From Sphingomonas sp. CL5.1 (GTDB lineage: Bacteria; Pseudomonadota; Alphaproteobacteria; Sphingomonadales; Sphingomonadaceae), in the NCBI RefSeq assembly GCF_013344685.1, contig NZ_CP050137.1, positions 1,740,001 to 1,804,000 on the forward strand: DNA of 64,000 bases, written 5' to 3'. The notes under the pieces were generated by a model. That model made no database searches and was not told where the DNA came from. It saw only the letters and a program-made list of their open reading frames with translations. Positions 1 through 64,000 of this stretch are shown one piece after another. The stretch's first letter is position 1. Every line of letters starts with the position of its first letter. The translations under genes were made by a program, and so were the position numbers.

Positions 1-1320
1 CACACCGCGCAGGCGAGGACGCAGGCGGCTGACCCGAAATGGCTGTGGACGCACGGCTTCAACACACTCGACCGGCTGCTCAAGCTGGGCGACGGATTGT
101 GGCCGAGGCGGTTGCGCCAGCGCGCGCTCGCGGCGTGCGAGGCGTGGGTGCGCGAGCGGCTGAACGGCGAGGACGGGCTGGGCGCGATCTATCCGGCGAT
201 GGCGAACAGCGTGATGATGTTCGACGCGCTCGGCTATCCCGAAAGCGATCCCGGGCGCGCCATCGCGCGCAAATCGGTCGAGAACCTCCTCGTGATCCAT
301 GAGGACGAGGCTTATTGCCAGCCGTGCGTCTCCCCGGTGTGGGACACCGCGCTCGCCGCCCATGCGATGCTGGAGGCGGGCGGCGAGGAGAATGTCGCGC
401 GGGCCGGGGTGGCGCTCGACTGGCTCCGGCCGCGTCAGGTGCTCGATGTCGCGGGCGACTGGGCGCAGGAGCGGCCCGGCGTGCGGCCCGGCGGCTGGGC
501 GTTCCAGTATAACAACGCGCATTATCCCGACCTCGACGATACCGCCGTGGTGGTGATGGCGATGGACCGCGCGGGCGTGGCGGACCGGATGCCGATCGAT
601 CGCGGCGTCGAATGGACGGTGGGGCTGCAATCGAGGAACGGCGGCTGGGGCGCGTTCGACGCCGACAACGATTACGATTATCTCAATAACCTGCCGTTCG
701 CCGATCATGGCGCATTGCTCGATCCGCCAACCGCCGACGTGTCCGCGCGTTGCGTCTCGATGCTGGCGCAGCTCGGCGAGCACCGCGATTCGCCGCGCAT
801 GGCCGCCGCGCTCGACTATCTCCGCCGCGAGCAGGAACCGGACGGAAGCTGGTTCGGCCGCTGGGGGGTGAATTACATCTACGGCACCTGGTCCGTGCTG
901 TGCGCGCTCAACGCCGCCGGGCTGGGGCCGGACGAGCCGATGGTCGCGCGGGCGACGGCGTGGCTGACGGCGATCCAGAACCCGGATGGCGGCTGGGGCG
1001 AGGATTGCGACAGCTATGCGCTCGATCGCACCGGCCACGCGCCCGCGCCATCCACCGCCTCGCAGACCGCCTGGGCGCTGCTCGGCCTGATGGCGGCGGG
1101 CGAGGTGGACAGTGACGCGGTGAGGCGCGGCGTCGACTGGCTCGCCGCGCATCAGGAAGCGGACGGCCTGTGGGGGCAGGAGCATTACACCGGCGGCGGC
1201 TTTCCGCGCGTCTTCTATCTGCGCTACCACGGCTATCCGAAATATTTCCCGCTGTGGGCGATGGCGCGCTACCGCAACCTCAAGAGATCGAACACCCGGC
1301 GTGTCACGGTCGGGATGTGA
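1..1320 (+). CDS. shc: Squalene-hopene cyclase, C-terminal part (5' end outside window)
   Basis: This enzyme cyclises squalene to hopene, the first committed step of hopanoid synthesis, at the inner membrane. The frame is open from base 1, so the gene begins before the window; about 439 codons of a family that is usually 630-680 residues long are present. The catalytic aspartate motif appears as YPDLDDTAVV, followed by several QW-type repeats (NGGWGAFDADN, DGSWFGRWG, NPDGGWGED, EADGLWGQE) and the family's C-terminal GGGFPRVFYLRYHGYPKYFP block. The hpnG start codon follows 2 bases after the stop, so the two are probably co-transcribed. Any hpnCDE genes would lie upstream, outside the window. 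Confidence 0.95.
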   Translation, partial: HTAQARTQAADPKWLWTHGFNTLDRLLKLGDGLWPRRLRQRALAACEAWVRERLNGEDGLGAIYPAMANSVMMFDALGYPESDPGRAIARKSVENLLVIHEDEAYCQPCVSPVWDTALAAHAMLEAGGEENVARAGVALDWLRPRQVLDVAGDWAQERPGVRPGGWAFQYNNAHYPDLDDTAVVVMAMDRAGVADRMPIDRGVEWTVGLQSRNGGWGAFDADNDYDYLNNLPFADHGALLDPPTADVSARCVSMLAQLGEHRDSPRMAAALDYLRREQEPDGSWFGRWGVNYIYGTWSVLCALNAAGLGPDEPMVARATAWLTAIQNPDGGWGEDCDSYALDRTGHAPAPSTASQTAWALLGLMAAGEVDSDAVRRGVDWLAAHQEADGLWGQEHYTGGGFPRVFYLRYHGYPKYFPLWAMARYRNLKRSNTRRVTVGM

Positions 1321-1322
1321 GG

Positions 1323-1943
1323 ATGATCGCCGCCTGCGGGCTGAAGCGTGAGGCGCGGATCGTCGCGCGCGCCTGCCCGGATGCGGTGACGGTGATCGGC
1401 GGCGGCGTGGCGGCGCAGCTAGAGGCGCGGCTGGAGCTGGCGGCCGAGGGGTTCGCGGGGATCATCCTTTCGTGCGGCATCGCGGGTGCGCTCTCCCCGG
1501 CGTTGAGGCCGGGGGATGTGGTGATCGACGGCGACGATACGGTCGTGGAGCAGCTGCGGCGCGCCATGCCGGATGCGGCGCGAGGTCGGATCGTCGGTGG
1601 CGACGCGATCCTCGCCAGCGTAATGGCGAAACGCGCGCTCCGCGATGCGACGGGCGGCGTGGCGGTGGATATGGAGAGCCATGTCGCCGCGCGGGTCGCC
1701 GCGCGGCGCGGGCTGGCGTTCGGGGCGGTGCGCGTGATTTCGGACGGCGCGGCGGACGACCTGCCGCCCGCCGCGCTGGTCGGGATGCGGCCCGACGGCG
1801 GGCTGGCTTTGGGGGCGGTGCTCGCCTCGCTGGCGCGTGATCCGCGTCAGTTGCCGGCGCTGATCCGCACCGGGCGGCAGGCGGATCGGGCGTTTGCCGG
1901 GTTGAAGGCGGCAATGGAAGCGGTCAGCCGGATAATCGGCTGA
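1323..1943 (+). CDS. hpnG: Hopanoid-associated nucleoside phosphorylase HpnG
   Basis: This is a member of the purine/uridine phosphorylase superfamily. In hopanoid loci HpnG is known to remove adenine from adenosylhopane, leading towards ribosylhopane. The 206-residue protein has the superfamily glycine-rich block near residue 47 (SCGIAGALSP), the VDMES substrate-binding motif near residue 115, and a late RVISDGA motif. The ATG follows the shc stop by 2 bases, consistent with an operon. It converges on hpnH with only 9 bases between the stops, and HpnH makes its likely substrate. Length and context fit HpnG better than a general MTA/SAH nucleosidase. Confidence 0.88.
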   Translation: MIAACGLKREARIVARACPDAVTVIGGGVAAQLEARLELAAEGFAGIILSCGIAGALSPALRPGDVVIDGDDTVVEQLRRAMPDAARGRIVGGDAILASVMAKRALRDATGGVAVDMESHVAARVAARRGLAFGAVRVISDGAADDLPPAALVGMRPDGGLALGAVLASLARDPRQLPALIRTGRQADRAFAGLKAAMEAVSRIIG

Positions 1944-1952
1944 CGACGGCGC

Positions 1953-3098
1953 TCACGCCACCTTCTGCACGCGCTTGAACCCTTCGGGATCGGCTTCCTT
2001 GATCTTCGCCAGCTCGCGCTCGACGTGGCTGGAATAGACGTCCTCCGCCTTCCGCGCCTTCGACAGGTCAACGTCCGGCGCCATCGGCCCCTCTGTCTTC
2101 ACCCCCTTGCGCCCGATGCCGAACATCTTGAGCGGGTGGCGGATCGCGTCGGTGGCGGCGGTGCCCTCGAAGCCGCAATGCGTCATGCAGTTCGAGCATT
2201 TCTCGTACTTGCCGACGCCGTACTGCTCCCAGTCGGTGCCCTCCATTAGCTCCTTGAAGGTCGCGACATAGCCTTCGCCGAGCAGATAGCACGGCTTCTG
2301 CCAGCCGAAGATCGTGCGCAGCGGCATCGACCAGGGCGTGCATTCATAGGTCTGGTTGCCCGCGAGGAAATCGAGGAACAAAGGCGAGTTGGTGAAGGTC
2401 CAGTCTTTCCCGCCATGCCCGCGCGCGAACACGTCGCGGAAGAATTTCTTGGTCCGCTCGCGATTGAGGAAATGCTCCTGATCGGCCGCGCGCTCATAGG
2501 CATAGCCGGGGGAAATGGTGATCTCGACGCCCAGCGCCTCCATCTCGTCGAAATAGGCCGCCAGCCGCGCCGGGTCCGCCCCGTCGAACACGGTGCAGTT
2601 CACCTGCACGCGGAAGCCCTTCGATTTCGCGAGCCTGATCGCCTCCACCGCGATGTCGTAGGTGCCCTGCTGATCGACGGCGTGGTCGTGCATCTCCTTG
2701 TCGCCGTCGAGGTGAATCGACCAGGTGAAGAAGGGCGACGGCTCATATTCGTCGATCTTCTTCTTCAGCAGCAGCGCGTTGGTGCACAGGATCACGAACT
2801 TCTTCTTCGCGATATAGCCCTTCACGATGCGGGCCATGTCCTTGTGGAGCAGCGGTTCGCCGCCCGCGATCGAGACGGCGGGGGCGCCGCATTCGTCGAT
2901 CGCCTCCATGCATTGCTCATAGCTCATGCGCTGGTTGAGGATCGCGTCGGGATAGTCGATCTTGCCGCAGCCGGGGCAGGCGAGGTTGCAGCGGAACAGC
3001 GGCTCCAGCATCAGCACGAGCGGGTATTTGCCGCCCTTGATATGCTCCTTGAGCGTGTAGGCGCCGATGCGGGCGATCTGGGAGAATGGCAGGCTCAT
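1953..3098 (-). CDS. hpnH: Adenosyl-hopene transferase HpnH (radical SAM)
   Basis: HpnH is a radical SAM enzyme that adds a 5'-deoxyadenosyl group to diploptene, the first step of hopanoid side-chain extension. The 381-residue protein shows the radical SAM CxxxCxxC cluster at C37, C41 and C44 (RCNLACPGC), a GGEPLL motif at about residue 99-104, and a C-terminal CSNCMTHCGFEG block typical of HpnH. It is on the minus strand, convergent with shc-hpnG and directly downstream of ispH (8 bases between them), so ispH and hpnH probably share a promoter. I am confident because cluster motifs, length and neighbours all agree. Confidence 0.95.
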   Translation of the reverse strand: MSLPFSQIARIGAYTLKEHIKGGKYPLVLMLEPLFRCNLACPGCGKIDYPDAILNQRMSYEQCMEAIDECGAPAVSIAGGEPLLHKDMARIVKGYIAKKKFVILCTNALLLKKKIDEYEPSPFFTWSIHLDGDKEMHDHAVDQQGTYDIAVEAIRLAKSKGFRVQVNCTVFDGADPARLAAYFDEMEALGVEITISPGYAYERAADQEHFLNRERTKKFFRDVFARGHGGKDWTFTNSPLFLDFLAGNQTYECTPWSMPLRTIFGWQKPCYLLGEGYVATFKELMEGTDWEQYGVGKYEKCSNCMTHCGFEGTAATDAIRHPLKMFGIGRKGVKTEGPMAPDVDLSKARKAEDVYSSHVERELAKIKEADPEGFKRVQKVA

Positions 3099-3106
3099 AA
3101 GTCGTT

Positions 3107-4072
3107 CTACTCAGCGGCCGCGCGGACGGGCCGACGCAATTGGGGTGGAAGCGCGAACGAGACGTTCTCGGCCACGCCGTCCAGTTGCCGCACCGATACG
3201 GGGCGGACAGCGGCAATGGCAGCAATCACGCTTTCGATCAATTCATCCGGCGCGGAGGCCCCGGCGGTGATGCCGACCGTCTCCACGCCGTCGAGCCACG
3301 CGCGCTCGACGCCGCCGCCGTCATCGACCAGATAGCTCGGCACGCCCATCTCATCGCCGATCTCGCGCAGCCGGCTGGAATTGGAGCTGTTGCGCGCGCC
3401 GACCACGATCACGAGGTCGCTGTGCCGGGCAAGGTCGCGCACAGCGGTCTGGCGGTTCTGCGTCGCGTAGCAGATGTCGGCCACGTCCGGCCCGGTCACG
3501 TCGCTGAAGCGCGCGTTGAGCGCGACGATCACCCCGCGCGTGTCGTCCACGCTCAGCGTCGTCTGGGTGACATAGGCGATCGGCGTATCGTCCGCGAAGG
3601 GCAGCACCGCGACGTCCTCCGTCGTGGAGACGAGATGCACCGGCGCGTCGATCTGGCCCATCGTGCCGATCACCTCGGCATGGCCGGCGTGGCCGATCAG
3701 GACGAGCGTCCGCCCGGCCCTGGCATAGCGCCGCCCCTGCACATGCACCTTCGCGACCAGCGGGCAGGTGGCGTCGAGCACCGGCAGGTCGCGCGCGACG
3801 GCCGCCTCCTGCACCGCGCGGGGCACGCCATGCGCGCTGAAGATCGTCGGCGCGCCGGCCGGGATCTCGTCCAGCTCCTCGACGAAGATCGCGCCCTTGC
3901 CGCGCAGCCGCTCCACGACATGGCGGTTGTGGACGATCTCGTGGCGGACATAGACCGGCGGCCCGTAAAGCTCGAGCGCGCGCTCCACGATGTCGATCGC
4001 GCGGACCACGCCCGCGCAGAAGCCGCGCGGGCTGGCGAGAAGGACATTCAACGGAGAAGGAGAACCGGTCAT
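3107..4072 (-). CDS. ispH: 4-hydroxy-3-methylbut-2-enyl diphosphate reductase
   Basis: IspH is the last enzyme of the MEP pathway; it reduces HMBPP to IPP and DMAPP with a [4Fe-4S] cluster. The protein has the cluster cysteines in SPRGFCAG (C19), LDATCPLV and [10 protein letters not shown], plus the conserved [17 protein letters not shown] and NSSNSSRL motifs. I chose the ATG at 4072 because family members start about ten residues before the first SPRGFCAG; a GTG at 4084 is also possible. The gene sits in front of hpnH on the same strand, linking precursor supply to hopanoid synthesis, and is divergent from the hpnM-like gene. Confidence 0.95.
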
Positions 4073-4227
4073 CTCGTCGTCCACGTCGTTCCCGGAAGGG
4101 TTCCAGATAGTCGTCCGATCCCAGATACAAAAGGCGCAATTGTGGCGATCCGCCGCCGGACGTGCTGAAGGGTGGACGGGCTGCCGCCGAAGCGGGTAAT
4201 CGCGGGGAACCGACTGGGAGTGTTTCC

Positions 4228-4821
4228 ATGCGTATGTCCCTTTCCACCGCGTTGCTGCTGGCGCTGACGGCCCCCGTTCCCGCCCTGGCGCAGGCCGATC
4301 CGGCCCGCGCGACCGTCCAGACGCTCGATGACGGGCTGATCGCGATCATGAAGGCGAAGGGCACGGCGAAAAGCCGCGCGACGGCGATCGCGCCGGTGAT
4401 CGACCGCACTTTCGACCTGCCGCTGATGACGCGGCTGGCGGTCGGCGCGGGCTGGACGACGATCGCCCCGGCCGACCAGCAGGCGTTGGTCGCCGCCTTC
4501 CGCCGCCTGACGATCGCGCAATATGCCGCCAATTTCGACGACTGGTCCGGCGAGAGCTTCGCGATCGCGCCGCAGGTCGACGCGCGCGGCGGCGACCGGC
4601 TGGTGCGCACGACGCTGGTGACGCCGGGCAAGGCGGGGATCGCGATCAGCTATCGCCTGCGCGCGAACGGCGGCGAATGGAAGATCATCGACGTCTTCTA
4701 CCGCAACGCGATCAGCCAGATCGCGACGCGCCGCGCCGATTTCGCGAGCGTGCTCGCGAAAGGCGGGGCGAAGGCGCTGGTGGCGCACCTCGACGCGCTG
4801 GCGGCGAAGGGCAGTTTTTGA
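4228..4821 (+). CDS. hpnM: HpnM/MlaC-like periplasmic lipid-binding protein
   Basis: This is a 197-residue protein of the toluene-tolerance Ttg2/MlaC family, named HpnM when it occurs in hopanoid loci. Such proteins carry lipids across the periplasm. An N-terminal signal peptide is visible ([16 protein letters not shown], then an ALAQA cleavage site). The family core follows: [15 protein letters not shown], then [19 protein letters not shown], then a C-terminal [13 protein letters not shown] segment. The ATG at 4228 has GGGAG seven bases upstream; an earlier in-frame start at 4162 would add 22 residues ahead of the signal peptide and is unlikely. Its stop overlaps the TTG start of the mlaA-like gene, so the pair is probably translationally coupled. 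Confidence 0.85.
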
Positions 4822-5783
4822 GCCTTTCGCTCCTTCTCCTTTCCGCCCCGGCGCCGATGATCGCCCCGGCGCGGGATATGCAGACCGAGGCGCCCGCGCC
4901 GCCGGTCGTCGCGCCCGCGCCTCCGCGGCCGTCGCAAGAAGCGCCGGCCGCGCCCGAACTGGCCGACCCGCTGACCGATCCGGCAACCGTCGCCGCCCAG
5001 CCGGTGCCGGCCAAGGCGCCCCGCCACGCGAAGGGCGATCCGCTCGAAGGCTTCAACCGCAAGATGTTCGGGCTGCACCAGTCGCTCGACAAGGCGATCT
5101 ACCGGCCGGCCGCGATGGGCTACAAGCATGTCGCGCCGAAGCCGGTGCGCACGGGCCTGCGCCATTTCTTCAGTAACCTCACCGAGCCGGTGGCCTTCGT
5201 CAATTATCTGTTGCAGCTCAAGTTCGGCAAGGCGGGGCGGACCCTGGTGCGCTTCACCGTCAATTCGACGCTCGGCGTGGGCGGCGTGCTCGATCTGGCC
5301 AAGACCGAGGGGATCAACATCCCGCATCACGACAACAGCTTCGGCGACACGCTGGCGCGCTACGGCTTCGGGCCGGGGCCGTATCTGTTCCTGCCGCTGG
5401 TCGGGCCGACCACGCTGCGCGACATATTGGGCGGTCCGGTGGACGGCGCGGTGCTGCCGATCGCGATCGGCAAGCCGTTCACCGACTGGCGCTATCAGGT
5501 GAGCAGCGCGGTCATTCCGGGGCTGGACCTGCGCGCCGAATCCGACGACGAGCTGCGCGCGCTGTTCGGCGGTGCGGTGGACCCTTATGCCACGTTGCGC
5601 TCGGTCTGGCTCCAGAACCGCGCCGCCGAGGTTGCGGCGATCCGCCACCGCAAGGCGCCGCCGGGCGAACTGGACGATCCGATGCGCGATCCCGATGCCC
5701 CGGCCGGCGCTTCGAACGCGCCCGAATTGTCCGATCCGCTCAGCGATCCCGCCGCTCACAATCCTGCCACAACGCCCCGATAA
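4818..5783 (+). CDS. mlaA: MlaA/VacJ family outer-membrane lipid asymmetry protein
   Basis: This VacJ/MlaA-like protein is expected to partner the MlaC-like protein encoded just upstream in moving phospholipids or hopanoids at the outer membrane. The family core is clear from about residue 75: DPLEGFNRKMFGLHQSLD, then RFTVNSTLGVGGVLD, then HDNSFGDTLARYGFGPGPYL. A proline/alanine-rich linker precedes the domain, and a short repeated LxDPLxDPA motif appears both before and after it. The preferred start is TTG at 4818, overlapping the hpnM stop as TTGA and giving a signal-like [12 protein letters not shown] segment; ATG at 4857 is the alternative. No lipobox cysteine is visible, although E. coli MlaA is a lipoprotein. 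Confidence 0.85.
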   Translation: MSLSLLLLSAPAPMIAPARDMQTEAPAPPVVAPAPPRPSQEAPAAPELADPLTDPATVAAQPVPAKAPRHAKGDPLEGFNRKMFGLHQSLDKAIYRPAAMGYKHVAPKPVRTGLRHFFSNLTEPVAFVNYLLQLKFGKAGRTLVRFTVNSTLGVGGVLDLAKTEGINIPHHDNSFGDTLARYGFGPGPYLFLPLVGPTTLRDILGGPVDGAVLPIAIGKPFTDWRYQVSSAVIPGLDLRAESDDELRALFGGAVDPYATLRSVWLQNRAAEVAAIRHRKAPPGELDDPMRDPDAPAGASNAPELSDPLSDPAAHNPATTPR

Positions 5784-5795
5784 CATTGGCTTGCG

Positions 5796-7721
5796 ATGAC
5801 AGACTTTCCTGAGACACCATTGCTGGACACGGTTGGGACGCCTGAGGCGTTGCGTGGTTTGCCGGTGGATCGTTTGCGTCAGGTGGCGGACGAGTTGCGG
5901 GCGGAGGTGATTTCGGCGGTGGGCCAGACGGGGGGGCATCTCGGGTCTGGTCTGGGCGTGGTCGAGCTGACGACGGCGATCCATTATGTGTTCGACACGC
6001 CGCGCGACCGGCTGGTGTGGGATGTCGGCCACCAATGCTATCCGCACAAGATCCTGACCGGGCGCCGCGACCGGATTCGCACGCTTCGGCAGGGCGGGGG
6101 GTTGTCGGGCTTCACGAAGCGGAGCGAGAGCGAGTACGACCCGTTCGGGGCGGCGCATTCGTCGACCTCGATCTCGGCGGCGCTGGGGTTCGCGATCGCG
6201 AACAAGCTCAGCGGCGCGCCGGGCAAGGCGATCGCGGTGATCGGCGACGGGGCGATGTCGGCGGGCATGGCCTATGAGGCGATGAACAACGCGGAAGCCG
6301 CCGGCAACCGGCTGGTGGTGATCCTCAACGACAACGACATGTCGATCGCGCCGCCGGTGGGGGGCTTGTCGGCATATCTGTCGCGGATCGCCTCGAGCCG
6401 GGAGTTCCTGTCGCTGCGCGAGGTGATGAAGCGGATCGCGCGGCGCTTGCCGCGTCCGTTCCACAATGCCGCGCGCAAGACCGACGAGTTCGCGCGTGGG
6501 ATGACGATGGGCGGGACGCTGTTCGAGGAGCTGGGCTTCTATTACGTCGGGCCGATCGACGGGCATAACCTCGATCATCTGATCCCGGTGCTGGAGAATG
6601 TCCGCGACGCGGAAGAAGGGCCGATCCTGGTCCATGTCGTGACCAAGAAGGGCAAGGGCTATGCCCCGGCGGAGGCGGCGGCGGACAAGTATCACGGGGT
6701 GCAGAAGTTCGACGTGATCACCGGGGCGCAGGCCAAGGCGCCGCCGGGGCCGCCGGCCTACCAGAACGTGTTCGGCGAGGCGCTGGCGGACGAGGCGGAC
6801 AAGGACCCGCGCATTGTGGCGATCACAGCCGCCATGCCGTCGGGCACCGGGGTGGACCGGTTCGCGAAGCGCCACCCTACCCGTGCGTTCGACGTCGGCA
6901 TCGCCGAGCAGCATGCGGTGACCTTCGCGGCGGGGCTGGCGGCGCAGGGGATGCGGCCGTTCTGCGCGATCTACTCGACCTTCCTGCAGCGCGCCTATGA
7001 CCAGGTGGTGCATGACGTGGCGATCCAGAACCTGCCGGTGCGGTTCGCGATCGACCGCGCGGGGCTGGTGGGAGCGGACGGGGCGACCCATGCCGGGAGC
7101 TTCGACATCACCTATCTCGCCTCGCTGCCGAACTTCGTGGTGATGGCCGCCGCCGACGAGGCGGAACTGGTGCATATGGTGCACACCTGCGTGGCGCACG
7201 ACACGGGGCCGATCGCGGTGCGCTATCCGCGCGGCAACGGCACGGGGGTGGCGCTGCCGGCGGTCCCGCAGGTGCTGGAGATCGGCAAGGGCCGGGTGGT
7301 GCGCGAGGGCAAGACGGTGGCGATCCTGTCGCTGGGTACGCGGCTGGCGGAAGCGTTGAAGGCGGCGGACGCGCTGGAGGCGAAGGGGCTGTCGACCACG
7401 GTGGCGGACCTGCGGTTCGCCAAGCCGCTGGACGAGGCGCTGATCCGTCGGCTGTTGTCGACGCACGAGGTGGCGGTGACGATCGAGGAGGGGTCGATCG
7501 GGGGGCTCGGCGCGCATGTGCTGACGCTGGCGTCGGACGCCGGGCTGATCGATACCGGCCTCAAGCTCAGGACCATGCGCCTGCCCGACCGCTTCCAGGA
7601 CCACGACAAACCCGACACACAATATGCCGACGCCGGACTCGATGCACAGCATATCGTCAATACCGTGCTCAAAACACTCAGGTGGAATGAGCGTGTCGCC
7701 GGGGAACGCCAGATCGGATGA
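5796..7721 (+). CDS. dxs: 1-deoxy-D-xylulose-5-phosphate synthase
   Basis: Dxs condenses pyruvate and glyceraldehyde-3-phosphate, the first and often limiting step of the MEP pathway, using thiamine diphosphate. At 641 residues it has the family's normal length. Motifs include [14 protein letters not shown], the ThDP-binding stretch from [17 protein letters not shown] to an NDN, the transketolase-like central domain ([15 protein letters not shown]) and a C-terminal domain ending in [10 protein letters not shown]. Its ATGA stop overlaps the start of the DUF2141 gene. Base use differs somewhat from its neighbours: it is rich in G-ended codons, with several CGT and TTG codons near the start. Placement in the hopanoid locus suggests dedicated precursor supply. 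Confidence 0.97.
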
Positions 7722-8164
7722 GACGCCTGCTCCCGGCGCTGATCGCCCTGCCGCTCCTTTCCGCCGCCGCGCCGGAGGGCGTGCTGACCGTCGATGTCGG
7801 CAACGTCCGTGTCGGCAAGGGCGTGGTCCATGTCGATGTCTGCCCGGAAGCGAAGTTCCTGAAGGAGGACTGCCCCTGGTCCGGCAACGCCCGCGCACGG
7901 GTGGGGGAGACGCGGGTGACGGTGGGCAACCTGCCCGCCGGGCGCTATGCGGTGCAGGCGTTCCTTGACGAGAACGGCAACGGCAAGGTCGATCGCGGCT
8001 TCCTCGGCATCCCGAAGGAAGGGATCGGCTTCTCGAACGACGCGAAGATCCGCCTCGGCCCGCCGAAATTCGCCGACGCCGAGTTCGCCTTCGACGGCAC
8101 CGCCCGCACGATCCGGCTGAATTTGCGCTATTTCACCGGGCCGTCCGGCCCGCCCGCGCGCTGA
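7718..8164 (+). CDS. DUF2141 family secreted protein
   Basis: This is a 148-residue exported protein of the DUF2141 family, whose function is not established. A signal peptide is visible ([19 protein letters not shown]). The mature part has the family pattern: an early beta-strand stretch, then [20 protein letters not shown], then [17 protein letters not shown], and a late [10 protein letters not shown]. Two cysteines near residues 42 and 52 could form a disulfide. The ATG overlaps the dxs stop as ATGA, and hpnN starts 2 bases after its own stop, so it lies inside the dxs-hpnN operon. This suggests, but does not show, a role in envelope lipid handling. Confidence 0.8.
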
Positions 8165-8166
8165 GC

Positions 8167-10770
8167 ATGGCCAACCCTGTCCCGCGCGCCGTCGCCGCGA
8201 GCATCCGCCGTCCGTGGCTGACGATCGTCGCCGGGCTGGTGCTGGCGGCGCTGGCGCTGGCGGTCGTCGTGGATCGCTTCGCGATGACCACCGACACGGC
8301 CGAACTGATCTCCCCCGACGTGCCGTGGCGGCAGCAGGAGCGGGCGATGGAGACCGCCTTCCCGCAACTCCGCGACGTCATGCTGGTGATGATCGACGGC
8401 GCGACGCCCGAGCTGGCGGAGGATGGCGCGACGCGGCTTGCCGCGCGGCTGGCGGTGGACAAGGCGCATTTCCGCCGCGTCTCGCGCCCGGACGGGGGCG
8501 ACTTCTTCGGCCGCGAGGGGCTGCTGTTCGGCACCGAAAAGGAAGTGCGCGACGCAACCGCCGCGCTGATCGAGGCGCAGCCGATGCTCGGCCCGCTCGC
8601 CGCCGACCCGAGCCTGAGAGGCGTCGCCGGCGCGGTGGCGACGATGGCGGACGGGGTGGCGGCCGGCCAGGTTTCCGCCGACCGCATCGACAAGCCGGTC
8701 CGCGCGCTCGCCGAGGCGGTGGACGGCGCGCTGGCGGGCAAGCCCAGGCCCTTTTCGTGGCAGGCGCTGTTCGGCGGACAAGGCGGCGCGCTCGCCGCGC
8801 CGACCCGGCGGCTGATCCTCGCCCAGCCGGTGCTCGATCACGGCGCGCTGATGCCGGGCGAGGCGGCGGAGGAAGCGGTGCGGCAGGCGGCCGGCGCGCT
8901 CGGGCTGGACGCCGCGCACGGCATCCGCGTGCAGCTCACCGGCGAGGTGCCGCTCGCCGACGAGGAATTCGCCACCTTGCAGGAGAATATCGGCCTCGTC
9001 GGCGCGATCATGCTCGGCGCGATGTTGATAACGCTCTGGTTGGCGACACGCTCGGCGCGGCTGGTCGCGGCGATCCTCGCCACCATCCTGCTCGGCCTCG
9101 TCATCACCATGGCGGTCGGGCTGCTCGCGGTGGGGCGGTTCAACCTGATCTCGATCGCGTTCATCCCGCTGTTCGTCGGGCTGGGCGTGGATTTCGGCAT
9201 CCAGATCTGCGTCCGCTACAATGCCGAGCGTGCCGGCGGCGCGGCGCCCGAGGTCGCGCTGCGCCAGGCCGCCGCCGCGCTCGGTGCGCCGCTGACGCTG
9301 GCGGCGGGGGCGATCTTCCTCGGCTTCGGCGCGTTCCTGCCGACCGAATATATCGGCATCGCCGAGCTGGGCGTGATCGCGGGACTGGGCATGGTCGTCG
9401 CGCTGGCGCTGAGTGTCACGCTGCTGCCCGCGCTGGTGATCGTGTTCCGGCCGGGGCCGCCGCGCGGCGAGACCGGCTTCGCGCGGCTCGCACCGGTCGA
9501 TCGCCTGCTGGAGCGGCGGCGCGGCACGGTGCTGTGGACGTTCGTGGCGGCGCTGGCTGCGAGCATTGCATTGCTGCCGTGGGTGGTGTTCGACTTCAAT
9601 CCGCTCCACCTGCGCGACCCCCATGCCCCCGCGATGCGCGCGCTGGCCGAGCTGACCCGCGACCCGGACCGCACGCCGAACACGATCGACGTGCTCGCCG
9701 CCAATCGCGCCGACGCGGCGGCGCTGGCGGCAAAACTCTCTAAGCTGTCGGAGGTGTCACACGTCGTCTCGCTCGACAGCTTCGTGCCGGAGGATCAGCC
9801 GCCCAAGCTCGCGCTGATCCAGGACGCCGCGCTGCTGCTCGACGTGACGATCAACCCGCTCGACATCGCGCCGCCGCCCACCGACGACGATCTCGTCGCC
9901 GCGCTCGGCCAGAGCGCCGCGAAGCTGCGCGCCGCGGCGAAGGGCGATGCGGCGGCGCGGGACATGCGGCGCCTCGCCGATGCGTTCGACCGGCTGGCGC
10001 GCGCGTCCGCCGCGAAACGCGCCGACGTAAACGCGCTGCTCGTCCGTCCGCTCGGCGTGATGCTCGATCAGATGCGGCTGGCGCTTCAGGCGTCCCCCGT
10101 CACCCGCGCCGACCTGCCGCCCGATCTGGTGCGCGAGTGGGCCGCGCCGGACGGGCGGATGCGGTTGCAGGTATTCCCCGCCGGCGACAGCAACGACAAC
10201 AAGGTGATCCGCCGCTTCCGCGCGGCGGTGGCGGGGGTGACGCCGGCCATCTCCGGTCTGCCGGTCGCGACGCAGGCGGCGGCGGGCACGGTGGCGGGCG
10301 CATTCGTCAAGGCCGGGATCATCGCCTTCATGCTGGTCAGCGCCTTGCTGTTCGCGGTGCTGCGCGACGCGCGCGAAGTGGCCTTCACGCTCGCGCCGGT
10401 GGTGCTGTCGATCTTCCTTACGCTCGGAAGCTGCGTGCTGATCGGGCAGCCGGTCAACTTCGCCAACATCATCGCCTTCCCGCTGCTGTTCGGGGTCGGC
10501 GTGGCCTTCCACATCTATTTCGTGATGGCGTGGCGCGCGGGGGCGACCGGGCTGCTGCAATCGAGCCTCGCGCGCGCCGTGCTGTTCAGCGCGCTGGCGA
10601 CCGGCACGGCGTTCGGCAGCCTGTGGCTGTCGCGCCATCCGGGCACCGCCAGCATGGGCGAGATATTGATGATCTCGCTGGTATGGACGCTGATCTGCGC
10701 GCTGATCTTCGAGCCGGCGCTGCTCGGCCCGCCCGACCGGAAGCGGCACGATGAATCCGCGTCGCGCTGA
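8167..10770 (+). CDS. hpnN: Hopanoid RND transporter HpnN (MMPL family)
   Basis: HpnN is an inner-membrane RND/MMPL transporter that moves hopanoids towards the outer membrane. The 867-residue protein shows the duplicated architecture of the family: an N-terminal membrane helix (about residues 17-38), a periplasmic domain, a membrane block of five or six helices with FIPLFVGLGVDFGIQ near residue 336, a second periplasmic domain, and a second membrane block with FPLLFGVGVAFHIYFVMAWR near residue 775. It begins 2 bases after the DUF2141 gene, and its last 20 bases overlap the Crp-type regulator gene, so all of these are probably one transcript from hpnM onwards. Confidence 0.92.
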   Translation: MANPVPRAVAASIRRPWLTIVAGLVLAALALAVVVDRFAMTTDTAELISPDVPWRQQERAMETAFPQLRDVMLVMIDGATPELAEDGATRLAARLAVDKAHFRRVSRPDGGDFFGREGLLFGTEKEVRDATAALIEAQPMLGPLAADPSLRGVAGAVATMADGVAAGQVSADRIDKPVRALAEAVDGALAGKPRPFSWQALFGGQGGALAAPTRRLILAQPVLDHGALMPGEAAEEAVRQAAGALGLDAAHGIRVQLTGEVPLADEEFATLQENIGLVGAIMLGAMLITLWLATRSARLVAAILATILLGLVITMAVGLLAVGRFNLISIAFIPLFVGLGVDFGIQICVRYNAERAGGAAPEVALRQAAAALGAPLTLAAGAIFLGFGAFLPTEYIGIAELGVIAGLGMVVALALSVTLLPALVIVFRPGPPRGETGFARLAPVDRLLERRRGTVLWTFVAALAASIALLPWVVFDFNPLHLRDPHAPAMRALAELTRDPDRTPNTIDVLAANRADAAALAAKLSKLSEVSHVVSLDSFVPEDQPPKLALIQDAALLLDVTINPLDIAPPPTDDDLVAALGQSAAKLRAAAKGDAAARDMRRLADAFDRLARASAAKRADVNALLVRPLGVMLDQMRLALQASPVTRADLPPDLVREWAAPDGRMRLQVFPAGDSNDNKVIRRFRAAVAGVTPAISGLPVATQAAAGTVAGAFVKAGIIAFMLVSALLFAVLRDAREVAFTLAPVVLSIFLTLGSCVLIGQPVNFANIIAFPLLFGVGVAFHIYFVMAWRAGATGLLQSSLARAVLFSALATGTAFGSLWLSRHPGTASMGEILMISLVWTLICALIFEPALLGPPDRKRHDESASR

Positions 10771-11440
10771 GATCGCGGCGATCCCGCTGTTCGAGGGCGC
10801 GCCGGCCGATGCGCTCGACGAGCTGGCCGCGCGGGTGCGGATAAGGGCGCTGCCGCGCGGCGGGTGGGCGTTCGATCAGGGCGAGCCGGTCGAGCGCGCG
10901 CATGTGCTGCTGTCCGGCGCGGTGCGGATATCGCAGGCGGGAAGCGACGGCGGGCAGGTGGCGCTGCGCTTCATCGGGCCGGGCGAGATATTCGGCAGCG
11001 TCGCGATCTTCACCGACGGGCAATATCCGGCCGACGGCGTGGCGATGACCGATTCCGTCGAGGCGAGCTGGGCGCGGGCCGAGCTGCTTGCGCTGGCCGA
11101 GCGCTTTCCCCGGATCGCGCTCAACCTGATCGCGATCGTCGGCCATCGGCTGGCCGAATTGCAGAACCGGGTGCGCGAAATGGCGACCCAGCGCGCGGAG
11201 AGTCGCATCGCCAACACCCTGCTGCGGCTCGGCGCGCAGGCCGGTCGCGCGACCGCCGCGGGCATCGAGATCGCCTTCCCGCTGCGGCGCAGGGATATCG
11301 CCGACATTTCCGGGACGACGCTCTACACGGTCAGCCGGACGCTGGGCGACTGGCGCCGCCGCGGGCTGATCGCCGCCGACGGGCGCGGCGTGGTCCTGAC
11401 GCGGACGGCGGAGCTGCGCGGGATTGCCGGGAGCGCATAG
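10751..11440 (+). CDS. Crp/Fnr-family transcriptional regulator
   Basis: This 229-residue protein has an N-terminal cyclic-nucleotide-binding-like domain (roughly residues 10-120) and a C-terminal winged helix-turn-helix (RRRDIADISGTTLYTVSRTL, near residues 177-196). There is no cysteine in the protein, so it is not an FNR-type Fe-S oxygen sensor. The arginine-serine phosphate cassette of true CRP is not obvious in the sensor domain, so the ligand is unknown. The gene overlaps the end of hpnN by 20 bases, so its expression is probably tied to the hopanoid operon. Whether it regulates that operon is inference. Confidence 0.85.
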   Translation: MNPRRAEIAAIPLFEGAPADALDELAARVRIRALPRGGWAFDQGEPVERAHVLLSGAVRISQAGSDGGQVALRFIGPGEIFGSVAIFTDGQYPADGVAMTDSVEASWARAELLALAERFPRIALNLIAIVGHRLAELQNRVREMATQRAESRIANTLLRLGAQAGRATAAGIEIAFPLRRRDIADISGTTLYTVSRTLGDWRRRGLIAADGRGVVLTRTAELRGIAGSA

Positions 11441-11492
11441 CGGCCGTTGCCGCTGGAATTTCCCGTTCCGCGTGATTAAGATGGCCGGCGAT

Positions 11493-11540
11493 GGGGATGG
11501 AGTACCCCCGATAACCGCCGTACCGGCTGATGACTCCTGT
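11493..11540 (+). promoter_or_regulatory. Fluoride riboswitch (crcB RNA motif)
   Basis: The core matches the fluoride-sensing crcB motif. GGGG-ATGGAGT-A-CCCC forms the first hairpin with the conserved ATGG.GT loop, then the AACCGCC linker, then the near-invariant GGCTGATGACTCCTG strand that pairs back to make the pseudoknot. It lies about 90 bases upstream of crcB, on the same strand, in an otherwise non-coding leader. Fluoride binding is expected to switch on the exporter. The exact outer boundaries (about 11484-11545) are uncertain. Confidence 0.9.
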
Positions 11541-11600
11541 CATGCGTTGCAAAGGGCGCGGGCAGGGGCTGACCTTCCTCCCGGCCGAAGGGAGAAGAAG

Positions 11601-11639
11601 ATGGCACCGAACTTGAAGCGGGCATGCGCGCGATGGTGA
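11601..11639 (+). CDS. Possible 12-codon leader peptide ahead of crcB
   Basis: A tiny frame, ATG to TGA, encodes MAPNLKRACARW. It has a much stronger Shine-Dalgarno (AAGGGAGAAG, GGAG six bases from the ATG) than either candidate crcB start. Its TGA at 11637-11639 overlaps the ATG at 11633 used for crcB. It lies between the fluoride riboswitch and crcB, so ribosomes finishing this peptide could re-start on crcB. The arrangement is seen in the sequence; the coupling role is inference, and the frame could be chance. Confidence 0.4.
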   Translation: MAPNLKRACARW

Positions 11640-12028
11640 CGCCGTTGTGGCTCGCCGCCGGCGGCGCGCTCGGCACGTTGCTGCGCTACTGGATCAACCT
11701 GCTCATCACCGCGCGGTTCGGCGAGAGCCTGCCGTGGGGCACGATCTTCATCAACATCACCGGATCGTTCGTCATCGGGCTGTTCGCCGCGCTGACCGAG
11801 CCGGGCGGGCGGCTGATGGTGCCGCCCGATATCCGCCTGTTCGTGCTGGTCGGCGTGTGCGGCGGCTACACCACTTTCTCCTCCTTCAGCCTCCAGACGC
11901 TGACGCTGTTGCAGACCGGGCAGCCGGTGCGCGCGATCGTCAATGTCGTCGCCTCCGTCGTGCTGTGCCTGCTCGCGGTGTGGCTCGGCCATTCGGTGCC
12001 GGCGATGCTGCACGGGGTGAGGAATTGA
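11633..12028 (+). CDS. crcB: Fluoride ion exporter CrcB/Fluc
   Basis: CrcB (Fluc) is a small dual-topology inner-membrane channel that lets fluoride leave the cell. The 131-residue protein has four predicted membrane helices and the family signatures GGALGTLLRYWIN, WGTIFINITGSFVIG and GGYTTFSSFSLQTL, which carry the pore asparagine and the phenylalanine-box residues. A fluoride riboswitch sits directly upstream. The start at 11633 gives the usual short N-terminus; an ATG at 11624 adds three residues. Neither has a good Shine-Dalgarno of its own. A stress-protein gene begins one base after the stop. Confidence 0.95.
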   Translation: MVTPLWLAAGGALGTLLRYWINLLITARFGESLPWGTIFINITGSFVIGLFAALTEPGGRLMVPPDIRLFVLVGVCGGYTTFSSFSLQTLTLLQTGQPVRAIVNVVASVVLCLLAVWLGHSVPAMLHGVRN

Positions 12029-12029
12029 G

Positions 12030-12848
12030 ATGCGGCTGCTCGCCATCCTGACCGGCGCGCGCAGCGCCGCCTCCTGCCTCGACGCGGCGATGACCGCCGC
12101 GCGGTCGTTCGACGGCGCCAGCGTCGAGGCGCTGCATGTGATGGTCGATCCCGAGCGGATCGTCGCCGCCAGCGAGGAGATCAATCTCCAGCGGCTGCGC
12201 GAACATGACGAGGGGACGCCGCAACAGCGCGCCGACGCGATCCGCGCCGCCTTCCTCGCGTGGAGCGCGAGCGTGCCCGAGGGGGCGCCCGGCGTCGGCT
12301 GGAAGGTGCTGACCGGGCCGGAGGAGGAGACGGTCGACCGCGCGGCGCGCGCCGCCGACGTGATCGTGCTGGTACTGGCGCGCGAGGCGAACATGGACAG
12401 CGCCGATGCCTTCCACGCCGCGATCTTCCGCAGCGGCAAGCCGGTGCTGGTCGTCCCCGCAGGCTGGCGCGACGACGCGCGCGGCGTGTTCGCGACCATC
12501 GCCGTGGCATTGAGCGACAGCGAAGCGACGCGTCACGCGATCGAAGGCGCCGGCCCGTGGCTGCGCACCGCCCGGCGGGTGGTCGCGATCCATATCGGCG
12601 ACCGGGGCGAGGCCGCGCTGGCGGCGACGCGGCTGCTGCTCGAAACCGGCGCGGAGCCGGAGCTTCATGCGGTGCCGCCGGGCAAGCCCAGCCTCGGGCA
12701 GCAGATCGTCGAGGAGGCGCGGTCGATCGGCGCGGACCTGCTCGTCGCCGGCGCCTATCGCCATTCGGAGGTGATCGAATGGCTGCTCGGCGGCACCACC
12801 CGCCATCTGCTCGCCGCCGCCGATCTGCCCGTGCTGCTGGCGCATTGA
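12030..12848 (+). CDS. Tandem universal stress protein (UspA family)
   Basis: This 272-residue protein has two UspA-like domains in a row. The second ends with the ATP-binding signature of the family: VAGAYRHSEVIEWLLGGTTR and then the terminal strand ADLPVLLAH. The first (residues 1 to about 145) is more diverged but ends with the similar GKPVLVVP. It is likely a cytoplasmic nucleotide-binding stress protein. Transcription together with crcB is probable because the genes are one base apart, which would place it under the fluoride riboswitch. Its substrate or partner is unknown. Confidence 0.85.
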   Translation: MRLLAILTGARSAASCLDAAMTAARSFDGASVEALHVMVDPERIVAASEEINLQRLREHDEGTPQQRADAIRAAFLAWSASVPEGAPGVGWKVLTGPEEETVDRAARAADVIVLVLAREANMDSADAFHAAIFRSGKPVLVVPAGWRDDARGVFATIAVALSDSEATRHAIEGAGPWLRTARRVVAIHIGDRGEAALAATRLLLETGAEPELHAVPPGKPSLGQQIVEEARSIGADLLVAGAYRHSEVIEWLLGGTTRHLLAAADLPVLLAH

Positions 12849-12922
12849 GAACAAGAAAAATTTGGTAGGACTCCGCTGGCCCGTCACGTTAACCACGTCA
12901 TGAGGAGACAGGGGGGCAAGGT

Positions 12923-13819
12923 GTGGAAGAACGTGATCCGGCCGAGCCGGTGGCCCAGGTGCGGTTCCGTCGTCCGCAAGGGATGCTCGGCGAATATATC
13001 ACGGCTTATTATTTCGTCGAGATCAGCGCCCCGCCGGGCACTGTAATCGAGGACATGCTCCACCCCGAATGGGGCAATCTGCGTTTCGTCGTCGGCGAGG
13101 AATGGGAAGTCGCCATCCATAACGGGCAATTCATGCGGGGCCTCACCGCCGCCTTGTTCGGCCCCACCTCGCGCGCGCGCCTGATCCGCGCGCGGCCGGG
13201 AACGGTGATCGGCGTCGGCTTCACGCCGCAGGGCTGGGTGCATCTCGTCGGGGTCGCGGCGGGCGCGCTGGCGGACGCGCTGGTGCCGGCGGAGCAGGTG
13301 TTGCGCGGAATCGAGCCGCTCCGCGACGGCTTAACCCGCGCGGCCGATGACGAAACGCGCGCCGCCCTGCTCGACGAATATTTCGGCTGGCTGTCGCGCG
13401 CCGGACGGGCGCAAGATCCCCGGATCGACGTGATCGCCGGCGCGCTGGACGAGACCGTCGATCATACCGTCGAGGAACTGGCGCTGCTCGTCGGCATGAA
13501 CACGACGCAACTCGCGCGCGCCTGCCGGCGCTGGTTCGGCTTCACCGCGAAGGTCCTGCTGCGCCGCCAAAGGTTCCTGCGCACGCTGGCGAAGCTGATG
13601 GAGCCGGGCGGCCAGCCGATCGGCCGCGTCATCGACGAATCCTATTACGATCAATCGCACTTCAACCGCGAGTTCCGGCATTTCATGGGAATGGCGCCGC
13701 GCGCCTATTTTTCCCGGCCGCGCTCGATCCTGCGGCCCGCCACCGCCAATCGCGCGATCGAGGTGGGCGAGGCGTTGCAGGGCCTCCACCAGAACGCGCG
13801 CGCCTGGACCGGCCGATGA
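12923..13819 (+). CDS. AraC-family transcriptional regulator
   Basis: The 298-residue protein carries a C-terminal AraC/XylS DNA-binding region with two helix-turn-helix segments: the first around TVEELALLVGMNTTQLARACRR, the second around PIGRVIDESYYDQSHFNREF, followed by the family's FRHFMGMAPRAYF. The N-terminal 150 residues resemble the DUF6597-like sensor domain found ahead of such AraC domains, and no ligand can be assigned. The start is GTG at 12923 behind a GGAGACAGGGGGG stretch. It stands alone: it has its own upstream region of about 75 bases, and the next gene converges on it. Confidence 0.85.
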   Translation: MEERDPAEPVAQVRFRRPQGMLGEYITAYYFVEISAPPGTVIEDMLHPEWGNLRFVVGEEWEVAIHNGQFMRGLTAALFGPTSRARLIRARPGTVIGVGFTPQGWVHLVGVAAGALADALVPAEQVLRGIEPLRDGLTRAADDETRAALLDEYFGWLSRAGRAQDPRIDVIAGALDETVDHTVEELALLVGMNTTQLARACRRWFGFTAKVLLRRQRFLRTLAKLMEPGGQPIGRVIDESYYDQSHFNREFRHFMGMAPRAYFSRPRSILRPATANRAIEVGEALQGLHQNARAWTGR

Positions 13820-13945
13820 CCGCGACGGGCGCGCATCGTGTGTCGTTCAGGGTCGCCCGCGCACCGCTCCGGCCGGACGGGCTGGATCATCCTCGACGCA
13901 TGACGCGCTGACGGCGCGCGCGTGAGGCGGGCCGGTTGCCTGCCC

Positions 13946-14242
13946 TCAGGCGTTGCCGTGCCGGCGGCGGGTTTCCCAGCCCTTCTTCGCCGCCGCCGAG
14001 CGTTGCTCCGCGCTCTGGCTCGATCCGCCCTTGTGGCCGCCCTTGCGCGACGGCTCGTGGTTTTCCGCCTTGCCGCGCCCGGAGCCGGACTTCTTGCCGC
14101 CGCCGGTTTCCTTGTTCACCGTCGCCCAGGCGCGCCGCTCGGCCTCCTTGTGGCCGGTGCCGCGCTTCTCATAGCCTTCCTCGATATGCTCGGCCTGGCG
14201 CTTCTGCTTGTCGGTATAGCTCGACTTGTCTCCACGGGGCAT
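13946..14242 (-). CDS. Small basic KGG-rich protein (annotated elsewhere as plasmid-stabilisation-like)
   Basis: This is a 98-residue, highly charged hydrophilic protein beginning MPRGDKSSYTDKQKRQAEHI and containing EAERRAWATVNKETGGGKK and a C-terminal RKGGHKGG element. Close relatives in alphaproteobacteria are often labelled plasmid stabilisation protein, without a demonstrated function. The KGG pattern recalls stress-induced small proteins. It lies 60 bases downstream of gabD on the same strand and converges with the AraC gene. I regard the reading frame as real because of its consistent family motif, and the function as unknown. Confidence 0.75.
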   Translation of the reverse strand: MPRGDKSSYTDKQKRQAEHIEEGYEKRGTGHKEAERRAWATVNKETGGGKKSGSGRGKAENHEPSRKGGHKGGSSQSAEQRSAAAKKGWETRRRHGNA

Positions 14243-14302
14243 CGCATCCTCCTCGTCGCCCCCGTGGCGGGGAAAACGCGCGAGAGGGGATAAGGCTGCG
14301 GA

Positions 14303-15775
14303 TCAGGCCGGTTCGACCTCGATGCACAGCGTCTTGGCGTCGATATAGTCGCGGATGCCATAGACCGAGCCTTCGCGGCCGATGCCGGATTCCTTGACCC
14401 CGCCGAACGGGGCGACCTCGGTCGAGATCAGCCCGGTATTCACCCCGACCATCCCGTATTGCAGTCCTTCGCCGACCCGCCACGTCCGCGACAGGTCGCG
14501 GGTGAAGACATAGGCGGCGAGGCCGGCGGCGGTGTCGTTGGCCAGCGCGATCACTTCGGCTTCGGTGTCGAAGCGGACGAGGCCCGCCACCGGCCCGAAC
14601 GTCTCCTCGCGGCATAGCAGGGCGTCGGCGGGCACGCCGGTCAGCACGGTCGGCTCGAAGAAGGTGCCGGGGCCGGCGATCGCATGGCCGCCGCGCAGCA
14701 GGTGCGCGCCGCGCGCCAGCGCGTCCTCGACATGCTTCTCGACCTTCTCCCGCGCGCGCTGGTCGATCAGCGGCCCCTGCTGCGTCTCGCCGGCGAGGCC
14801 GTCGCCGACCGCCAGCTTGCCCACCGCCGCTGCCAGCCGCTCGGCGAAGGCGTCATAGACCCCGGCCTGCACATAGAGCCGGTTGGCGCAGACGCAGGTC
14901 TGCCCGGTGTTGCGGAACTTGGATGCGATCGCGCCCGCCACCGCCGTGTCCAGATCGGCGTCGTCGAACACGATGAACGGCGCGTTGCCGCCCAGTTCCA
15001 GCGAGACGCGCTTCACCGTGCCGGCGCATTTCGCGGCGAGCAATTTGCCCACCGGGGTCGAGCCGGTGAAGGTGAACTTGCGCACGCGCGGATCGGTGGT
15101 GAAGACCTCGCCGATCGCGACCGCATCGCCCGTCACGATGTTGAGCACGCCGGCCGGCACCCCGGCCTCCTCCGCCAGCACCGCGAGCGCCAGCGCGGAA
15201 TAGGGGGTCAACTCGGACGGCTTGAGGACGACGGTGCAGCCCGCCGCGAGCGCCGGGCCGACCTTGCGCGTTATCATCGCCGCCGGGAAGTTCCATGGGG
15301 TGATCGCGGCGACCACGCCGACCGGCTCCTGCACCACCATCAGCCGCTTGTCGACGGCATGGCCGGGGATGGTGAGGCCGTTGATGCGCCGCGCCTCCTC
15401 CGCGAACCATTCGAGGAAGGCGGCGGCATAGGACACCTCGCCGCGCCCCTCGGCCAGCGGCTTGCCCTGCTCGGCGGTCATCAGCTTGGCGAGGTCGTCT
15501 CCATGCCGCTCCATCAGCGCATACCAGCGCTTGAGGACGTTGGCGCGCTCCCTGGCGGACTTCGCCTTCCACAGTGGGAAGGCAGCCGCCGCCGCCGCGA
15601 CCGCCTGCTCGGCCTCGACGGCGCCCATCATCGGCACCGTGCCGATCACCGCGCCGGTCGCCGGGTTGGTCACGTCGAGCGTCGCGGCCGCCGTCACCCA
15701 CTTGCCGCCGATATATCCCGCCTCTCGCAGCAGGTCGGGGCGGGCCAGCGGCGGGCGGGCAGTGGGGTCGTTCAT
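14303..15775 (-). CDS. gabD: NAD(P)-dependent succinate-semialdehyde dehydrogenase
   Basis: GabD oxidises succinate semialdehyde to succinate. The 490-residue aldehyde dehydrogenase has PWNFPAAMITRK, the glutamate motif SLELGGNAPF and the catalytic-cysteine motif NTGQTCVCANR, whose paired cysteines are characteristic of GabD-type enzymes. The start at 15775 has GAGAGAG seven bases upstream; an earlier ATG at 15793 would place that Shine-Dalgarno inside the gene. In this neighbourhood its substrate is produced by HpaI, which splits the meta-cleavage product into pyruvate and succinate semialdehyde. It therefore completes the aromatic pathway into the TCA cycle. It lies 43 bases after the IclR gene. 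Confidence 0.9.
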   Translation of the reverse strand: MNDPTARPPLARPDLLREAGYIGGKWVTAAATLDVTNPATGAVIGTVPMMGAVEAEQAVAAAAAAFPLWKAKSARERANVLKRWYALMERHGDDLAKLMTAEQGKPLAEGRGEVSYAAAFLEWFAEEARRINGLTIPGHAVDKRLMVVQEPVGVVAAITPWNFPAAMITRKVGPALAAGCTVVLKPSELTPYSALALAVLAEEAGVPAGVLNIVTGDAVAIGEVFTTDPRVRKFTFTGSTPVGKLLAAKCAGTVKRVSLELGGNAPFIVFDDADLDTAVAGAIASKFRNTGQTCVCANRLYVQAGVYDAFAERLAAAVGKLAVGDGLAGETQQGPLIDQRAREKVEKHVEDALARGAHLLRGGHAIAGPGTFFEPTVLTGVPADALLCREETFGPVAGLVRFDTEAEVIALANDTAAGLAAYVFTRDLSRTWRVGEGLQYGMVGVNTGLISTEVAPFGGVKESGIGREGSVYGIRDYIDAKTLCIEVEPA

Positions 15776-15818
15776 GTCGCTCTCTCTCATCATTCCGTGC
15801 GCCGTTCCGCGCGGGGCG

Positions 15819-16565
15819 TCACCCTTCGCGCGGGGGCATCAGTGGCGATGTCGCGCCTTCGGCGAATTCGGCCTGGATGCGCGCGGCGGCGTCGCGCACA
15901 TGGCGGATCAGATCGTCGCCCGGCACCGGATCGACCAGCGCCGACGACAGCACCAGCCCGATCGTCGCGGCGATCCCGCCGTCGGAATCGAAGATCGGCG
16001 CGGAAATGCCGCCCAGCCCGTTGCCGCGCGCATCCGCCTCGAAATCGACGCCATAACGCGCGAGGTTGGCGCGGACATGGTCGGCATCGACAGGCTGGCG
16101 CTCGAAGAAGGCGGTGAGCCGCGCGGCGGGCGACTTGGGCAGCTCCAGCAGCGTGCCGGGCTGGATCACCACCCCCGGCTCGAACTCGTTCGGCACCGCC
16201 GTCACGACCATCGCGCCGGTGCGCGCGGGGAGCGTCTGCACGGCGGTATGCCCGGTCCGGTCACGCAGCACGCGCAGGAACGGCCGGGCCAGCTCGACGA
16301 TATTGCTGCGATAGATCGCCGCGCGTCCGAACTTCAGCAGCTTGCGCCCGAAGACATAGCCGCCGCCGTGCGGCGCGCGATCGACCAGCCCCAGCCGGGT
16401 GAGCGTCTGCAGGTGCCGCGACACGCGCGCCTTGGTCATGCCAAGGTCGCGCGCCAGATCGGTGACGCGTACGGGGCCGAAAGAATCGGTCAGACTGTCG
16501 AGGATGCGGACCGTGACTTCGACGCTTTTCACCGAAGCCGGCCGTTCATCCATATTCTCAGTCAT
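15819..16565 (-). CDS. IclR-family transcriptional regulator
   Basis: This 248-residue protein has an N-terminal winged helix-turn-helix (VTDLARDLGMTKARVSRHLQ, about residues 33-52) and a C-terminal IclR effector-binding domain (from about residue 75; SAPIFDSDGGIAATIGLV is typical). IclR proteins commonly control aromatic catabolism in response to a pathway compound. It sits between the aromatic aminotransferase and gabD within the homoprotocatechuate island, so it is the most obvious local regulator. The direct repeats at 24537-24612 and the palindrome at 28882 are candidate operators, but no binding can be shown from sequence. Confidence 0.9.
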   Translation of the reverse strand: MTENMDERPASVKSVEVTVRILDSLTDSFGPVRVTDLARDLGMTKARVSRHLQTLTRLGLVDRAPHGGGYVFGRKLLKFGRAAIYRSNIVELARPFLRVLRDRTGHTAVQTLPARTGAMVVTAVPNEFEPGVVIQPGTLLELPKSPAARLTAFFERQPVDADHVRANLARYGVDFEADARGNGLGGISAPIFDSDGGIAATIGLVLSSALVDPVPGDDLIRHVRDAAARIQAEFAEGATSPLMPPREG

Positions 16566-16649
16566 TCGTTCCCGATCTTCCGTGTTGTCCCCCGCGTACG
16601 AAGCATGGGGGGATGCCGGGGAAGAAGCAAGCGGCCGATCGACCGGCCG

Positions 16650-17837
16650 TCAGCTCACCGCCGCGATCGCCTGCGCGACATGCGCCACGTTGCGCGGCGT
16701 GAGGCCGGCGATGTTCGCGCGGCTCGATCCGGTGACATGGACATGCCATTCCTCGCGCAGCCGGCGCACCGCGTCGCCGGAGACGCCCAGCATCGCGAAC
16801 ATGCCGTGCTGGCCGGCGAGGAAGGAATAATCGCGCCGGTTGTTGCCGGAAAGCAGGCGGACCAGCTCGTGGCGCATGTCGCGGATGCGGTTGCGCATCG
16901 CCGCCAGCTCCTGCTCCCATGTCGCGCGCAGCGTCGCGTCGCCGAGGATGTGCGCGACGATTGCTGCGCCGTGATCGGGCGGCATCGAATAATTGGTGCG
17001 GACCACCGGCAGCAGGTTGCCGAGCGCGGTGTCCGCCTGTCCCGGATTGGCGCCGACCACGGTCAGCGCGCCGGTGCGCTCGCGATAGAGCGCGAAATTC
17101 TTCGAGCAGGAGCTGGCGACGATCATCTCCGGCAGCCGCTCGGCGAGGATCGCGAGGCCCTGCCGGTCCTCCTCCAGCCCTTCCGCGAAGCCGAGATAGG
17201 CGAGATCGACCAGCGGCGTCGCGCCGGAACGGGCGACCGCGTCCGCGATCTCCGCCCATTGCGCAGCGCTCGGGTCCGCGCCCGACGGATTGTGGCAGCA
17301 GCCGTGGAGCAGCACCGTGTCGCCGGCGCGCAGGCCGGCGAGCGCGCCCATCATCTCGTCCAGCTTCAGCGTGCCGGTGGCGATGTCGTAATAGGGATAG
17401 TTGACGATCTCGAACCCGGCGACGCCGAAGATCGCGGGGTGGTTCGCCCAGGTCGGATCGGGCAGGAAGATGCGCTTGCCGGTGCCGAACCTGCCGATGA
17501 AATCGGCCGCGACGCGCAGCGCCCCGGTGCCGCCGACCGTCTGGATCGTCCGCGCGCGGGCGTGCGCGTCGGAGCCTTCGCGGAACAGCAGGCCGCGCGT
17601 CCGCTCGTTATATTCGGGGTTGCCGGCCGAGGAGAGGTAGCGCTTGGTCGCCTGATTCTCCACCAGCGCGCGCTCCGCCGCCTTGACGGTCGGCAGGACG
17701 ATCACCTCGCCATGCTCGTCCTTGTAGATGCCGATGCCGAGATCGACCTTGTCGGGCGAGGGGTCTCGGGCAAAGGCCTGGGCCATTCCCAGGATCGGAT
17801 CTATCGGTGCTTCGGGCAGTTCGGCAAACATCGTCAT
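16650..17837 (-). CDS. Aromatic amino acid aminotransferase (class I PLP)
   Basis: This class I/II aminotransferase of 395 residues resembles TyrB/AspC, transferring the amino group between aromatic amino acids or aspartate and 2-oxoglutarate. The PLP-binding lysine lies in SSCSKNFALYRERTG, the substrate-carboxylate arginine in TGSSRANIAGL, and CCHNPSG carries the conserved asparagine. The ATG at 17837 follows GAGG by five bases; ATG 17831 is also possible. Two inverted repeats lie just upstream (17849-17885), suggesting its own regulated promoter. In the island it could feed tyrosine-derived phenylpyruvates towards phenylacetates, but the intervening steps are not in the window. Confidence 0.88.
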   Translation of the reverse strand: MTMFAELPEAPIDPILGMAQAFARDPSPDKVDLGIGIYKDEHGEVIVLPTVKAAERALVENQATKRYLSSAGNPEYNERTRGLLFREGSDAHARARTIQTVGGTGALRVAADFIGRFGTGKRIFLPDPTWANHPAIFGVAGFEIVNYPYYDIATGTLKLDEMMGALAGLRAGDTVLLHGCCHNPSGADPSAAQWAEIADAVARSGATPLVDLAYLGFAEGLEEDRQGLAILAERLPEMIVASSCSKNFALYRERTGALTVVGANPGQADTALGNLLPVVRTNYSMPPDHGAAIVAHILGDATLRATWEQELAAMRNRIRDMRHELVRLLSGNNRRDYSFLAGQHGMFAMLGVSGDAVRRLREEWHVHVTGSSRANIAGLTPRNVAHVAQAIAAVS

Positions 17838-17848
17838 TCCCACCTCAG

Positions 17849-17885
17849 GTATCGTTATCCGATACATTGGAACGTATTACGATAC
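17849..17885 (-). promoter_or_regulatory. Pair of inverted repeats upstream of the aminotransferase (candidate operator)
   Basis: A perfect 6-bp inverted repeat, GTATCG-N5-CGATAC, spans 17849-17865. A second related site, GTAT-TACG-ATAC, spans 17874-17885, about 25 bases further. Both lie in the 89-base gap ahead of the aminotransferase gene (minus strand), where an operator would sit. They differ from the TAACATG motif used elsewhere in the island. The cognate regulator is unknown. Confidence 0.5.
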
Positions 17886-17926
17886 AATATGCTTGTCGTG
17901 TTTTACTACGCGAGACGCGCGGGCGC

Positions 17927-18580
17927 TCAATATACGATGTCGGTCAGGCCGTGCGCCTCGGCGCCGGCACGCTCCCGCTCCAGCGCGCGTTGCAGCGGGG
18001 CGAGCTGGCGGACGCGCGCGGCATGATCGGTGATCGCGGGATAATCGGCCAGCGGAAAGCCGCCCTTCTGCGCGACGTTGCACAGCCAGAACAGATAGAC
18101 GTCGACGATCGACCAGCGCTCGCCATACCACCAGCGCCCGTCCACCCCGGCGGCGATGCGCGCGCATTCGGCGGCGAACTTGCGCATCCCGTCGGCCTTC
18201 ACGTCCGCCGGATCGCCGACAGTATATTTGTCCGGCGCGCGAATCTGCCGCATCGCCGGATGCAGCGTGGATGAGCACCACAAAAGGTCGCTGAGCGGTG
18301 CGATATCGCTCACCGGATCGCTGTCGTGCGGCAGCAGCCCCGCTGTCGGGAACAGCCGGTCGAGGAAGACGAGGATCGCGACGTTCTCGGTCATGATCCG
18401 CCCGTCGATCGCCAGCGCGGGCACCTTGCCCTTCGGATTGACGCGGGCGTAGTCGGCGGACTTCTGCTCGTCCGCGCGGATGTTCACCAGCCGGTCGCGA
18501 TAGCGCACGCCGGTCCCCTCCAGCGCGGTCATGGTGACGCGCGAGCAGGCGCCCGGAAAGAAATAGAGCGTCAGGTCCAT
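17927..18580 (-). CDS. Glutathione S-transferase family protein
   Basis: The 217-residue protein has a thioredoxin-like N-terminal domain (residues 1-80) and an all-helical C-terminal domain. The N-terminus reads MDLTLYFFPGACSRV, placing a cysteine at residue 12 where beta-class GSTs have theirs. The glutathione-binding KVPAL and TENVAIL elements are present. It is the last gene of the ring-cleavage operon, 43 bases after an aldehyde dehydrogenase. GSTs in sphingomonad aromatic clusters can act as isomerases, ether-cleaving or detoxifying enzymes; which applies here cannot be read from sequence. The ATG at 18580 is preferred because earlier in-frame codons overlap the neighbouring gene. Confidence 0.85.
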   Translation of the reverse strand: MDLTLYFFPGACSRVTMTALEGTGVRYRDRLVNIRADEQKSADYARVNPKGKVPALAIDGRIMTENVAILVFLDRLFPTAGLLPHDSDPVSDIAPLSDLLWCSSTLHPAMRQIRAPDKYTVGDPADVKADGMRKFAAECARIAAGVDGRWWYGERWSIVDVYLFWLCNVAQKGGFPLADYPAITDHAARVRQLAPLQRALERERAGAEAHGLTDIVY

Positions 18581-18623
18581 TGCCGGTTCCCCGAAAGCTG
18601 GGTCCGCCGCGCGGGCGGGAACG

Positions 18624-20033
18624 TCAAGCGCCGGCGGGAAGCCGGACGGTCTGGAGCTGCATATATTCGTCCAGCCCGTGCAGGCCGAACTCCACCCCGA
18701 TCCCCGATTGCTTCGCGCCGCCGAACGGCACGTCGGGCGATATCTTGGAATGGCTGTTGACCCATGCCGTGCCGCATTCCAGCCGCTGCGCAAGCTCGGC
18801 CGCGCGGCCGATATCGCTCGACCAGACCGATCCGCCGAGGCCGTTCTCGCTCGCATTGGCGCGCGCCAGCACGTCCTCCACGTCGCTGTAGCGGACGATC
18901 GGCAGGACCGGGCCGAACTGCTCCTCGTCGACGATGCGGTTGCCGTCGGTCACGTCGACCACCACGGAGAGCGGGAAGAAATAGCCCTCGCCGTCCAGCG
19001 GCTCGCCCCCCGCGAGGAAGCGGCCGCCCCGCGCGCGGGCGTCCTCCGCCAGCGAGCGGACGTAATCGAACTGGCGCCGGTTCTGGAGCGGCCCGTATTG
19101 CGTCGCGGGATCGGCGCCGGGGCCGACCTTCGCCGCCGCCGCCAGCGCCGCCACCTTCTCCGCCAGCGCGTCGTGCAGGCTGTCATGGACATAGACGCGC
19201 TTGATCGCCGCGCAGATCTGCCCGCTGTTGCCAAAGGCATATTGGAAGATCTGCGGCGCGATCGCCTCGACATCGGCGTCGGGAAGGACGATCGCCGCGT
19301 CGTTGCCGCCCAGCTCCAGCGTCAGCCGCTTCAGGTTGGCCGCGCCGTCGCGCATGATCGCGCGGCCGGTGGGGGTGGAGCCGGTGAACACCACCTTGTC
19401 GATATCGGGGTGCCTGGCGATGCCCGATCCGATCTCGATATCGCCGGTCACGACATTCCACACCCCGGCGGGCAGGTGCCGGGCGGCGATCTCCACCACG
19501 CGCAGCGTCGCCAGCGGCGTGTTGGGCGATGGCTTCTGCACCACGGTGTTGCCGGCGACCAGCGCCGGGATGACGTGCCAGATCGCGATCATCACCGGGA
19601 AGTTCCACGGCGTGATCGAGCCGACCACGCCCAGCGGCTTGCGGTGGATCTCGACCCGTCCGCCGTCCGCCTGCTCGATCCGCTCGACCGCCGGGCGGAA
19701 GCCGGCGGTGGTGCGCGTCCAGTGGATCGCGCCGTGGATCTCGCCCACCGCCGCGCGCAGCGGCTTGCCCTGCTCGCGCGAGAGCAGCGCGCCGAGTTCG
19801 TCGGCTTCGGCGGCCAGCGCGTCGGCAAAGGCGTGGATCATCTCCGCGCGGCGCTCGATCGGCGTCGCGGCCCAGCCGGGGAAGGCGGCGCGCGCGGCGG
19901 CGACCGCCTGGTCGAGCTGCTCGACGCTCGCCAGCGGGCATTGCGCGAACTCGGCGCCGGTGGCTGGGTCGATCACCGCGAAGCTGTCGGCGCAGGGCAC
20001 GGCCTTGCCGCCGATCGTCAGTGCGAAGGACAT
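18624..20033 (-). CDS. NAD(P)-dependent aldehyde dehydrogenase
   Basis: A 469-residue aldehyde dehydrogenase with ITPWNFPVMIAIWHVIPAL, the glutamate motif LTLELGGNDAA and the catalytic cysteine in GNSGQICAAIKR. The start at 20033 has GAGGAG six bases upstream. It is distinct from both HpaE and GabD in this island, so a third aldehyde substrate is implied. A phenylacetaldehyde-type compound upstream of the ring, or a second succinate-semialdehyde activity, are the plausible choices. It lies 20 bases after hpaI and 43 bases before the GST gene, firmly inside the operon. Confidence 0.87.
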   Translation of the reverse strand: MSFALTIGGKAVPCADSFAVIDPATGAEFAQCPLASVEQLDQAVAAARAAFPGWAATPIERRAEMIHAFADALAAEADELGALLSREQGKPLRAAVGEIHGAIHWTRTTAGFRPAVERIEQADGGRVEIHRKPLGVVGSITPWNFPVMIAIWHVIPALVAGNTVVQKPSPNTPLATLRVVEIAARHLPAGVWNVVTGDIEIGSGIARHPDIDKVVFTGSTPTGRAIMRDGAANLKRLTLELGGNDAAIVLPDADVEAIAPQIFQYAFGNSGQICAAIKRVYVHDSLHDALAEKVAALAAAAKVGPGADPATQYGPLQNRRQFDYVRSLAEDARARGGRFLAGGEPLDGEGYFFPLSVVVDVTDGNRIVDEEQFGPVLPIVRYSDVEDVLARANASENGLGGSVWSSDIGRAAELAQRLECGTAWVNSHSKISPDVPFGGAKQSGIGVEFGLHGLDEYMQLQTVRLPAGA

Positions 20034-20053
20034 GTTCGTCTCCTCTGTCATGT

Positions 20054-20812
20054 TCAGGCGCGGCACGTCCGCAGCAGCGCGCGTCCGCCGTTCGCCAGCA
20101 GCCCGATGTCGGTGCCGATCGAGACGAAGGCGAAGCCCTGCGCGGCGCGCGCGCGCGCGTCGTCCGCATCGAGCGCGAAGATGCCGGCGGGCTTGCCGGC
20201 GGCGCGGATCGCGGCGAAGGCGCGGTCGATCGCGGCCTGCACCTCCGGCGCGCGCGGGTTGCCGAGATGGCCGAGCGAGGCGGCGAGGTCGGCGGGGCCG
20301 ATGAACAGGCCGTCGACGCCCTCCACCGCCGCGATCTCCCCCACCGCGGCCAGCGCCGCGCCGCTCTCGATCTGCACGATGATGCCGACGCGCTCGTGCG
20401 CGGTGGCAAGATAGTCCGCCTGCGCGCCGAAGCGCGAGGCGCGGCTGGTCGAGCTGGCGACGCCCCGGATGCCGCGCGGCGGGAAGCGCGCGGCGGAGAC
20501 GATCGCCGCCGCCTGTTCGGCGCTCTCGACCATCGGGACCAGCAGCGTGCCGAAGCCGATGTCGAGATATTGCTTGATCGTCACCGCGTCGCCCACCGGC
20601 GGCCGCGCGATGACGTGGACCGGGTAGGGGGCGACCGCCTGCAACTGGCCGAGCAGGGTCTGCGCGGTGTTGGGCGCGTGCTCGCCGTCGAACAGCAGCC
20701 AGTCGAAGCCGAGCGTCGCGCAGATTTCCGCCGTATAATTGCAGGCGAGCGCCTGCCACAGCCCGAGCCGCGCGCCGGGCGCGGCGTCGATCCAGTCGCG
20801 GAACGTGCTCAT
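20054..20812 (-). CDS. hpaI: 4-hydroxy-2-oxoheptanedioate aldolase (HpcH/HpaI family)
   Basis: HpaI is a class II pyruvate aldolase that splits 4-hydroxy-2-oxoheptanedioate into pyruvate and succinate semialdehyde. The 252-residue protein has the family blocks: [13 protein letters not shown] with the catalytic histidine, VIARPP, the metal-binding glutamate in [10 protein letters not shown], and the aspartate in [10 protein letters not shown]. Its ATG overlaps the stop of hpaH (ATGA). The next downstream gene is an aldehyde dehydrogenase, and gabD lies further on in the island, both suitable for the aldehyde it produces. Confidence 0.92.
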
Positions 20813-21615
20813 GCGAAGCGCACCGAGATCGCGCCGAGCGGGCCGAAATCGACGTGGAAGGTGTCGCCCGCGCGCGCCGGCACCGGCGCGGTGAAGCTGC
20901 CGCCGAGGATGATCTCGCCCGCCTCCAGCGTCTCGCCATAGGGGTGCAGCTTGTTGGCCAGCCACGCCGGGCCGAGCGCGGGATGGCCCAGCACGGCGGC
21001 GGCGACTCCAGAATCCTCGATCACGCCGTTGCGGTAGATTAGCGCCGAGACCCAGCGCAGGTCGATATCGTGCGGTCGCATCGGCCGGCCGCCCAGCACC
21101 AGCCCGGCGTTGGCGGCATTGTCGGAAATGGTGTCGAACACCTTCCGCGTCGTGCCGGTGGCGCGATCGACCTGCTCGATCCGCGCGTCGATGATCTCGA
21201 TCGCCGGGACGATGTAATCCACCGCGTCGAGCACGTCGAACAGGGTGCAGTCGGGCCCACTGAGCGGCTGTTTCAGGCGGAAGGCCAGCTCCACCTCGAC
21301 GCGCGGCACGATGAAGCGGCCGATCGGGATGTCGCGCCCGTCGGGAAACAGCATGTCGTCAAGCAGCAGGCCGTAATCCGGTTCGTCGATGTTCGAGGAA
21401 CGCTGCATCGCGCGGCTGGTCAGCCCGATCTTGTGGCCGATAGCCTTCCGCCCCTCCGCGATCTTGCGCCGCGTCCAGGCGCGCTGGATCGCATAGGCGT
21501 CCTCGATCGCGATTTCGGGGTGGCGCAGCGAGAATTGCGCGATCTGCGCGCCGCCGCGCTCGACTTCGTGCAGCTCGTTCGCGAGCCGGTCGATCAGGTC
21601 GGGGGACAGGGCCAT
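20809..21615 (-). CDS. hpaH: 2-oxo-hept-3-ene-1,7-dioate hydratase
   Basis: HpaH hydrates the dienol/oxo-heptenedioate intermediate ahead of HpaI. The 268-residue protein belongs to the MhpD/HpaH hydratase family, related to the fumarylacetoacetase fold. It shows [14 protein letters not shown], then the metal-site stretch [24 protein letters not shown], and a C-terminal [20 protein letters not shown]. The start is ATG at 21615; an upstream frame to 21687 would overlap hpaF. Seven bases separate it from hpaF, and its stop overlaps hpaI. Confidence 0.93.
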
Positions 21616-21622
21616 CGTGATC

Positions 21623-22012
21623 TTACTTCTTCGCGGCGAGGCGCTGGTGGATGGTGTTGTGTTTCCACCCCTCCGCTTCCTCGACATAGAGGGAAAGGGC
21701 GAGCGGGCGGCGCTCGAACAGGTCGCCGAGGAACGCCCTCACCGCCGCGAACATCTGGTCGAAGAACGCTTTGCGGAACGCCGCGTCGCGGCCCGCGCCC
21801 ATCTTCACGTCGATGTTGATGAAGGCGTCGTCGGTGCCCTCGCCGTCCGCGATGACGTAATCGGTCAGGCGGATTGCGCGGACGCGGATGCCGCCGACCG
21901 GGAACATCCCGCCGGAGCGTTCGCGCATCTCCGCCGCGATCAGCGCGAGCAGGCCGGGCGGGTCGAACTCGCCCTCCAGGTTGGCGGTCCATTCGACGGT
22001 GGCGTGCGCCAT
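21623..22012 (-). CDS. hpaF: 5-carboxymethyl-2-hydroxymuconate delta-isomerase-like protein
   Basis: HpaF isomerises 5-carboxymethyl-2-hydroxymuconate in the homoprotocatechuate meta pathway. The 129-residue protein aligns along its length with the family: [19 protein letters not shown], then [15 protein letters not shown], then [11 protein letters not shown]. The family uses an N-terminal proline as catalytic base, and here the protein begins MAHATVEW (or MMAH from a GTG at 22015), so residue 2 is alanine. Either the start is misjudged, the chemistry tolerates alanine, or the protein has another role. Its ATG overlaps the ligB-like stop by one base, which supports the chosen start. Confidence 0.85.
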
Positions 22013-22830
22013 CACACGATCTCCGACCGGCCGATCACGCAGCCGGTGCTGAAGATCGGGATCGGCTGGTAGAAGTCGATATGCCCCTTGCCGCCAGCGG
22101 CGGCGGCGGCGGCGATCAGCGTGCGGATCTCATAGCCGCCCTGCCCGCCGTCGGCATAGGTTTCGACATCGGTATAGGCAGTCATCCGCGCCTCGTCGCC
22201 CGAGGCCCAGCGGGTGAGGAATTCGCGGTCCCACGCCTCGTTGACGCGCCCGCTGTCCGGCGTGCAGGGCCAGTGCGAGATGCCGCCGGTGCCGACCAGC
22301 GCGATCCGCCGGGGCACCTTGTCGGCGGCGCGGCGCAGCGCGCGGCCGAAGGCATAGGCGCGGTGCAGCGGGGTGAGCGGCGGCCCCTGGCAGTTGATGT
22401 TGGCCGGGATCACCGTCAGCTCGTTGTCGGGATCGAGGAAGTGCAGCGGCACCATGATGCCGTGGTCGAACTTCCATTCCTCGGCATAAGCGACGTCGAC
22501 CGTCTGCTGCACCTCGGCGATCAGCCGGCGCGACAGTTCGGCGTCGCCGCGGATGCGCTGGCGCGGGATGCGCAGCCATTCGGGGTCCTCGATCGGCCCG
22601 TCGTAATGGTCCGCTGCGCCGATCGCGTAGGCGGGCATGTTGTCCATGAAGAAATTGGCGAAATGCTCCGCCGCGACGACGATCAGCACCTCGGCGCCGG
22701 CCGCGCGGATCGCGTCGCGCATCCCGCGATAGGCGGCGTAATAGGGATCGCGCAGTTCGGGCGGCGCCATGTCCGCCCGCCCGGTGATGCCCGGCCCATG
22801 GCTGCAAATGCCGCTGAACACGAGGGTCAT
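22012..22830 (-). CDS. LigB-type extradiol ring-cleavage dioxygenase, catalytic subunit
   Basis: This class III extradiol dioxygenase beta subunit (272 residues) opens a catecholic ring next to the hydroxyls using Fe(II). Compared with LigB, the expected ligands are visible: H11 (GICSHGPG), H56 (AAEHFANFF) and E234 (GGYEIRTL); the catalytic/substrate histidines H123 (KFDHGIMVPL) and H186 (GTGGISHWP) are also present. The small LigA-like subunit gene precedes it with an ATGA overlap. The hpaF/G/H/I neighbours indicate homoprotocatechuate as substrate, in place of the single-subunit HpaD known from E. coli; protocatechuate or a methoxylated analogue remain possible. Confidence 0.9.
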   Translation of the reverse strand: MTLVFSGICSHGPGITGRADMAPPELRDPYYAAYRGMRDAIRAAGAEVLIVVAAEHFANFFMDNMPAYAIGAADHYDGPIEDPEWLRIPRQRIRGDAELSRRLIAEVQQTVDVAYAEEWKFDHGIMVPLHFLDPDNELTVIPANINCQGPPLTPLHRAYAFGRALRRAADKVPRRIALVGTGGISHWPCTPDSGRVNEAWDREFLTRWASGDEARMTAYTDVETYADGGQGGYEIRTLIAAAAAAGGKGHIDFYQPIPIFSTGCVIGRSEIV

Positions 22831-23153
22831 ACGCCTGCCACCTTGTCGTCATAGCCGGTCGTCATGGCATAGACGCCGGCGCGGATCGGGCCGTGCTGCC
22901 GCACGCCGTCGCGCATCCGCTGGAGATAATCGGCCCATTCGATCCGCATGAACGCGGCGAAGTGCATCAGGATCTGTCCGTTGACGCCGAGCACGTAGAG
23001 CAGCCCGATATCCGGCTCCAGCACCGCGCGGCGCTCCTCGCCGGTCAGCTCGTAACGGTCGGCGACGGCGGGGGCGTCGGCGGTGAAATCGGCCTGCAAC
23101 GCCGGATCGCGGTTGAGCTGATAGAGCAGCTTCTGGAGCTGGTAGAGGCTCAT
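22827..23153 (-). CDS. LigA-like small subunit of extradiol dioxygenase
   Basis: This 108-residue helical protein matches the protocatechuate 4,5-dioxygenase alpha-subunit family. The pattern is an N-terminal YQLQKLLYQLNRDPALQADF, then RYELTGEERRAVLEPDIGLLYVLGVN with the short hydrophobic VLGVNGQILMHFA stretch. LigA-type subunits cap the active site of the LigB partner and influence substrate choice. The ATG at 23153 overlaps the upstream hpaG stop, and its own stop overlaps the ligB-like ATG, so the three are tightly coupled. Confidence 0.88.
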   Translation of the reverse strand: MSLYQLQKLLYQLNRDPALQADFTADAPAVADRYELTGEERRAVLEPDIGLLYVLGVNGQILMHFAAFMRIEWADYLQRMRDGVRQHGPIRAGVYAMTTGYDDKVAGV

Positions 23154-23902
23154 GCCTGCAGCCCCACGCGATGCACGAGGCTGCCGACGCGCTCCACGGT
23201 GCAGGCCACCTCGTCGCCCGCGCGGACGAAATGGACGCCGTGCGGCGTGCCGGTCAGGATCATGTCGCCGGGCGAGAGCGTCATGAACCCGGAGAGATAG
23301 GTGATCAGCGCCGCTACCGAGAACACCATGTCGCCGGTCGAGCCGGACTGGACGGTCGCGCCGTTGACGGTGGTGGACAGCGCCAGCGCCTGCGGATCGC
23401 CGACATCCGCCGCGTCGACGATCCACGGGCCGATCGGGGTCAGCCCGTCGCGGTTCTTCACGCGGAGGTTGGGGCGATAGTAGTTCTCGAGGAACTCGCG
23501 CACCGCATAGTCGCAGGCGATCGTATAGCCGGCGACATAGTCGAGCGCCTCGGACGCGGCGACGCGGCGCGCGGTGCGGCCGATCACCGCGACCAGCTCG
23601 CATTCGGGGTGCATCTGGTCGGCATCGCGCGGCTTGGGCGAGACGCCGTCGTGGGCGACGAAGCCGTTCGGCCCTTTCAGGAACACCAGCGGCTGCGACG
23701 GCGGCTTGAAGCCCAGCTCGACCGAATGGTCGGCATAGTTCAGCCCGAGCGCGAACACCGTCGCGCCCGGCGTGACCGGCGGCAGCAGCGTGGCGGCATC
23801 CCAGCCCACCGTGGACCCGTCGGCCAGCGCGATCGCCCGCTCATCGGGCGAGACGACGCCCCATTGCTCGCGCCCCGCATGGATCAGCCTGACGCGCTTC
23901 AT
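23150..23902 (-). CDS. hpaG2: HpaG decarboxylase/isomerase half (fumarylacetoacetate hydrolase family), copy 2
   Basis: This 250-residue protein has the fumarylacetoacetase C-terminal fold. It corresponds to one half of the bifunctional HpaG, which decarboxylates and isomerises the oxidised meta-cleavage product. Visible are VFALGLNYADH, PLVFLKGPN, the metal-site HPECELVAVIG stretch, CDYAVREF, and DMILTGTPHG near the C-terminus. The companion half is encoded immediately upstream with an overlap (ATG at 23902 against a stop at 23899), so a single bifunctional HpaG is split into two adjacent genes here. Its stop overlaps the LigA-like start. Confidence 0.9.
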   Translation of the reverse strand: MKRVRLIHAGREQWGVVSPDERAIALADGSTVGWDAATLLPPVTPGATVFALGLNYADHSVELGFKPPSQPLVFLKGPNGFVAHDGVSPKPRDADQMHPECELVAVIGRTARRVAASEALDYVAGYTIACDYAVREFLENYYRPNLRVKNRDGLTPIGPWIVDAADVGDPQALALSTTVNGATVQSGSTGDMVFSVAALITYLSGFMTLSPGDMILTGTPHGVHFVRAGDEVACTVERVGSLVHRVGLQA

Positions 23903-24504
23903 CGCGCCTGCTCCGCGACGAGCGACACGGCTAGCGGGGCGAAGCCCTCCGCCGTCACCTCGATCGTGTCGCCCGCCCGCGCGGCCGGCGCGTCGCCGGC
24001 GATGCCGCACAGCAGCAGGTCGCCGGGCGCGAGCGTCATGAAGGTCGCGATCTCGCGTTCCAGCGCGGCGGGATCGCGCACCAGCCGCGACAGGTTCCAG
24101 CGGTGGCGCTCCACGCCGCCGACGCGCGTCACGATCTCGATCGACGCGAGATCGGCGGGCAGGGCGGTCGCCGGGCCGAGCGGCAGGAAGCCGTCGCGGC
24201 AGCGTTCGGCGATCGCCGGGCGGTAGAAGCTGGCGTGGGGCACGAACAGATCGATAGCGAGCCGCGCGACCGGCGGCCCGGCCAATGCGCGCTCGATCGC
24301 GATAGTTGCGCCCACCGCAACTTCGGCGATGTCGCCGGGCAGGGCCACCGCCGAACCGTTCGCGGCGAAGCAATTGCGCGGCTTGATATAGAGAATCGGC
24401 GCGACCGGCGGCCTGCCATAGGGCTTCTCGCCCAGCGCATCTCCCAGCGCCGCCACCTGCTCGCGGTCGTTCAGCGCCACGCCATAGGCTGTCCCGCCGA
24501 TCAT
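23899..24504 (-). CDS. hpaG1: HpaG half (fumarylacetoacetate hydrolase family), copy 1
   Basis: This 201-residue protein resembles the N-terminal half of HpaG. It shows GTAYGVALNDREQVAAL, PILYIKPRNCFA, an ATIAIER metal-site region, and the late FMTLAPGDLLLCGIAGD. It is shorter and more diverged than the next gene, and the fumarylacetoacetase metal ligands are less obvious, so it may be mainly structural or carry only one of the two activities. It is the first gene of the minus-strand operon; its start faces hpaE across a 125-base divergent promoter region carrying the two direct repeats. Confidence 0.85.
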   Translation of the reverse strand: MIGGTAYGVALNDREQVAALGDALGEKPYGRPPVAPILYIKPRNCFAANGSAVALPGDIAEVAVGATIAIERALAGPPVARLAIDLFVPHASFYRPAIAERCRDGFLPLGPATALPADLASIEIVTRVGGVERHRWNLSRLVRDPAALEREIATFMTLAPGDLLLCGIAGDAPAARAGDTIEVTAEGFAPLAVSLVAEQAR

Positions 24505-24536
24505 GCCTTCCTCTCGTTCGTCATGCCCGTGACTTA

Positions 24537-24612
24537 ATATTTAACATGATAAGGGTCAAGTCGCCGCTTTGGGTTTGACGGCCGAAGCCGGAGGATATAT
24601 TTAACACGATAA
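24537..24612. promoter_or_regulatory. Direct repeats in divergent hpaG1/hpaE promoter (candidate operator)
   Basis: Two 16-bp copies, ATATTTAACATGATAA at 24537-24552 and ATATTTAACACGATAA at 24597-24612, differ at one base and begin exactly 60 bp apart. They are AT-rich islands in very GC-rich surroundings and lie between the divergent starts at 24504 and 24630. The core TAACATGATA resembles the palindrome at 28882. Their placement fits a regulator controlling both arms of the pathway. Confidence 0.6.
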
Positions 24613-24629
24613 TCAATTGTGGAGTCCTT

Positions 24630-26138
24630 ATGCAGCCTGATCGTCGGAAGCTCGCCACGGAGGCGATCGCGCCGTTCACCCGGCAACCGCTCGGCCATTT
24701 CGTCGACGGCGCTTCGGTGGCAGGCGAAGGGGTGGCGTTTCCGGTCCATGATCCCTCGACCGGCGCGGTGCTGGGCGAGGCATGCGACGCGAGCGAGGCG
24801 GAGCTGAACGCGGCGGTGGCGGCGGCGAAGCGGGCCTTCCCGGCGTGGGCGGCGCTGGCCGGCGACAGGCGCAAGGCGGTCCTCCACCGCATCGCCGACC
24901 TGATCGAGGCGCGCGCGGAGGAGATCGCGGCGGTGGAATGCCTCGACGCCGGCCAGGCATGGCGTTTCATGTCCAAGGCGGCGCTGCGCGGGGCGGAGAA
25001 CTTCCGCTTCTTCGCCGATCGCGCGCCCGCCGCGCGCGACGGGCAGGCGCTGCCGTCCGGCGAGCATCTCAACTACACCTCGCGCTATCCGATCGGCCCG
25101 GTCGCCGTCATCACGCCGTGGAACACGCCGTTCATGCTCTCGACGTGGAAGATCGCCCCGGCGCTGGCGGCGGGCTGCACCGTCGTCCACAAGCCGGCGG
25201 AATGGTCGCCCTATTCGGCGCGCCTGCTGGTCGAGATCGCGCATGAGGCCGGGCTGCCGGCGGGCGTGTTCAATTCGGTCAACGGGCTGGGCGAGACGAC
25301 CGGCCGGCGACTGACCGAGCATCGCGACATCAAGGCGATCGCCTTCGTCGGCGAATCCAGGACCGGCAGCGCGATCATGCGGCAGGGATCGGAGACGCTG
25401 AAGCGCGTCCATTTCGAGCTGGGCGGCAAGAATCCGGTGATCGTGTTCGACGACGCCGATCTCGATCGCGCGCTCGATGCGGTGGTGTTCATGATCTACT
25501 CGCTCAACGGCCAGCGCTGCACCTCGTCGTCGCGGCTGCTGGTGCAGCGGTCGATCCACGACGCCTTCGTCGCGAAGCTCGCGGAGCGCGTCCGCCAGCT
25601 CAAGGTGGGGGACCCGTTCGACCCCGCCACCGAGGTCGGGCCGCTGATCCACGAACGCCATCTCGCCAAGGTGACGAGCTACGCCGATGTCGCGGCGGCC
25701 GACGGCGCGACGATCGCGGTGGGCGGGCAGAGGCTCGACCGGCCGGGCTATTTCTATGGCCCCACGCTCTATGCCGGCGCGGATGTCGGAATGCGCATCG
25801 CGCAGGAGGAGATTTTCGGCCCGGTCCTCACCGTCATCCCGTTCGACGACGAGGCGGATGCGATCGCCACGGCCAATGCGGTCGATTACGGCCTGGCCGG
25901 CTATCTCTGGACGAACGATGTCGGCCGCGCGCTGCGTGTGTCCGATGCGCTGGAGGCCGGGATGATCTGGGTCAACAGCGAGAACGTCCGCCACCTGCCG
26001 ACCCCGTTCGGCGGGGTGAAGGCCAGCGGCATCGGCCGCGACGGCGGCGACTGGAGCTTCGATTTCTACATGGAGACGAAGAACGTCGCGCTGGCCAAGG
26101 GCCACCACAAGATCCAGCGGCTCGGCGTCGCGGGCTGA
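24630..26138 (+). CDS. hpaE: 5-carboxymethyl-2-hydroxymuconate semialdehyde dehydrogenase
   Basis: HpaE oxidises the ring-cleavage semialdehyde to 5-carboxymethyl-2-hydroxymuconate with NAD. The 502-residue aldehyde dehydrogenase has ITPWNTPFMLSTWKIAPAL, the glutamate motif HFELGGKNPV and the catalytic cysteine in NGQRCTSSSRL. The latter two closely follow HpaE rather than GabD. The ATG at 24630 has GGAG five bases upstream. It is divergent from the hpaG1 operon and leads a plus-strand arm with the Rieske oxygenase, MFS and TonB receptor genes. Assignment to HpaE rests on motifs plus the surrounding hpaF-I genes. Confidence 0.9.
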   Translation: MQPDRRKLATEAIAPFTRQPLGHFVDGASVAGEGVAFPVHDPSTGAVLGEACDASEAELNAAVAAAKRAFPAWAALAGDRRKAVLHRIADLIEARAEEIAAVECLDAGQAWRFMSKAALRGAENFRFFADRAPAARDGQALPSGEHLNYTSRYPIGPVAVITPWNTPFMLSTWKIAPALAAGCTVVHKPAEWSPYSARLLVEIAHEAGLPAGVFNSVNGLGETTGRRLTEHRDIKAIAFVGESRTGSAIMRQGSETLKRVHFELGGKNPVIVFDDADLDRALDAVVFMIYSLNGQRCTSSSRLLVQRSIHDAFVAKLAERVRQLKVGDPFDPATEVGPLIHERHLAKVTSYADVAAADGATIAVGGQRLDRPGYFYGPTLYAGADVGMRIAQEEIFGPVLTVIPFDDEADAIATANAVDYGLAGYLWTNDVGRALRVSDALEAGMIWVNSENVRHLPTPFGGVKASGIGRDGGDWSFDFYMETKNVALAKGHHKIQRLGVAG

Positions 26139-26231
26139 CAAGGACGGTACGGGCGGCCAGACGCGCCGCCCGCCGACAACGACACATAACGAAACGGGGC
26201 GCGCAAAGACGCCCGACGCGGAGACGATGGA

Positions 26232-27410
26232 ATGAAGGATATGCTGAGCGCCTATGCGCTGCCGGCGCCCACGTTCGACGAGGCGCTGACGCTGGTCGGG
26301 CGCGGCACGCCGATGGGCGAGCTTCTGCGCCGCTACTGGCATCCCGTCGCGCTGAGCGCCGATGCGACCGAGACGCCGCGCATCGTCACCGCGCTGGGCG
26401 AGCGGCTGGTGCTGTTCCGTGACGGCGCGGGGCGACCAGGACTGCTTCACGAACGCTGCGCGCATCGCGGCACCTCGCTCTATTACGGCAAGGTCGACGA
26501 TCGCGGCATCCGCTGCTGCTATCACGGCTGGCTGTTCGACGTGGAGGGCAAGTGCCTCGAGCAGCCTTGCGAGCCGGCCCGCGGCGCGCGGACGGCGGCG
26601 CGGGTGCGCCAGCCGGGCTATCCGGTACAGGAGCTGTACGGGCTGATCTTCGCCTATATGGGGCCGATCGAGCGGATGCCGCTGCTGCCGCGCTACGACG
26701 TGCTGGAGGAGCTTGGGCCGGGCGAGTTCATCGAGACGGACGACACCAGCCTCGGCAGCGGCGGGCCGGCGATCGTGCCGTGCAACTGGCTCCAGCATTT
26801 CGAGAATGTCATGGACCCGTTCCATGTGCCGATCCTCCACGGCAGCTTCAGCGGCAACCAGTTCGTCGCGCAGATGGCGCTGATGCCCGAGGTGGTGTTC
26901 GAGGAGACGGAGCGCGGCATCCAGAGCACGCAGGTCCGCGATCTCGGCGAGGGCAAGGTGCACCGCCGCGTCACCGAGGCGATGCTGCCGACGATCCGCG
27001 CGGTGGCGAACCCGCGCGCGGAGAATGTCGGCTCCTGCTCGCTGCTCGGCTGGGTGCTGCCGATCGACGACACCAGCTTCCGCATCTATTCCGCCGGTCG
27101 CGTGACGGAGAAGGGCGCGCTGGCGAAGATCCGCTCGCACTTCAACGGCAAGCTCTGGCACGAACTGACCGAGGAGGAGCATCGCGCGCTCCCCGGCGAT
27201 TACGAAGCGCAGGTGGGGCAGGGGGCGATCACCGCGCATTCGGAGGAGCATCTCGTCACCTCCGACAAGGGGATCGGCATGTTGCGCCGGCTGTACCGGC
27301 GGCAGGTCGAACTGGTCGCGGCCGGGGGCGATCCGGCGGGCACGCGCTTCGGCGCTGCCGATCCGCTCGTCCGGCTCGCCGCCGGCACCGCGATCGTCGC
27401 GGCGGGCTGA
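26232..27410 (+). CDS. Rieske non-heme iron oxygenase, large (alpha) subunit
   Basis: This 392-residue protein is a Rieske oxygenase alpha subunit of the single-component-oxygenase group that includes vanillate and phenoxybenzoate oxygenases. The Rieske [2Fe-2S] ligands are C76-x-H78 and C95-x2-H98. The catalytic iron motif is E191-x3-D195-x2-H198-x4-H203, with N185 and H189 nearby. No ferredoxin reductase is encoded next to it, so it must borrow electrons from elsewhere. Its position upstream of homoprotocatechuate cleavage suggests it makes the catechol, by O-demethylation (for example of homovanillate) or hydroxylation. That substrate is inference. Confidence 0.9.
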   Translation: MKDMLSAYALPAPTFDEALTLVGRGTPMGELLRRYWHPVALSADATETPRIVTALGERLVLFRDGAGRPGLLHERCAHRGTSLYYGKVDDRGIRCCYHGWLFDVEGKCLEQPCEPARGARTAARVRQPGYPVQELYGLIFAYMGPIERMPLLPRYDVLEELGPGEFIETDDTSLGSGGPAIVPCNWLQHFENVMDPFHVPILHGSFSGNQFVAQMALMPEVVFEETERGIQSTQVRDLGEGKVHRRVTEAMLPTIRAVANPRAENVGSCSLLGWVLPIDDTSFRIYSAGRVTEKGALAKIRSHFNGKLWHELTEEEHRALPGDYEAQVGQGAITAHSEEHLVTSDKGIGMLRRLYRRQVELVAAGGDPAGTRFGAADPLVRLAAGTAIVAAG

Positions 27411-27416
27411 GCCGGC

Positions 27417-28757
27417 GTGGCGAGCGTGATCGAAACCGGCGACGCAGCCGCCGCGCCGGGCCGCAGCTATGCCTATGGCTGGTACACGGCGGCGGTGCTG
27501 ATGGTCGCCTATACCTTCTCTTTCCTCGACCGTCAGATCCTCAACCTGATGGTCGGGCCGATCAAGGCGGACCTGCACCTGACCGACACGCAGTTCGCGC
27601 TGCTGACCGGCGGGGCGTTCGGCATCTTCTACACGGTGATGGGGCTGCCGATCGGCTGGCTGGCCGATCGCTATCCGCGCACGCGCATCATCACCTGCGG
27701 CGTGGCGATGTGGAGCGTCGCCACCACCGCCTGTGCGTTCGTGCGCACCTTTCCGGCGCTGATGGCGGCGCGGATCGGCGTGGGGGTGGGCGAGGCGACG
27801 CTTTCGCCCTCCGCCTATTCGCTGCTCAGCAACAGCTTCGACCGCTCCCGGCTGCCGCGTGCGATGAGCGTCTATTCGGTCGGCATCTATATCGGCGCCG
27901 GGCTGGCGCTGATCGTCGGCGGGTCGGTGGTGGAGGCGGTCGCGCGGACGCCGAGCGTGATGCTGCCGCTGCTCGGCGAGATCCATTCGTGGCACGCGGT
28001 GTTCCTGGTTATCGGTCCGCCGGGGCTGCTCGTCGCCTTGTGGGTGGCGACGCTGCGCGAGCCGGGGCGGCAGGCGAAAACCGGCGACGTCGCGGCGAGC
28101 TTCTCGATCGCGCGCATCTGGCGCTTCCTCGCGTCATGGCCGGCAATGTCGGTCGCGCTGTTCCTGGGATCGGCGATGCTGGCGATCATGAGCTATATGG
28201 ACGCCTGGTATCCCGAGCTGTTCATCCGCACTTTCCACTGGAGCGTGGGCGAGACGGGGCATGTCAACGGCCTCGCCTCGCTGACCGCCGGGCCGCTCGG
28301 GATGCTCTCGGCGGGCTGGCTCTCCAGCCGGATGATCGCGCGCGGCCGTGTCGACGCCTGCCTGCGGCTGGCGATCCACGCGGCGATCGGGATGAGCATC
28401 ACCGCCACTGTGATGCCGCTGCTGCCGCAGGCCTGGGCGATGGCGGCGATGCTGTGGCCGATCAAGTTCCTCGGCGGCTTCATCCCGGTGCTGATCCCCT
28501 CCGCGATCCAGATGGTCGCGCCGGGCAATATGCGCGCGCAATTGAGCGCGGTGTTCGGGCTGACCGTGGGCATCCTCGCCGTCACGCTCGGGCCGGTGCT
28601 GCCCGCGCTGATCGGCGACTATGTGCTGCGCGACGAGGGCGCGCTCCACCTGTCGCTGTCGATCGCGGCGGCGATTGTCGGCCCGGTGGCGACGGTGCTG
28701 TTGTGGTGCGGGCTGCGCCAGTTCCGCGCCTGCCTGAGCGAGCGGCCGGAGACCTGA
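27417..28757 (+). CDS. MFS transporter (spinster-like, aromatic acid uptake candidate)
   Basis: This 446-residue major facilitator has 12 predicted membrane helices. It shows the MFS A-motif as GWLADRYPRTR in the first cytoplasmic loop and the spinster-like FSFLDRQILNLMVGPIK and RIGVGVGEATLSPSAYS stretches. Such transporters are frequent beside TonB receptors in sphingomonad aromatic clusters. The GTG start lies six bases after the Rieske stop, so they are co-transcribed. It is likely the inner-membrane step following the TonB receptor. The direction and substrate are not shown by the sequence. An intrinsic terminator follows directly. Confidence 0.87.
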   Translation: MASVIETGDAAAAPGRSYAYGWYTAAVLMVAYTFSFLDRQILNLMVGPIKADLHLTDTQFALLTGGAFGIFYTVMGLPIGWLADRYPRTRIITCGVAMWSVATTACAFVRTFPALMAARIGVGVGEATLSPSAYSLLSNSFDRSRLPRAMSVYSVGIYIGAGLALIVGGSVVEAVARTPSVMLPLLGEIHSWHAVFLVIGPPGLLVALWVATLREPGRQAKTGDVAASFSIARIWRFLASWPAMSVALFLGSAMLAIMSYMDAWYPELFIRTFHWSVGETGHVNGLASLTAGPLGMLSAGWLSSRMIARGRVDACLRLAIHAAIGMSITATVMPLLPQAWAMAAMLWPIKFLGGFIPVLIPSAIQMVAPGNMRAQLSAVFGLTVGILAVTLGPVLPALIGDYVLRDEGALHLSLSIAAAIVGPVATVLLWCGLRQFRACLSERPET

Positions 28758-28770
28758 GCTTCAACGACTG

Positions 28771-28805
28771 AAAAAGCGCGTGCCAGCCCTGGGCGCGCTT
28801 TTTCC
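28771..28805 (+). terminator. Intrinsic terminator after hpaE-Rieske-MFS operon
   Basis: A 10-bp stem, AAAAAGCGCG (28771-28780) with CGCGCTTTTT (28794-28803), encloses a loop with further CC/GG pairing and is followed by T-rich sequence. It lies 14 bases after the MFS stop. Because it separates the MFS gene from the TonB receptor gene, the receptor probably has its own promoter. Confidence 0.8.
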
Positions 28806-28881
28806 TTGTTTCGTTATTCGCGCCGTTGTTTCATTCCTCGCAACAAATCGCGAAACCGCGTTGCGCGCGCAGGGCATAAGA

Positions 28882-28893
28882 ATAACATGTTAT
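28882..28893. promoter_or_regulatory. Perfect palindrome ATAACATGTTAT upstream of TonB receptor (candidate operator)
   Basis: A perfect 12-bp palindrome lies 61 bases upstream of the receptor start, in the promoter-sized gap after the terminator. The core TAACATGTTA differs at one base from TAACATGATA in the hpaG1/hpaE divergent promoter, which suggests one regulator acts at both places. Confidence 0.55.
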
Positions 28894-28953
28894 GTAATCC
28901 GGTCGCGTCCAACCCCCGCATGGCGTCCGGTTTTCATGGAGGGAGGGGATAAG

Positions 28954-31230
28954 GTGGGCAAGATGAAGATCAAGGTAGCAATGGCTGCGCCTTCGATGGT
29001 GATGGCGGCCGTTCTCGGCATGGCGCCGGCGCAGGCGATGGCCGTCCCGGCGGCGGACGCGGATTCCGCCGTCCAGTCCGGCGGCAACGGCGGCGTGCCC
29101 GATGTCGTGGTCACCGCCAACAAGCGCGAGCAGAAGTTGCAGGAGACGCCGACCAGCATCGGCGTCATTACCTCCGACGATCTGGTCAAGCGCCAGATCA
29201 CCGATATCGAGCAGGTGACGCGCAACATCGCCGGCCTCAACGTCATCAACGCGGGGCCGGGCCAGAACACGCTGATGATCCGCGGCCTCGTCGGCGCGGG
29301 CGAGTCCACCGTCGGCCTCTATTACGACAATCTGCCGACCGCCGGCACCGGCGACAGCGCCACCACGGCCGCCGGCCGCCAGACCGATTTCCTCGTCTAT
29401 GACGTGCAGCGCGTCGAGGTGCTGCGCGGCCCGCAGAGCACGCTCTACGGTTCGTCGGCGCTGGCCGGCGTCGTGCGCGTGCTGTCCAACCCGGCCAAGC
29501 TGGGCGTGACCGAAGGCCGCGTCGACCTCGAAGGCTCGCTCGTCGAGCATGGCCAGGCCGGCTATTCGGTGAAGGGCGTGGTCAACGTGCCGCTCGGCGA
29601 TTCGGTCGCCTTCCGCGTCGTCGGCTACGGCGTCCACACGCCGGGTTTCATCGACAACATCTCCTTCGGCAAGGAGAATGTGAACAGCGCGAACACCTGG
29701 GGCTTCCGCTGGAACGGCACCTATCAACTCGGGCCGGACACCACCGCCACCACCCAGCTCTACGTGCAGGACATGAAGTCCAACGGCCAGCCGTATGAAT
29801 GGTCGCACGTCTCGACGATCGGCGGCGTGACGCTACCGGCCGCGGGCGACCTGCAATCACGCACGCAGAGCCGCGAGCCGTATCACGATCGCTCGATCCT
29901 GACCGGCCTGACGCTCGAGCATCAGTTCTCGAACATGACGCTGACCTTCACCCAGTCGTATCAGCGTCGCCGCAATGAGAGCTACACGGACCAGCAGGGC
30001 CTGCCGCTGTTCTTCGGTTTTCTGCAGAGCATCGACGCGTTCCCGGATATCACGCTGCCGACCGCGATCACCTTCCGCTCGGCGCAGAAATTGACGATGT
30101 GGAATTCCGAGCTTCGTCTCGCCACCAACTTCGATGGCCCGCTCAACGTCATCGTCGGCGGCATCTACCAGAACCGCCGCATCCAGATCGACAACAGCTT
30201 CGTCGATGTGGACACGACGACCGGCAAGCCGATCACGGCCAATCCATTGTGGTATGAGCGCGCCGGCGATTTTCGCCTGACGCAATGGGCCGGGTTCGGC
30301 GAGGCGACGCTGAAGCTGTCGGACAAATTCTCGGTCCTCGGCGGCATCCGCGTGTTCCAGAACAGCCGCCACGACGTCGCCACCTCGATCGTTCCTTTCC
30401 TGCGCCTCGGCGCGAACGGCGCGCCGGACGACGTGCGCAGCAAGGAAAGCAAGGCGATCTACAAGTTCGAGGCGGACTATAAGCCGACCAGCGACATCAT
30501 GCTCTACGCTTCGGCGTCGCAAGGCTATCGCGCCGGCGGCACGATCGTCCGCGTCGTGCCGGAGCTGCCGCCTGCCTACGGCCCTGACTATACGTGGAAT
30601 TTCGAGGCCGGCGCCAAGACCGACTGGCTCAACCGCGCGCTTCAGCTCAATATCGCGCTGTATCGCGTCAACTGGTACGACACGCAGATCTCGGGCGACT
30701 TCTTCAACGGGTCGTTCTCCGGCGTGCTCAACTGCTCGGGCCTGTGCGCCCGTTCGCAGGGCGTCGAGTTCGATCTCACCGCGCGTCCGGTTCGCGGCCT
30801 GGAGCTGACCGCCAGCGGCACGGTGTTCAAGGCCAAGTGGTTGAAGGACCAGCCGGCGATCTCCGGCTCGCCGGTGGCGGGCACGCAGTTCGCCAACACG
30901 CCGACCTTCACCCTCAACGGCTCGGCGGCGTACACATGGGAGCTTGGCGGCGACAATTCGCTCGAACTGCGCGTCGATGCCCAGCATCGCGGGAAGTACG
31001 CCTATATGGACTATCGCCCGCAGTATAACCTGATGGCGCCCGAGGCGTTCACCCTGGTCAATGCGGCGATCACGCTGGCGCATCAGGACGCGTGGAGCGC
31101 CGCGTTGTTCGCGCGCAACCTGTTCGACGAGCGGGCGCAGATCAACTCGATCGCCGACTCGGTCACGCCTTATCAGACGCTGATCGCGCAGCCGCGCACC
31201 ATCGGCGTGCAGTTCGGCGTGAAGTTCTGA
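28954..31230 (+). CDS. TonB-dependent outer-membrane receptor
   Basis: This receptor of about 758 residues should import a substrate across the outer membrane with TonB energy. A signal peptide is present (AAPSMVMAAVLGMAPAQAMA), then a TonB-box-like DVVVTANKREQKLQETP, a plug domain (TRNIAGLNVINAGPGQNTLM; VEVLRGPQSTLYGSSALAG), and a beta-barrel ending in phenylalanine (QFGVKF). GTG at 28954 is chosen because GGAGGGG lies five bases upstream; ATG 28936 and ATG 28963 are alternatives. It follows the MFS gene but has its own promoter region with a palindrome. In this island an aromatic or lignin-derived acid is the likely cargo, not a siderophore; this is inference from context. Confidence 0.92.
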   Translation: MGKMKIKVAMAAPSMVMAAVLGMAPAQAMAVPAADADSAVQSGGNGGVPDVVVTANKREQKLQETPTSIGVITSDDLVKRQITDIEQVTRNIAGLNVINAGPGQNTLMIRGLVGAGESTVGLYYDNLPTAGTGDSATTAAGRQTDFLVYDVQRVEVLRGPQSTLYGSSALAGVVRVLSNPAKLGVTEGRVDLEGSLVEHGQAGYSVKGVVNVPLGDSVAFRVVGYGVHTPGFIDNISFGKENVNSANTWGFRWNGTYQLGPDTTATTQLYVQDMKSNGQPYEWSHVSTIGGVTLPAAGDLQSRTQSREPYHDRSILTGLTLEHQFSNMTLTFTQSYQRRRNESYTDQQGLPLFFGFLQSIDAFPDITLPTAITFRSAQKLTMWNSELRLATNFDGPLNVIVGGIYQNRRIQIDNSFVDVDTTTGKPITANPLWYERAGDFRLTQWAGFGEATLKLSDKFSVLGGIRVFQNSRHDVATSIVPFLRLGANGAPDDVRSKESKAIYKFEADYKPTSDIMLYASASQGYRAGGTIVRVVPELPPAYGPDYTWNFEAGAKTDWLNRALQLNIALYRVNWYDTQISGDFFNGSFSGVLNCSGLCARSQGVEFDLTARPVRGLELTASGTVFKAKWLKDQPAISGSPVAGTQFANTPTFTLNGSAAYTWELGGDNSLELRVDAQHRGKYAYMDYRPQYNLMAPEAFTLVNAAITLAHQDAWSAALFARNLFDERAQINSIADSVTPYQTLIAQPRTIGVQFGVKF

Positions 31231-31239
31231 CGACAGGCG

Positions 31240-31264
31240 CCGGGCGGTCGCGCCGACCGCCCGG
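31240..31264 (+). terminator. GC-rich hairpin after TonB receptor gene
   Basis: An 11-bp perfect stem, CCGGGCGGTCG paired with CGACCGCCCGG across a CGC loop, starts ten bases after the receptor stop. There is no T-run, so termination may be Rho-assisted, or it may serve as a 3'-end stabiliser. Confidence 0.5.
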
Positions 31265-31367
31265 TACAGTCCGGACACTGGGAAACCCCTGTCGCTGGCC
31301 GGCCGGGTTTTCCTTTGCACGCTTCTCGCCCGTGGCCTGACGCGTCCGGCGCCGCTATGGCCGGCGC

Positions 31368-32051
31368 ATGATTCACATTCTCGCCACCGGCACCTCGCGC
31401 GGCATCGGCGCTGCGATCACGGGCGCGCTCGATCGGCCCGGCGTGCGCATCGTCGGACACGGCACCGCCAGCAGCATCGCCGCCGACTTCTCCGACCCGG
31501 CCGCGCCCGCGCGATTATGGGAGGCGGCGCTGGAACAACTCGGCGCGATCGACGTGCTCATCAACAACGCCGGCGTCTACGAGGCGAATCCAATCGACCG
31601 CGAGGAGACGGACTGGAATGAGGCGTGGGAGCGCACGATGCGGATTAATCTCACCGCCACCGCCGCGCTGTCGCGACTCGCGGTGCGCCATTGGCAGGCG
31701 CGTCGGCAGGGCGGGCGGATCATCAACATCGCCAGCCGCGCGGCGCATCGCGGCGACAGCGCGGAGCATTGGGACTATGGCGCGAGCAAGGCCGGGATGG
31801 TGGCGCTGACCAAGACGATCGCGCGCCAATATGCGGCGGAGGGGATTCTCGCTTTCGCGATCTGCCCCGGCTTCGTCGATACCGATATGGCGGCGGATCA
31901 TCTCGGCCCCGCCTTGCTCGCCGAAATACCCCTCGGCCGCGTCGCGACGCCGCAGGAAGTGGCCGAAATGGCGCGTTGGCTGGCGCTCGACGCGCCCGCC
32001 GCGATGACTGGCGCGGTGCTGGATGTGAACGGAGCGAGCTATGTCCGCTGA
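31368..32051 (+). CDS. Short-chain dehydrogenase/reductase
   Basis: This 227-residue classical SDR has the cofactor motif TGTSRGIGAAI at the N-terminus, the LINNAGVYE structural motif near residue 64, the catalytic serine in INIASRAAHRG, and the YxxxK pair in DYGASKAGMVALTK. The C-terminal VNGAS is typical. The substrate cannot be inferred from the sequence. Its 3' end overlaps the prmA start by 11 bases, so the two are transcribed together, although no functional link to ribosomal protein methylation is evident. Confidence 0.88.
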   Translation: MIHILATGTSRGIGAAITGALDRPGVRIVGHGTASSIAADFSDPAAPARLWEAALEQLGAIDVLINNAGVYEANPIDREETDWNEAWERTMRINLTATAALSRLAVRHWQARRQGGRIINIASRAAHRGDSAEHWDYGASKAGMVALTKTIARQYAAEGILAFAICPGFVDTDMAADHLGPALLAEIPLGRVATPQEVAEMARWLALDAPAAMTGAVLDVNGASYVR

Positions 32052-32973
32052 TAGCTGGAAGGTGACGCTGCCGTGCACCCGCGCGGAGGCGGAGGCGATC
32101 GACGCCGCCGGCGATCTGGCGATCGACGCGGTGCTGATGACCACCGAGGAGGTGGAGGACGATATCGAGCGCTGGCGGCTCGACGCCTATATGGAGAAGG
32201 AACCGGACGCCGCGATGCTCGACGCGCTGCGGGCGCTGGCGCCGAGCGCGGCCGGCGCGGAGCCGGCGATCGAGGCGCTGACCGCGCAGGACTGGGTGGC
32301 GATGAGTCAGGCCGGGCTGGAGCCGATCCGCGAAGGACGGTTCGTCGTCCACACCTCCGCCCATCCGGTCGCGGCGGAAGCGGGGCGGCGCGCCTTCCTG
32401 ATCGACGCCGGGCAGGCGTTCGGCACCGGGCATCACCACACCACCGCCGGCTGCCTCGCGATGATCGACGCGCTCGCGGGGCAGCATTTCGCCAATGTGA
32501 TCGATTTCGGCACCGGCACCGGCCTGCTCGCCTTCGCCGCGCGGCACCTCTGGCCCGAGGCGCGGGTGACGGCGACCGATATCGACCCGATCGCGATCGA
32601 GGTGACCGCCGCGAACATGGCCGCCAATGACGTCGCCGGGATCGAGCTGGTCGTCGCGGACGGCGCGCGCGCGCCGGAGATCGAGGCGCGCGCGCCCTAT
32701 GACCTGCTGATCGCCAACATCCTCGCCGGACCGCTGGTGGCGATGGCGCCGGAGGTGACGGCGGTGGCGGCACCGCACGCGACGATCGTGCTTGCCGGGC
32801 TGCTCACCAGCCAGGCGGAAACGGTGGTCGAGGCCTGGCGCGCGCAGGGCTGTACGCCGACGGGGCGCGACGTGCGTGGCGACTGGACGATCCTGCGCCT
32901 CACCGCGCCGGCCGAGCCGCGGCCCGCCGCGACCGGCGGCGATCGCGCGGCGTGGAAGACCGACGGGCGCTAG
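32041..32973 (+). CDS. prmA: Ribosomal protein L11 methyltransferase
   Basis: PrmA trimethylates ribosomal protein L11 using S-adenosylmethionine. The 310-residue protein has an N-terminal substrate-recognition domain and a C-terminal Rossmann methyltransferase domain. The SAM-binding motif VIDFGTGTGLLAFAAR lies near residue 155, preceded by the PrmA-specific AFGTGHHHTTAGCL, and DLLIANILAGPLV carries the NPPY-like catalytic region (here NILA). It overlaps the SDR gene by 11 bases. The C-terminal tail past residue 295 is arginine- and glycine-rich and probably disordered. Confidence 0.92.
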   Translation: MSADSWKVTLPCTRAEAEAIDAAGDLAIDAVLMTTEEVEDDIERWRLDAYMEKEPDAAMLDALRALAPSAAGAEPAIEALTAQDWVAMSQAGLEPIREGRFVVHTSAHPVAAEAGRRAFLIDAGQAFGTGHHHTTAGCLAMIDALAGQHFANVIDFGTGTGLLAFAARHLWPEARVTATDIDPIAIEVTAANMAANDVAGIELVVADGARAPEIEARAPYDLLIANILAGPLVAMAPEVTAVAAPHATIVLAGLLTSQAETVVEAWRAQGCTPTGRDVRGDWTILRLTAPAEPRPAATGGDRAAWKTDGR

Positions 32974-33019
32974 GACCGATCGCCATTCGGTTCCGGCGGG
33001 CTGCAAAAAATGGCGCCTT

Positions 33020-33053
33020 GCGTGCTTCCGGTGCTCACATACCGGAGGCACGC
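33020..33053. terminator. Hairpin between convergent prmA and globin genes
   Basis: GCGTGC-T-TCCGGT pairs with ACCGGA-G-GCACGC around an 8-base loop, giving a stem of 13 pairs with one wobble. It lies in the 150-base gap where prmA and the globin gene converge, so it may end transcripts from both sides, though no T-run follows on either strand. The left arm can alternatively pair, as CTTGCGTG, with CACGCAAG at 33066-33073. Confidence 0.45.
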
Positions 33054-33123
33054 CGCGCGCCGGGTCACGCAAGACCGCCAATTTCGCTATCGCCATCTCC
33101 TGAATGCCGACCGGTCCCCGGCG

Positions 33124-33558
33124 TCAGCCATAGGGCAGGGGAGAGGCGTTCCACTCCCCGATGGCGCGCGCGATCAGCGCGTTGAGCGCGGCCGCGCTGC
33201 GCCGCCATGCCGCCGCCGTGGCCTCGCTCCAGTCAGCGCCGGCAGCCGCCGCGAGCGCGTCGATCGCCATCTCGATGAAGTCGGCATATTCGCCCGCCGG
33301 CAGATGGCCGTAATTATAATGCTGATAGACGATCTCGGCGACCTGCCCCCAGACCCAGTCCTCGCCCTGTGCCAGCCCGAGCAGCCAGGTGAGCGTCTCG
33401 TCGGTCATGCGGATCGAGGTCGCCTCGACGTGCATGAACAAGGCGCGATGATCGGGGTAGCGGGCGAGGAAGCGGTCGAACAGCGCCGCGCGCATCGCCG
33501 CCTCGTTCGGCGCGGCGGCGACCAGGCTGCGCTCCATCAGTGCCGCGTCGCTCTCCAT
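33124..33558 (-). CDS. Single-domain globin-like protein
   Basis: The 144-residue protein fits the bacterial globin pattern. It has FDRFLARYPDHRALF near residues 27-41, with F41 a candidate CD1 phenylalanine, and an F-helix region EIVYQHYNYGHLP with H80 as candidate proximal heme ligand. A tryptophan-containing G/H region follows (ADWSEATAAAWRRSAAAL). No reductase domain follows, so it resembles single-domain haemoglobins rather than flavohaemoglobin. It lies 30 bases downstream of phenylalanine hydroxylase on the same strand. Family assignment is by pattern only and heme binding is inferred. Confidence 0.65.
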   Translation of the reverse strand: MESDAALMERSLVAAAPNEAAMRAALFDRFLARYPDHRALFMHVEATSIRMTDETLTWLLGLAQGEDWVWGQVAEIVYQHYNYGHLPAGEYADFIEMAIDALAAAAGADWSEATAAAWRRSAAALNALIARAIGEWNASPLPYG

Positions 33559-33576
33559 TGAGCGAGTGTCGCCTTA

Positions 33577-33592
33577 TTTACATGAATGTCAA
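33577..33592 (-). promoter_or_regulatory. Inverted repeat between phhA and the globin gene (candidate operator)
   Basis: TTTACAT-GA-ATGTCAA is an imperfect palindrome with six of seven arm bases matching. It overlaps the phhA stop codon and lies about 20 bases ahead of the globin start. Read on the minus strand it contains TTGACA, a good -35 hexamer. It could give the globin gene separate regulation, but nothing identifies a regulator. Confidence 0.4.
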
Positions 33593-34455
33593 TGATCGGC
33601 CTTGGCCAGCGCATAGGCCTGCGTGCCGCGCGTCAGCACCTCGTCCTCCGGCAGCAGTTCAGCGACCGGAATGTCGGGCCGATGCTTGATCGCCTCGTAG
33701 AGCGGGGCGAAATCGGTCTCGACCGTCACGCGCAGCAGATCGTCGAAGCTGGGGATGACGAAGTAATTCTGCTGGAAATCATCGATCCGATATTCCGTGC
33801 GCATCACCCGCGCGAGATCGAAGGCGATGCGGTTGGGGGACGGGTCGTCGAGCGCGAAGCGGCTCTCCGCATAGCTGGAGACGATCCCCGCGCCATAGAT
33901 GCGCAACCCCTCCGGCTCGGCGATCAACCCGAACTCGACCGTGTACCAGTAGAGCCGCGCGAGATATCGCAGCGAATGCAGCCCCAGCGCGCGCTGCCCG
34001 CCCTTGCCATAAGCGACGAGATAATCCGCGAACACCGGGTCCGCGAGCATCGGCACATGGCCGAACACGTCATGGAAGACGTCCGGTTCCTGGAGATAAT
34101 CGAGCTGGTCGGGCCGGCGGATGAAATTGCCGGCGACGAAGCGGCGGTTGGCCATGTGATCGAAGAACACGTCGTCCGGCACCAGCCCCGGCACCGCGAC
34201 GACCTGCCAGCCGGTGAGCTTCATCAGCCGCTCGGACAATTCCTCGAAATCGGGGATGCCGGGGCGGGAAAGCCTGAGCACGTCCAGCCCGCGCAGCCAG
34301 GCGTCGGAGGCGCGGCCGGGCAGCAGCTTCGCCTGCCGTGCGAACAGCCGGTCCCAGGTGGCATGTTCCTCGGGCGTGTAATGCCCCCAGTTCTGCGGCA
34401 CCGTCCAGTCGGCGGCGGCACCGGGCGGCGGGGACTGGGGAGGGATATCGGCCAT
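33589..34455 (-). CDS. phhA: Phenylalanine 4-monooxygenase
   Basis: PhhA hydroxylates phenylalanine to tyrosine with a reduced pterin and non-heme iron. The 288-residue bacterial-type enzyme shows the iron ligands H128 and H133 in EPDVFHDVFGHVP and E174 in YWYTVEFGLI. It lacks the regulatory N-terminal domain of animal enzymes, as usual in bacteria. No pterin recycling gene (phhB) is adjacent. It may feed tyrosine to the aromatic pathways elsewhere in the window, but it is not physically part of the homoprotocatechuate island. The globin-like gene follows by 30 bases. Confidence 0.95.
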   Translation of the reverse strand: MADIPPQSPPPGAAADWTVPQNWGHYTPEEHATWDRLFARQAKLLPGRASDAWLRGLDVLRLSRPGIPDFEELSERLMKLTGWQVVAVPGLVPDDVFFDHMANRRFVAGNFIRRPDQLDYLQEPDVFHDVFGHVPMLADPVFADYLVAYGKGGQRALGLHSLRYLARLYWYTVEFGLIAEPEGLRIYGAGIVSSYAESRFALDDPSPNRIAFDLARVMRTEYRIDDFQQNYFVIPSFDDLLRVTVETDFAPLYEAIKHRPDIPVAELLPEDEVLTRGTQAYALAKADH

Positions 34456-34529
34456 GCCGTCATCATAGCACCCCGCGCCGCGCTGCCAAGATAGTAACAG
34501 ATGAAATCATATCGGCGCGGGACGGAACG

Positions 34530-34958
34530 CTATTCCGCGAGGCTGTGGGTCAGCGTGATCTCCGCTTTCATCAGCTTGGAGACGGGGCATCCCGCCTTCG
34601 CCTCGTTGGCGATCCGCGTGAAATCGTCGGCCGAGATTCCCGGCACAGACGCCCGCAGTTCCAGCGCGGATTTCGTGATGGAGAAGCCGTCGCCGTCCTT
34701 GTCCAGCGTCACCTTCGCAACGGTGTCGAGCGTGCCGCGGTCATAGCCGGCGCGTGCCAGCGCGAAGCTCAGCGCCATGGTGAAGCAGCTTGCATGCGCC
34801 GCCGCGATCAGTTCCTCCGGGTTGGTGCCCGGCTCGTCCTCGAAGCGCGTCGCGAAGCCATAGGGATTGTCGGCCAGCGCGCCGGACTGGGTGGAGACAA
34901 AGCCCTTCCCGTCCTTGCCGAAGCCTTCGTAACGGGCGGAGCCGCTGTGGGTGGGCAT
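34530..34958 (-). CDS. OsmC family peroxiredoxin
   Basis: This 142-residue OsmC-type protein reduces organic hydroperoxides. The two redox cysteines are visible in AHASCFTMAL (near residue 56) and AKAGCPVSKL (near residue 123). The N-terminus MPTHSGSARYEGFGKDGKGF is typical of the OsmC rather than the Ohr subgroup. It is a single gene: phhA lies beyond a 74-base gap and a GC-rich hairpin precedes it. Stress induction is likely from the family, though no promoter motif was recognised. Confidence 0.9.
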   Translation of the reverse strand: MPTHSGSARYEGFGKDGKGFVSTQSGALADNPYGFATRFEDEPGTNPEELIAAAHASCFTMALSFALARAGYDRGTLDTVAKVTLDKDGDGFSITKSALELRASVPGISADDFTRIANEAKAGCPVSKLMKAEITLTHSLAE

Positions 34959-34990
34959 GGTTTCCTCCTCCTGCGTGACCCCGATATAAC

Positions 34991-35018
34991 GGGCGCGGCG
35001 CGAAAAGGCGCCGCGCCC
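34991..35018 (-). terminator. GC-rich hairpin downstream of glycine-zipper gene
   Basis: An 11-bp perfect stem, GGGCGCGGCGC with GCGCCGCGCCC, encloses a GAAAAG loop. It lies 12 bases past the end of the glycine-zipper gene in its direction of transcription and before the osmC start. Only a short TTATAT follows on the minus strand, so it is a moderate intrinsic terminator. Confidence 0.6.
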
Positions 35019-35030
35019 GCCGCAAATAAA

Positions 35031-35339
35031 TCAGCGGCAGCGGCGGTTGCCGGAGTCCCGCTCGATCGCGCGGCCGGCGAGCGCGCCCAACGCCGCGCCG
35101 CCCAGCGTGCCGAGCGTGCGGTCGCCGCGCGTGTCGATCGTCCGGCCGAGCAGCGCGCCCGCCGCGCCGCCGACGATCAGCCCGGTCGTCCCGTCCGGCC
35201 GGCGGCAGCGCCAGCGGCCGTCCTCTCCGCGCCATTCGCGATATTGATGACGCCCGCGCGCCTCCGCCTCGTGCGTCGTGGCGATCAGCGTCGGCGCGAT
35301 CATCGCGGTGGCGCCCAGCGCCAGCATCAGTTTACGCAT
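35031..35339 (-). CDS. Glycine-zipper 2TM domain envelope protein
   Basis: This is a 102-residue protein with a signal peptide (MRKLMLALGATAMIAPTLIA). A basic RGRHQYREWRGEDGRWRCRR segment follows, then a glycine-zipper region (GLIVGGAAGALLGRTID, and LGTLGGAALGALAGRAI) of the Gly-zipper_2/SlyB type that inserts into membranes. Two cysteines, at about residues 45 and 101, may pair. The ATG at 35339 has GGAG eight bases upstream and leaves a clean signal peptide; the longer frame from 35456 is unlikely. It is transcribed away from a long gene-free region with DnaA-box-like repeats. Confidence 0.8.
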   Translation of the reverse strand: MRKLMLALGATAMIAPTLIATTHEAEARGRHQYREWRGEDGRWRCRRPDGTTGLIVGGAAGALLGRTIDTRGDRTLGTLGGAALGALAGRAIERDSGNRRCR

Positions 35340-35431
35340 CAGTCTCACTCCCGGATCATGAATAACCTGTGATGCGATCATGACGGGGCTTCGCTTAACC
35401 TGCGGCAACCGGCTGTTCATCGATCCGGGAC

Positions 35432-35458
35432 GATCCACGATATCCACGTTATCCACAG
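35432..35458 (+). repeat. Three tandem 9-mers resembling DnaA boxes
   Basis: GATCCACGA, TATCCACGT and TATCCACAG follow each other with a 9-bp period. The last overlaps a perfect TTATCCACA DnaA box at 35449-35457. The set lies about 95 bases upstream of the glycine-zipper gene start, in the gene-free region. Confidence 0.55.
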
Positions 35459-35643
35459 CCCGTAACGCGCAGTTCGCGCTTGGTGCGACTCGCGATCGGT
35501 GACAGCATCGTGACTGCGGACGGATGACGCGGTGGGGAAGAAATTCCCTGACAAATCAGAAGTTTGCACCTGATGGCAAGTCATGCTGGTGGCGCGAGCA
35601 AACCGCGGGACAAGCGATCGGGAAGGGTGGCAGGCGATCCGTC

Positions 35644-35652
35644 TTTTCCACA
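35644..35652 (+). promoter_or_regulatory. Isolated DnaA-box match TTTTCCACA
   Basis: TTTTCCACA matches the relaxed DnaA consensus TTWTNCACA and lies in the same orientation as the tandem boxes, about 195 bp away. A single 9-mer match is weak alone; the cluster makes it worth noting. Confidence 0.35.
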
Positions 35653-36187
35653 GCCTTGCGGCGAAAGCCGGCGGGCGGGAAAAAGGAAGATGCGGCGACC
35701 CGAAGGTATCCGGCGCGACCCCTGACGATCGTTCCGGATGCCGGCCGTGGATGATGCGGCGACACCGGTTCCGGCCTCCCTCGGGATGCCGAATCCGCCG
35801 TCGGCGTGGAGATACGGCCAATGGCTTCGCGGGCATTCCGGTGCGCGCGATGGCCGAAACGCGGCGCAGACCGGCATCGTTCGCGATGGTGGCGCGCGAC
35901 GCGAGGCGGTGTGGCGGAAGGGAGCGCCGGCCTGCGGGCCAGCAGTTCCATCCGCAACCGCCGAACGGCGAGGTCCGGCGCGACGAGCGACGGGCGGAGC
36001 CGAGCCGTCGAAACCGGCGCGGGTGCCTCCTTCGAGGAGCGTGACCGTGCAAGGTGCGGCGACAGGGGGATCGGCAGCGATGCCGGTCCCCCGAATGCTT
36101 TTCAAGGGGGACATCCCGGTGGCCCGGAAAGCTGTCCGGCGGGATATTTCGGCTGACCTGCCCGGTCGCCCGCGTTAGCTAGGGGCC

Positions 36188-36811
36188 ATGCCGCCCGAGC
36201 TTCTCCCTGTCTTCGCGCCGTGGTTCGATCTGGCCGGTCTCGCGGTGTTCGCCGCTTCCGGCGCGCTGGCGGCGGCGCGGCGGGCGCAGACGATGGTCAC
36301 GCTCGCCTTCTTCGCGATCATCACCGGGGTGGGCGGCGGCACGGTGCGCGACCTGCTGATCGGCGCGCCGGTGTTTTGGGTGCATGACAGCCGCGCGGCC
36401 GGCGTGTGCCTGACGGTCGCGCTGGTGATCTGGATGACGCCGGAGAGATGGTGGCGCGGTGCGGCGCTCGACTGGTTCGACGCGATCGGGCTGGCCGCCT
36501 ATGCCGTCTATGGCGCGGCGAAGGCGCTGCGCTACGGCGTGCCGCCACTGCCGGCGGCGCTGATGGGGGTGGTGACCGCCTGCGTCGGCGGCGTGATCCG
36601 CGACGTGGTGGCGGGCGAGCCGTCGATCATCATGCGGCCGGAGCTTTACGTCACCGCGGCCGCGCTGGCGGCGGCGCTCTTTGTCGGGCTGACGTTGCTC
36701 GGGGCACCGGCGGCGGTGGCGGCGACGCTCGCGGCGCTCGCCGGCTTCGCGCTGCGCGCCGCCGCGATCCGCTTCCGGCTCGCGCTCCCCGCTTATCGCG
36801 GGCGGCGCTGA
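36188..36811 (+). CDS. Trimeric intracellular cation channel family protein (YicG/UPF0126)
   Basis: This 207-residue membrane protein has about seven hydrophobic segments and two copies of the UPF0126 glycine motif: GVGGGTVRDLLIG near residue 50 and CVGGVIRDVVAGEPS near residue 135. Bacterial members adopt a TRIC-like trimeric channel fold and are thought to conduct potassium or small cations. No neighbouring gene suggests a specific role. It is preceded by the gene-poor region and converges on the GNAT gene with 10 bases between the stops. Confidence 0.9.
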   Translation: MPPELLPVFAPWFDLAGLAVFAASGALAAARRAQTMVTLAFFAIITGVGGGTVRDLLIGAPVFWVHDSRAAGVCLTVALVIWMTPERWWRGAALDWFDAIGLAAYAVYGAAKALRYGVPPLPAALMGVVTACVGGVIRDVVAGEPSIIMRPELYVTAAALAAALFVGLTLLGAPAAVAATLAALAGFALRAAAIRFRLALPAYRGRR

Positions 36812-36821
36812 CCCTGCGGCG

Positions 36822-37385
36822 TCAGACGCGGACCACGCCCGTCTCGGAGAAGGGGCGCGGCTCGACCGGCGGGGTCACGCTGTCGTTCAGCGCGCATTGC
36901 CAGAAGCCGACGTCGATCCAGCGGCCCTGCTTGTAGCCGATCTCGCGATAGACGCCCGCGCGGCGGAAGCCGACCGCCTCGTGCAGCGTGATCGACCCGT
37001 CGTTGGGCAGCGAGATCACCCCGATCGCCTGGGTGAAGCCCTGCGCGCGCAACGTGTCGATCAGCGCCTCGTAGAGCAGTCGCCCGACGCCGTTGCCCTG
37101 CACCGAGCCGGACACGTAGATCGAGGTCTCCACGACATAGCGATAGGCCGGGCGATCGCGGAAGCGCGTGGCATAGGCATAAGCGACGACGCCCGAATCC
37201 TCGCCCTCGCCGGAGGTGGCGACCAGCCACGGATAGAGGCCGTTCGATGCGGCGATCCGCCCCCGCATCGCTCGCGCGTCCGGCGCCTCCGTCTCGAACG
37301 ATACCGTGCCGGAGAGGACGTAGGGCGCGTAGATCGCGGCGATGGCGGCGGCGTCTTCGGGGCGGGCGGGCCGGATGGCGATCAA
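36822..37385 (-). CDS. GNAT N-acetyltransferase (phosphinothricin/methionine-sulfone acetyltransferase-like)
   Basis: This 187-residue GNAT enzyme resembles the Pat/Bar/MddA group. The N-terminus AIRPARPEDAAAIAAIYAPYV is characteristic, followed by ETSIYVSGSVQGNGVGRLLYEAL as the acetyl-CoA-binding region and GFRRAGVYREIGYKQGRWIDV at the C-terminus. Its natural acceptor is unknown; methionine derivatives are common for the group. The start is inferred as TTG at 37385 with AAGGGAG upstream, because the longer frame to 37922 runs antiparallel in register with rimI. It is the last gene of the rutE-like/tsaB/rimI operon. Confidence 0.82.
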   Translation of the reverse strand: MIAIRPARPEDAAAIAAIYAPYVLSGTVSFETEAPDARAMRGRIAASNGLYPWLVATSGEGEDSGVVAYAYATRFRDRPAYRYVVETSIYVSGSVQGNGVGRLLYEALIDTLRAQGFTQAIGVISLPNDGSITLHEAVGFRRAGVYREIGYKQGRWIDVGFWQCALNDSVTPPVEPRPFSETGVVRV

Positions 37386-37432
37386 CGGGTGGCTCCCTTG
37401 CTGCTTCGCCCCCCGAGCTATCGGCACCCGCC

Positions 37433-37906
37433 CTATAGCGCAACCGCGTAGCTGTGCGCGTCGAAGCTCTGCCCGGTGCGGCCGCGATAATAATCGCGCC
37501 GCTCGCCGACCTTGACGAAGCCGTGCGCACCGTAGAGCGCCACCGCCTCGTTCCCCGCGCGCACCTCCAGATGAAGCCGCGTGACGCCGCGCCCGCGCGC
37601 GTCGGCGATCACCCCGCGCAGCAGCGCTGCGCCGATCCCGCGCCGGCGGAAGGCGGGGCGGACGGCGATCAGCAGCAGCTCCGCCTCGTCGAGGATCGCG
37701 CGCGTCAGCGCGAAGCCGGCGACCTCCCCGCCGGCGCGCGCCAGCGTCAGCCACACGCCGGGCATGCCGAGGATGCCGAGGCACTGGCTGCGCGTCCACG
37801 CCTCGCCGAAGCGCGGATCGAACGCCTCGCTCATCACCGCGTCGATCGCGGCGATGTCGGTCGCGCCGCCGGGCGCCAGCTCCACCATGCGCAGCGAGGT
37901 GCTCAT
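37433..37906 (-). CDS. rimI: Ribosomal protein S18-alanine N-acetyltransferase-like GNAT
   Basis: This 157-residue GNAT protein shows the acetyl-CoA motif RPAFRRRGIGAALLRG near residue 83 and the RimI-like RLHLEVRAGNEAVALYGAHGF segment. RimI acetylates the N-terminus of ribosomal protein S18. Its ATG overlaps the stop of tsaB (ATGA); the tsaB-rimI pairing is a very common bacterial arrangement and supports the assignment. The C-terminal DYYRGRTGQSFDAHSYAV also fits RimI-like proteins. Confidence 0.88.
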   Translation of the reverse strand: MSTSLRMVELAPGGATDIAAIDAVMSEAFDPRFGEAWTRSQCLGILGMPGVWLTLARAGGEVAGFALTRAILDEAELLLIAVRPAFRRRGIGAALLRGVIADARGRGVTRLHLEVRAGNEAVALYGAHGFVKVGERRDYYRGRTGQSFDAHSYAVAL

Positions 37907-38514
37907 GCCGGCAGCTTCGCATCCGGCGCGCGTCCGTAGAGCGGGCGGGCTGGCAGGCCGGCGAGCGCGGGGGGCAGCAGCGTCGCGCGCGCCGCGTCCG
38001 GCAACATGTCGTGCAGCGTCAGCGCGGCGTCGAGCGGCGCGAGCCAGCGCACCCCGCTCCCCACCGCCGGGCGGCCGGCGAGCGCGGCGAGCGCGGCGGC
38101 GGGCGGCAGCGAGGCGAGCGGGCCATCGGCGGCGAGGGGGGAGACATAGCCTTGCATGAACAGCTCACCGTGCCCGCCTTCCAGCACGACGGCAAGCGGC
38201 GCCGGCACGCCCTCCGCGATCGCCGCCGCCGCGATCAGCGCGGTCGAACCGTAGCCGGCGACGCGCGCGCCCCAGCCGAGCGCCAGCCCGCGCGCAGCCG
38301 CGATGCCGACGCGGATGCCGGTGAAGCTGCCCGGCCCGACATCGACGAGGATGCGGCCCGCGCGCCCGCCATCGGCCAGCTCCGCGATCATCGGCACCAG
38401 CCGCTCGGCATGGCCGCGCCCGACGACCTCGTGGCGCGCGTCGACGACGCGCCCGTCCTCGATCAGCGCGACCGAGCAGGCGGCGGTGGCCGTGTCGATG
38501 ACCAGGGTGCGCAC
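37903..38514 (-). CDS. tsaB: tRNA threonylcarbamoyladenosine biosynthesis protein TsaB
   Basis: TsaB is an inactive ASKHA-fold partner of TsaD in making the universal t6A37 tRNA modification. The 203-residue protein begins RTLVIDTATAACSVAL and contains the family signature VDVGPGSFTGIRVGIAAARGLALG. The start is taken as GTG at 38514, immediately before the RTLVIDTA motif, because the longer frame runs into the nitroreductase gene. The 3' end overlaps rimI. It lies 17 bases downstream of the nitroreductase gene and is probably in the same transcript. Confidence 0.93.
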   Translation of the reverse strand: MRTLVIDTATAACSVALIEDGRVVDARHEVVGRGHAERLVPMIAELADGGRAGRILVDVGPGSFTGIRVGIAAARGLALGWGARVAGYGSTALIAAAAIAEGVPAPLAVVLEGGHGELFMQGYVSPLAADGPLASLPPAAALAALAGRPAVGSGVRWLAPLDAALTLHDMLPDAARATLLPPALAGLPARPLYGRAPDAKLPA

Positions 38515-38531
38515 GCGTTTGCCGTCCGGCG

Positions 38532-39125
38532 TCAGGCGATGCGGTTGAACTTCTCGAACGCCGGGCGCGGCGAGCGGCCGAAGATCGTCGCCGGATCGCC
38601 GTGGCCGAGGGTCGAGATGAAATTGACGCGGACGTTGGGCTGATCGGCGAAGAAGGCGGCTTCGACCGTCGCCGCGTCGAAGCCGGACATCGGGCCGGTA
38701 TCCAGCCCCAGCGCGCGGGCGGCCATGATGAAATAGCCGCCCTGCAACGTCGAATTGCGGAAGGCGCTCGATTCGCGCAGCGGCAGATTGTCGGTGAACC
38801 ACGATTTCGCGTCGGCGTGGGGGAACAGCTCCGGCAGATGCTCGTGGAAATCGATATCCATGCCGATCACGACGCTGACCGGCGCCTTCAGCACCTTGGC
38901 GCGATTGCTCTCCGAACAGGCGGCGGCGAGCTTCGCCTTGGCTTCGTCGGACACGCACCAGACGAGCCGGGCGGGAAGCTGGTTGGCCGAGGTCGGCCCC
39001 ATCTTCATCAGATCCCAGATCGCGCGAAGCTCCGCCTCGCCGACGGGCTGGTCGGTATAGCCGTTATAGGTGCGGGCGGTGCGGAAGAGCTGGTCGAGCG
39101 CAGCATCGTCGAGGGGTTTTGTCAT
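38532..39125 (-). CDS. Nitroreductase-family malonic semialdehyde reductase (RutE-like)
   Basis: This 197-residue flavoprotein of the nitroreductase fold closely follows RutE/HadB-type sequences: FRTARTYNGYTDQPVGEAELRAI is split here over residues 14-36, then MGPTSANQLPARLVW, and a late FISTLGHGDPATIFGRSPR. Family members reduce malonic semialdehyde to 3-hydroxypropionate or act as broad NAD(P)H flavin reductases. No other rut gene is present, so the pyrimidine-degradation role is not supported by context. It heads the tsaB-rimI operon and is divergent from fdhD. Confidence 0.85.
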   Translation of the reverse strand: MTKPLDDAALDQLFRTARTYNGYTDQPVGEAELRAIWDLMKMGPTSANQLPARLVWCVSDEAKAKLAAACSESNRAKVLKAPVSVVIGMDIDFHEHLPELFPHADAKSWFTDNLPLRESSAFRNSTLQGGYFIMAARALGLDTGPMSGFDAATVEAAFFADQPNVRVNFISTLGHGDPATIFGRSPRPAFEKFNRIA

Positions 39126-39222
39126 CGCACGGGGCTATAGCGTCGTGCGCGCCGCCGCGTCGATAGCGACGGCGCGAGACACAGCGTTTCTGTTCCTCGC
39201 CATGTGCGGATATGACGGGCGG

Positions 39223-40008
39223 ATGACCGGACCAGGCAGCATCGACATGGATTTCCGCCGCCTCCCCGCCTCGGGCGAGCCGGCGACGGTGGCGCGCGCG
39301 GTGGCGGTCGAGCGGCCGGTGGCGATCGAGTTCAACGGCATCGGCTATGCGGTGATGATGGCGACGCCGGCCGACCTCGCCGATTTCGCGACCGGCTTCG
39401 CCTTCACCGAGCGGCTGGTGGCGCGCGCCGACCAGATACGCGCGATCGACCATGTCGCGCGCGACGAGGGCGAGCTGCTGCGCGTCACGCTGACCGCCGA
39501 ACGCGCGGCGGCGGTGACGGAGCGCGCGCGGCACCGTATCGCCGAATCCTCCTGCGGCCTGTGCGGGATCGAGAATCTCGCGCAGGCGATCCGCCCGCTG
39601 CCGGCGGTGGAGGCGGTGGCGCGCGCCGAACCGGCGGCGATCTTCCGCGCGCTGGCGGCGCTCCGCGCGCGGCAGCCGCTCAACCGCGCCACGGGGGCGG
39701 TCCATGCGGCGGCGCGCTGCTCGGCGGAGGGCGCGGTGCTGGCGGTGCGCGAGGATGTCGGGCGGCACAATGCATTCGACAAATTGATCGGCGCGATGCT
39801 GCGCGAGGGCGCGGAGTGGGACGGCGGTTTCGCGCTGCTCAGCTCGCGCTGCTCCTATGAGCTGGTCGAGAAGGCGGCGCTGGCCGGCTGCCCGCAACTG
39901 GTGACGATCTCCGCGCCGACCAGCCTCGCGATCGAGCGCGCGCGGGCCTGCGGGCTGAAGCTCACCGTGCTGGCGCGGCCCGACGCGATGCTGGAGCCGG
40001 CGGCGTGA
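39223..40008 (+). CDS. fdhD: Formate dehydrogenase accessory sulfurtransferase
   Basis: FdhD transfers sulfur to the molybdenum cofactor of formate dehydrogenase. The 261-residue protein has the essential cysteine pair in SSCGLCGIENL (C111 and C114), the VREDVGRHNAFDKLIG block and the SSRCSYELVEKAA block. I chose ATG 39223; ATG 39202 and 39247 are alternatives, and none has a strong Shine-Dalgarno. The stop overlaps the mobA GTG start (GTGA), so FdhD and MobA are produced together. No formate dehydrogenase structural gene is in the window. Confidence 0.92.
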   Translation: MTGPGSIDMDFRRLPASGEPATVARAVAVERPVAIEFNGIGYAVMMATPADLADFATGFAFTERLVARADQIRAIDHVARDEGELLRVTLTAERAAAVTERARHRIAESSCGLCGIENLAQAIRPLPAVEAVARAEPAAIFRALAALRARQPLNRATGAVHAAARCSAEGAVLAVREDVGRHNAFDKLIGAMLREGAEWDGGFALLSSRCSYELVEKAALAGCPQLVTISAPTSLAIERARACGLKLTVLARPDAMLEPAA

Positions 40009-40544
40009 CGCTGCTCGGCGTGGTGCTGGCGGGGGGCGAATCGCGGCGCTTCGGCAGCGACAAGGCGCGCGCGCTGCTAGGCGGCGCGACGCTGGCTGAT
40101 CATGCGCGGGCGACGCTGGCGCCGTTCGTCGCGGAAATCTTGCTGAGCGCCGGCGCGGGAATTCCCGACCGGCCCGCGCCGGGGCTGGGGCCGCTCGGCG
40201 GCATCTGCGGCGCGCTGCGTCATGCCGCCGCGAACGGCCATGCGGCGATTGTGACGATCGGCTGCGACACGCCGTTCGTTCCGGCGGAGACGCTGGCGGC
40301 GCTCGCCGGTGCGCCGGGCGCGGCGTTCGTCGCGGGGACGCCGATCGTCGGGCGCTGGCCGGTCGGCCTCGCCGATGCGCTGGAGCGGCATCTGCGCGAG
40401 GGCGGCGACCGCTCGATGCGCCGCTGGTGCGCGATGATCGGCGCCACGCCGCTCGACGCCGCGCCGATCGCCAATATCAACCGGCCGGAGGATCTCGCCG
40501 CGCTCAGTCCGCCGGATAGGGCGAGGGGCCGCCCTCCGCGATGA
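40005..40544 (+). CDS. mobA: Molybdenum cofactor guanylyltransferase
   Basis: MobA attaches GMP to molybdopterin to form the guanine dinucleotide cofactor used by DMSO-reductase-type enzymes such as formate dehydrogenase. The 179-residue protein has the nucleotide-binding N-terminus LGVVLAGGESRRFGSDKA, the GPLGGICGALR loop, and GCDTPFVPAETL. The start is GTG, overlapping fdhD. The last 41 bases overlap, tail to tail, the 3' end of the convergent DUF885 gene; both reading frames look intact. The arginine-rich C-terminal tail arises in that overlap. Confidence 0.9.
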   Translation: MTLLGVVLAGGESRRFGSDKARALLGGATLADHARATLAPFVAEILLSAGAGIPDRPAPGLGPLGGICGALRHAAANGHAAIVTIGCDTPFVPAETLAALAGAPGAAFVAGTPIVGRWPVGLADALERHLREGGDRSMRRWCAMIGATPLDAAPIANINRPEDLAALSPPDRARGRPPR

Positions 40545-42240
40545 AGCGGTCGACCCGCGCCTCCAGCACCGGCAGCGGCACCGAGCCGAGCGACAGCACC
40601 ATGTCGTGGAAGTTGCGGATGTCGAATTTCGCGCCGAGCGCCTTCTCGGCCTTCGCCCGCGCCTTCAGGATCGCCAGCTCGCCGAGATAATAGGACAGCG
40701 CCTGCCCCGGCCAGCCGATGTAGCGATCGACCTCCGACACCACCTCGCGCTCGGGCAGGGCGGTGTTCTCGCGCAGGAATTGCTGCGCCTGCTCGCGCGT
40801 CCAGTTCTGCGTGTGGATGCCGGTGTCCACCACCAGCCGCGCCGCGCGCCACATCTGGTAGGACAGCATCCCGAACCGTTCGTAGGGCGTGCGGTAGAAG
40901 CCCATCTCGTCGCCGAGCCGCTCGGTGTAGAGCGCCCAGCCCTCGCCGTAAGCGGAGATATAGCTGTTGCGGCGGAACGGCTTGAGGCTCTTGTTCTCCG
41001 CCGCCAGCGGCATCTGGAAGGCATGGCCCGGCGCGCTTTCGTGCAGCGTGAGCGCGGGAAGCTGGATCAGCGAGCGCGATTGCGGGTCATAGGTGTTGAC
41101 CAGGAACACGCCCGGCCCGCCGCGCCCAGAGGTATAGTAAGGCGCGATCTCCGGCGGCACCTCGACGATCGCGAAGCGCTGGCGCGGCAGCCGGCCGAAC
41201 CATTTCGCGGCCATGCCGTCGAAACGCTTGGCGTGCCATGCCGCCTCCTTCAGCAATTGCTCGCCGGTCGTGGGGTGGAATTGCGGATCGGTGCGCAGGA
41301 AGGTCAGGAACGCCGCCAGATCGCCCTTGAAGCCGGCGTCGGCCTTCGCCTTCTCCATCTCCGCGCGGATCTTCGCCACTTCGGACAGGCCGAGCCGGTG
41401 GATCTCATCCGGCGTCATGTTGGTGGTCGTATAGACGCGGATGCGGCTCTGGTAATACGCCTTGCCGTCCGGGTATTTGTCCGCCCCCAATTGCTTCGTC
41501 AGGCCGGGGAAATAGCTGTCGCGCAGGAAGGCGAGCAGCTTGCGGTGCGCCGGGATCACCTGTTCCGCGATCACCTTGCGGGCGGCAGCGCGCAGTTCCT
41601 CCTGCGTTGCCGCGGGTATGGTCGCCGGCAGCTTCGCGAAGGGGCGGTAATAAGCGACCTGCGTCGGATCGGTCGCGGCGGCGATGTCGGCGACGCCCTT
41701 CTCGCGGCCCCGCATCACCACCGCCGGCGCGGTGAAGCCGCGCGCGAGGCCGGCCTTCATATTGTCCGTCTCCTGCGCGAAATAGCGCGGGATGTCGGCG
41801 AGCCACGTCAGATAGTTGCGGTAATCGCGTTCGCCGTTGGCGAAATCGCCGCGCGCGGCGGAGGCGAGGTCGGACCAGAAGGCGCTGTCGCCGTTCGCCG
41901 GCTTCTCATATTCGTGGAAATCCTCGTCGTCGATCAGGCTGGCGATCTGCGCGCGATAGACCTGCCAGTCGGTCAGTGTGTCGGGCGAGAGCGCCTTGGT
42001 GTCGATCGCGTCGAGCCGTTTCAGCACGCCGCGCCAGTAAGCGAGGCGGCGCGCATGGGCGGCGGCCGAATCGTCGGGGATGTGCGCCTCGACCGTTCCG
42101 GGCGCGCTTTCCACGATCCCCTCGTGCTGCCGCCACGCCCATTCGCCCTGCCAGATGCGGTCGAACTGCTGGTCGGTGGCGGTGGGGGCGGGGGCGGCGG
42201 CGATGAGCAGCAACGCGGCGGGCAGGATCGGGTAACGCAT
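40504..42240 (-). CDS. DUF885 family secreted protein (putative metallopeptidase)
   Basis: This 578-residue exported protein belongs to DUF885, a group related to zinc metallopeptidases. A signal peptide is visible (MRYPILPAALLLIAAAPAP). The metal-site-like motif LTLHESAPGHAFQMPLA lies about two-thirds along, followed by YGEGWALYTERLGDEMG, which supplies the conserved downstream glutamates. The ATG at 42240 starts directly at the signal peptide; an earlier one at 42258 adds six residues. It converges with mobA, overlapping it by 41 bases. Substrate unknown; peptide degradation in the periplasm is the family expectation. Confidence 0.88.
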   Translation of the reverse strand: MRYPILPAALLLIAAAPAPTATDQQFDRIWQGEWAWRQHEGIVESAPGTVEAHIPDDSAAAHARRLAYWRGVLKRLDAIDTKALSPDTLTDWQVYRAQIASLIDDEDFHEYEKPANGDSAFWSDLASAARGDFANGERDYRNYLTWLADIPRYFAQETDNMKAGLARGFTAPAVVMRGREKGVADIAAATDPTQVAYYRPFAKLPATIPAATQEELRAAARKVIAEQVIPAHRKLLAFLRDSYFPGLTKQLGADKYPDGKAYYQSRIRVYTTTNMTPDEIHRLGLSEVAKIRAEMEKAKADAGFKGDLAAFLTFLRTDPQFHPTTGEQLLKEAAWHAKRFDGMAAKWFGRLPRQRFAIVEVPPEIAPYYTSGRGGPGVFLVNTYDPQSRSLIQLPALTLHESAPGHAFQMPLAAENKSLKPFRRNSYISAYGEGWALYTERLGDEMGFYRTPYERFGMLSYQMWRAARLVVDTGIHTQNWTREQAQQFLRENTALPEREVVSEVDRYIGWPGQALSYYLGELAILKARAKAEKALGAKFDIRNFHDMVLSLGSVPLPVLEARVDRFIAEGGPSPYPAD

Positions 42241-42271
42241 GATACGATCGTGGCGCAACCGCGCGGGCGCT

Positions 42272-43189
42272 TCAACCCGGCGTCAGCGCGGCGCGTGTCT
42301 CCTCGATGTGCCGGCGATGCTCGCGCCATACGATATAGAGGCCCGACGCGACGATCACCGGCGCGCCGAGCCACGTCGCGGCGACGGGCAGCCGATCGAA
42401 CAGCAGCCAGCCGAGCAGGGTCGCCCACAGCAAGGCGGTATAGTCCATCGGCACGACGACGCTGACCGCCCCGAGGTGCAGCGCGCGCGTCATCGCGATC
42501 TGCGCCGCGCCGCCGAGCAGCCCCACCGCGAGCAGCCAGAACCAGGTCATCGGATCATGTGCCCGCGCCACGAACGGATAGGCGATGCCGAGCGGCAGCA
42601 GCGACAGCGCCGAGAACCAGAACACCGTCGTCAGCCCGCTCTCGGTGCGGCCGATCGTGCGCAGCAGGATCGAGACGATCGCGCCCATCAGCGCCGCGCC
42701 CAGCCCGGTGGCGACGCCCAGCGGCGGGATATGGCCGGAGCCGGGCTGGGTGACGATCAGCACGCCGGCGAACCCGGTGAGCACCGCCAGCCAGCGCCGC
42801 CACCCGGTCGGCTCGTGCAGGATCAGCGCGCCGAGGATGGTGGCGAAGATCGGCATGGAGAAGCCGATCGTCGTCGCCTCCGCCAGCGGCAGCAGCATGA
42901 CGGTGGCGAAGTTCAGCGTCATCGACATCAGGCCGAGCGCGCAGCGCAGCACATGCGCGCCCATCCGCTCCGTGCGCAGCGACGCGAAGCCCGGCCCGGT
43001 CGCGACGATCGTCGCCACCAGCAGCGTCGCGCCGGCCTGCCGCCAGAACATGATCTCGACCAGCCCGGCGCCATGCGCCTCCGCCAGCTTGATCGCCGCG
43101 TTCATCACCCCGAACAGCGCGGCGGACAGGAGGCGCAGCGAAACGGCGCGCAGCACATGCGATCCGCCATGTCCCGTTCCCCCCGTCAC
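42272..43189 (-). CDS. EamA/RhaT-family drug/metabolite transporter
   Basis: This 305-residue inner-membrane protein has about ten hydrophobic helices arranged as two EamA repeats, with GFSMPIFATILGALILHEP closing the first and VPMDYTALLWATLLGWLLFD in the second. EamA members mostly export small metabolites or amino acids, and the substrate here cannot be read. The start is placed at GTG 43189 behind GCGGGGAT, because the first helix begins about 15 residues later; the longer frame upstream runs antisense to proS. It is divergent from proS, sharing an 80-base promoter region. Confidence 0.82.
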   Translation of the reverse strand: MTGGTGHGGSHVLRAVSLRLLSAALFGVMNAAIKLAEAHGAGLVEIMFWRQAGATLLVATIVATGPGFASLRTERMGAHVLRCALGLMSMTLNFATVMLLPLAEATTIGFSMPIFATILGALILHEPTGWRRWLAVLTGFAGVLIVTQPGSGHIPPLGVATGLGAALMGAIVSILLRTIGRTESGLTTVFWFSALSLLPLGIAYPFVARAHDPMTWFWLLAVGLLGGAAQIAMTRALHLGAVSVVVPMDYTALLWATLLGWLLFDRLPVAATWLGAPVIVASGLYIVWREHRRHIEETRAALTPG

Positions 43190-43270
43190 ATCCCCGCCAG
43201 TGCAGCAAGGCGCGGGCGCGGACAAGTCCGCAGGTGACGAACCGCCGATCGCGCGGTAAGCGCGCGCGAT

Positions 43271-44803
43271 ATGATCAAGCATGCCCTTTCCGTCACGCGC
43301 GACGCGGATTTCGCGCAATGGTATCAGACCGTCATCACCGAAGCGGACATGGCCGAGGAATCGGGCGTGCGCGGCTGCATGGTGATCCGCCCGTGGGGAT
43401 ACGGCATCTGGGAGCGTATCCAGCGGCTGCTCGATGACAAGATCAAGCAGCTCGGCTACGACAATTGCTATTTCCCGCTGTTCATCCCGCTCTCCTATTT
43501 CGAGAAGGAGGCGGAGCATGTCGACGGTTTCGCCAAGGAGATGGCGGTCGTCACCCATCATCGCCTCGTCGGCGACGGCAAGGGCGGGCTGGTGCCTGAT
43601 CCCGAGGCGAAGCTGGAGGAGCCGCTCGTCGTCCGCCCGACCAGCGAGATGGTGATCGGCGCCGCCTTCGCGCGCTGGGTGCAGTCGTGGCGCGACCTGC
43701 CGGTGCAGATCAACCAATGGGCCAATGTCGTCCGCTGGGAGATGCGCACCCGCATGTTCCTGCGCACGGCGGAATTCCTGTGGCAGGAGGCGCACGGTGC
43801 CTATGCCTCCGCCGAGGAGGCGCGGGCGCGCACGCTGGACGGGCTGGAGGTCTATCGCAGCTTCGCCGAGGATTGCGTCGCGCTGCCGGTGATCGCCGGC
43901 GAGAAGCCGGAGAACGAGCGTTTCCCCGGCGCGGTCGCCACCTGGTCGATCGAGGCGATGATGCAGGACGGCAAGGCGTTGCAGGCCGGCACCTCGCACT
44001 TCCTGGGCACCAATTTCGCCGAGGCGCAGAACATCCGCTTCCAGAATGCGGAGGGCGAGCTGGAATTCGCCAATACGATCAGCTGGGGCATGTCGACCCG
44101 GATGATCGGCGGCCTCATCATGACGCACGGCGATGACGACGGCCTGCGCGTGCCGCCGCGCATCGCGCCGTGGCAGGTGGTGATCGTGCCGATGCTGCGC
44201 GACAGCGACGAGGACGCCGCGATCGTCGATTACTGCCGCGCGTTGCAGGGCGAGTTGAGCAAGCTATCCGCGTTCGGCGAGCCGGTGCGCGCCTTCCTCG
44301 ATCTCAAGGCCGGCAAGGCCGCCGGCAAGCGCTGGGGCTGGGTGAAGAAGGGCGCGCCGATCGTGATCGAGGTCGGCGGGCGCGACGTGGCGGGGGGCAA
44401 TGTCTCCGTCCTGCGCCGCGACCGGCTGTATCGCGAGGACGGCAAGCTCGACAGCGGTATCCTCGCACGCGATGCTTTCATCGGCGAAGTGGCGGCGACG
44501 CTGGAGGATATCCAGACCGCGCTCCACCGCGAGGCTAAGGCACGGCTCGACGCCAATATCGCGCGGGTCGACGACTGGGCCGGGCTGGAGGCGATGTTCG
44601 CGGAAGGCGCGGCCAGGCCCGGCTGGGCGGACGTCGCATGGTCGCGCCCGACCGGCGCGGCGCTGGACAAGGTGGTCGAGCGGCTCAAGACGCTCAAGCT
44701 CACCATCCGCAACGCGCCGATGGACCAGAGCGCGGCGGCAGGCACCTGCATCTTCACCGGCGCGCCGGCCGTCGAGCGGGTGCTGATCGGGCGGGCCTAT
44801 TGA
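43271..44803 (+). CDS. proS: Prolyl-tRNA synthetase (ProS type 3)
   Basis: ProS charges tRNA-Pro. At 510 residues it is the shorter archaeal/eukaryote-like form that lacks the editing insertion of E. coli ProS. Class II motifs are present: the N-terminal GVRGCMVIRPWGYGIWERIQ, motif 2 WEMRTRMFLRTAEFLWQEAH, and the motif 3 region TISWGMSTRMIGGLIMTHGD. The C-terminal zinc/anticodon region ends in GTCIFTGAPAVERVLIGRAY. The stop overlaps the thioesterase start (TGATG). Confidence 0.95.
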   Translation: MIKHALSVTRDADFAQWYQTVITEADMAEESGVRGCMVIRPWGYGIWERIQRLLDDKIKQLGYDNCYFPLFIPLSYFEKEAEHVDGFAKEMAVVTHHRLVGDGKGGLVPDPEAKLEEPLVVRPTSEMVIGAAFARWVQSWRDLPVQINQWANVVRWEMRTRMFLRTAEFLWQEAHGAYASAEEARARTLDGLEVYRSFAEDCVALPVIAGEKPENERFPGAVATWSIEAMMQDGKALQAGTSHFLGTNFAEAQNIRFQNAEGELEFANTISWGMSTRMIGGLIMTHGDDDGLRVPPRIAPWQVVIVPMLRDSDEDAAIVDYCRALQGELSKLSAFGEPVRAFLDLKAGKAAGKRWGWVKKGAPIVIEVGGRDVAGGNVSVLRRDRLYREDGKLDSGILARDAFIGEVAATLEDIQTALHREAKARLDANIARVDDWAGLEAMFAEGAARPGWADVAWSRPTGAALDKVVERLKTLKLTIRNAPMDQSAAAGTCIFTGAPAVERVLIGRAY

Positions 44804-45228
44804 TGGCGGCGGTGTGGAAGCAGGCGTTCACGCTCGACCAGCTCACCGCGCTCGGCGCGCATGCGTTGCCCGGCCTCGTCGGGATCGAGTTCACCGATCA
44901 TGGCGACGACTGGATGCGCGCGCGCATGCCGGTCGACGCGCGCACGCACCAGCCGTTCGGGCGGCTCCACGGCGGCGCCTCGGTGGTGCTGGCGGAGACG
45001 GTCGCCTCGGTCGCCGGATCGATGGCGGTGCCGGACGACAAGGTGACGGTTGGGCTGGAGATCAACGCCAACCATCTGCGTCCCGCCATGTCCGGCCATG
45101 TCCACGCCACCGCGACGGCCGAGATGCTGGGCCGCTCGACGCAGGTGTGGACGATCCGCATCGAGGATGACGCCGGCAAGCTCATCTGCCTTTCCCGCAT
45201 GACCGCGGCGGTGATCGACCGCCGGTAA
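44803..45228 (+). CDS. Hotdog-fold thioesterase (PaaI/EntH-like)
   Basis: This 141-residue protein is a hotdog thioesterase that hydrolyses acyl- or aryl-CoA thioesters. The signature PFGRLHGGASVVLAETVAS, with the catalytic glutamate at the end, sits near residues 44-62, followed by VGLEINANHLRP. The pattern is that of the EntH/YdiI/MenI group. Its ATG overlaps the proS stop by one base, suggesting co-expression. The natural substrate is unknown; proofreading or menaquinone-like roles described for relatives are not supported by neighbours here. Confidence 0.9.
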   Translation: MAAVWKQAFTLDQLTALGAHALPGLVGIEFTDHGDDWMRARMPVDARTHQPFGRLHGGASVVLAETVASVAGSMAVPDDKVTVGLEINANHLRPAMSGHVHATATAEMLGRSTQVWTIRIEDDAGKLICLSRMTAAVIDRR

Positions 45229-45246
45229 TCCCTACAGGAACCTTCC

Positions 45247-46770
45247 ATGACCACGACGATTCGCTCCGCCGATTTGATCGAAAGCGTCGCCGACGCTCTC
45301 CAGTTCATCAGTTACTATCATCCGATGGATTATATCCGCGCGCTGGGCACGGCCTATGAAGCGGAGCAATCGCCCGCCGCCAAGGACGCGATCGCGCAGA
45401 TTCTGACGAACAGCCGCATGTGCGCGGAGGGGCATCGCCCGATCTGCCAGGATACCGGCATCGTCAACGTGTTCGTGAAATGGGGCATGGATTGCCAGCT
45501 CGACGATACGTCTCGCAGTTTGCAGGAAGTGGTCGATGAGGGCGTGCGGCTTGCCTATCTGAATCCGCAGAACAAGCTGCGCGCCTCGGTGCTCGCCGAT
45601 CCCGCCTTCACGCGCCGCAACACGAAGGACAATACGCCCAGCGTGCTGCACGTCGAGATGGTGCCCGGTTCGCTGGTGCACATCGATGTCGCGGCCAAGG
45701 GCGGCGGATCGGAGAACAAGTCGAAGTTCAAGATGATGAACCCGTCCGACTCGATCGTCGACTGGGTGCTAGAGATGCTGCCGCAAATGGGCGCGGGCTG
45801 GTGCCCGCCGGGGATGTTGGGCATCGGCATCGGCGGCACGGCGGAGCATTGCGTGCTGCTCGCCAAGAAGTCGCTGATGGAGCAGATCGACATGGCGACC
45901 CTGAAAGCCCGAGGCCCGAAGAACGATATCGAGGCGCTGCGCATCGAGATATTCGACAAGGTCAACGCGCTTGGCATCGGGGCGCAGGGGCTGGGCGGTC
46001 TCGCCACGATCCTCGACGTGAAGATCATGGACGCGCCCTGCCACGCGGCGGGCAAGCCGGTGGCGATGATCCCGAACTGCGCCGCCACGCGCCACGCGCA
46101 TTTCACGCTCGACGGCTCCGGCCCGGCGTATCTGGAAGCGCCGAAGCTGGAGGAATGGCCGGACGTGAACTGGACGCCGGACAAGGCCGCGATCCGCGTC
46201 GATCTCGACGCGCTGACGCCTGAGGTGGTGCAGTCGTGGAAGCAGGGCGACCGGCTGCTGCTCAACGGCAAGATGCTCACCGGCCGCGACGCCGCGCACA
46301 AGCGGATCAAGGACATGCTCGACAAGGGCGAGCCGCTGCCGGTCGAGTTCAAGGGCCGCGTGATCTACTACGTCGGCCCGGTCGATCCGGTTGGCGAGGA
46401 GGTCGTCGGCCCCGCCGGCCCGACCACCGCGACGCGGATGGACAAGTTCACGCGGCTGATGCTGGAGCAGGGCCTTCTGGCGATGGTCGGCAAGGCCGAG
46501 CGCGGGCCGATGGCGGTCGAGGCGATCAAGGATCACAAAAGCGCCTATCTGATGGCGGTAGGCGGGGCGGCCTATCTCGTCGCGCGCGCGATCAAGGGCA
46601 GCAAGGTCGTCGGCTTCGAGGACCTCGGCATGGAAGCGATCTACGAATTCGAGGTGGAGAATTTCCCCGTCACCGTCGCCGTGGACAGCGAGGGCAACAA
46701 CGTCCACCAGCTCGCGCCGCTGGTGTGGAAGGAGAAGATCGCGAAGGAGCATCTGCTCGTCGGCGCATGA
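45247..46770 (+). CDS. fumA: Class I fumarate hydratase
   Basis: Class I fumarase interconverts fumarate and malate with an oxygen-sensitive [4Fe-4S] cluster. The 507-residue protein joins the alpha part (RPICQDTGIVNVFVKWG; GIGIGGTAEHCVLLAKKSL) and the beta part (GRDAAHKRIKDML; YYVGPVDPVGEEVVGPAGPT) in one chain. Cluster cysteines are visible in RPICQDTG, AEHCVLL and IPNCAAT. Its use as a TCA-cycle enzyme fits the succinate output of the aromatic island. It has its own short upstream region (CAGGAACC) after the thioesterase gene. Confidence 0.95.
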   Translation: MTTTIRSADLIESVADALQFISYYHPMDYIRALGTAYEAEQSPAAKDAIAQILTNSRMCAEGHRPICQDTGIVNVFVKWGMDCQLDDTSRSLQEVVDEGVRLAYLNPQNKLRASVLADPAFTRRNTKDNTPSVLHVEMVPGSLVHIDVAAKGGGSENKSKFKMMNPSDSIVDWVLEMLPQMGAGWCPPGMLGIGIGGTAEHCVLLAKKSLMEQIDMATLKARGPKNDIEALRIEIFDKVNALGIGAQGLGGLATILDVKIMDAPCHAAGKPVAMIPNCAATRHAHFTLDGSGPAYLEAPKLEEWPDVNWTPDKAAIRVDLDALTPEVVQSWKQGDRLLLNGKMLTGRDAAHKRIKDMLDKGEPLPVEFKGRVIYYVGPVDPVGEEVVGPAGPTTATRMDKFTRLMLEQGLLAMVGKAERGPMAVEAIKDHKSAYLMAVGGAAYLVARAIKGSKVVGFEDLGMEAIYEFEVENFPVTVAVDSEGNNVHQLAPLVWKEKIAKEHLLVGA

Positions 46771-46873
46771 GGTGAGTGTCGGTCGCCCCGGCATGGCGCC
46801 GGGGTGACGAATGTTTAATGGACCCCACCGCGTCCGCCGCTCGTTTTCCCTGCCTCAACTGGAGGCAAGGCAT

Positions 46874-47233
46874 ATGTTCAGACCGGGCATGTTCGCCGCG
46901 CTGGCGCTGATCGTCTCGGCGCCGGCCTTTGCGGAACAGGCGAAGGACGCGAAGGAAGCGAGCGTCCCTTTCGTCAACCACCACAATATCGACGATTTCC
47001 AGGCGGATGGCGATCAGGCCGTCTATCTGCGCGTCAACGGTTTCGACTGGTATCACGCCAAGCTGATGGGACCGTGTATCTCGCTGCCCTTCGCCGAGCG
47101 CATCGGCGTCGAGACGCAGGGGACCGACACGCTCGATCGCTATGCGACGCTGCTCGTCGGCGACCAGCGGTGCCAGCTCACCTCGCTGGTGAAAAGCGCC
47201 GCCCCGCCCACGAAGCACAAGAAGAAGGGCTGA
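46874..47233 (+). CDS. DUF6491 family exported protein
   Basis: This is a 119-residue exported protein of unknown function. A signal peptide is clear (MFRPGMFAALALIVSAPAFA). The mature part has the DUF6491 pattern: HHNIDDFQADGDQAVYLR, then DWYHAKLMGPCISLPFAERIG, and a closing GDQRCQLTSLV, with two cysteines that could bridge. The ATG at 46874 has GGAGG eight bases upstream. A lysine-rich tail (KHKKKG) ends the protein. A small GC-rich inverted repeat (CCCCGGC/GCCGGGG, near 46786-46805) separates it from fumA. Confidence 0.8.
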   Translation: MFRPGMFAALALIVSAPAFAEQAKDAKEASVPFVNHHNIDDFQADGDQAVYLRVNGFDWYHAKLMGPCISLPFAERIGVETQGTDTLDRYATLLVGDQRCQLTSLVKSAAPPTKHKKKG

Positions 47234-47299
47234 GCCGCTTGCGTCCGTCGCCATAAATAATGTTATGGTGCCGCCGACCCGAAATCGAGGAGAGGCGGC

Positions 47300-48190
47300 G
47301 TGGATTACGAACAGATTCTCTATGCGGTGAGCGACGGCATCGCGACGATCACGCTGAACCGCCCGGACAAGCTCAACGCTTTTACCGAGCGGATGATGCA
47401 CGAGATGATCGATGCCCTCGATCGCATCGACGCCGATGACGATGTCCGCGCCGTGATCGTGACCGGCGCGGGCCGCGCCTTCTGCGCCGGGGCGGACCTG
47501 TCGAGCGGCGGCAAGACCTTCGACTATGAGACGAGCGGCGACGAATCGCCGATCGGCCCGAACGGCGAGTTGCGCTATTCCAGCGAGCGCGCGCGCGACG
47601 GCGGCGGGCGGCTGACCTTGCGCATCTTCGAATGCCTGAAGCCGGTGATCGCGGCGATCAACGGCCCGGCGGTCGGCGTCGGATCGACCATGACGCTGCC
47701 GATGGACATCCGCCTCGCCGGCGACGGCGCGCGGATGGGCTTCGTCTTCGCGCGGCGCGGGATCGTGCCGGAGGCGGCGTCGAGCTATTTCCTGCCGCGC
47801 GTGGTGGGAATCAGCCAGGCGCTCGAATGGTGCTATTCCGGCCGCGTGTTCGACGCGCAGGAGGCGCTGAAGGGCGGGCTGGTCAAGGAGGTCGTCCCCG
47901 GCGACCGGCTGATCGCCCGCGCGACCGAGCTGGCGCGCGAGATCGCCGACAATACCGCCCCCGTCTCGGTGGCGATGACGCGGCAGATGCTGTGGCGCGG
48001 CCTCGGCTATGCGCACCCGATGGACGCGCACAAGGTCGACAGCCGCGCGATCCTGTCGCGCGGCCGCTCGGGCGACGCGAAGGAGGGGGTGACGTCTTTC
48101 CTCGAAAAGCGCGCGCCGACCTATCCGGACCGCGTGTCGCACGACATGCCGGACTTCTTCCCGTGGTGGGAGGAGCAGAAATATGGCTGA
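47300..48190 (+). CDS. Enoyl-CoA hydratase/isomerase (crotonase) family protein
   Basis: This 296-residue crotonase-fold protein acts on acyl-CoA thioesters. It has the N-terminal ITLNRPDKLNAFTERM, the oxyanion-hole segments AFCAGADLSSGG and INGPAVGVGSTMTLPMD, and a glutamate at the usual catalytic position in RRGIVPEAASSYFLPRVVG. The long C-terminal region with HDMPDFFPWWEE resembles the subfamily often annotated in fatty-acid or terpenoid degradation. The start is GTG at 47300 with GGAGAGG upstream. Substrate undetermined. It ends 17 bases before rpiA, with no evident functional link. Confidence 0.88.
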   Translation: MDYEQILYAVSDGIATITLNRPDKLNAFTERMMHEMIDALDRIDADDDVRAVIVTGAGRAFCAGADLSSGGKTFDYETSGDESPIGPNGELRYSSERARDGGGRLTLRIFECLKPVIAAINGPAVGVGSTMTLPMDIRLAGDGARMGFVFARRGIVPEAASSYFLPRVVGISQALEWCYSGRVFDAQEALKGGLVKEVVPGDRLIARATELAREIADNTAPVSVAMTRQMLWRGLGYAHPMDAHKVDSRAILSRGRSGDAKEGVTSFLEKRAPTYPDRVSHDMPDFFPWWEEQKYG

Positions 48191-48207
48191 TCGGTTATCG
48201 TCCACGC

Positions 48208-48885
48208 ATGGCGACGGATGACGACAAAAGGCTGGCGGCGGAGGCCGCCGTGGCGGAGGCGCGCGACGGGATGCTCGTCGGCCTCGGCACCGGCACCACC
48301 GCCGCCCATGCGATCGCGGCGCTGGCGCGGCGCGTCGCCGACGGCCTGAGGGTGGAAGCGGTGGCGACCAGCGCGGCGACCGCCACCGCCGCGCGCGCCG
48401 CCGGCATCGTCGTGCGCGACTTCGCCGAGATCGCCGCGCTCGACCTGACGATCGACGGCGCGGACGAGATCGACCCGCGCCTCTACGCGATCAAGGGCGC
48501 GGGCGGCGCGATGCTGCGCGAGAAGACGGTCGCCGCCGCCTCGCGCCGGATGGTGGTGATAGCGGACGGATCGAAGCGCGTCGCGGCGATCGGCGCGGCC
48601 AGGCTGCCGGTCGAGGTGCTGCCCTTCGCCCGCGCCTCGGTCGTGGCGGCGCTGGAGCGGCTCGGCGCGGCGGTGACGGTGCGCGTCGGCTATATGACGG
48701 ACAACGGCAATGTCGTCGCCGACTGCCGCTTCCCCGCGATGCCGGACCCGCGCGCGCTGGCGGCGGAGATCGCCGCGATTCCGGGCGCTTTGGGGCACGG
48801 CCTGTTCCTCGACGAGGTCGATGCCGCTTATATTGCCGCTGATGGCGTCGTTACGCGGCTGGAACGCGACGGGCCGAGCGACTAA
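48208..48885 (+). CDS. rpiA: Ribose-5-phosphate isomerase A
   Basis: RpiA interconverts ribose-5-phosphate and ribulose-5-phosphate in the pentose phosphate pathway. The 225-residue protein has GLGTGTTAAHAIAALARR, then the catalytic LTIDGADEIDPRLYAIKGAGGAMLREK region (quoted in parts at residues 80-107), and VRVGYMTDNGNVVADC. The ATG at 48208 fits the family N-terminus. It begins the pentose-phosphate run rpiA-tkt-tal-gnd, with 71 bases before tkt. Confidence 0.94.
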   Translation: MATDDDKRLAAEAAVAEARDGMLVGLGTGTTAAHAIAALARRVADGLRVEAVATSAATATAARAAGIVVRDFAEIAALDLTIDGADEIDPRLYAIKGAGGAMLREKTVAAASRRMVVIADGSKRVAAIGAARLPVEVLPFARASVVAALERLGAAVTVRVGYMTDNGNVVADCRFPAMPDPRALAAEIAAIPGALGHGLFLDEVDAAYIAADGVVTRLERDGPSD

Positions 48886-48956
48886 GGGGGCGGGGAATCG
48901 GCAACCACGCGCCCGTCCGGTGCGTTCGCCATCACGATCCCGAACGAGGCCCCTTG

Positions 48957-51014
48957 ATGACCGACACCACCAGCCTTCACGAAGACGGCAGCCCGGAGCG
49001 GCTGGCGATCGACACGATCCGCACGCTGTCGATGGATGCGGTGCAGAAGGCCAATTCCGGCCACCCCGGCACGCCGATGGCGCTCGCCCCGGTCGGCTGG
49101 ACCCTGTGGACGAAGTTCCTGCGCTACGATCCCGGCACGCCGGACTGGCCGAACCGCGACCGTTTCGTGCTGTCGGTCGGCCATGCGTCGATGCTGCTCT
49201 ATTCGCTGCTCCACCTTGCGGGCGTGAAGGAGATCGACCGCAACGGCAAGCCGACCGGCCTGCCCGCCGTCAGCCTCGCCGATATCGAGGCGTTCCGCCA
49301 GCTCGGCTCGAAGACGCCGGGCCATCCCGAATATCGCCACACCACCGGCGTCGAGACGACCACCGGCCCGCTGGGGCAGGGGTGCGGCAATTCGGTCGGC
49401 ATGGCGATCGCGGAGCGCTGGTTCGCCGCGCGCTACAACAAGCCGGGCTTCACGCTGTTCGACCACGACGTCTATGCGCTGTGCGGCGACGGCGACATGA
49501 TGGAGGGCGTCTCGTCGGAGGCGGCGAGCCTCGCGGGGCACCTCAAGCTCTCGAACCTGTGCTGGATCTATGACGCCAACCAGATCTCGATCGAGGGCAG
49601 CACCGATCTCGCCTTCGACGAGGATGTCGGCAAGCGTTTCCAGGCCTATGGCTGGAACGTCATCCACGTCGACGACGCCAACGACATCGCCGCGCTGACC
49701 GCCGCGTTCGAGGCGTTCCGCAAGACCGAGGACCGCCCGACGCTGATCGTCGTCCATTCGGTGATCGGCTGGGGTTCCCCCCGCGCCGGCAGCGAGAAGG
49801 CGCATGGCGAGCCGCTCGGCGTGGAGAATGTCGCCAAGACCAAGGAAGCCTATGGCTGGCCGGCGAAGGACTTCTACGTCCCCGATGGCGTGCAGGCGGC
49901 GTTCGAGGGAGCGGTCGCCGGGCGCGGCCGCCCGCTGCGCGAGGAATGGCAGGCGACGCTGGCCAAATATGAGGAGGTCGAGCCGGAGCTGTACGAGGAG
50001 CTTGACCTGCTGCTCGCGGGCAAGCTGCCCGACGGCTGGGACGCCGATATCCCGATCTTCGACGCCGACGAGAAGGGCATGGCCAGCCGCGACGCGGGCG
50101 GCAAGGTGCTCAATGCGATCGCCAGGCGCGTGCCGTGGCTGATCGGCGGCTCGGCCGATCTCGCGCCGTCCACCAAGACCGACATCAAGGGCGCGGCATC
50201 GTTCGAGGCGAACAGCTATGGCGGCGCGAACTTCCATTTCGGCGTGCGCGAACATGCGATGGGCGCGGTGGTCAACGGCATGACGCTGTCGCACCTGCGC
50301 GGCTATGGCAGCACCTTCCTCGTGTTCCTCGATTACATGCGGCCGCCGGTGCGCCTCTCGGCGCTGATGGAACTGGGCAGCATCTGGATCTTCACGCACG
50401 ATTCGATCGGCGTGGGCGAGGACGGGCCGACCCACCAGCCGATCGAGCATCTGACGATGATGCGCGCCACGCCGGGGCTGGACATGATCCGGCCCGCCGA
50501 CGCGAACGAGGTGGCGGAGGCGTGGCGCGTCACCGTCCGCGACGGGACGCATCCGACCGCGCTGGTGCTGTCGCGCCAGGCGCTGCCGACGCTGGATCGG
50601 GGCAGATACGCCAGCGCCGCCGGGCTGGACCGGGGCGCCTATGTCCTCGCCGACAGCCCCGATCCGCGGGTGATCCTGATGGCGAGCGGCTCCGAAGTGT
50701 CGCTCGCGGTCGGCGCCTATGAGCAGCTGAAGGCGGAAGGGATCGCCGCGCGCGTCGTGTCGATGCCGTCCTGGTATCGCTTCGAGTTGCAGGACGCGGC
50801 CTATAAGGAGAGCGTGCTGCCGGCGAAGGTGACGGCGCGCGTCGCGATCGAGATGGCGGGCGAGCTTGGCTGGGATCGCTACGTCGGGTCGAAGGGGCGG
50901 ACGATCACCATGTCCACCTTCGGCGCGTCCGCCCCGGCGGCGAAGCTGGCCGACAAATACGGCTTCACCGTCGCCAATGCGGTGAAGGTCGCGAAGGAAG
51001 CGATGCAGGGCTGA
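48957..51014 (+). CDS. tkt: Transketolase
   Basis: Transketolase moves two-carbon units between sugar phosphates using thiamine diphosphate. The 685-residue protein has AIDTIRTLSMDAVQKANSGH at the N-terminus, the ThDP motif CGDGDMMEGVSSEAASLAGH, the central ERYGFREHAMGA-like segment (here FHFGVREHAMGAVVNG) and HDSIGVGEDGPTHQPIEHL. ATG 48957 is preferred over TTG 48954. It is followed after 69 bases by transaldolase, so the non-oxidative branch genes are grouped. Confidence 0.96.
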   Translation: MTDTTSLHEDGSPERLAIDTIRTLSMDAVQKANSGHPGTPMALAPVGWTLWTKFLRYDPGTPDWPNRDRFVLSVGHASMLLYSLLHLAGVKEIDRNGKPTGLPAVSLADIEAFRQLGSKTPGHPEYRHTTGVETTTGPLGQGCGNSVGMAIAERWFAARYNKPGFTLFDHDVYALCGDGDMMEGVSSEAASLAGHLKLSNLCWIYDANQISIEGSTDLAFDEDVGKRFQAYGWNVIHVDDANDIAALTAAFEAFRKTEDRPTLIVVHSVIGWGSPRAGSEKAHGEPLGVENVAKTKEAYGWPAKDFYVPDGVQAAFEGAVAGRGRPLREEWQATLAKYEEVEPELYEELDLLLAGKLPDGWDADIPIFDADEKGMASRDAGGKVLNAIARRVPWLIGGSADLAPSTKTDIKGAASFEANSYGGANFHFGVREHAMGAVVNGMTLSHLRGYGSTFLVFLDYMRPPVRLSALMELGSIWIFTHDSIGVGEDGPTHQPIEHLTMMRATPGLDMIRPADANEVAEAWRVTVRDGTHPTALVLSRQALPTLDRGRYASAAGLDRGAYVLADSPDPRVILMASGSEVSLAVGAYEQLKAEGIAARVVSMPSWYRFELQDAAYKESVLPAKVTARVAIEMAGELGWDRYVGSKGRTITMSTFGASAPAAKLADKYGFTVANAVKVAKEAMQG

Positions 51015-51083
51015 ACCCGGCCTTGCACCGCGCGGCCGCGGGCCAATATCGGGAATCTGACGTTCGGACATGGAGTGAATGCG

Positions 51084-52193
51084 ATGGGACGCCTCAACGA
51101 CCTTGAAAGCCACGGTCAGGCGGTGTGGCTCGACTTCGTGGACCGGAAGTTCCTCAACGAAGGCGGGCTGAAGAAGCTGGTGGAGGAGGACGGCGTCACC
51201 GGCGTCACCTCCAACCCGTCGATCTTCGAGAAGGCGATGGGCCACGGCACCGCCTATGACGAGAGCCTCGCGGCGTTCGACAGGGCGAACCCGGAGGCTT
51301 CCGCGATGGCCCGCTACGAGCATCTCGCGGTGGAGGATATCCAGGAAGCCGCCGACACGTTGCGCCCGATCTACGACCGGCTGGATGCGAAGGACGGCTA
51401 TGTCAGCCTCGAGGTGTCGCCCAAGCTGGCCGAGGACACCGACGGCACGATCGCCGAGGCGTCGCGGCTGTGGAAGGCGGTTGACCGGCCGAACCTGATG
51501 ATAAAGATTCCGGGGACGCCGGAGGGCGTGCCGGCGATCGCCGCCTCGATCGCGGCGGGGATCAACATCAACGTGACCTTGCTGTTCTCGATCGAGGCGT
51601 ACAAGGCGGTCGCGCTTGCCTATGTCGAGGGGCTGGAGCAGCGCGTCGCCAGGGGCCAGCCGATCGACCGGCTCGCCAGCGTCGCCAGCTTCTTCGTCAG
51701 CCGCATCGACAGCAAGATCGACGACAGGATCGACGCCGGCACCGGCGGCGAGGCGGCGAAGGCGCTGAAGGGCAAGGTCGCCATCGCCAACGCCAAGATG
51801 GCCTATGCCTGGTATCAGGCGTTCATCGCCTCCGATCGCTGGAAGAAGCTCGCCGAGAAGGGCGCGATGCCGCAGCGGCTGTTGTGGGCCTCCACCGGCA
51901 CCAAGAACCCGGCCTATCCCGACACGCTCTACATCGACACGCTGATCGGGCCGGACACGGTGAACACCGTGCCGCCCAAGACGCTCGATGCCTTCCGCGA
52001 CCACGGCAATGTCGCGGAGACGCTGACGCAGGACGTGGACGGGGCGCGCAAGGTGCTGGCCGATGCCGCGCGGCTCGGGCTGGACCTCGACGGCGTGACC
52101 GCGCTGCTGGTGCAGGAGGGTGTCCACTCCTTCATCCATTCGTTCGACGACCTGCTCGGCGCGATCGCCGCCAAGCATCCCGCCGCCGCCTGA
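51084..52193 (+). CDS. tal: Transaldolase
   Basis: Transaldolase exchanges dihydroxyacetone units between sedoheptulose-7-phosphate and glyceraldehyde-3-phosphate. The 369-residue protein belongs to the longer bacterial Tal type: [36 protein letters not shown], the Schiff-base lysine in [16 protein letters not shown], and [18 protein letters not shown]. No glucose-6-phosphate isomerase domain is fused to it. The ATG at 51084 has GGAG eight bases upstream; a GTG at 51075 is an alternative. Confidence 0.95.
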
Positions 52194-52258
52194 ACCTTCG
52201 GAACGAATCCCCGCACCCGGCGATTGAGCCGGGGCGGGAGTGGGAAGAAGGAATATCT

Positions 52259-53245
52259 ATGAAGATCGGCATCGTCGGCCTCGGCCGGATGGGTGGGAAT
52301 ATCGCGCGACGGCTGATGCGCGGCGGCCATCAATGCGTCGTGTGGGATCGCAACGCCGATGCGGTGAAGGAACTGGCCGGCGAGGGCGCGATCGCGGCGG
52401 ATTCGCTGGACGACATGCGTGGCAAGCTTGCCGATCCCGCGATCTGGTGGGTGATGCTTCCCGCCGGCGATCCGACCGAGCAGACGGTGATGGCGATCGG
52501 CGAGCAGGCCGCGCCGGGCACGATCGTCATCGACGGCGGCAACAGCTTCTGGAAGGACGATATCCGCCGCGCCAAGGCGCTGGCCGGGAAGGGCGTGCAT
52601 TACGTCGATGTCGGCACCTCCGGCGGCGTTTGGGGGCTGGAGCGCGGCTATTGCATGATGATTGGCGGGCCGGACGAGGCGGTCGCGCTGCTCGATCCGA
52701 TCTTCGACACGCTCGCGCCCGGCCTCGGCATGGTGCCGCGCACCCCGGACCGCGCGGCGAGCGACGGGGAGGACGAGCGCGCCGAAAAGGGCTATATCCA
52801 CGCCGGTCGCGTCGGCGCGGGCCATTTCGTCAAGATGGTCCACAACGGCATCGAATACGGGCTGATGCAGGCCTATGCCGAGGGCTTCGACGTGCTCTAC
52901 GGGCGCGGCGCGCCGCATTTGCCCGAGGACGAGAAGTTCGATTTCAACATGGCCGATATCGCGGAGGTATGGCGGCGCGGCTCGGTGATCTCGTCGTGGC
53001 TGCTCGATCTTTCCGCGATGGCGCTGGCGAAGGACCACGACCTGTCTAGCTTCTCGGGCAACGTCGCGGATTCCGGCGAGGGCCGCTGGACGATCGACGC
53101 GGCGATGGAGCAGGCGACGCCGGTCGCGGTGCTCACCACCGCGCTGTTCGCGCGCTACCGCAGCCGCATCGACCATATGTTCGGCGACAAACTGCTCTCC
53201 GCGATGCGCTACGGCTTCGGCGGCCATGTCGAGATTCCGCAGTGA
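52259..53245 (+). CDS. gnd: 6-phosphogluconate dehydrogenase, short (GntZ/YqeC) form
   Basis: This enzyme oxidatively decarboxylates 6-phosphogluconate to ribulose-5-phosphate. The 328-residue form is the shorter, often NAD-preferring type. It shows the Rossmann motif [17 protein letters not shown], then [36 protein letters not shown] and the catalytic [20 protein letters not shown]. No zwf or pgl gene is nearby. Sphingomonads lean on the Entner-Doudoroff route, so this gene may serve sugar acid use or ribulose supply. Its stop overlaps the following HAD gene. Confidence 0.93.
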
Positions 53246-54039
53246 TGCTGGTGGTCTGCGATGTCGACGGCACGTTGGTCGACAGGCAGAAGCGATTGAC
53301 CGAGGCGACCGTCGCGGCGGTAGGGCGGCTGCGCGCCGCCGGCATCCGTTTCACGATCATCAGCGCGCGGCCGATGTCCGGCATGATGCCCTTGGCGGAG
53401 CGGCTGGCGCTGGACGAGCCGATGGGCGCGTTCAACGGCGGCGTGGTCTTCCACCGCGATGGCACGGTGAGCGAGCATCATGCCATCCCGGCCGAGGTCG
53501 CGCGCGGCGTGTTCGATCTTGTCGGCGATGCGCCGGTCGATCGCTGGGTGTTCGCGGATGACCGCTGGTACGCCTCGACCGATCGGGGCGAGCATGTCGC
53601 GCACGAGCGGATCGCCTCGGAGCAGGAGCCGGTGGTGCGCGCCGATTTCGGCGGCCTCATCGACCGCGCCGACAAGATCACCTTCGTCAGCGACGACGCG
53701 GACCTGCTCGGCAAGCTGGCGGACAAGGTGAAGCCGTTCGCCGATCGCGCCACCATCGTCCAGTCGCAGACCTATTATCTCGACGTCACCGCGCGCGCCG
53801 CCAACAAGGGCGACGGCATCGCCGCGCTCGCCCATGCGATCGGCGTGCCGCTCGCCCGGACGGTGGCGATCGGCGACCAGGCCAACGACCTCGCGATGTT
53901 CGCGCGCGCCGGCCGCTCGATCGCGATGGGCAACGCGACCGACGCGGTGAAGGCCACGGCGGGTGACGTGACCACCGGCAACGACGCGGACGGCGTGGCG
54001 CACGCGATCGACAATCTGATTCTCGGGAGGATGATGTGA
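53245..54039 (+). CDS. HAD-IIB (Cof-type) hydrolase
   Basis: This 264-residue HAD-superfamily phosphatase of the Cof/IIB class begins [18 protein letters not shown] with the nucleophile-aspartate motif. It has the threonine/serine motif in TIISARPMSGM, a lysine in the cap-to-core junction (ARAANKGDGI), and the GDQANDLAMF metal motif. Such enzymes remove phosphate from sugar phosphates or cofactors such as PLP. Its ATG shares one base with the gnd stop (a GTG at 53242 is also possible), and its own end overlaps a second HAD gene. Confidence 0.88.
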   Translation: MLVVCDVDGTLVDRQKRLTEATVAAVGRLRAAGIRFTIISARPMSGMMPLAERLALDEPMGAFNGGVVFHRDGTVSEHHAIPAEVARGVFDLVGDAPVDRWVFADDRWYASTDRGEHVAHERIASEQEPVVRADFGGLIDRADKITFVSDDADLLGKLADKVKPFADRATIVQSQTYYLDVTARAANKGDGIAALAHAIGVPLARTVAIGDQANDLAMFARAGRSIAMGNATDAVKATAGDVTTGNDADGVAHAIDNLILGRMM

Positions 54040-54782
54040 AGCAACTGGTGGCGTTCGATCTCGACGGCACGCTCGCGGCGAGCAAGCAGGCGATCCTGCC
54101 CGAGATGGGCGAGGCGCTGGCCGACCTGCTCGGCGTGGCTGACGTGGCGGTGATCTCGGGCGGGGACTGGCCGCAGTTCGACAAGCAGGTCGCCTCGCGG
54201 CTGCCGGCGCGCGCCGATCGGGCGAAGCTGTGGCTGATGCCGACCACCGGGACCAAGCTCTACACCTTCCGCGACGGGAAATGGGGCGCGGTCTATGCCG
54301 AATTGTTCTCCGATGCGGAGAAGGCGAAGATCATCGCCGCCTTCAACGCCAGCCTCGCCGCCACCGGCTTCGTGCCGGAGCAGACATGGGGCGAGCGGAT
54401 CGAGGATCGCGGCAGCCAGATCACCTTCTCCGCCCTGGGCCAGCAGGCGCCGCTGGAGGCGAAGGAGAAGTGGGACCCCGATTTCGCCAAGCGCCGCGTG
54501 ATCCAGGCCGACCTGCGCCAGCGCCTGCCGGGCCTCGCGATCAACATGGGCGGCGCGACCTCGATCGACATCACGCGCGAGGGCGTGGACAAGGCCTATG
54601 GGCTGAAGCGGCTGCGTGACGAAAGCGGCATCGCGCTCGACGCGATGATGTTCGTCGGCGACGCGATCTTCCCCGGCGGCAACGATTATCCCGCGAAGGA
54701 ACTCGGGCTGGACACGGTGCGCGTGCGCGATCCGCAGGAAACGCTCGCGGTGATCGCGACCGTGGTGGCCTGCCAGAAATAG
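54036..54782 (+). CDS. HAD-IIB hydrolase (phosphomannomutase-like)
   Basis: A second HAD-IIB protein of 248 residues, opening KQLVAFDLDGTLAASKQAI, with AVISGGDWPQF as motif II, KAYGLKRL supplying the lysine, and MFVGDAIFPGGNDYP as the acidic motif. The cap region (FSALGQQAPLEAKEKWDPDF) resembles eukaryote-type phosphomannomutases rather than Cof proteins, so it may act on mannose or other hexose phosphates as a mutase or phosphatase. The GTG start overlaps the preceding HAD gene by four bases. Both HADs end the pentose-phosphate operon. Confidence 0.85.
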   Translation: MKQLVAFDLDGTLAASKQAILPEMGEALADLLGVADVAVISGGDWPQFDKQVASRLPARADRAKLWLMPTTGTKLYTFRDGKWGAVYAELFSDAEKAKIIAAFNASLAATGFVPEQTWGERIEDRGSQITFSALGQQAPLEAKEKWDPDFAKRRVIQADLRQRLPGLAINMGGATSIDITREGVDKAYGLKRLRDESGIALDAMMFVGDAIFPGGNDYPAKELGLDTVRVRDPQETLAVIATVVACQK

Positions 54783-54788
54783 CGCGGC

Positions 54789-55577
54789 CTACCGTTCCTC
54801 CGCCACGATCGCGGTCGCGCGGTCGTGCAGCCGTTCCACCGCCGCCGCGTGGATGCCGGGGGTCGAGACGATCACCCCGAAGGCGCGCGGATCGGGCTTG
54901 TTGAAGGTGAGCGGCGCGCCGAACGCATCGCTGGTCGCCGCGCCCGCCTCGGCGGCGATCAGCGCGGCGGCGGCGATGTCCCATTCGTTGCCCCAGCGCA
55001 GCGTGGCGACGAGATCAGCGCGATCGTCCGCCACCATCGCCATACGCAGCGCGATCGAATTGGGCTTCTCCACCGCCACCAGATCGCGATCCGCCTTGGG
55101 CAGGGCGTCGGTCGGCACGCGCGCGCCGGGGAAGATCATACGGTCGCCGGCGCGCACCGCCGCGCCGTTCAGCGTCGCGCCCAGCCCGCTGCCGGCGCGC
55201 CATATCTCCCGTCGCGCCGGCGCGTCGAGCACCGCCAGCGTCGTGCGGCCGCGCTCGGCCAGCGCGACCGACACCGCCCAGCCGGGCCGCCCGCGGATAT
55301 AATCGCGCGTGCCGTCGATCGGATCGACCACCCACACGCGATCGCACGCCAGCCGGTCGGGGTTGTCGGCGGTCTCCTCGGAGAGCCAGCCGGCGTCGGG
55401 CAGCAGCGCCATCAGCCGTGCGCGGAGCATCGCGTCGATATCGAGATCGACCTCGCACACCGGGCTGCCCGGCGTCTTTTCCCAGCGCGCGAAATCGGTG
55501 CGCCAGCGGGCGAGCGCCATTGCCCCGGCCTCGCGGGCGATGTCCGCCACCGCATCGGCGAGCCGGATATCAGCCAC
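54789..55577 (-). CDS. cysQ: 3'(2'),5'-bisphosphate nucleotidase CysQ (inositol monophosphatase fold)
   Basis: This 262-residue magnesium phosphatase of the IMPase superfamily probably converts 3'-phosphoadenosine-5'-phosphate to AMP during sulfate assimilation, or acts on inositol phosphates. Metal ligands are visible in WLSEETADNPDR (glutamates), VWVVDPIDGTRDYIRG (both aspartates) and GNEWDIAAAALI (late aspartate). Its start overlaps pmbA by eight bases, so it is the end of the helicase-DUF1289-pmbA-cysQ operon. Family assignment is firm; CysQ over SuhB is a judgement. Confidence 0.85.
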   Translation of the reverse strand: MADIRLADAVADIAREAGAMALARWRTDFARWEKTPGSPVCEVDLDIDAMLRARLMALLPDAGWLSEETADNPDRLACDRVWVVDPIDGTRDYIRGRPGWAVSVALAERGRTTLAVLDAPARREIWRAGSGLGATLNGAAVRAGDRMIFPGARVPTDALPKADRDLVAVEKPNSIALRMAMVADDRADLVATLRWGNEWDIAAAALIAAEAGAATSDAFGAPLTFNKPDPRAFGVIVSTPGIHAAAVERLHDRATAIVAEER

Positions 55578-56916
55578 CGGCGACCGTCATCCCGTCGATG
55601 CGCAGCGTTGGCACGTTGGTACTGTAGCGGAACTCCAGGTCGTTGGCGGGGGTGAGCTGGCGGAACATCTCCCTGAGGTTCCCCGCGACGGTGAATTCCG
55701 CCACCGGGCGCGTGATCGCGCCATCCTCGATCAGGAAGCCGGCCGCGCCCCGGCTGTAATCCCCGGTGACGCCGTTCACGCCGTGGCCGATCAGCTCGGT
55801 GACATAGACCCCGCGCGCGATGTCCGCGATCAGCGTGTCCACCGGCACATGGCCCGCGTCCATGTAGAGGTTGCTGGTCGAGACGCCCGGCGCGCCGCTC
55901 ACCCCGCGCGCGGCATGGCCGGTCGGCTCCATGCCGAGCTGTCGGGCGGAGGCGGAATCGAGCAGCCACGTCTCCAGCATCCCGTCCTCGACCAGCGCGA
56001 CCGGCGAGACCGGCAACCCTTCGCCGTCGAACGGGCGCGAGCGCAGCCCGTGCGGGCGATGCGGGTCGTCGCAGATGCGGATGCCCTCCGCGAACACCAG
56101 CGTGCCGAGCGCCTCGAGCAGGAAGCTCGTCTTGCGCGCGATCGACTGGCCGGAGATCGCCGCCGTCAGATGCCCGAGCAGGCTCATCCCGACGCGCGGA
56201 TCGAGCACGACCGGCATCGCGCCGCTCTCGACCTTGCCCGGATCGAGCCGCGCCACCGCGCGCTCGCCCGCCTCGCGCCCGATCGTCTCGGGCGGATCGA
56301 GCCGGTGGAGATGGCGCGCGGAATGGAAAGCGTAGTCGCGCTGCATCCCGCTGCCTTCGCCCGCGATCACGCTGGCCGATGCGCCGAAGCCGGTGGTGGC
56401 ATAGCCGCCCGCGAAGCCGTGGCTGGTGGCGAGCGCGATCACGCTGCGCGAGGCGCTCGCCCCGCCGCCCTCGCTGTTGGTGACGCCGGGCACGGCGCGC
56501 GCGGCATCCTCCGCCGCCGCCGCGATCTCGCGCAATTCGGCGGGCGAGATATCGCCTTTGTCCTCCAGATCGAGCGCGGGGGGCGTGCCGCGCAGCAGGC
56601 GGCTTTCGGGCGCGAGGCCGGCCCAGCGATCCTCCGGCGCCTCGCGCGCCATCGCCACCGCGCGCTCGACCAGCGCGTCCATCGCCCGTGGCGACAGATC
56701 GGAGGTGGAGACGCTCGCCGAACGATGGCCGACGAACACGCGCAGGCCGAGGTCCTCGCTCTCGGAGCGGCCGACATCCTCCAGCTTGCCGAGGCGAACG
56801 GAGACTTCGCTCGACGCATCGGCGGCGAACACCGCGTCGGCCGCGTCGGCGCCCGCGCGGATCGCCCGCGCCACGATATCCTGCGCGCGATCCCGCGCCT
56901 GGTCGGAAGTAAGCAT
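55570..56916 (-). CDS. pmbA: TldD/PmbA family metallopeptidase, PmbA-type
   Basis: PmbA (TldE) partners TldD in degrading peptides and maturing certain bacteriocins. The 448-residue protein has the family's N-terminal region, GFGASASVIAGEGSGMQRDY in the middle, PVVLDPRVGMSLLGHL, and the C-terminal GVYVTELIGHGVNGVTGDYS block. The zinc motif HExxxH of TldD is absent, as expected for PmbA/TldE. TldD is not in the window. It lies between the DUF1289 gene and cysQ, which overlaps its end by eight bases. Confidence 0.92.
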   Translation of the reverse strand: MLTSDQARDRAQDIVARAIRAGADAADAVFAADASSEVSVRLGKLEDVGRSESEDLGLRVFVGHRSASVSTSDLSPRAMDALVERAVAMAREAPEDRWAGLAPESRLLRGTPPALDLEDKGDISPAELREIAAAAEDAARAVPGVTNSEGGGASASRSVIALATSHGFAGGYATTGFGASASVIAGEGSGMQRDYAFHSARHLHRLDPPETIGREAGERAVARLDPGKVESGAMPVVLDPRVGMSLLGHLTAAISGQSIARKTSFLLEALGTLVFAEGIRICDDPHRPHGLRSRPFDGEGLPVSPVALVEDGMLETWLLDSASARQLGMEPTGHAARGVSGAPGVSTSNLYMDAGHVPVDTLIADIARGVYVTELIGHGVNGVTGDYSRGAAGFLIEDGAITRPVAEFTVAGNLREMFRQLTPANDLEFRYSTNVPTLRIDGMTVAGG

Positions 56917-56926
56917 CGGCGAGGAC

Positions 56927-57163
56927 TTAGGGGCAGGCGCGGCCGGATGCTAGTGGCGTAGCGCCCGGTTCCGGCCGCTGGGATGCCGCTTCCCGCTCCT
57001 TCACCCGCGCGAGCACGGCACGCTTCTCCGCGTCGCTCATCGCCGACCAGCCCGCGATCTCGTCGATCGTCCGGTGGCAGCCGTGGCACAGCCCGGTCGC
57101 CTCGTTCATCACGCAAACCAGCACGCAGGGCGATTCCGGCGGATCGGCCGGCGGCGCGGTCAC
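56927..57163 (-). CDS. DUF1289 small cysteine-rich protein
   Basis: This 78-residue protein carries a DUF1289 motif: SPCVLVCVMNEATGLCHGCH, followed by RTIDEIAGWSAMSDAEKRAV. Four cysteines and a histidine could bind zinc or an iron-sulfur cluster. The function is unknown. The start is GTG at 57163, overlapping the helicase stop (GTGA) as expected for coupled genes, and pmbA begins 10 bases after its stop. The longer frame that extends to 57844 is antisense-like and not used. Confidence 0.85.
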   Translation of the reverse strand: MTAPPADPPESPCVLVCVMNEATGLCHGCHRTIDEIAGWSAMSDAEKRAVLARVKEREAASQRPEPGATPLASGRACP

Positions 57164-58500
57164 CCGTCGATCGAGACGCTCAGGAAGCCGGGGACGGGGC
57201 CGTTCCAGCCGTCGTCGGGCGTATCGTCGCGCGGTTCCTCGCGGCGGCGGCGCGGCTCCGGCCGGCGGCTGGCGCGGGCGGGCGCTTCCTGTTCGGCCTG
57301 CTGTTCGGCGGGCCGTTCGGCGCGGCCCCGGCGGCGCGGCCGCTCCTCGCGCGCCGGGCGATCCTCTTCCGGCTCGGCGGCCGGCGCCTCGACGCGCGCG
57401 ATCTTCTGGCCGGTGAGTTTCTCGATATTCTCGATATTCTCGGCGTCGTCGGCGCTGACGAACGTATAGGCGATGCCGGTAGCCCCGGCGCGGCCGGTGC
57501 GGCCGATGCGGTGGACGTAATCGTCCGGGTGCCACGGCGCGTCGAAGTTGAAGACGTGGCTGACGCCCTTGATGTCCAGCCCGCGCGCGGCGACGTCGGA
57601 GGCGACGAGGATGTTGATGTCGCCCTGCTTGAACCGCTCCAGCTCGGCGATCCGCGCCGGCTGCTCCATGTCGCCGTGGATTTCGCCCGAGGCGAAACCG
57701 TGCTTCTTCAGGCTCTTGTTCAGCTCGCGGACGGTCGTCTTTCGGTTGCAGAAGATGATCGCGGTGCGCACCTCCTCGGTTTTCAGCAGGCGGCGCAGCG
57801 TGTCGCGCTTGTCGAACGCCGATCCCTTCACCGGCACCAGCCATTGCGCGATGTTGATGTTGGTGGTGGCGGGCCGCGCGACCTCGATCGTCTTCGGATT
57901 GCTGAGGAAGCGGTCCGCCAGCTTCTTGATCGGCGGCGGCATCGTTGCGGAGAACAGCAGCGTCTGCCGGCTGGTGGGCAGCTTGGTGCAGATCGTCTCG
58001 ATATCCGGGATGAAGCCCATGTCGAGCATCCGGTCCGCCTCGTCGATGACGAGCAGGTTGCAGCCGGTGAGCAGGATCTTGCCGCGCTCGAACAGGTCCA
58101 TGAGGCGGCCGGGCGTGGCGATCAGCACGTCGACGCCCTTTTCCAGCGCCTTCACCTGATCGCCCATCTGCACCCCGCCGATCAGCAGCGCCATCGAGAG
58201 CTTGTGGTATTTGCCGTACTTCTCGAAATTCTCGGCGACCTGCGCCGCCAGCTCGCGCGTGGGCTCCAGGATCAGGCTGCGCGGCATCCGCGCGCGGCTG
58301 CGGCCGTGGGCGAGGATGTCGATCATCGGCAGCACGAACGAGGCGGTCTTGCCCGTCCCCGTCTGCGCGATGCCGATGATGTCGCGCATCATCAGCACGG
58401 AAGGGATGGCGGACGCCTGGATAGGCGTCGGTTCGGTGTAACCCGTGTCGGTTACGGCGCGAAGCAGTTCGTCTGACAGGCCGAGATCGGCAAAGCTCAT
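57160..58500 (-). CDS. DEAD-box RNA helicase (RhlE-like)
   Basis: This 446-residue ATP-dependent RNA helicase acts in ribosome assembly or RNA decay. All core motifs are present in order: the Q motif GYTEPTPIQASAIPSV, AQTGTGKTASFVLP (Walker A), PTRELAAQ, ATPGRLMD, VIDEADRMLD, LFSATMPP, and HRIGRTGRAG. The C-terminal 80 residues are arginine/glutamate-rich and low-complexity, typical of RhlE-type RNA-binding tails. The ATG at 58500 gives the usual MSFADLGLSDELLRAV start; a longer frame to 58530 is unlikely. It leads an operon with DUF1289, pmbA and cysQ. Confidence 0.94.
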   Translation of the reverse strand: MSFADLGLSDELLRAVTDTGYTEPTPIQASAIPSVLMMRDIIGIAQTGTGKTASFVLPMIDILAHGRSRARMPRSLILEPTRELAAQVAENFEKYGKYHKLSMALLIGGVQMGDQVKALEKGVDVLIATPGRLMDLFERGKILLTGCNLLVIDEADRMLDMGFIPDIETICTKLPTSRQTLLFSATMPPPIKKLADRFLSNPKTIEVARPATTNINIAQWLVPVKGSAFDKRDTLRRLLKTEEVRTAIIFCNRKTTVRELNKSLKKHGFASGEIHGDMEQPARIAELERFKQGDINILVASDVAARGLDIKGVSHVFNFDAPWHPDDYVHRIGRTGRAGATGIAYTFVSADDAENIENIEKLTGQKIARVEAPAAEPEEDRPAREERPRRRGRAERPAEQQAEQEAPARASRRPEPRRRREEPRDDTPDDGWNGPVPGFLSVSIDG

Positions 58501-58600
58501 GGCGGTTCCGAGAAAGAGCGGTGGGCGCACCCCCGTCGCCCTTAGCCGCCGGAACGCGATTGGAGCGGAAAAGTCAAGTTTTTGTGGAGCGGGCGCCGTC

Positions 58601-59080
58601 TCAGCGCCGTGGAACCAGCATGCGGAACCGCGCGATCTCGCACCGCGCGCCGGAACGCGAGCGCAGCGCGTCGCGCCCGGCGCAGATCATGCCGTCGCCC
58701 GTCCGCCGCAGATAGAAGCCGGTGTAGAATTTCAGCGTCGGGCAGGCGTCGTCGAGCTTGGCGCGCAGCCTGCGGCCGTCGACCGTTTCCAGATCGACGT
58801 CGCCATCGGCCATCGTGGCCGCGACGATCGTCTCCATCGGCACACATTTCGGCGCTTTCTGCTCGCGCCACGCGGACGGCGGTGACGGCGCGGGGCGATA
58901 GAGCGGGCGCGGCGGGTCCGCGCGCGAATCGACGCGCGGGATGCGGATCACCATCCGCTCACGGATGATGACCTGCGCCCATTGCGTGCCGGCCAGATCG
59001 TCCATGCCCGTGTCGCGCGCCGACACCAGGATCGGAGCCAAAACGGCGAGCGTCAGCAGGGGCAGGGCGCGTTTCGGCAT
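58601..59080 (-). CDS. Hypothetical exported protein
   Basis: I do not recognise this 159-residue protein. It begins with a signal peptide (MPKRALPLLTLAVLAPILVS), then a strand-rich region (TQWAQVIIRERMVIRIPRV), a proline-rich linker, and a basic C-terminal part with four cysteines (KCVP, DACPT, ICAG, RCEI) that could form two disulfides. The conserved-looking TLKFYTGFYLRRTGDGMICA suggests a compact domain. It is divergent from the FAD oxidoreductase and stands alone on its strand. The signal peptide and coherent cysteine pattern support a real gene. Confidence 0.7.
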   Translation of the reverse strand: MPKRALPLLTLAVLAPILVSARDTGMDDLAGTQWAQVIIRERMVIRIPRVDSRADPPRPLYRPAPSPPSAWREQKAPKCVPMETIVAATMADGDVDLETVDGRRLRAKLDDACPTLKFYTGFYLRRTGDGMICAGRDALRSRSGARCEIARFRMLVPRR

Positions 59081-59147
59081 GGCAAACGGGACAAGCCGTG
59101 GGCGAAGGGATTTGAACGCCGCATGAATTGCGTGCGATGAACGGTGC

Positions 59148-60596
59148 ATGACACCCGCCCAGATACGCCTGCTCGATGCGCTTGCCGGCACGCTCCCGCC
59201 GCGCGCGATCGTCACCGACCGCGACGCGATCGCGCCGCTGGAGACCGACTGGCGCGGCCGCTGGCACGGCCATGCGCCGCTGCTTTTCCTGCCCGGCTCG
59301 ACCGCCGAAGTGTCCGCCATCGTTGCCGCGGCGGCCGCGCTTCGCGTGCCGCTGGTGCCGCAGGGCGGGAACACCTCGATGGTCGGCGGCGCGACGCCGC
59401 CGGCGGACGGCAGCGCGGCGATCCTCTCGACGCGGCGGATGAACGCGATCCGGCGGCTGGATGCCGATGCGGGGCTGGCGGTGGCGGAGGCCGGGGTGAT
59501 CCTGTCCGATCTCCATGCCGCCGCGCTCGGCGTCGGGCGGCGCTTCCCGCTGTCGCTGGGGGCGAAGGGATCGGCGACGGTCGGCGGCCTCGTCTCCACC
59601 AACGCCGGCGGCACCCAGGTGCTGCGCTTCGGCACGATGCGCGGGCTGGTCGCGGGGATCGAGGCGGTGCTGCCCGACGGGCAGGTCCACGACGGGCTGG
59701 CGGCGTTGAAGAAGGACAATCGCGGCTATGACCTCACGCAATTGCTGATCGGCGGGGAGGGGACGCTGGGCGTCGTCACCGCCGCCACGCTGCGGCTGGT
59801 GCCGGCGGTCGCGGCGCGCGCGGTGGCGTGGGTCGGGTTGGCCGATCCGGCGGCGGCGCTGGCGTTGCTGCGGCGCTTCCAGGCGGCGAGCGAGGATGTG
59901 GAGAGCTTCGAGCTGCTTCCGGCGGAATCGCTCGGCGCGGTGCTGCGCCATATTCCCGGCACCCGCGCGCCGCTGGCGGGCGAGCATCCGTGGCACGCGC
60001 TGATCGAGCTGACCGCCGCCGACACCGCGCGCGAGCTGCCCGCCGCCGTGATCGAGCGCGTGCTGGCCGCCGCGCTCGCCGACGGGCTGGTCGCGGACGC
60101 CACGATCGCGGCGAGCGAGGCGCAGGCGGAAGCCTTCTGGCGCATCCGCGAATCGATCTCCGAGGCGGAGCGCGCCACCGGCCCCGCCGCGCAGCATGAC
60201 ATCTCGGTCCCGGTCGAGGCGATGCCGCGCTTCATGGTCGAGGCGGCGGCGGCGTGCGAGGCACGGTTTCCGGGCAGCAGCGCCTCCGGCTTCGGCCATC
60301 TCGGCGACGGCAACGTCCACTTCCATGTCCGCGCGCCGGCCGGGGTCGATGCGCGACGCTGGTTCGCGGAGGAAGCGCCGGTGGTGACGAGCTTCGTTGA
60401 CGATCTGGTGGTCGCGGCGGGCGGCTCGATCTCCGCCGAGCACGGCATCGGCCAGATGAAGCTCGGCGAGCTGGAGCGGTTGTCCGCGCCCGCGCGGATG
60501 ACGGCGCTGCGCGCGATCAAGGCGGCGCTCGATCCGCATGGCATCATGAACCCCGGCAAGCTCGTGGCGCTTGCGCCCGGCGGCGCGGGCGAATAG
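59148..60596 (+). CDS. FAD-linked oxidase (D-2-hydroxyacid/D-2-hydroxyglutarate dehydrogenase-like)
   Basis: This 482-residue flavoprotein of the GlcD/D2HGDH family oxidises a D-2-hydroxy acid. The N-terminal FAD-binding domain shows VPLVPQGGNTSMVGGA, then LSLGAKGSATVGGLVSTNAG and LLIGGEGTLGVVTAATLRL. The C-terminal domain has the metal/substrate residues in GFGHLGDGNVHFHV and a closing AEHGIGQMKL with LDPHGIMNPGKLV. D-lactate, glycolate and D-2-hydroxyglutarate are all possible substrates. It is divergent from the hypothetical exported protein, and sapC follows after 53 bases. Confidence 0.9.
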   Translation: MTPAQIRLLDALAGTLPPRAIVTDRDAIAPLETDWRGRWHGHAPLLFLPGSTAEVSAIVAAAAALRVPLVPQGGNTSMVGGATPPADGSAAILSTRRMNAIRRLDADAGLAVAEAGVILSDLHAAALGVGRRFPLSLGAKGSATVGGLVSTNAGGTQVLRFGTMRGLVAGIEAVLPDGQVHDGLAALKKDNRGYDLTQLLIGGEGTLGVVTAATLRLVPAVAARAVAWVGLADPAAALALLRRFQAASEDVESFELLPAESLGAVLRHIPGTRAPLAGEHPWHALIELTAADTARELPAAVIERVLAAALADGLVADATIAASEAQAEAFWRIRESISEAERATGPAAQHDISVPVEAMPRFMVEAAAACEARFPGSSASGFGHLGDGNVHFHVRAPAGVDARRWFAEEAPVVTSFVDDLVVAAGGSISAEHGIGQMKLGELERLSAPARMTALRAIKAALDPHGIMNPGKLVALAPGGAGE

Positions 60597-60649
60597 GGCC
60601 GCCCGATCCTGGCCGCAACGGCCGCGAATGTATTTCGAGACTGGAGAGA

Positions 60650-61423
60650 ATGATGGCCAGCGCGCCGCAGCAGCTTCCGCTTTTCTATAACGGCCTGGAG
60701 CCGCTTTCGAGCGAGTTGCACGCCAATTACCGCCTCCGGCCCGCCAATGCCGCGCCGTTCCTCCGCAACCAGCATGCGATCCCGGTGACGGTCGAGGAGT
60801 TTCCGCTGGTCCAGCGCTTCATGCCGATCGTGTTCAGCGCGGGCGATGATGCGGTGCCGATCGCGCTGATGGCGCTGAACGAGGGCCTCAACGTGTTCGT
60901 CGATGCGGACGGCAAGCTGACGGAGGAGAATTTCTACGTCCCGGCCTATGTCCGCCGCTATCCGTTCATGCTCGCCCGACTGCGCCCCGATGCGCAGGAG
61001 CTGTCGCTGTGCTTCGATCCGACCGCCGACACGCTCGGCGCGTTCGATGAGGGCGATGCGCTGTTCGACGGCGCGGAGCCAACCGAGCTGACCCGCAACA
61101 TCCTGTCGTTCAACGAATCGTTCGAGCAGGCCGGCGCCCGCACCGCCGCCTTCATCCAGGAGCTGCGCGAGCTGGAGCTGCTGATGGAGGGCGAGGTCTC
61201 GATCCAGCACGAAGGCTATGAGCAGCCGTTCGTCTATCGCGGCTTCCAGATGGTCAACGAGGAGAAGCTGATGGACTTGCGCGGCGACCAGCTTCGCAAG
61301 ATGTCCAAGTCGGGCATGTTGCCGTTGATCTACGCCCATCTCTTTTCGCTGGCGCTGATGCGCGATATCTTCGCGCGTCAGGTTCGTCTGGGCTACCTGC
61401 CGCAGCCGAACCCGATGGTGTAA
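60650..61423 (+). CDS. SapC family protein
   Basis: This 257-residue protein is of the SapC family, first named in Campylobacter S-layer loci but widespread in proteobacteria with unclear function. It shows FRNQHAIPVTVEEF-like spacing (here FLRNQHAIPVTVEEFPLV), FVDADGKLTEENFYVPAYVRRYPF, and a C-terminal GFQMVNEEKLMDL. No membrane segment or signal peptide is seen. Two ATG codons at 60650 and 60653 follow CTGGAGAGA. The family often pairs with tryptophan halogenase and TonB receptor genes in sphingomonads, but not here. Cytochrome b561 follows after 17 bases. Confidence 0.88.
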   Translation: MMASAPQQLPLFYNGLEPLSSELHANYRLRPANAAPFLRNQHAIPVTVEEFPLVQRFMPIVFSAGDDAVPIALMALNEGLNVFVDADGKLTEENFYVPAYVRRYPFMLARLRPDAQELSLCFDPTADTLGAFDEGDALFDGAEPTELTRNILSFNESFEQAGARTAAFIQELRELELLMEGEVSIQHEGYEQPFVYRGFQMVNEEKLMDLRGDQLRKMSKSGMLPLIYAHLFSLALMRDIFARQVRLGYLPQPNPMV

Positions 61424-61440
61424 CGGGAGAAGACGACGCG

Positions 61441-61986
61441 ATGACCAGGCCAATGACCGGCGTTCGCTATTCCGCCGTCGCGGTTGCGTTGCACTGGACC
61501 ATCGCGTTGCTCGTCATCGTCAACCTGATCGTCGGTCTCGGGCATGACGCGGTGCCGGCGCTCCGCGCGTGGATGCCGGCGCACAAGTCGATCGGCATCA
61601 CCGTGCTGGTGCTGACGCTGGCGCGACTCGGCTGGCGGCTGGGGCATCGCGCCCCGCCGCTCCCGGCGGAGGTGCGGGGATGGGAGCGCGGCGTGGCGCA
61701 CACCGTCCACGGCCTGTTCTACGTCGTGCTGATCCTGCTGCCGCTCTCCGGCTGGGCGATGGTCTCCTCGCCCGATCGCAAGAAGCCGCTGGACTGGTTC
61801 GGGGTGTTCGACATCCCGTTCCTCTCCGTCTCGCGCGAAACCGCGCATTTCGGCGGCGGGGCGCATGGGCTGCTCGGCTGGCTGATGCTCGCGCTGGTCC
61901 TGATCCATATCGCCGGCGCGTTGCGCCACCAGTTCCTGCTGCGCGACAATCTCGTCGCGCGGATGCTGCCGGGATCGGCGCGATAA
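61441..61986 (+). CDS. cybB: Cytochrome b561
   Basis: This 181-residue inner-membrane di-heme cytochrome b has four predicted helices. Candidate heme histidines lie in VALHWTIALLVIV (helix 1), AHKSIGITVLVL (helix 2), HTVHGLFYVVLI (helix 3) and HGLLGWLMLALVLIHIAGALRH (helix 4, residues 141-162). Bacterial members accept superoxide or ubiquinol electrons. It follows sapC by 17 bases with an SD-like CGGGAGAAG upstream, so the pair may be one transcript. A probable small RNA gene begins about 60 bases after its stop. Confidence 0.92.
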   Translation: MTRPMTGVRYSAVAVALHWTIALLVIVNLIVGLGHDAVPALRAWMPAHKSIGITVLVLTLARLGWRLGHRAPPLPAEVRGWERGVAHTVHGLFYVVLILLPLSGWAMVSSPDRKKPLDWFGVFDIPFLSVSRETAHFGGGAHGLLGWLMLALVLIHIAGALRHQFLLRDNLVARMLPGSAR

Positions 61987-62011
61987 AATCGACGGGCCGT
62001 TACTGACCCAC

Positions 62012-62039
62012 TTGAAACCATCCGTATCTGTTCTATGTT
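62012..62039 (+). promoter_or_regulatory. Candidate promoter for small RNA
   Basis: TTGAAA (62012-62017) and TATGTT (62034-62039) are separated by 16 bp, a plausible sigma70-like pair in an otherwise GC-rich neighbourhood. Transcription would begin near 62046, giving an RNA that ends at the terminator at 62150. Confidence 0.45.
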
Positions 62040-62045
62040 ATTGAA

Positions 62046-62150
62046 GTACGGCGGCGTGTCCCCCCTTTCGCGATGTCGTACGGCACGCCTCTGGCGTGTC
62101 TCCTCCCTGAACCTTGGCCACCTCGTGCGCTTGCACGAGGTGGTTTTTTT
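62046..62150 (+). ncRNA. Candidate small regulatory RNA (about 105 nt)
   Basis: Between cytochrome b561 and the convergent hutG-like gene there is a stretch without a convincing protein. It has a candidate promoter in front, two C-rich single-stranded elements (TCCCCCC and TCTCCTCCCTG, the latter resembling an anti-Shine-Dalgarno), an internal CACGCC-TCT-GGCGTG hairpin, and a strong terminator. This layout matches the CCUCC-loop trans-acting RNAs described in alphaproteobacteria. The RNA could alternatively be only the 3' end of the cybB transcript. Confidence 0.5.
62118..62150 (+). terminator. Strong intrinsic terminator
   Basis: A perfect 11-bp stem, CCACCTCGTGC (62118-62128) with GCACGAGGTGG (62133-62143), has a GCTT loop and is followed by seven T residues. 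The T-run is on the plus strand only, so it ends plus-strand transcription (the small RNA or the sapC-cybB transcript), not the convergent gene. Confidence 0.92.
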
Positions 62151-62156
62151 ATGTGC

Positions 62157-62990
62157 TCATTCGGCGGCGAGCGCGGAGGGCAGGGCGAACGCTTCGTCGG
62201 CCAGCGCGTCGATCGTCGCGCGGACCAGCGCCACCGTCGCGTCGAAACCCGCGCCGGGCCGGTCCAGCATGGAATCGAGATAAAGCGACCGGTCCAGTTC
62301 CAGTTGGACCGCATGGACCTGCGCGGCGGGATTGCCGTGCCGCTCCAGGATATGCCCCCCGGCGTAAGGCGTGTTGCGGATATGGCGCAGACCGGCGGCT
62401 GCCGCCTCCACCTCCGCGCGCCGCACGAACCGCGTCGCGCATGACCGGCCGAAGCGATCGCCGGTTACGATCCGCGCCTCGCTTCCGGTGATCGGCGGCA
62501 TCGAATGCAGGTCGAGCAGCACCGCGCAGCCGAATCGCGCGCGGGTCCGTTCCAGCAAGTCGGCGAGCGCGGCGTGATACGGGCGATGATCGGCCGCGAT
62601 CCGGGCGACGATCTCCGCGCCGGAAAAGCGCCGCCGCCACAATTCGCCGGTGCGGCCCGTCCGGCGCGGGACGATGCCCAACCCGCCGCGCACCTTGGCG
62701 GTTGGCGGCCTGTCGGCGGCGTCGTCGTCCACGGCGGGGTCGCGCTCATGCTCGGCGCGGTTGAGGTCGATCCACGCGCGGCCCAGCCGCTGGACGATCA
62801 GCGTCTCGCATCCGCGCGCGGCCAGCGCGATCGTGTCGACATGGCGATCCTCCAGCGAGGCGAGTAGCTCCGCCGGCACCCGCAGGTTGGCGCGCAGCGC
62901 CAGTGGGTACTCGCGCCCCGCATGGGGGACGGACAGTACTACGGGGCTCTCCGGAATCGCCGGGCCGAGGATGTCGAACGATCGCGTCAT
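62157..62990 (-). CDS. N-formylglutamate amidohydrolase family protein
   Basis: This 277-residue protein belongs to the HutG/FGase family of zinc amidohydrolases that release formate from N-formylglutamate in histidine breakdown. Visible motifs are LSVPHAGREYP with a likely metal histidine, EDRHVDTIA, WIDLNRAEHERDP, and VLLDLHSMPPI, also typical of metal-binding sites. No other hut gene is in the window, so a broader N-formyl or N-acyl amino acid role is possible. ATG 62990 is preferred; a GTG at 62996 adds two residues. It is divergent from cpdR. Confidence 0.87.
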   Translation of the reverse strand: MTRSFDILGPAIPESPVVLSVPHAGREYPLALRANLRVPAELLASLEDRHVDTIALAARGCETLIVQRLGRAWIDLNRAEHERDPAVDDDAADRPPTAKVRGGLGIVPRRTGRTGELWRRRFSGAEIVARIAADHRPYHAALADLLERTRARFGCAVLLDLHSMPPITGSEARIVTGDRFGRSCATRFVRRAEVEAAAAGLRHIRNTPYAGGHILERHGNPAAQVHAVQLELDRSLYLDSMLDRPGAGFDATVALVRATIDALADEAFALPSALAAE

Positions 62991-63121
62991 CGGCACGCGA
63001 ACCTATGGGAGGTTGCAACCCGTCGCAACCGGCCCTCGCGCGGATGGAAAATCTTAATGGGTTGGCGCATAATGCGCGTGCCGCGCGAGGCATGGCCAGA
63101 GGCAAGGACCGACAACCCCAA

Positions 63122-63499
63122 ATGATCAGAATTCTGCTGGCCGAAGACGATCAGGTGATGCGCGAATATCTCACGCGGGCGCTGGAGCGTTCGGGCTATG
63201 CGGTGACGGCGGTCGATCGCGGCACGGCGGCGCTGCCGCTGATCGAGACGGAGCGATTCGACCTGCTGCTCACCGATATCGTGATGCCCGAGATGGACGG
63301 GATCGAGCTGGCGCAGAAGGCGGCGGACATCGCGCCGGACATGCGCGTGATGTTCATCACCGGCTTCGCCGCCGTCACGCTGAAGGCCGGCAAGGCCATG
63401 CCGCAGGCGCGCGTCCTGTCGAAGCCTTTCCACCTGCGCGACCTGGTGCTGGAGGTCGATCGCATGTTCGAGGCGGGCAATGTGAGCGGCCTCAACTAA
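63122..63499 (+). CDS. cpdR: Response regulator CpdR
   Basis: CpdR is a single-domain response regulator that, when unphosphorylated, directs ClpXP to degrade cell-cycle proteins in alphaproteobacteria. The 125-residue receiver domain has acidic residues in LLAEDDQVMREYL, the phosphorylated aspartate D52 in LLLTDIVMPEMDG, T80 in MFITGFAAV and K101 in LSKPFHLRDL. There is no output domain, as expected. The MIRILLAEDD start and the LSKPFHLRDLV segment follow CpdR closely. The ATG has only a weak Shine-Dalgarno. tRNA-Val follows after 56 bases. Confidence 0.92.
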   Translation: MIRILLAEDDQVMREYLTRALERSGYAVTAVDRGTAALPLIETERFDLLLTDIVMPEMDGIELAQKAADIAPDMRVMFITGFAAVTLKAGKAMPQARVLSKPFHLRDLVLEVDRMFEAGNVSGLN

Positions 63500-63555
63500 A
63501 TGTGAAACGGATGCTTGCGCGGGTCAGACCTCCCCGCTAAAGGCGCCACTCCCGT

Positions 63556-63630
63556 GGGCGTGTAGCTCAGTGGTAGAGCACTGTGTTGACATCGCAGGGG
63601 TCGCAAGTTCAATCCTTGCCACGCCCACCA
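63556..63630 (+). tRNA. tRNA-Val (GAC anticodon)
   Basis: The 75-base sequence folds as a complete cloverleaf including an encoded CCA end. The acceptor stem is GGGCGTG with CACGCCC, the D arm contains AGCTCAGTGGTAGAGC, the anticodon stem-loop CTGTG-TTGACAT-CGCAG places GAC at the anticodon, and the T arm contains GTTCAATCC. GAC reads valine codons GUC/GUU. A hairpin terminator follows two bases after the CCA. Confidence 0.96.
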
Positions 63631-63632
63631 TT

Positions 63633-63670
63633 AAAAGCCCTTGAAAACTTTAGGTTTTCGAGGGCTTTTT
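63633..63670 (+). terminator. Intrinsic terminator after tRNA-Val
   Basis: AAAAGCCCTTGAAAAC (63633-63648) pairs with GTTTTCGAGGGCTTTT (63654-63669) around a TTTAG loop, 16 pairs with one wobble, ending in a T-run. It lies directly behind the tRNA and should define the 3' end of the precursor. Confidence 0.85.
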
Positions 63671-64000
63671 CGTAGGTGAATCAGGTCATCGGCTCGGCCA
63701 GTTCCGGCCAAATTTGACCTGTTTTGACCCGTTTTTGCCCATTCCGTTGGGCATATTTTGGGCACGGGCTGGGCACGGGACGAACCTTCCACCAACCGCG
63801 CCCGTCGATTCGCAGAGCCGCGAGATAACCCCGCAGCGGGATCGGGATCGTCGTTACGCGACTTCCCGGCCCCACCCTCGCGGTGGGCACTCGGCCGCTC
63901 CCGGCAATCGGGAATGGTCGGCTCACCGCAACCGGAATGGCGGGGCAGGGCCACCATGGGAGCGATTCGGTCCCGGATGTGCATGCCGCCGCGGTTGGAA
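63671..64000. other. No supported gene to window end
   Basis: Open frames exist on the minus strand (for example 63681-63926 from a GTG), but they carry no motif I recognise. The stretch near 63720-63780 is unusually T-rich for this genome and contains a nearly exact repeat of TGGGCACGGG spaced 11 bases apart. A gene entering from beyond the window, or an element integrated at the tRNA 3' end, cannot be excluded. Confidence 0.4.

Follow-up and report, generated by a model that had tools for sequence, protein, structure and literature searches.

The meta-cleavage pathway for homoprotocatechuate (HPC), encoded by the hpa/hpc genes, is known from E. coli and others. A Rieske enzyme that produces HPC by displacing a ring substituent, 4-chlorophenylacetate 3,4-dioxygenase, is known as well. 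According to the available part of its source, the AromaDeg 'protocatechuate family' of LigB proteins includes the LigAB protocatechuate 4,5-dioxygenase (PMC4250580), and PcaA, a characterised single-subunit protocatechuate 4,5-dioxygenase, is described in an excerpt as inactive on HPC (PMC8431788). The PobA-like diaryl-ether-splitting enzyme Sca is taken here, from the accessible portion of its report, as the product of a 1,230-bp gene that degrades 3-phenoxybenzoate with release of phenol (PMC11026547).

We analyzed a stretch of 64,000 nt from Sphingomonas sp. CL5.1 (the window; assembly GCF_013344685.1, contig NZ_CP050137.1, positions 1,740,001 to 1,804,000); all feature positions refer to this window. 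A preliminary description had covered positions 16650..31230, and open reading frames and profile searches showed that all genes named in it are open frames at the positions given there (Table 1). Judged by sequence, the window carries a complete-looking lower HPC pathway (HpaG1G2, HpaE, HpaF, HpaH, HpaI and succinate-semialdehyde dehydrogenase, SSADH) together with a LigA-LigB ring-cleavage pair. HpaE, HpaG-C, HpaH, SSADH and the CHMI Pfam match score above the model cut-offs, and HpaG-N, HpaI and the HpaF equivalog score below them. The gene set claimed earlier is thereby confirmed, except that gabD lies just outside the region described; the earlier reasoning had also omitted the second aldehyde dehydrogenase (ALDH1), the aromatic aminotransferase and the glutathione S-transferase (GST), all inside it, and the IclR gene lies just outside. 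A phenylalanine hydroxylase gene is found 2.4 kb past the TonB receptor.

Table 1. Features of the HPC island in window coordinates.
Feature	Position	Strand	Evidence
gabD, succinate-semialdehyde dehydrogenase (lower-pathway end)	14303..15775	-	TIGR01780 698 bits, cut-off 646; start picked by eye
IclR-family regulator	15819..16565	-	PF09339 49 bits
aromatic amino acid aminotransferase (TyrB/AspC type)	16650..17831	-	NF006719 507 bits, cut-off 377
glutathione S-transferase-like protein	17927..18580	-	PF02798 44.5 bits; maiA model 76, below cut-off 171
second aldehyde dehydrogenase (ALDH1)	18624..20033	-	PF00171 510 bits; HpaE model 330, below cut-off 638
hpaI-like aldolase	20054..20812	-	TIGR02311 314 bits, below cut-off 369
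hpaH hydratase	20809..21615	-	TIGR02312 439 bits, cut-off 352
hpaF, 5-carboxymethyl-2-hydroxymuconate isomerase	21623..22012	-	PF02962 122 bits, cut-off 26.5; NCBIfam equivalog 67, below 215
ligB-like ring-cleavage dioxygenase, catalytic subunit	22012..22830	-	PF02900 121.5 bits
ligA-like small subunit	22827..23153	-	PF07746 49 bits
hpaG C-terminal-type isomerase/decarboxylase subunit	23150..23902	-	TIGR02303 319 bits, cut-off 276
hpaG N-terminal-type subunit	23899..24504	-	TIGR02305 143 bits, below cut-off 229
operator-like 16-mer TTATCATGTTAAATAT	24537..24552	-	exact site of TTAWCRTGTTAWRTWT; kept in orthologous promoters
operator-like 16-mer TTATCGTGTTAAATAT	24597..24612	-	exact site of TTAWCRTGTTAWRTWT; kept in orthologous promoters
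hpaE, 5-carboxymethyl-2-hydroxymuconate semialdehyde dehydrogenase	24630..26138	+	TIGR02299 755 bits, cut-off 638
PobA-like Rieske oxygenase alpha subunit	26232..27410	+	PF00355 59 bits; 53% identity to Sca; tree
MFS transporter	27417..28757	+	best model TIGR00893 103 bits, below cut-off 395
TonB-dependent receptor	28936..31230	+	PF00593 106.5 bits, PF07715 74 bits

The reported lack of hpaBC and of a single-subunit HpaD was borne out genome-wide for the models PF03241 and TIGR02298. The HpaB model PF03241 has no match anywhere in the genome (4 of 14 controls match), and the HpaD_Fe model TIGR02298 gave only 36 and 22 bits at a cut-off of 316; the search did not extend to HPC dioxygenases of the VOC type or to a hydroxylase like that of Acinetobacter. 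HgmA is present in the genome, so that tyrosine is probably degraded via the homogentisate route.

The LigA (PF07746) and LigB (PF02900) domains are encoded side by side, and the conserved LigB residues are H11, H56, H123, H186 and E234. The predicted LigB structure (mean pLDDT 88.8) is nearest to LigAB and DesB, with chain B of LigAB as best PDB match (1bou_B, E 1.3e-18, TM 0.84), and the HpaD-type 8iq8 follows only at rank 21 (E 3.0e-13, TM 0.79). LigB stays below the cut-offs (in brackets) of the named models, with 36 bits for HpaD (316), 123 for class III extradiol (290), 93 for gallate (412) and 87 for protocatechuate alpha/beta dioxygenases (837); in the tree its clade has a support of 100/98. 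The earlier proposal that a two-subunit LigAB-type enzyme would cleave HPC is supported, with the inactivity of PcaA on HPC as a point against it. Should it hold, a widespread ring-cleavage group would have a function missed by the family models applied in this analysis.

Loci with the LigAB/Hpa core are widespread. In one genome collection 370 relatives were confirmed, and the loci of the 80 listed among them, including several proteobacterial classes and Acidimicrobiia, were fetched and compared. The ligA gene adjoins ligB in 79 of the 80 loci; at 40 bits or more, LigA was detected in 79, HpaG-C-like proteins in 64, HpaH in 60, HpaE in 59, HpaF in 56 and HpaI in 50 loci, counts that include losses at contig ends. 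Since LigA-LigB recurs with Hpa genes across these classes, the arrangement is not due to chance. Comparison of gene order with other sphingomonads showed that the plus-strand arm (TonB receptor, MFS, Rieske, hpaE) is conserved in four Sphingomonas loci (L009-L012), which keep the receptor orthologue and the MFS gene beside the Rieske gene; among the 80 loci, the GST gene also occurs in these four, and weakly in L045 and L068.

The nearest characterised relative of the window Rieske protein among those compared is Sca of S. baderi SC-1 (53% identity over 375 aa), an identity that does not fix the substrate. In the tree it belongs to a clade of 27 rows (support 96/95), among them an Aminobacter protein and 10 more whose loci or genomes are HPC-bearing; this clade and the Sca group unite at a node with a support of 90/84. 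Grouping with an unrelated substrate class had been named beforehand as counting against the first interpretation, and the tree approaches this outcome, the clade being sister to the Sca/PobA group and not inside it. A VanA-type identity was considered and rejected, because the VanA_C match is marginal (23.5 bits, equal to the cut-off) and partial (only 55 of 193 positions) and Sca/PobA is nearer. The island contains no FNR/VanB-type reductase for the Rieske enzyme; elsewhere in the genome the sole match is a reductase-like protein, encoded at 173 kb.

In related genomes the Rieske gene travels with genes for an aromatic aminotransferase, a TPP decarboxylase-like enzyme and an aldehyde dehydrogenase. 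Rieske, aldehyde dehydrogenase, TPP, MFS and receptor genes form one run in G220 and L017, and aminotransferase, TPP and ALDH1 genes adjoin ligB in G253, L014 and L067. In CL5.1 the TPP-dependent decarboxylase-like gene is located at G000:C1:4206 kb, 2.44 Mb from the window island. This second island also holds the gene of an HpaR-like MarR protein (119 bits, cut-off 121.2; 2.4 Mb from the window island); MarR-family kin of this protein are encoded in 29 of the 80 loci, the HpaR model having been scored for the island-2 member alone. A FAD monooxygenase, a LigB-like protein, two FAH proteins and a second Rieske protein are encoded there as well.

We propose that ALDH1 is an arylacetaldehyde dehydrogenase; together with the aminotransferase and the distant TPP enzyme it suggests a substrate with an amino-acid-type side chain. 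All that ties the aminotransferase and TPP steps to the island is gene neighbourhood and a shared motif, and both enzymes may serve another purpose. On the Aminobacter plasmid pMET1, the one examined out of six hits, aminotransferase, TPP, VanB-type reductase, Rieske and IclR genes lie together; the window IclR is related to this IclR, which matches those of six loci (L009 included) with 295-313 bits. The 31 kb examined there contain the Rieske, aminotransferase and TPP set with other lower-pathway genes and without the LigAB/Hpa core, so that this kind of Rieske enzyme may not form HPC in every case.

The shared motif is TTAWCRTGTTAWRTWT, with three exact sites in the genome, two between hpaG and hpaE and one before the TPP gene; the relaxed operator pattern was fixed after the TPP site had already been noticed at 3 mismatches, and the strict pattern (at most 2 mismatches) misses this site and matches 568648 instead. 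A search of eight related genomes gave 15 exact sites, each of them at an hpaG/hpaE, TPP or Rieske promoter, against 0 for the reversed control; one of the eight, G301, has no exact site, and in G220 a site lies directly upstream of the Rieske gene. No operator-like site within 3 mismatches precedes the receptor gene in the window. An HpaR-like repressor probably governs the hpaG, hpaE and TPP-gene transcripts through these sites. With every exact match in the nine genomes searched at these genes, the motif is a quick handle on the system. The earlier view that Rieske enzyme, MFS transporter and TonB receptor belong to one system gains support from the L009-L012 arm, the G220 run and the shared sites.

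We give about an even chance to the reading that one regulon, probably under the HpaR-like repressor, combines side-chain trimming, opening of a ring ether by the Rieske enzyme to yield HPC, and cleavage of HPC by LigAB. The window island would be the main part of this regulon, with the divergent hpaG/hpaE promoter and its two operator-like sites, and the same kind of site before the TPP gene. The substrate would be imported via the TonB receptor and the MFS protein, and its amino-acid or keto-acid side chain would be converted to an arylacetate by aminotransferase, TPP decarboxylase and ALDH1, before or after ether cleavage. The Rieske enzyme would attack the ring carbon carrying the ether oxygen (aryloxy or alkoxy), and the unstable hemiacetal-type product would collapse to HPC, which LigAB would open and the Hpa enzymes and SSADH would convert to pyruvate and succinate. 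The ring-opening enzyme and the probable HPC-making enzyme both come from families unusual for these roles. This reading would also give a natural role to the PobA-like Rieske clade, whose relative Sca is known from 3-phenoxybenzoate, a pyrethroid residue.

The preliminary description proposed that a methoxylated phenylacetate (homovanillate or kin) is taken up and turned into HPC by the Rieske enzyme, which would mean an O-demethylation that sets formaldehyde free. VanA-type Rieske genes do flank the LigAB core in L022, L024, L025, L026 (two), L027, L044 and L075; any Rieske-like frame is present in 20 of the 80 loci, and the eight of these frames tested all match VanA_C (38-143 bits, cut-off 23.5). 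L025 and L027 also encode a glutathione-dependent formaldehyde dehydrogenase (TIGR02818 604 and 610 bits, cut-off 544), and L027 a relative of the window Rieske protein (56% identity). Such demethylation fits these loci better than the window locus, where the Rieske enzyme is nearest to the diaryl-ether enzyme, the island genes include no formaldehyde gene, and the aminotransferase, TPP and ALDH1 set is left unexplained. The methoxy-substrate guess therefore needs revision, and we consider it unlikely here.

A distinctly unlikely role for the Rieske enzyme is that of an HpaBC substitute, 3-hydroxylating 4-hydroxyphenylacetate formed from tyrosine. The missing HpaB match, the neighbouring phenylalanine hydroxylase gene and a possible Ehrlich-type route via aminotransferase, TPP enzyme and ALDH1 would suit it, but HgmA offers tyrosine another route, the relatedness of the Rieske enzyme to Sca/PobA speaks for cleavage of an ether, and we know of no Rieske 4-hydroxyphenylacetate hydroxylase. 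Decidedly improbable is a diaryl-ether amino acid or keto acid as substrate, for example a plant-cell-wall isodityrosine-type cross-link, which would be trimmed and split by the PobA-like enzyme so that both halves reach HPC and a LigAB of switched specificity, with island 2 handling side products; the literature searches, which were not aimed at isodityrosine itself, found no bacterial route of this kind. That LigAB and the Hpa-like enzymes use some other catechol, for instance a substituted HPC, and that the HPC label is approximate, would agree with the three below-cut-off scores and the distance of LigB from HpaD; the equivalog-level HpaE, HpaG-C and HpaH scores and the HpaR-like regulators encoded close to the core in 29 of the 80 loci make it very unlikely. 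It is hardly credible that the genes for Rieske enzyme, MFS transporter and receptor are mere neighbours with an unrelated job, for although 70 of the 80 LigB loci lack such a Rieske gene (at least 300 bits) in the available flank, many flanks being short, 10 have it despite its rarity (8 of 298 family genomes, CL5.1 among them, at E <= 1e-100), all three genomes with a Rieske protein of at least 74% identity, own included, carry ligB, and the G220 site directly precedes the gene. Two of the five LigB-bearing genomes in the 298-genome sample are without a Rieske match at E <= 1e-100, which counts against the one-regulon reading.

Compared with known systems, the window Rieske protein shares with VanA vanillate O-demethylase its nature as a Rieske oxygenase; VanA-type genes occur near the LigAB core elsewhere, whereas the window protein has only the marginal match. 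It belongs to the same broad group as PobA/Sca, which, in the available part of the source, act on phenoxybenzoates and have an adjacent reductase; the Sca locus lacks Hpa genes in the 17-kb stretch examined. The likeness to 4-chlorophenylacetate 3,4-dioxygenase, drawn from its description and not from sequence comparison, is that of an HPC-forming Rieske enzyme. HpaE, HpaF, HpaG, HpaH, HpaI and SSADH are common to this island and the hpa/hpc pathway, and an HpaR-like regulator is likewise found in this genome and many homologous loci; here, in contrast, LigA and LigB replace HpaD, HpaG is split, HpaB is lacking, and a Rieske enzyme and a TonB receptor adjoin. With LigAB protocatechuate 4,5-dioxygenase the pair shares two subunits, the LigB fold and the conserved His/Glu residues, but the window LigB falls in its own clade, tied to Hpa genes. 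Feeding HpaE would require 2,3 cleavage instead of 4,5, and this regiochemistry, if true, would be mechanistically interesting, since the known LigAB cut would yield the wrong isomer for HpaE.

The genome of Sphingomonas sp. CL5.1 (4.57 Mb, two contigs; window at C1:1740001-1804000) carries the homoprotocatechuate (HPC) island in two arms on opposite strands (see table), and the ring-cleavage gene is of the LigB type and accompanied by its own LigA. Scans with family models placed HpaE, HpaG-C, HpaH and SSADH above the curated cut-offs, and CHMI was recognised by Pfam; HpaG-N, HpaI and the HpaF equivalog model stayed below their own cut-offs. The two models for HpaD (TIGR02298) and HpaB (PF03241) found nothing above cut-off genome-wide, and on these results a single-subunit HpaD and an HpaB encoded elsewhere in the genome were rejected. 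A lower HPC pathway is very probably encoded. Of the named relatives found, Sphingomonas sp. 67-36 is the closest (LigB 98% identical, Rieske protein 99%). The SDR gene was rejected as a member of the system, being present in the fetched locus L009 and not seen adjoining the receptor in L010 to L012. A phenylalanine 4-monooxygenase gene (TIGR01267, 337 bits) lies 2.4 kb past the TonB receptor, and HgmA is encoded elsewhere in the genome.

Features of the two islands and their surroundings (window numbering, except where contig C1 is named)
Feature	Coordinates	Strand	Remark
hpaG1, hpaG2, ligA, ligB, hpaF, hpaH, hpaI, ALDH1, GST, aminotransferase, IclR, gabD	24504 down to 14303	-	first island, transcription order
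hpaE, Rieske, MFS, TonB receptor	24630 to 31230	+	first island, gene order
SDR	31368-32051		rejected as member
Phenylalanine 4-monooxygenase	33589-34455	-	
TPP enzyme, MFS, HpaR-like MarR, two FAH, FAD monooxygenase, LigB-like, LigXa_C Rieske, IclR	C1:4206212-4216000		second island (L103)

The best-supported reading of the island begins with uptake of the substrate. An arylalanine or arylpyruvate would then be trimmed to the arylacetate by the aminotransferase, a TPP-dependent decarboxylase-like protein (TPP enzyme) and ALDH1, the second aldehyde dehydrogenase; the Rieske enzyme would attack the ether-bearing ring carbon to give HPC, LigAB would cleave HPC, and the Hpa steps would lead to pyruvate and succinate. 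That HPC is formed in the Rieske step is probable; attack on an ether other than methoxy has an even chance, and the odds are similarly balanced for a side chain of the amino-acid or keto-acid type.

Over 375 residues the Rieske protein of the window shares 53% identity with Sca of Sphingobium baderi SC-1; the plasmid gene compared is taken as sca on the grounds of matching strain, plasmid location and length (1,230 bp). Sca produced in E. coli is reported to remove 3-phenoxybenzoate, releasing phenol, and to share 96% identity with PobA (PMC11026547). In a midpoint-rooted tree of 46 rows, 15 of them every eighth protein among the 120 homologues listed, the window protein belongs to a clade of 27 rows (96/95) with an Aminobacter protein and 10 others from HPC-bearing loci or genomes. 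A fork supported at 90/84 unites this clade with a sister group (84/80) of Sca, a near-identical Rhodococcus copy, five family relatives and two Parvibaculum proteins. In the genomes of the five family relatives, ligB was not detected at E <= 1e-80; the two Parvibaculum proteins do adjoin a LigAB core. Since the window protein falls in the sister clade of the Sca group under this rooting, it is by sequence PobA-like, which does not imply that it is PobA proper. PF00848 matches eight other Rieske genes of the genome and not this one. The Rhodococcus copy (99.5% identical to Sca) adjoins a VanB-type reductase on a plasmid of R. pyridinivorans Y6 (L091) and occurs twice, flanking an IS1071 transposase gene. 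On pLRE138 of R. erythropolis R138 (L093), a 42% identical Rieske relative is found with a VanB-type reductase, a TPP protein and purU, folP and aminomethyltransferase genes, a set that suggests one-carbon handling.

The main rival for this step is demethylation of homovanillate by the Rieske enzyme. The preliminary description had proposed that a methoxylated phenylacetate such as homovanillate is converted to HPC in this way; a setting of that kind, with a VanA-type Rieske protein and formaldehyde dehydrogenase, was found at other loci and not in the window, where a scan with the VanA_C model led us to reject the protein as VanA, the vanillate O-demethylase oxygenase. All eight weaker Rieske ORFs scanned, from seven loci with a LigAB-HPC core (L022, L024, L025, L026, L027, L044 and L075), were VanA-type above cut-off, and two of these loci, L025 and L027, contain formaldehyde dehydrogenase genes. 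For homovanillate catabolism, these seven loci are more promising than the window. Even kinship with VanA would not settle homovanillate as the substrate, since a Rhodococcus VanAB reportedly did not attack it in resting cells (PMC9867520).

A scan of the genome collection returned 370 places encoding relatives of the window LigB, of which the best 80 were fetched and scanned. A same-strand LigA adjoins LigB in 79 of these 80 loci, the sole exception (L056) being ended by a contig edge. At 40 bits or more, HpaG-C-like proteins were detected in 64 loci, HpaH in 60, HpaE in 59, HpaF in 56 and HpaI in 50, many loci being short; MarR-family proteins, including kin of the HpaR-like protein, occur in 29 of the 80. 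Of 30 LigB-bearing genomes tested, taken from the 80 loci, 9 have HpaB, including those of Delftia and Variovorax; the LigAB core is therefore not confined to genomes that lack HpaB. Hydroxylation of 4-hydroxyphenylacetate by the Rieske enzyme is a second rival for the origin of HPC in the window, to be weighed against the relationship with the ether-splitting Sca. Plasmid matches to LigB (190 records) were all below 60% identity, and no annotated Hpa genes were present in the two wider neighbourhoods of such matches. Four loci (L040, L046, L066 and L070) have genes like those for aldoxime dehydratase and nitrilase close to the LigAB-HPC core, which suggests an arylacetaldoxime or arylacetonitrile as input there; the respective models were below cut-off where scanned (L040, L066).

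The 28 LigB proteins of HPC cores used for a tree form one clade (support 100/98) on comparison with annotated LigB and MhpB relatives, HpaD being left out, and the reference branches are long. His11, His56, His123, His186 and Glu234 (window numbering), presumably the active-site residues, are invariant in 30 relatives and align with those of LigB and MhpB. The predicted LigB model (mean pLDDT 88.8) matched chain B of LigAB best (1bou, E 1.3e-18, TM 0.84), followed by DesB and MhpB; the HpaD-type structure 8iq8 ranked 21st (E 3.0e-13, TM 0.79). A third rival holds that a catechol different from HPC is the true ring-cleavage substrate. AromaDeg keeps the protocatechuate and homoprotocatechuate LigB families apart (PMC4250580), and the window LigB scores with the protocatechuate family although its operon is one for homoprotocatechuate. 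The protocatechuate 4,5-dioxygenase PcaA, a characterised enzyme of a single subunit, is reported to be inactive on HPC (PMC8431788). If HPC is the substrate, LigAB would have to cleave at the 2,3 bond, because the Hpa enzymes must use the product.

Genes for the proposed side-chain steps recur beside the Rieske gene or the core. Six Aminobacter plasmids carry a 69% identical Rieske gene. On the one examined, pMET1, its neighbours encode an IclR regulator, an aromatic aminotransferase, a TPP enzyme and a VanB-type reductase; the 31 kb covered there also encode an FAD monooxygenase and a LigB-like protein that belongs to a different branch, and contain no LigAB/Hpa core. ALDH, TPP enzyme, MFS and TonB receptor genes come after the Rieske gene both in genome G220 and in Novosphingobium mangrovi (L017), and in L017 this run follows the LigAB core, all on one strand. 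Aminotransferase, TPP enzyme and ALDH1 genes adjoin ligB in Sphingopyxis (L014, L067) and in genome G253. In Sphingomonas sp. CL5.1 the TPP enzyme (67% identical to that of Aminobacter) is encoded at 4.206 Mb in a second island. In Sphingomonas sp. QA11 this second island adjoins the first at its receptor end, the operator-site groups being 17.7 kb apart; in Sphingopyxis terrae it comes immediately after the first. A flavonoid route was considered for it; the words Rieske, thiamine and fumarylacetoacetate are absent from the accessible part of the isoflavone cluster paper.

Two near-identical sites were recognised by eye in the hpaG/hpaE promoter of the window and six loci. The generalised pattern TTAWCRTGTTAWRTWT has three exact matches in the genome, the two at hpaG/hpaE and a third immediately preceding the TPP gene, a count that is partly circular because this relaxed pattern was written after the TPP site (three mismatches) and variants from other species had been seen. 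With up to two mismatches, the strict pattern, taken from the hpaG/hpaE promoters, matched the genome three times, twice inside the window and a third time at 568648, and missed the TPP site. The better test is the search of eight related genomes with the fixed pattern, which yielded 15 exact matches in seven genomes and none for the reversed pattern; all eight were picked as carriers of the island, and most of the island loci in them were already known when the pattern was being drawn up. The matches are in hpaG/hpaE promoters or precede hpaE, the TPP gene (G298, G299) or the Rieske gene (G220); the remaining genome, G301, has only sites with two or three mismatches. Eight of the 15 stretches were checked against proteins, and the other seven are pair mates at most 85 bases from a checked site or match the mapped sites of L010 and L012 in their coordinates. 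Exact sites occur in 13 of the 80 LigB loci versus none in 20 mononucleotide shuffles. Since the motif core is palindromic and adjoins an HpaR-like gene in some loci, this putative operator is probably bound by an HpaR-like repressor.

A Rieske-like ORF of any kind occurs in 20 of the 80 loci, and one with at least 300 bits to the window protein in 10. Of 298 genomes sampled from the family, five have ligB and eight the Rieske gene (E <= 1e-100); the three genomes with a Rieske protein at least 74% identical, our own included, are all among the five. Mere neighbourhood of Rieske gene and core is the last rival, to be set against this co-occurrence and the operator-like site before the Rieske gene in G220.

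In the accessible portions of the open-access literature on HPC, dihydroxyphenylacetate and homovanillate, we found no description of a LigAB-type HPC dioxygenase or of a PobA-type Rieske protein in an HPC cluster. S. wittichii RW1 is reported to have a salicylate-induced cluster whose annotation lists an OPET decarboxylase and an HpaI-type aldolase, besides an extradiol dioxygenase without a name; judged from this published annotation, Swit_3083-3096 may be the same core (PMC3425912).
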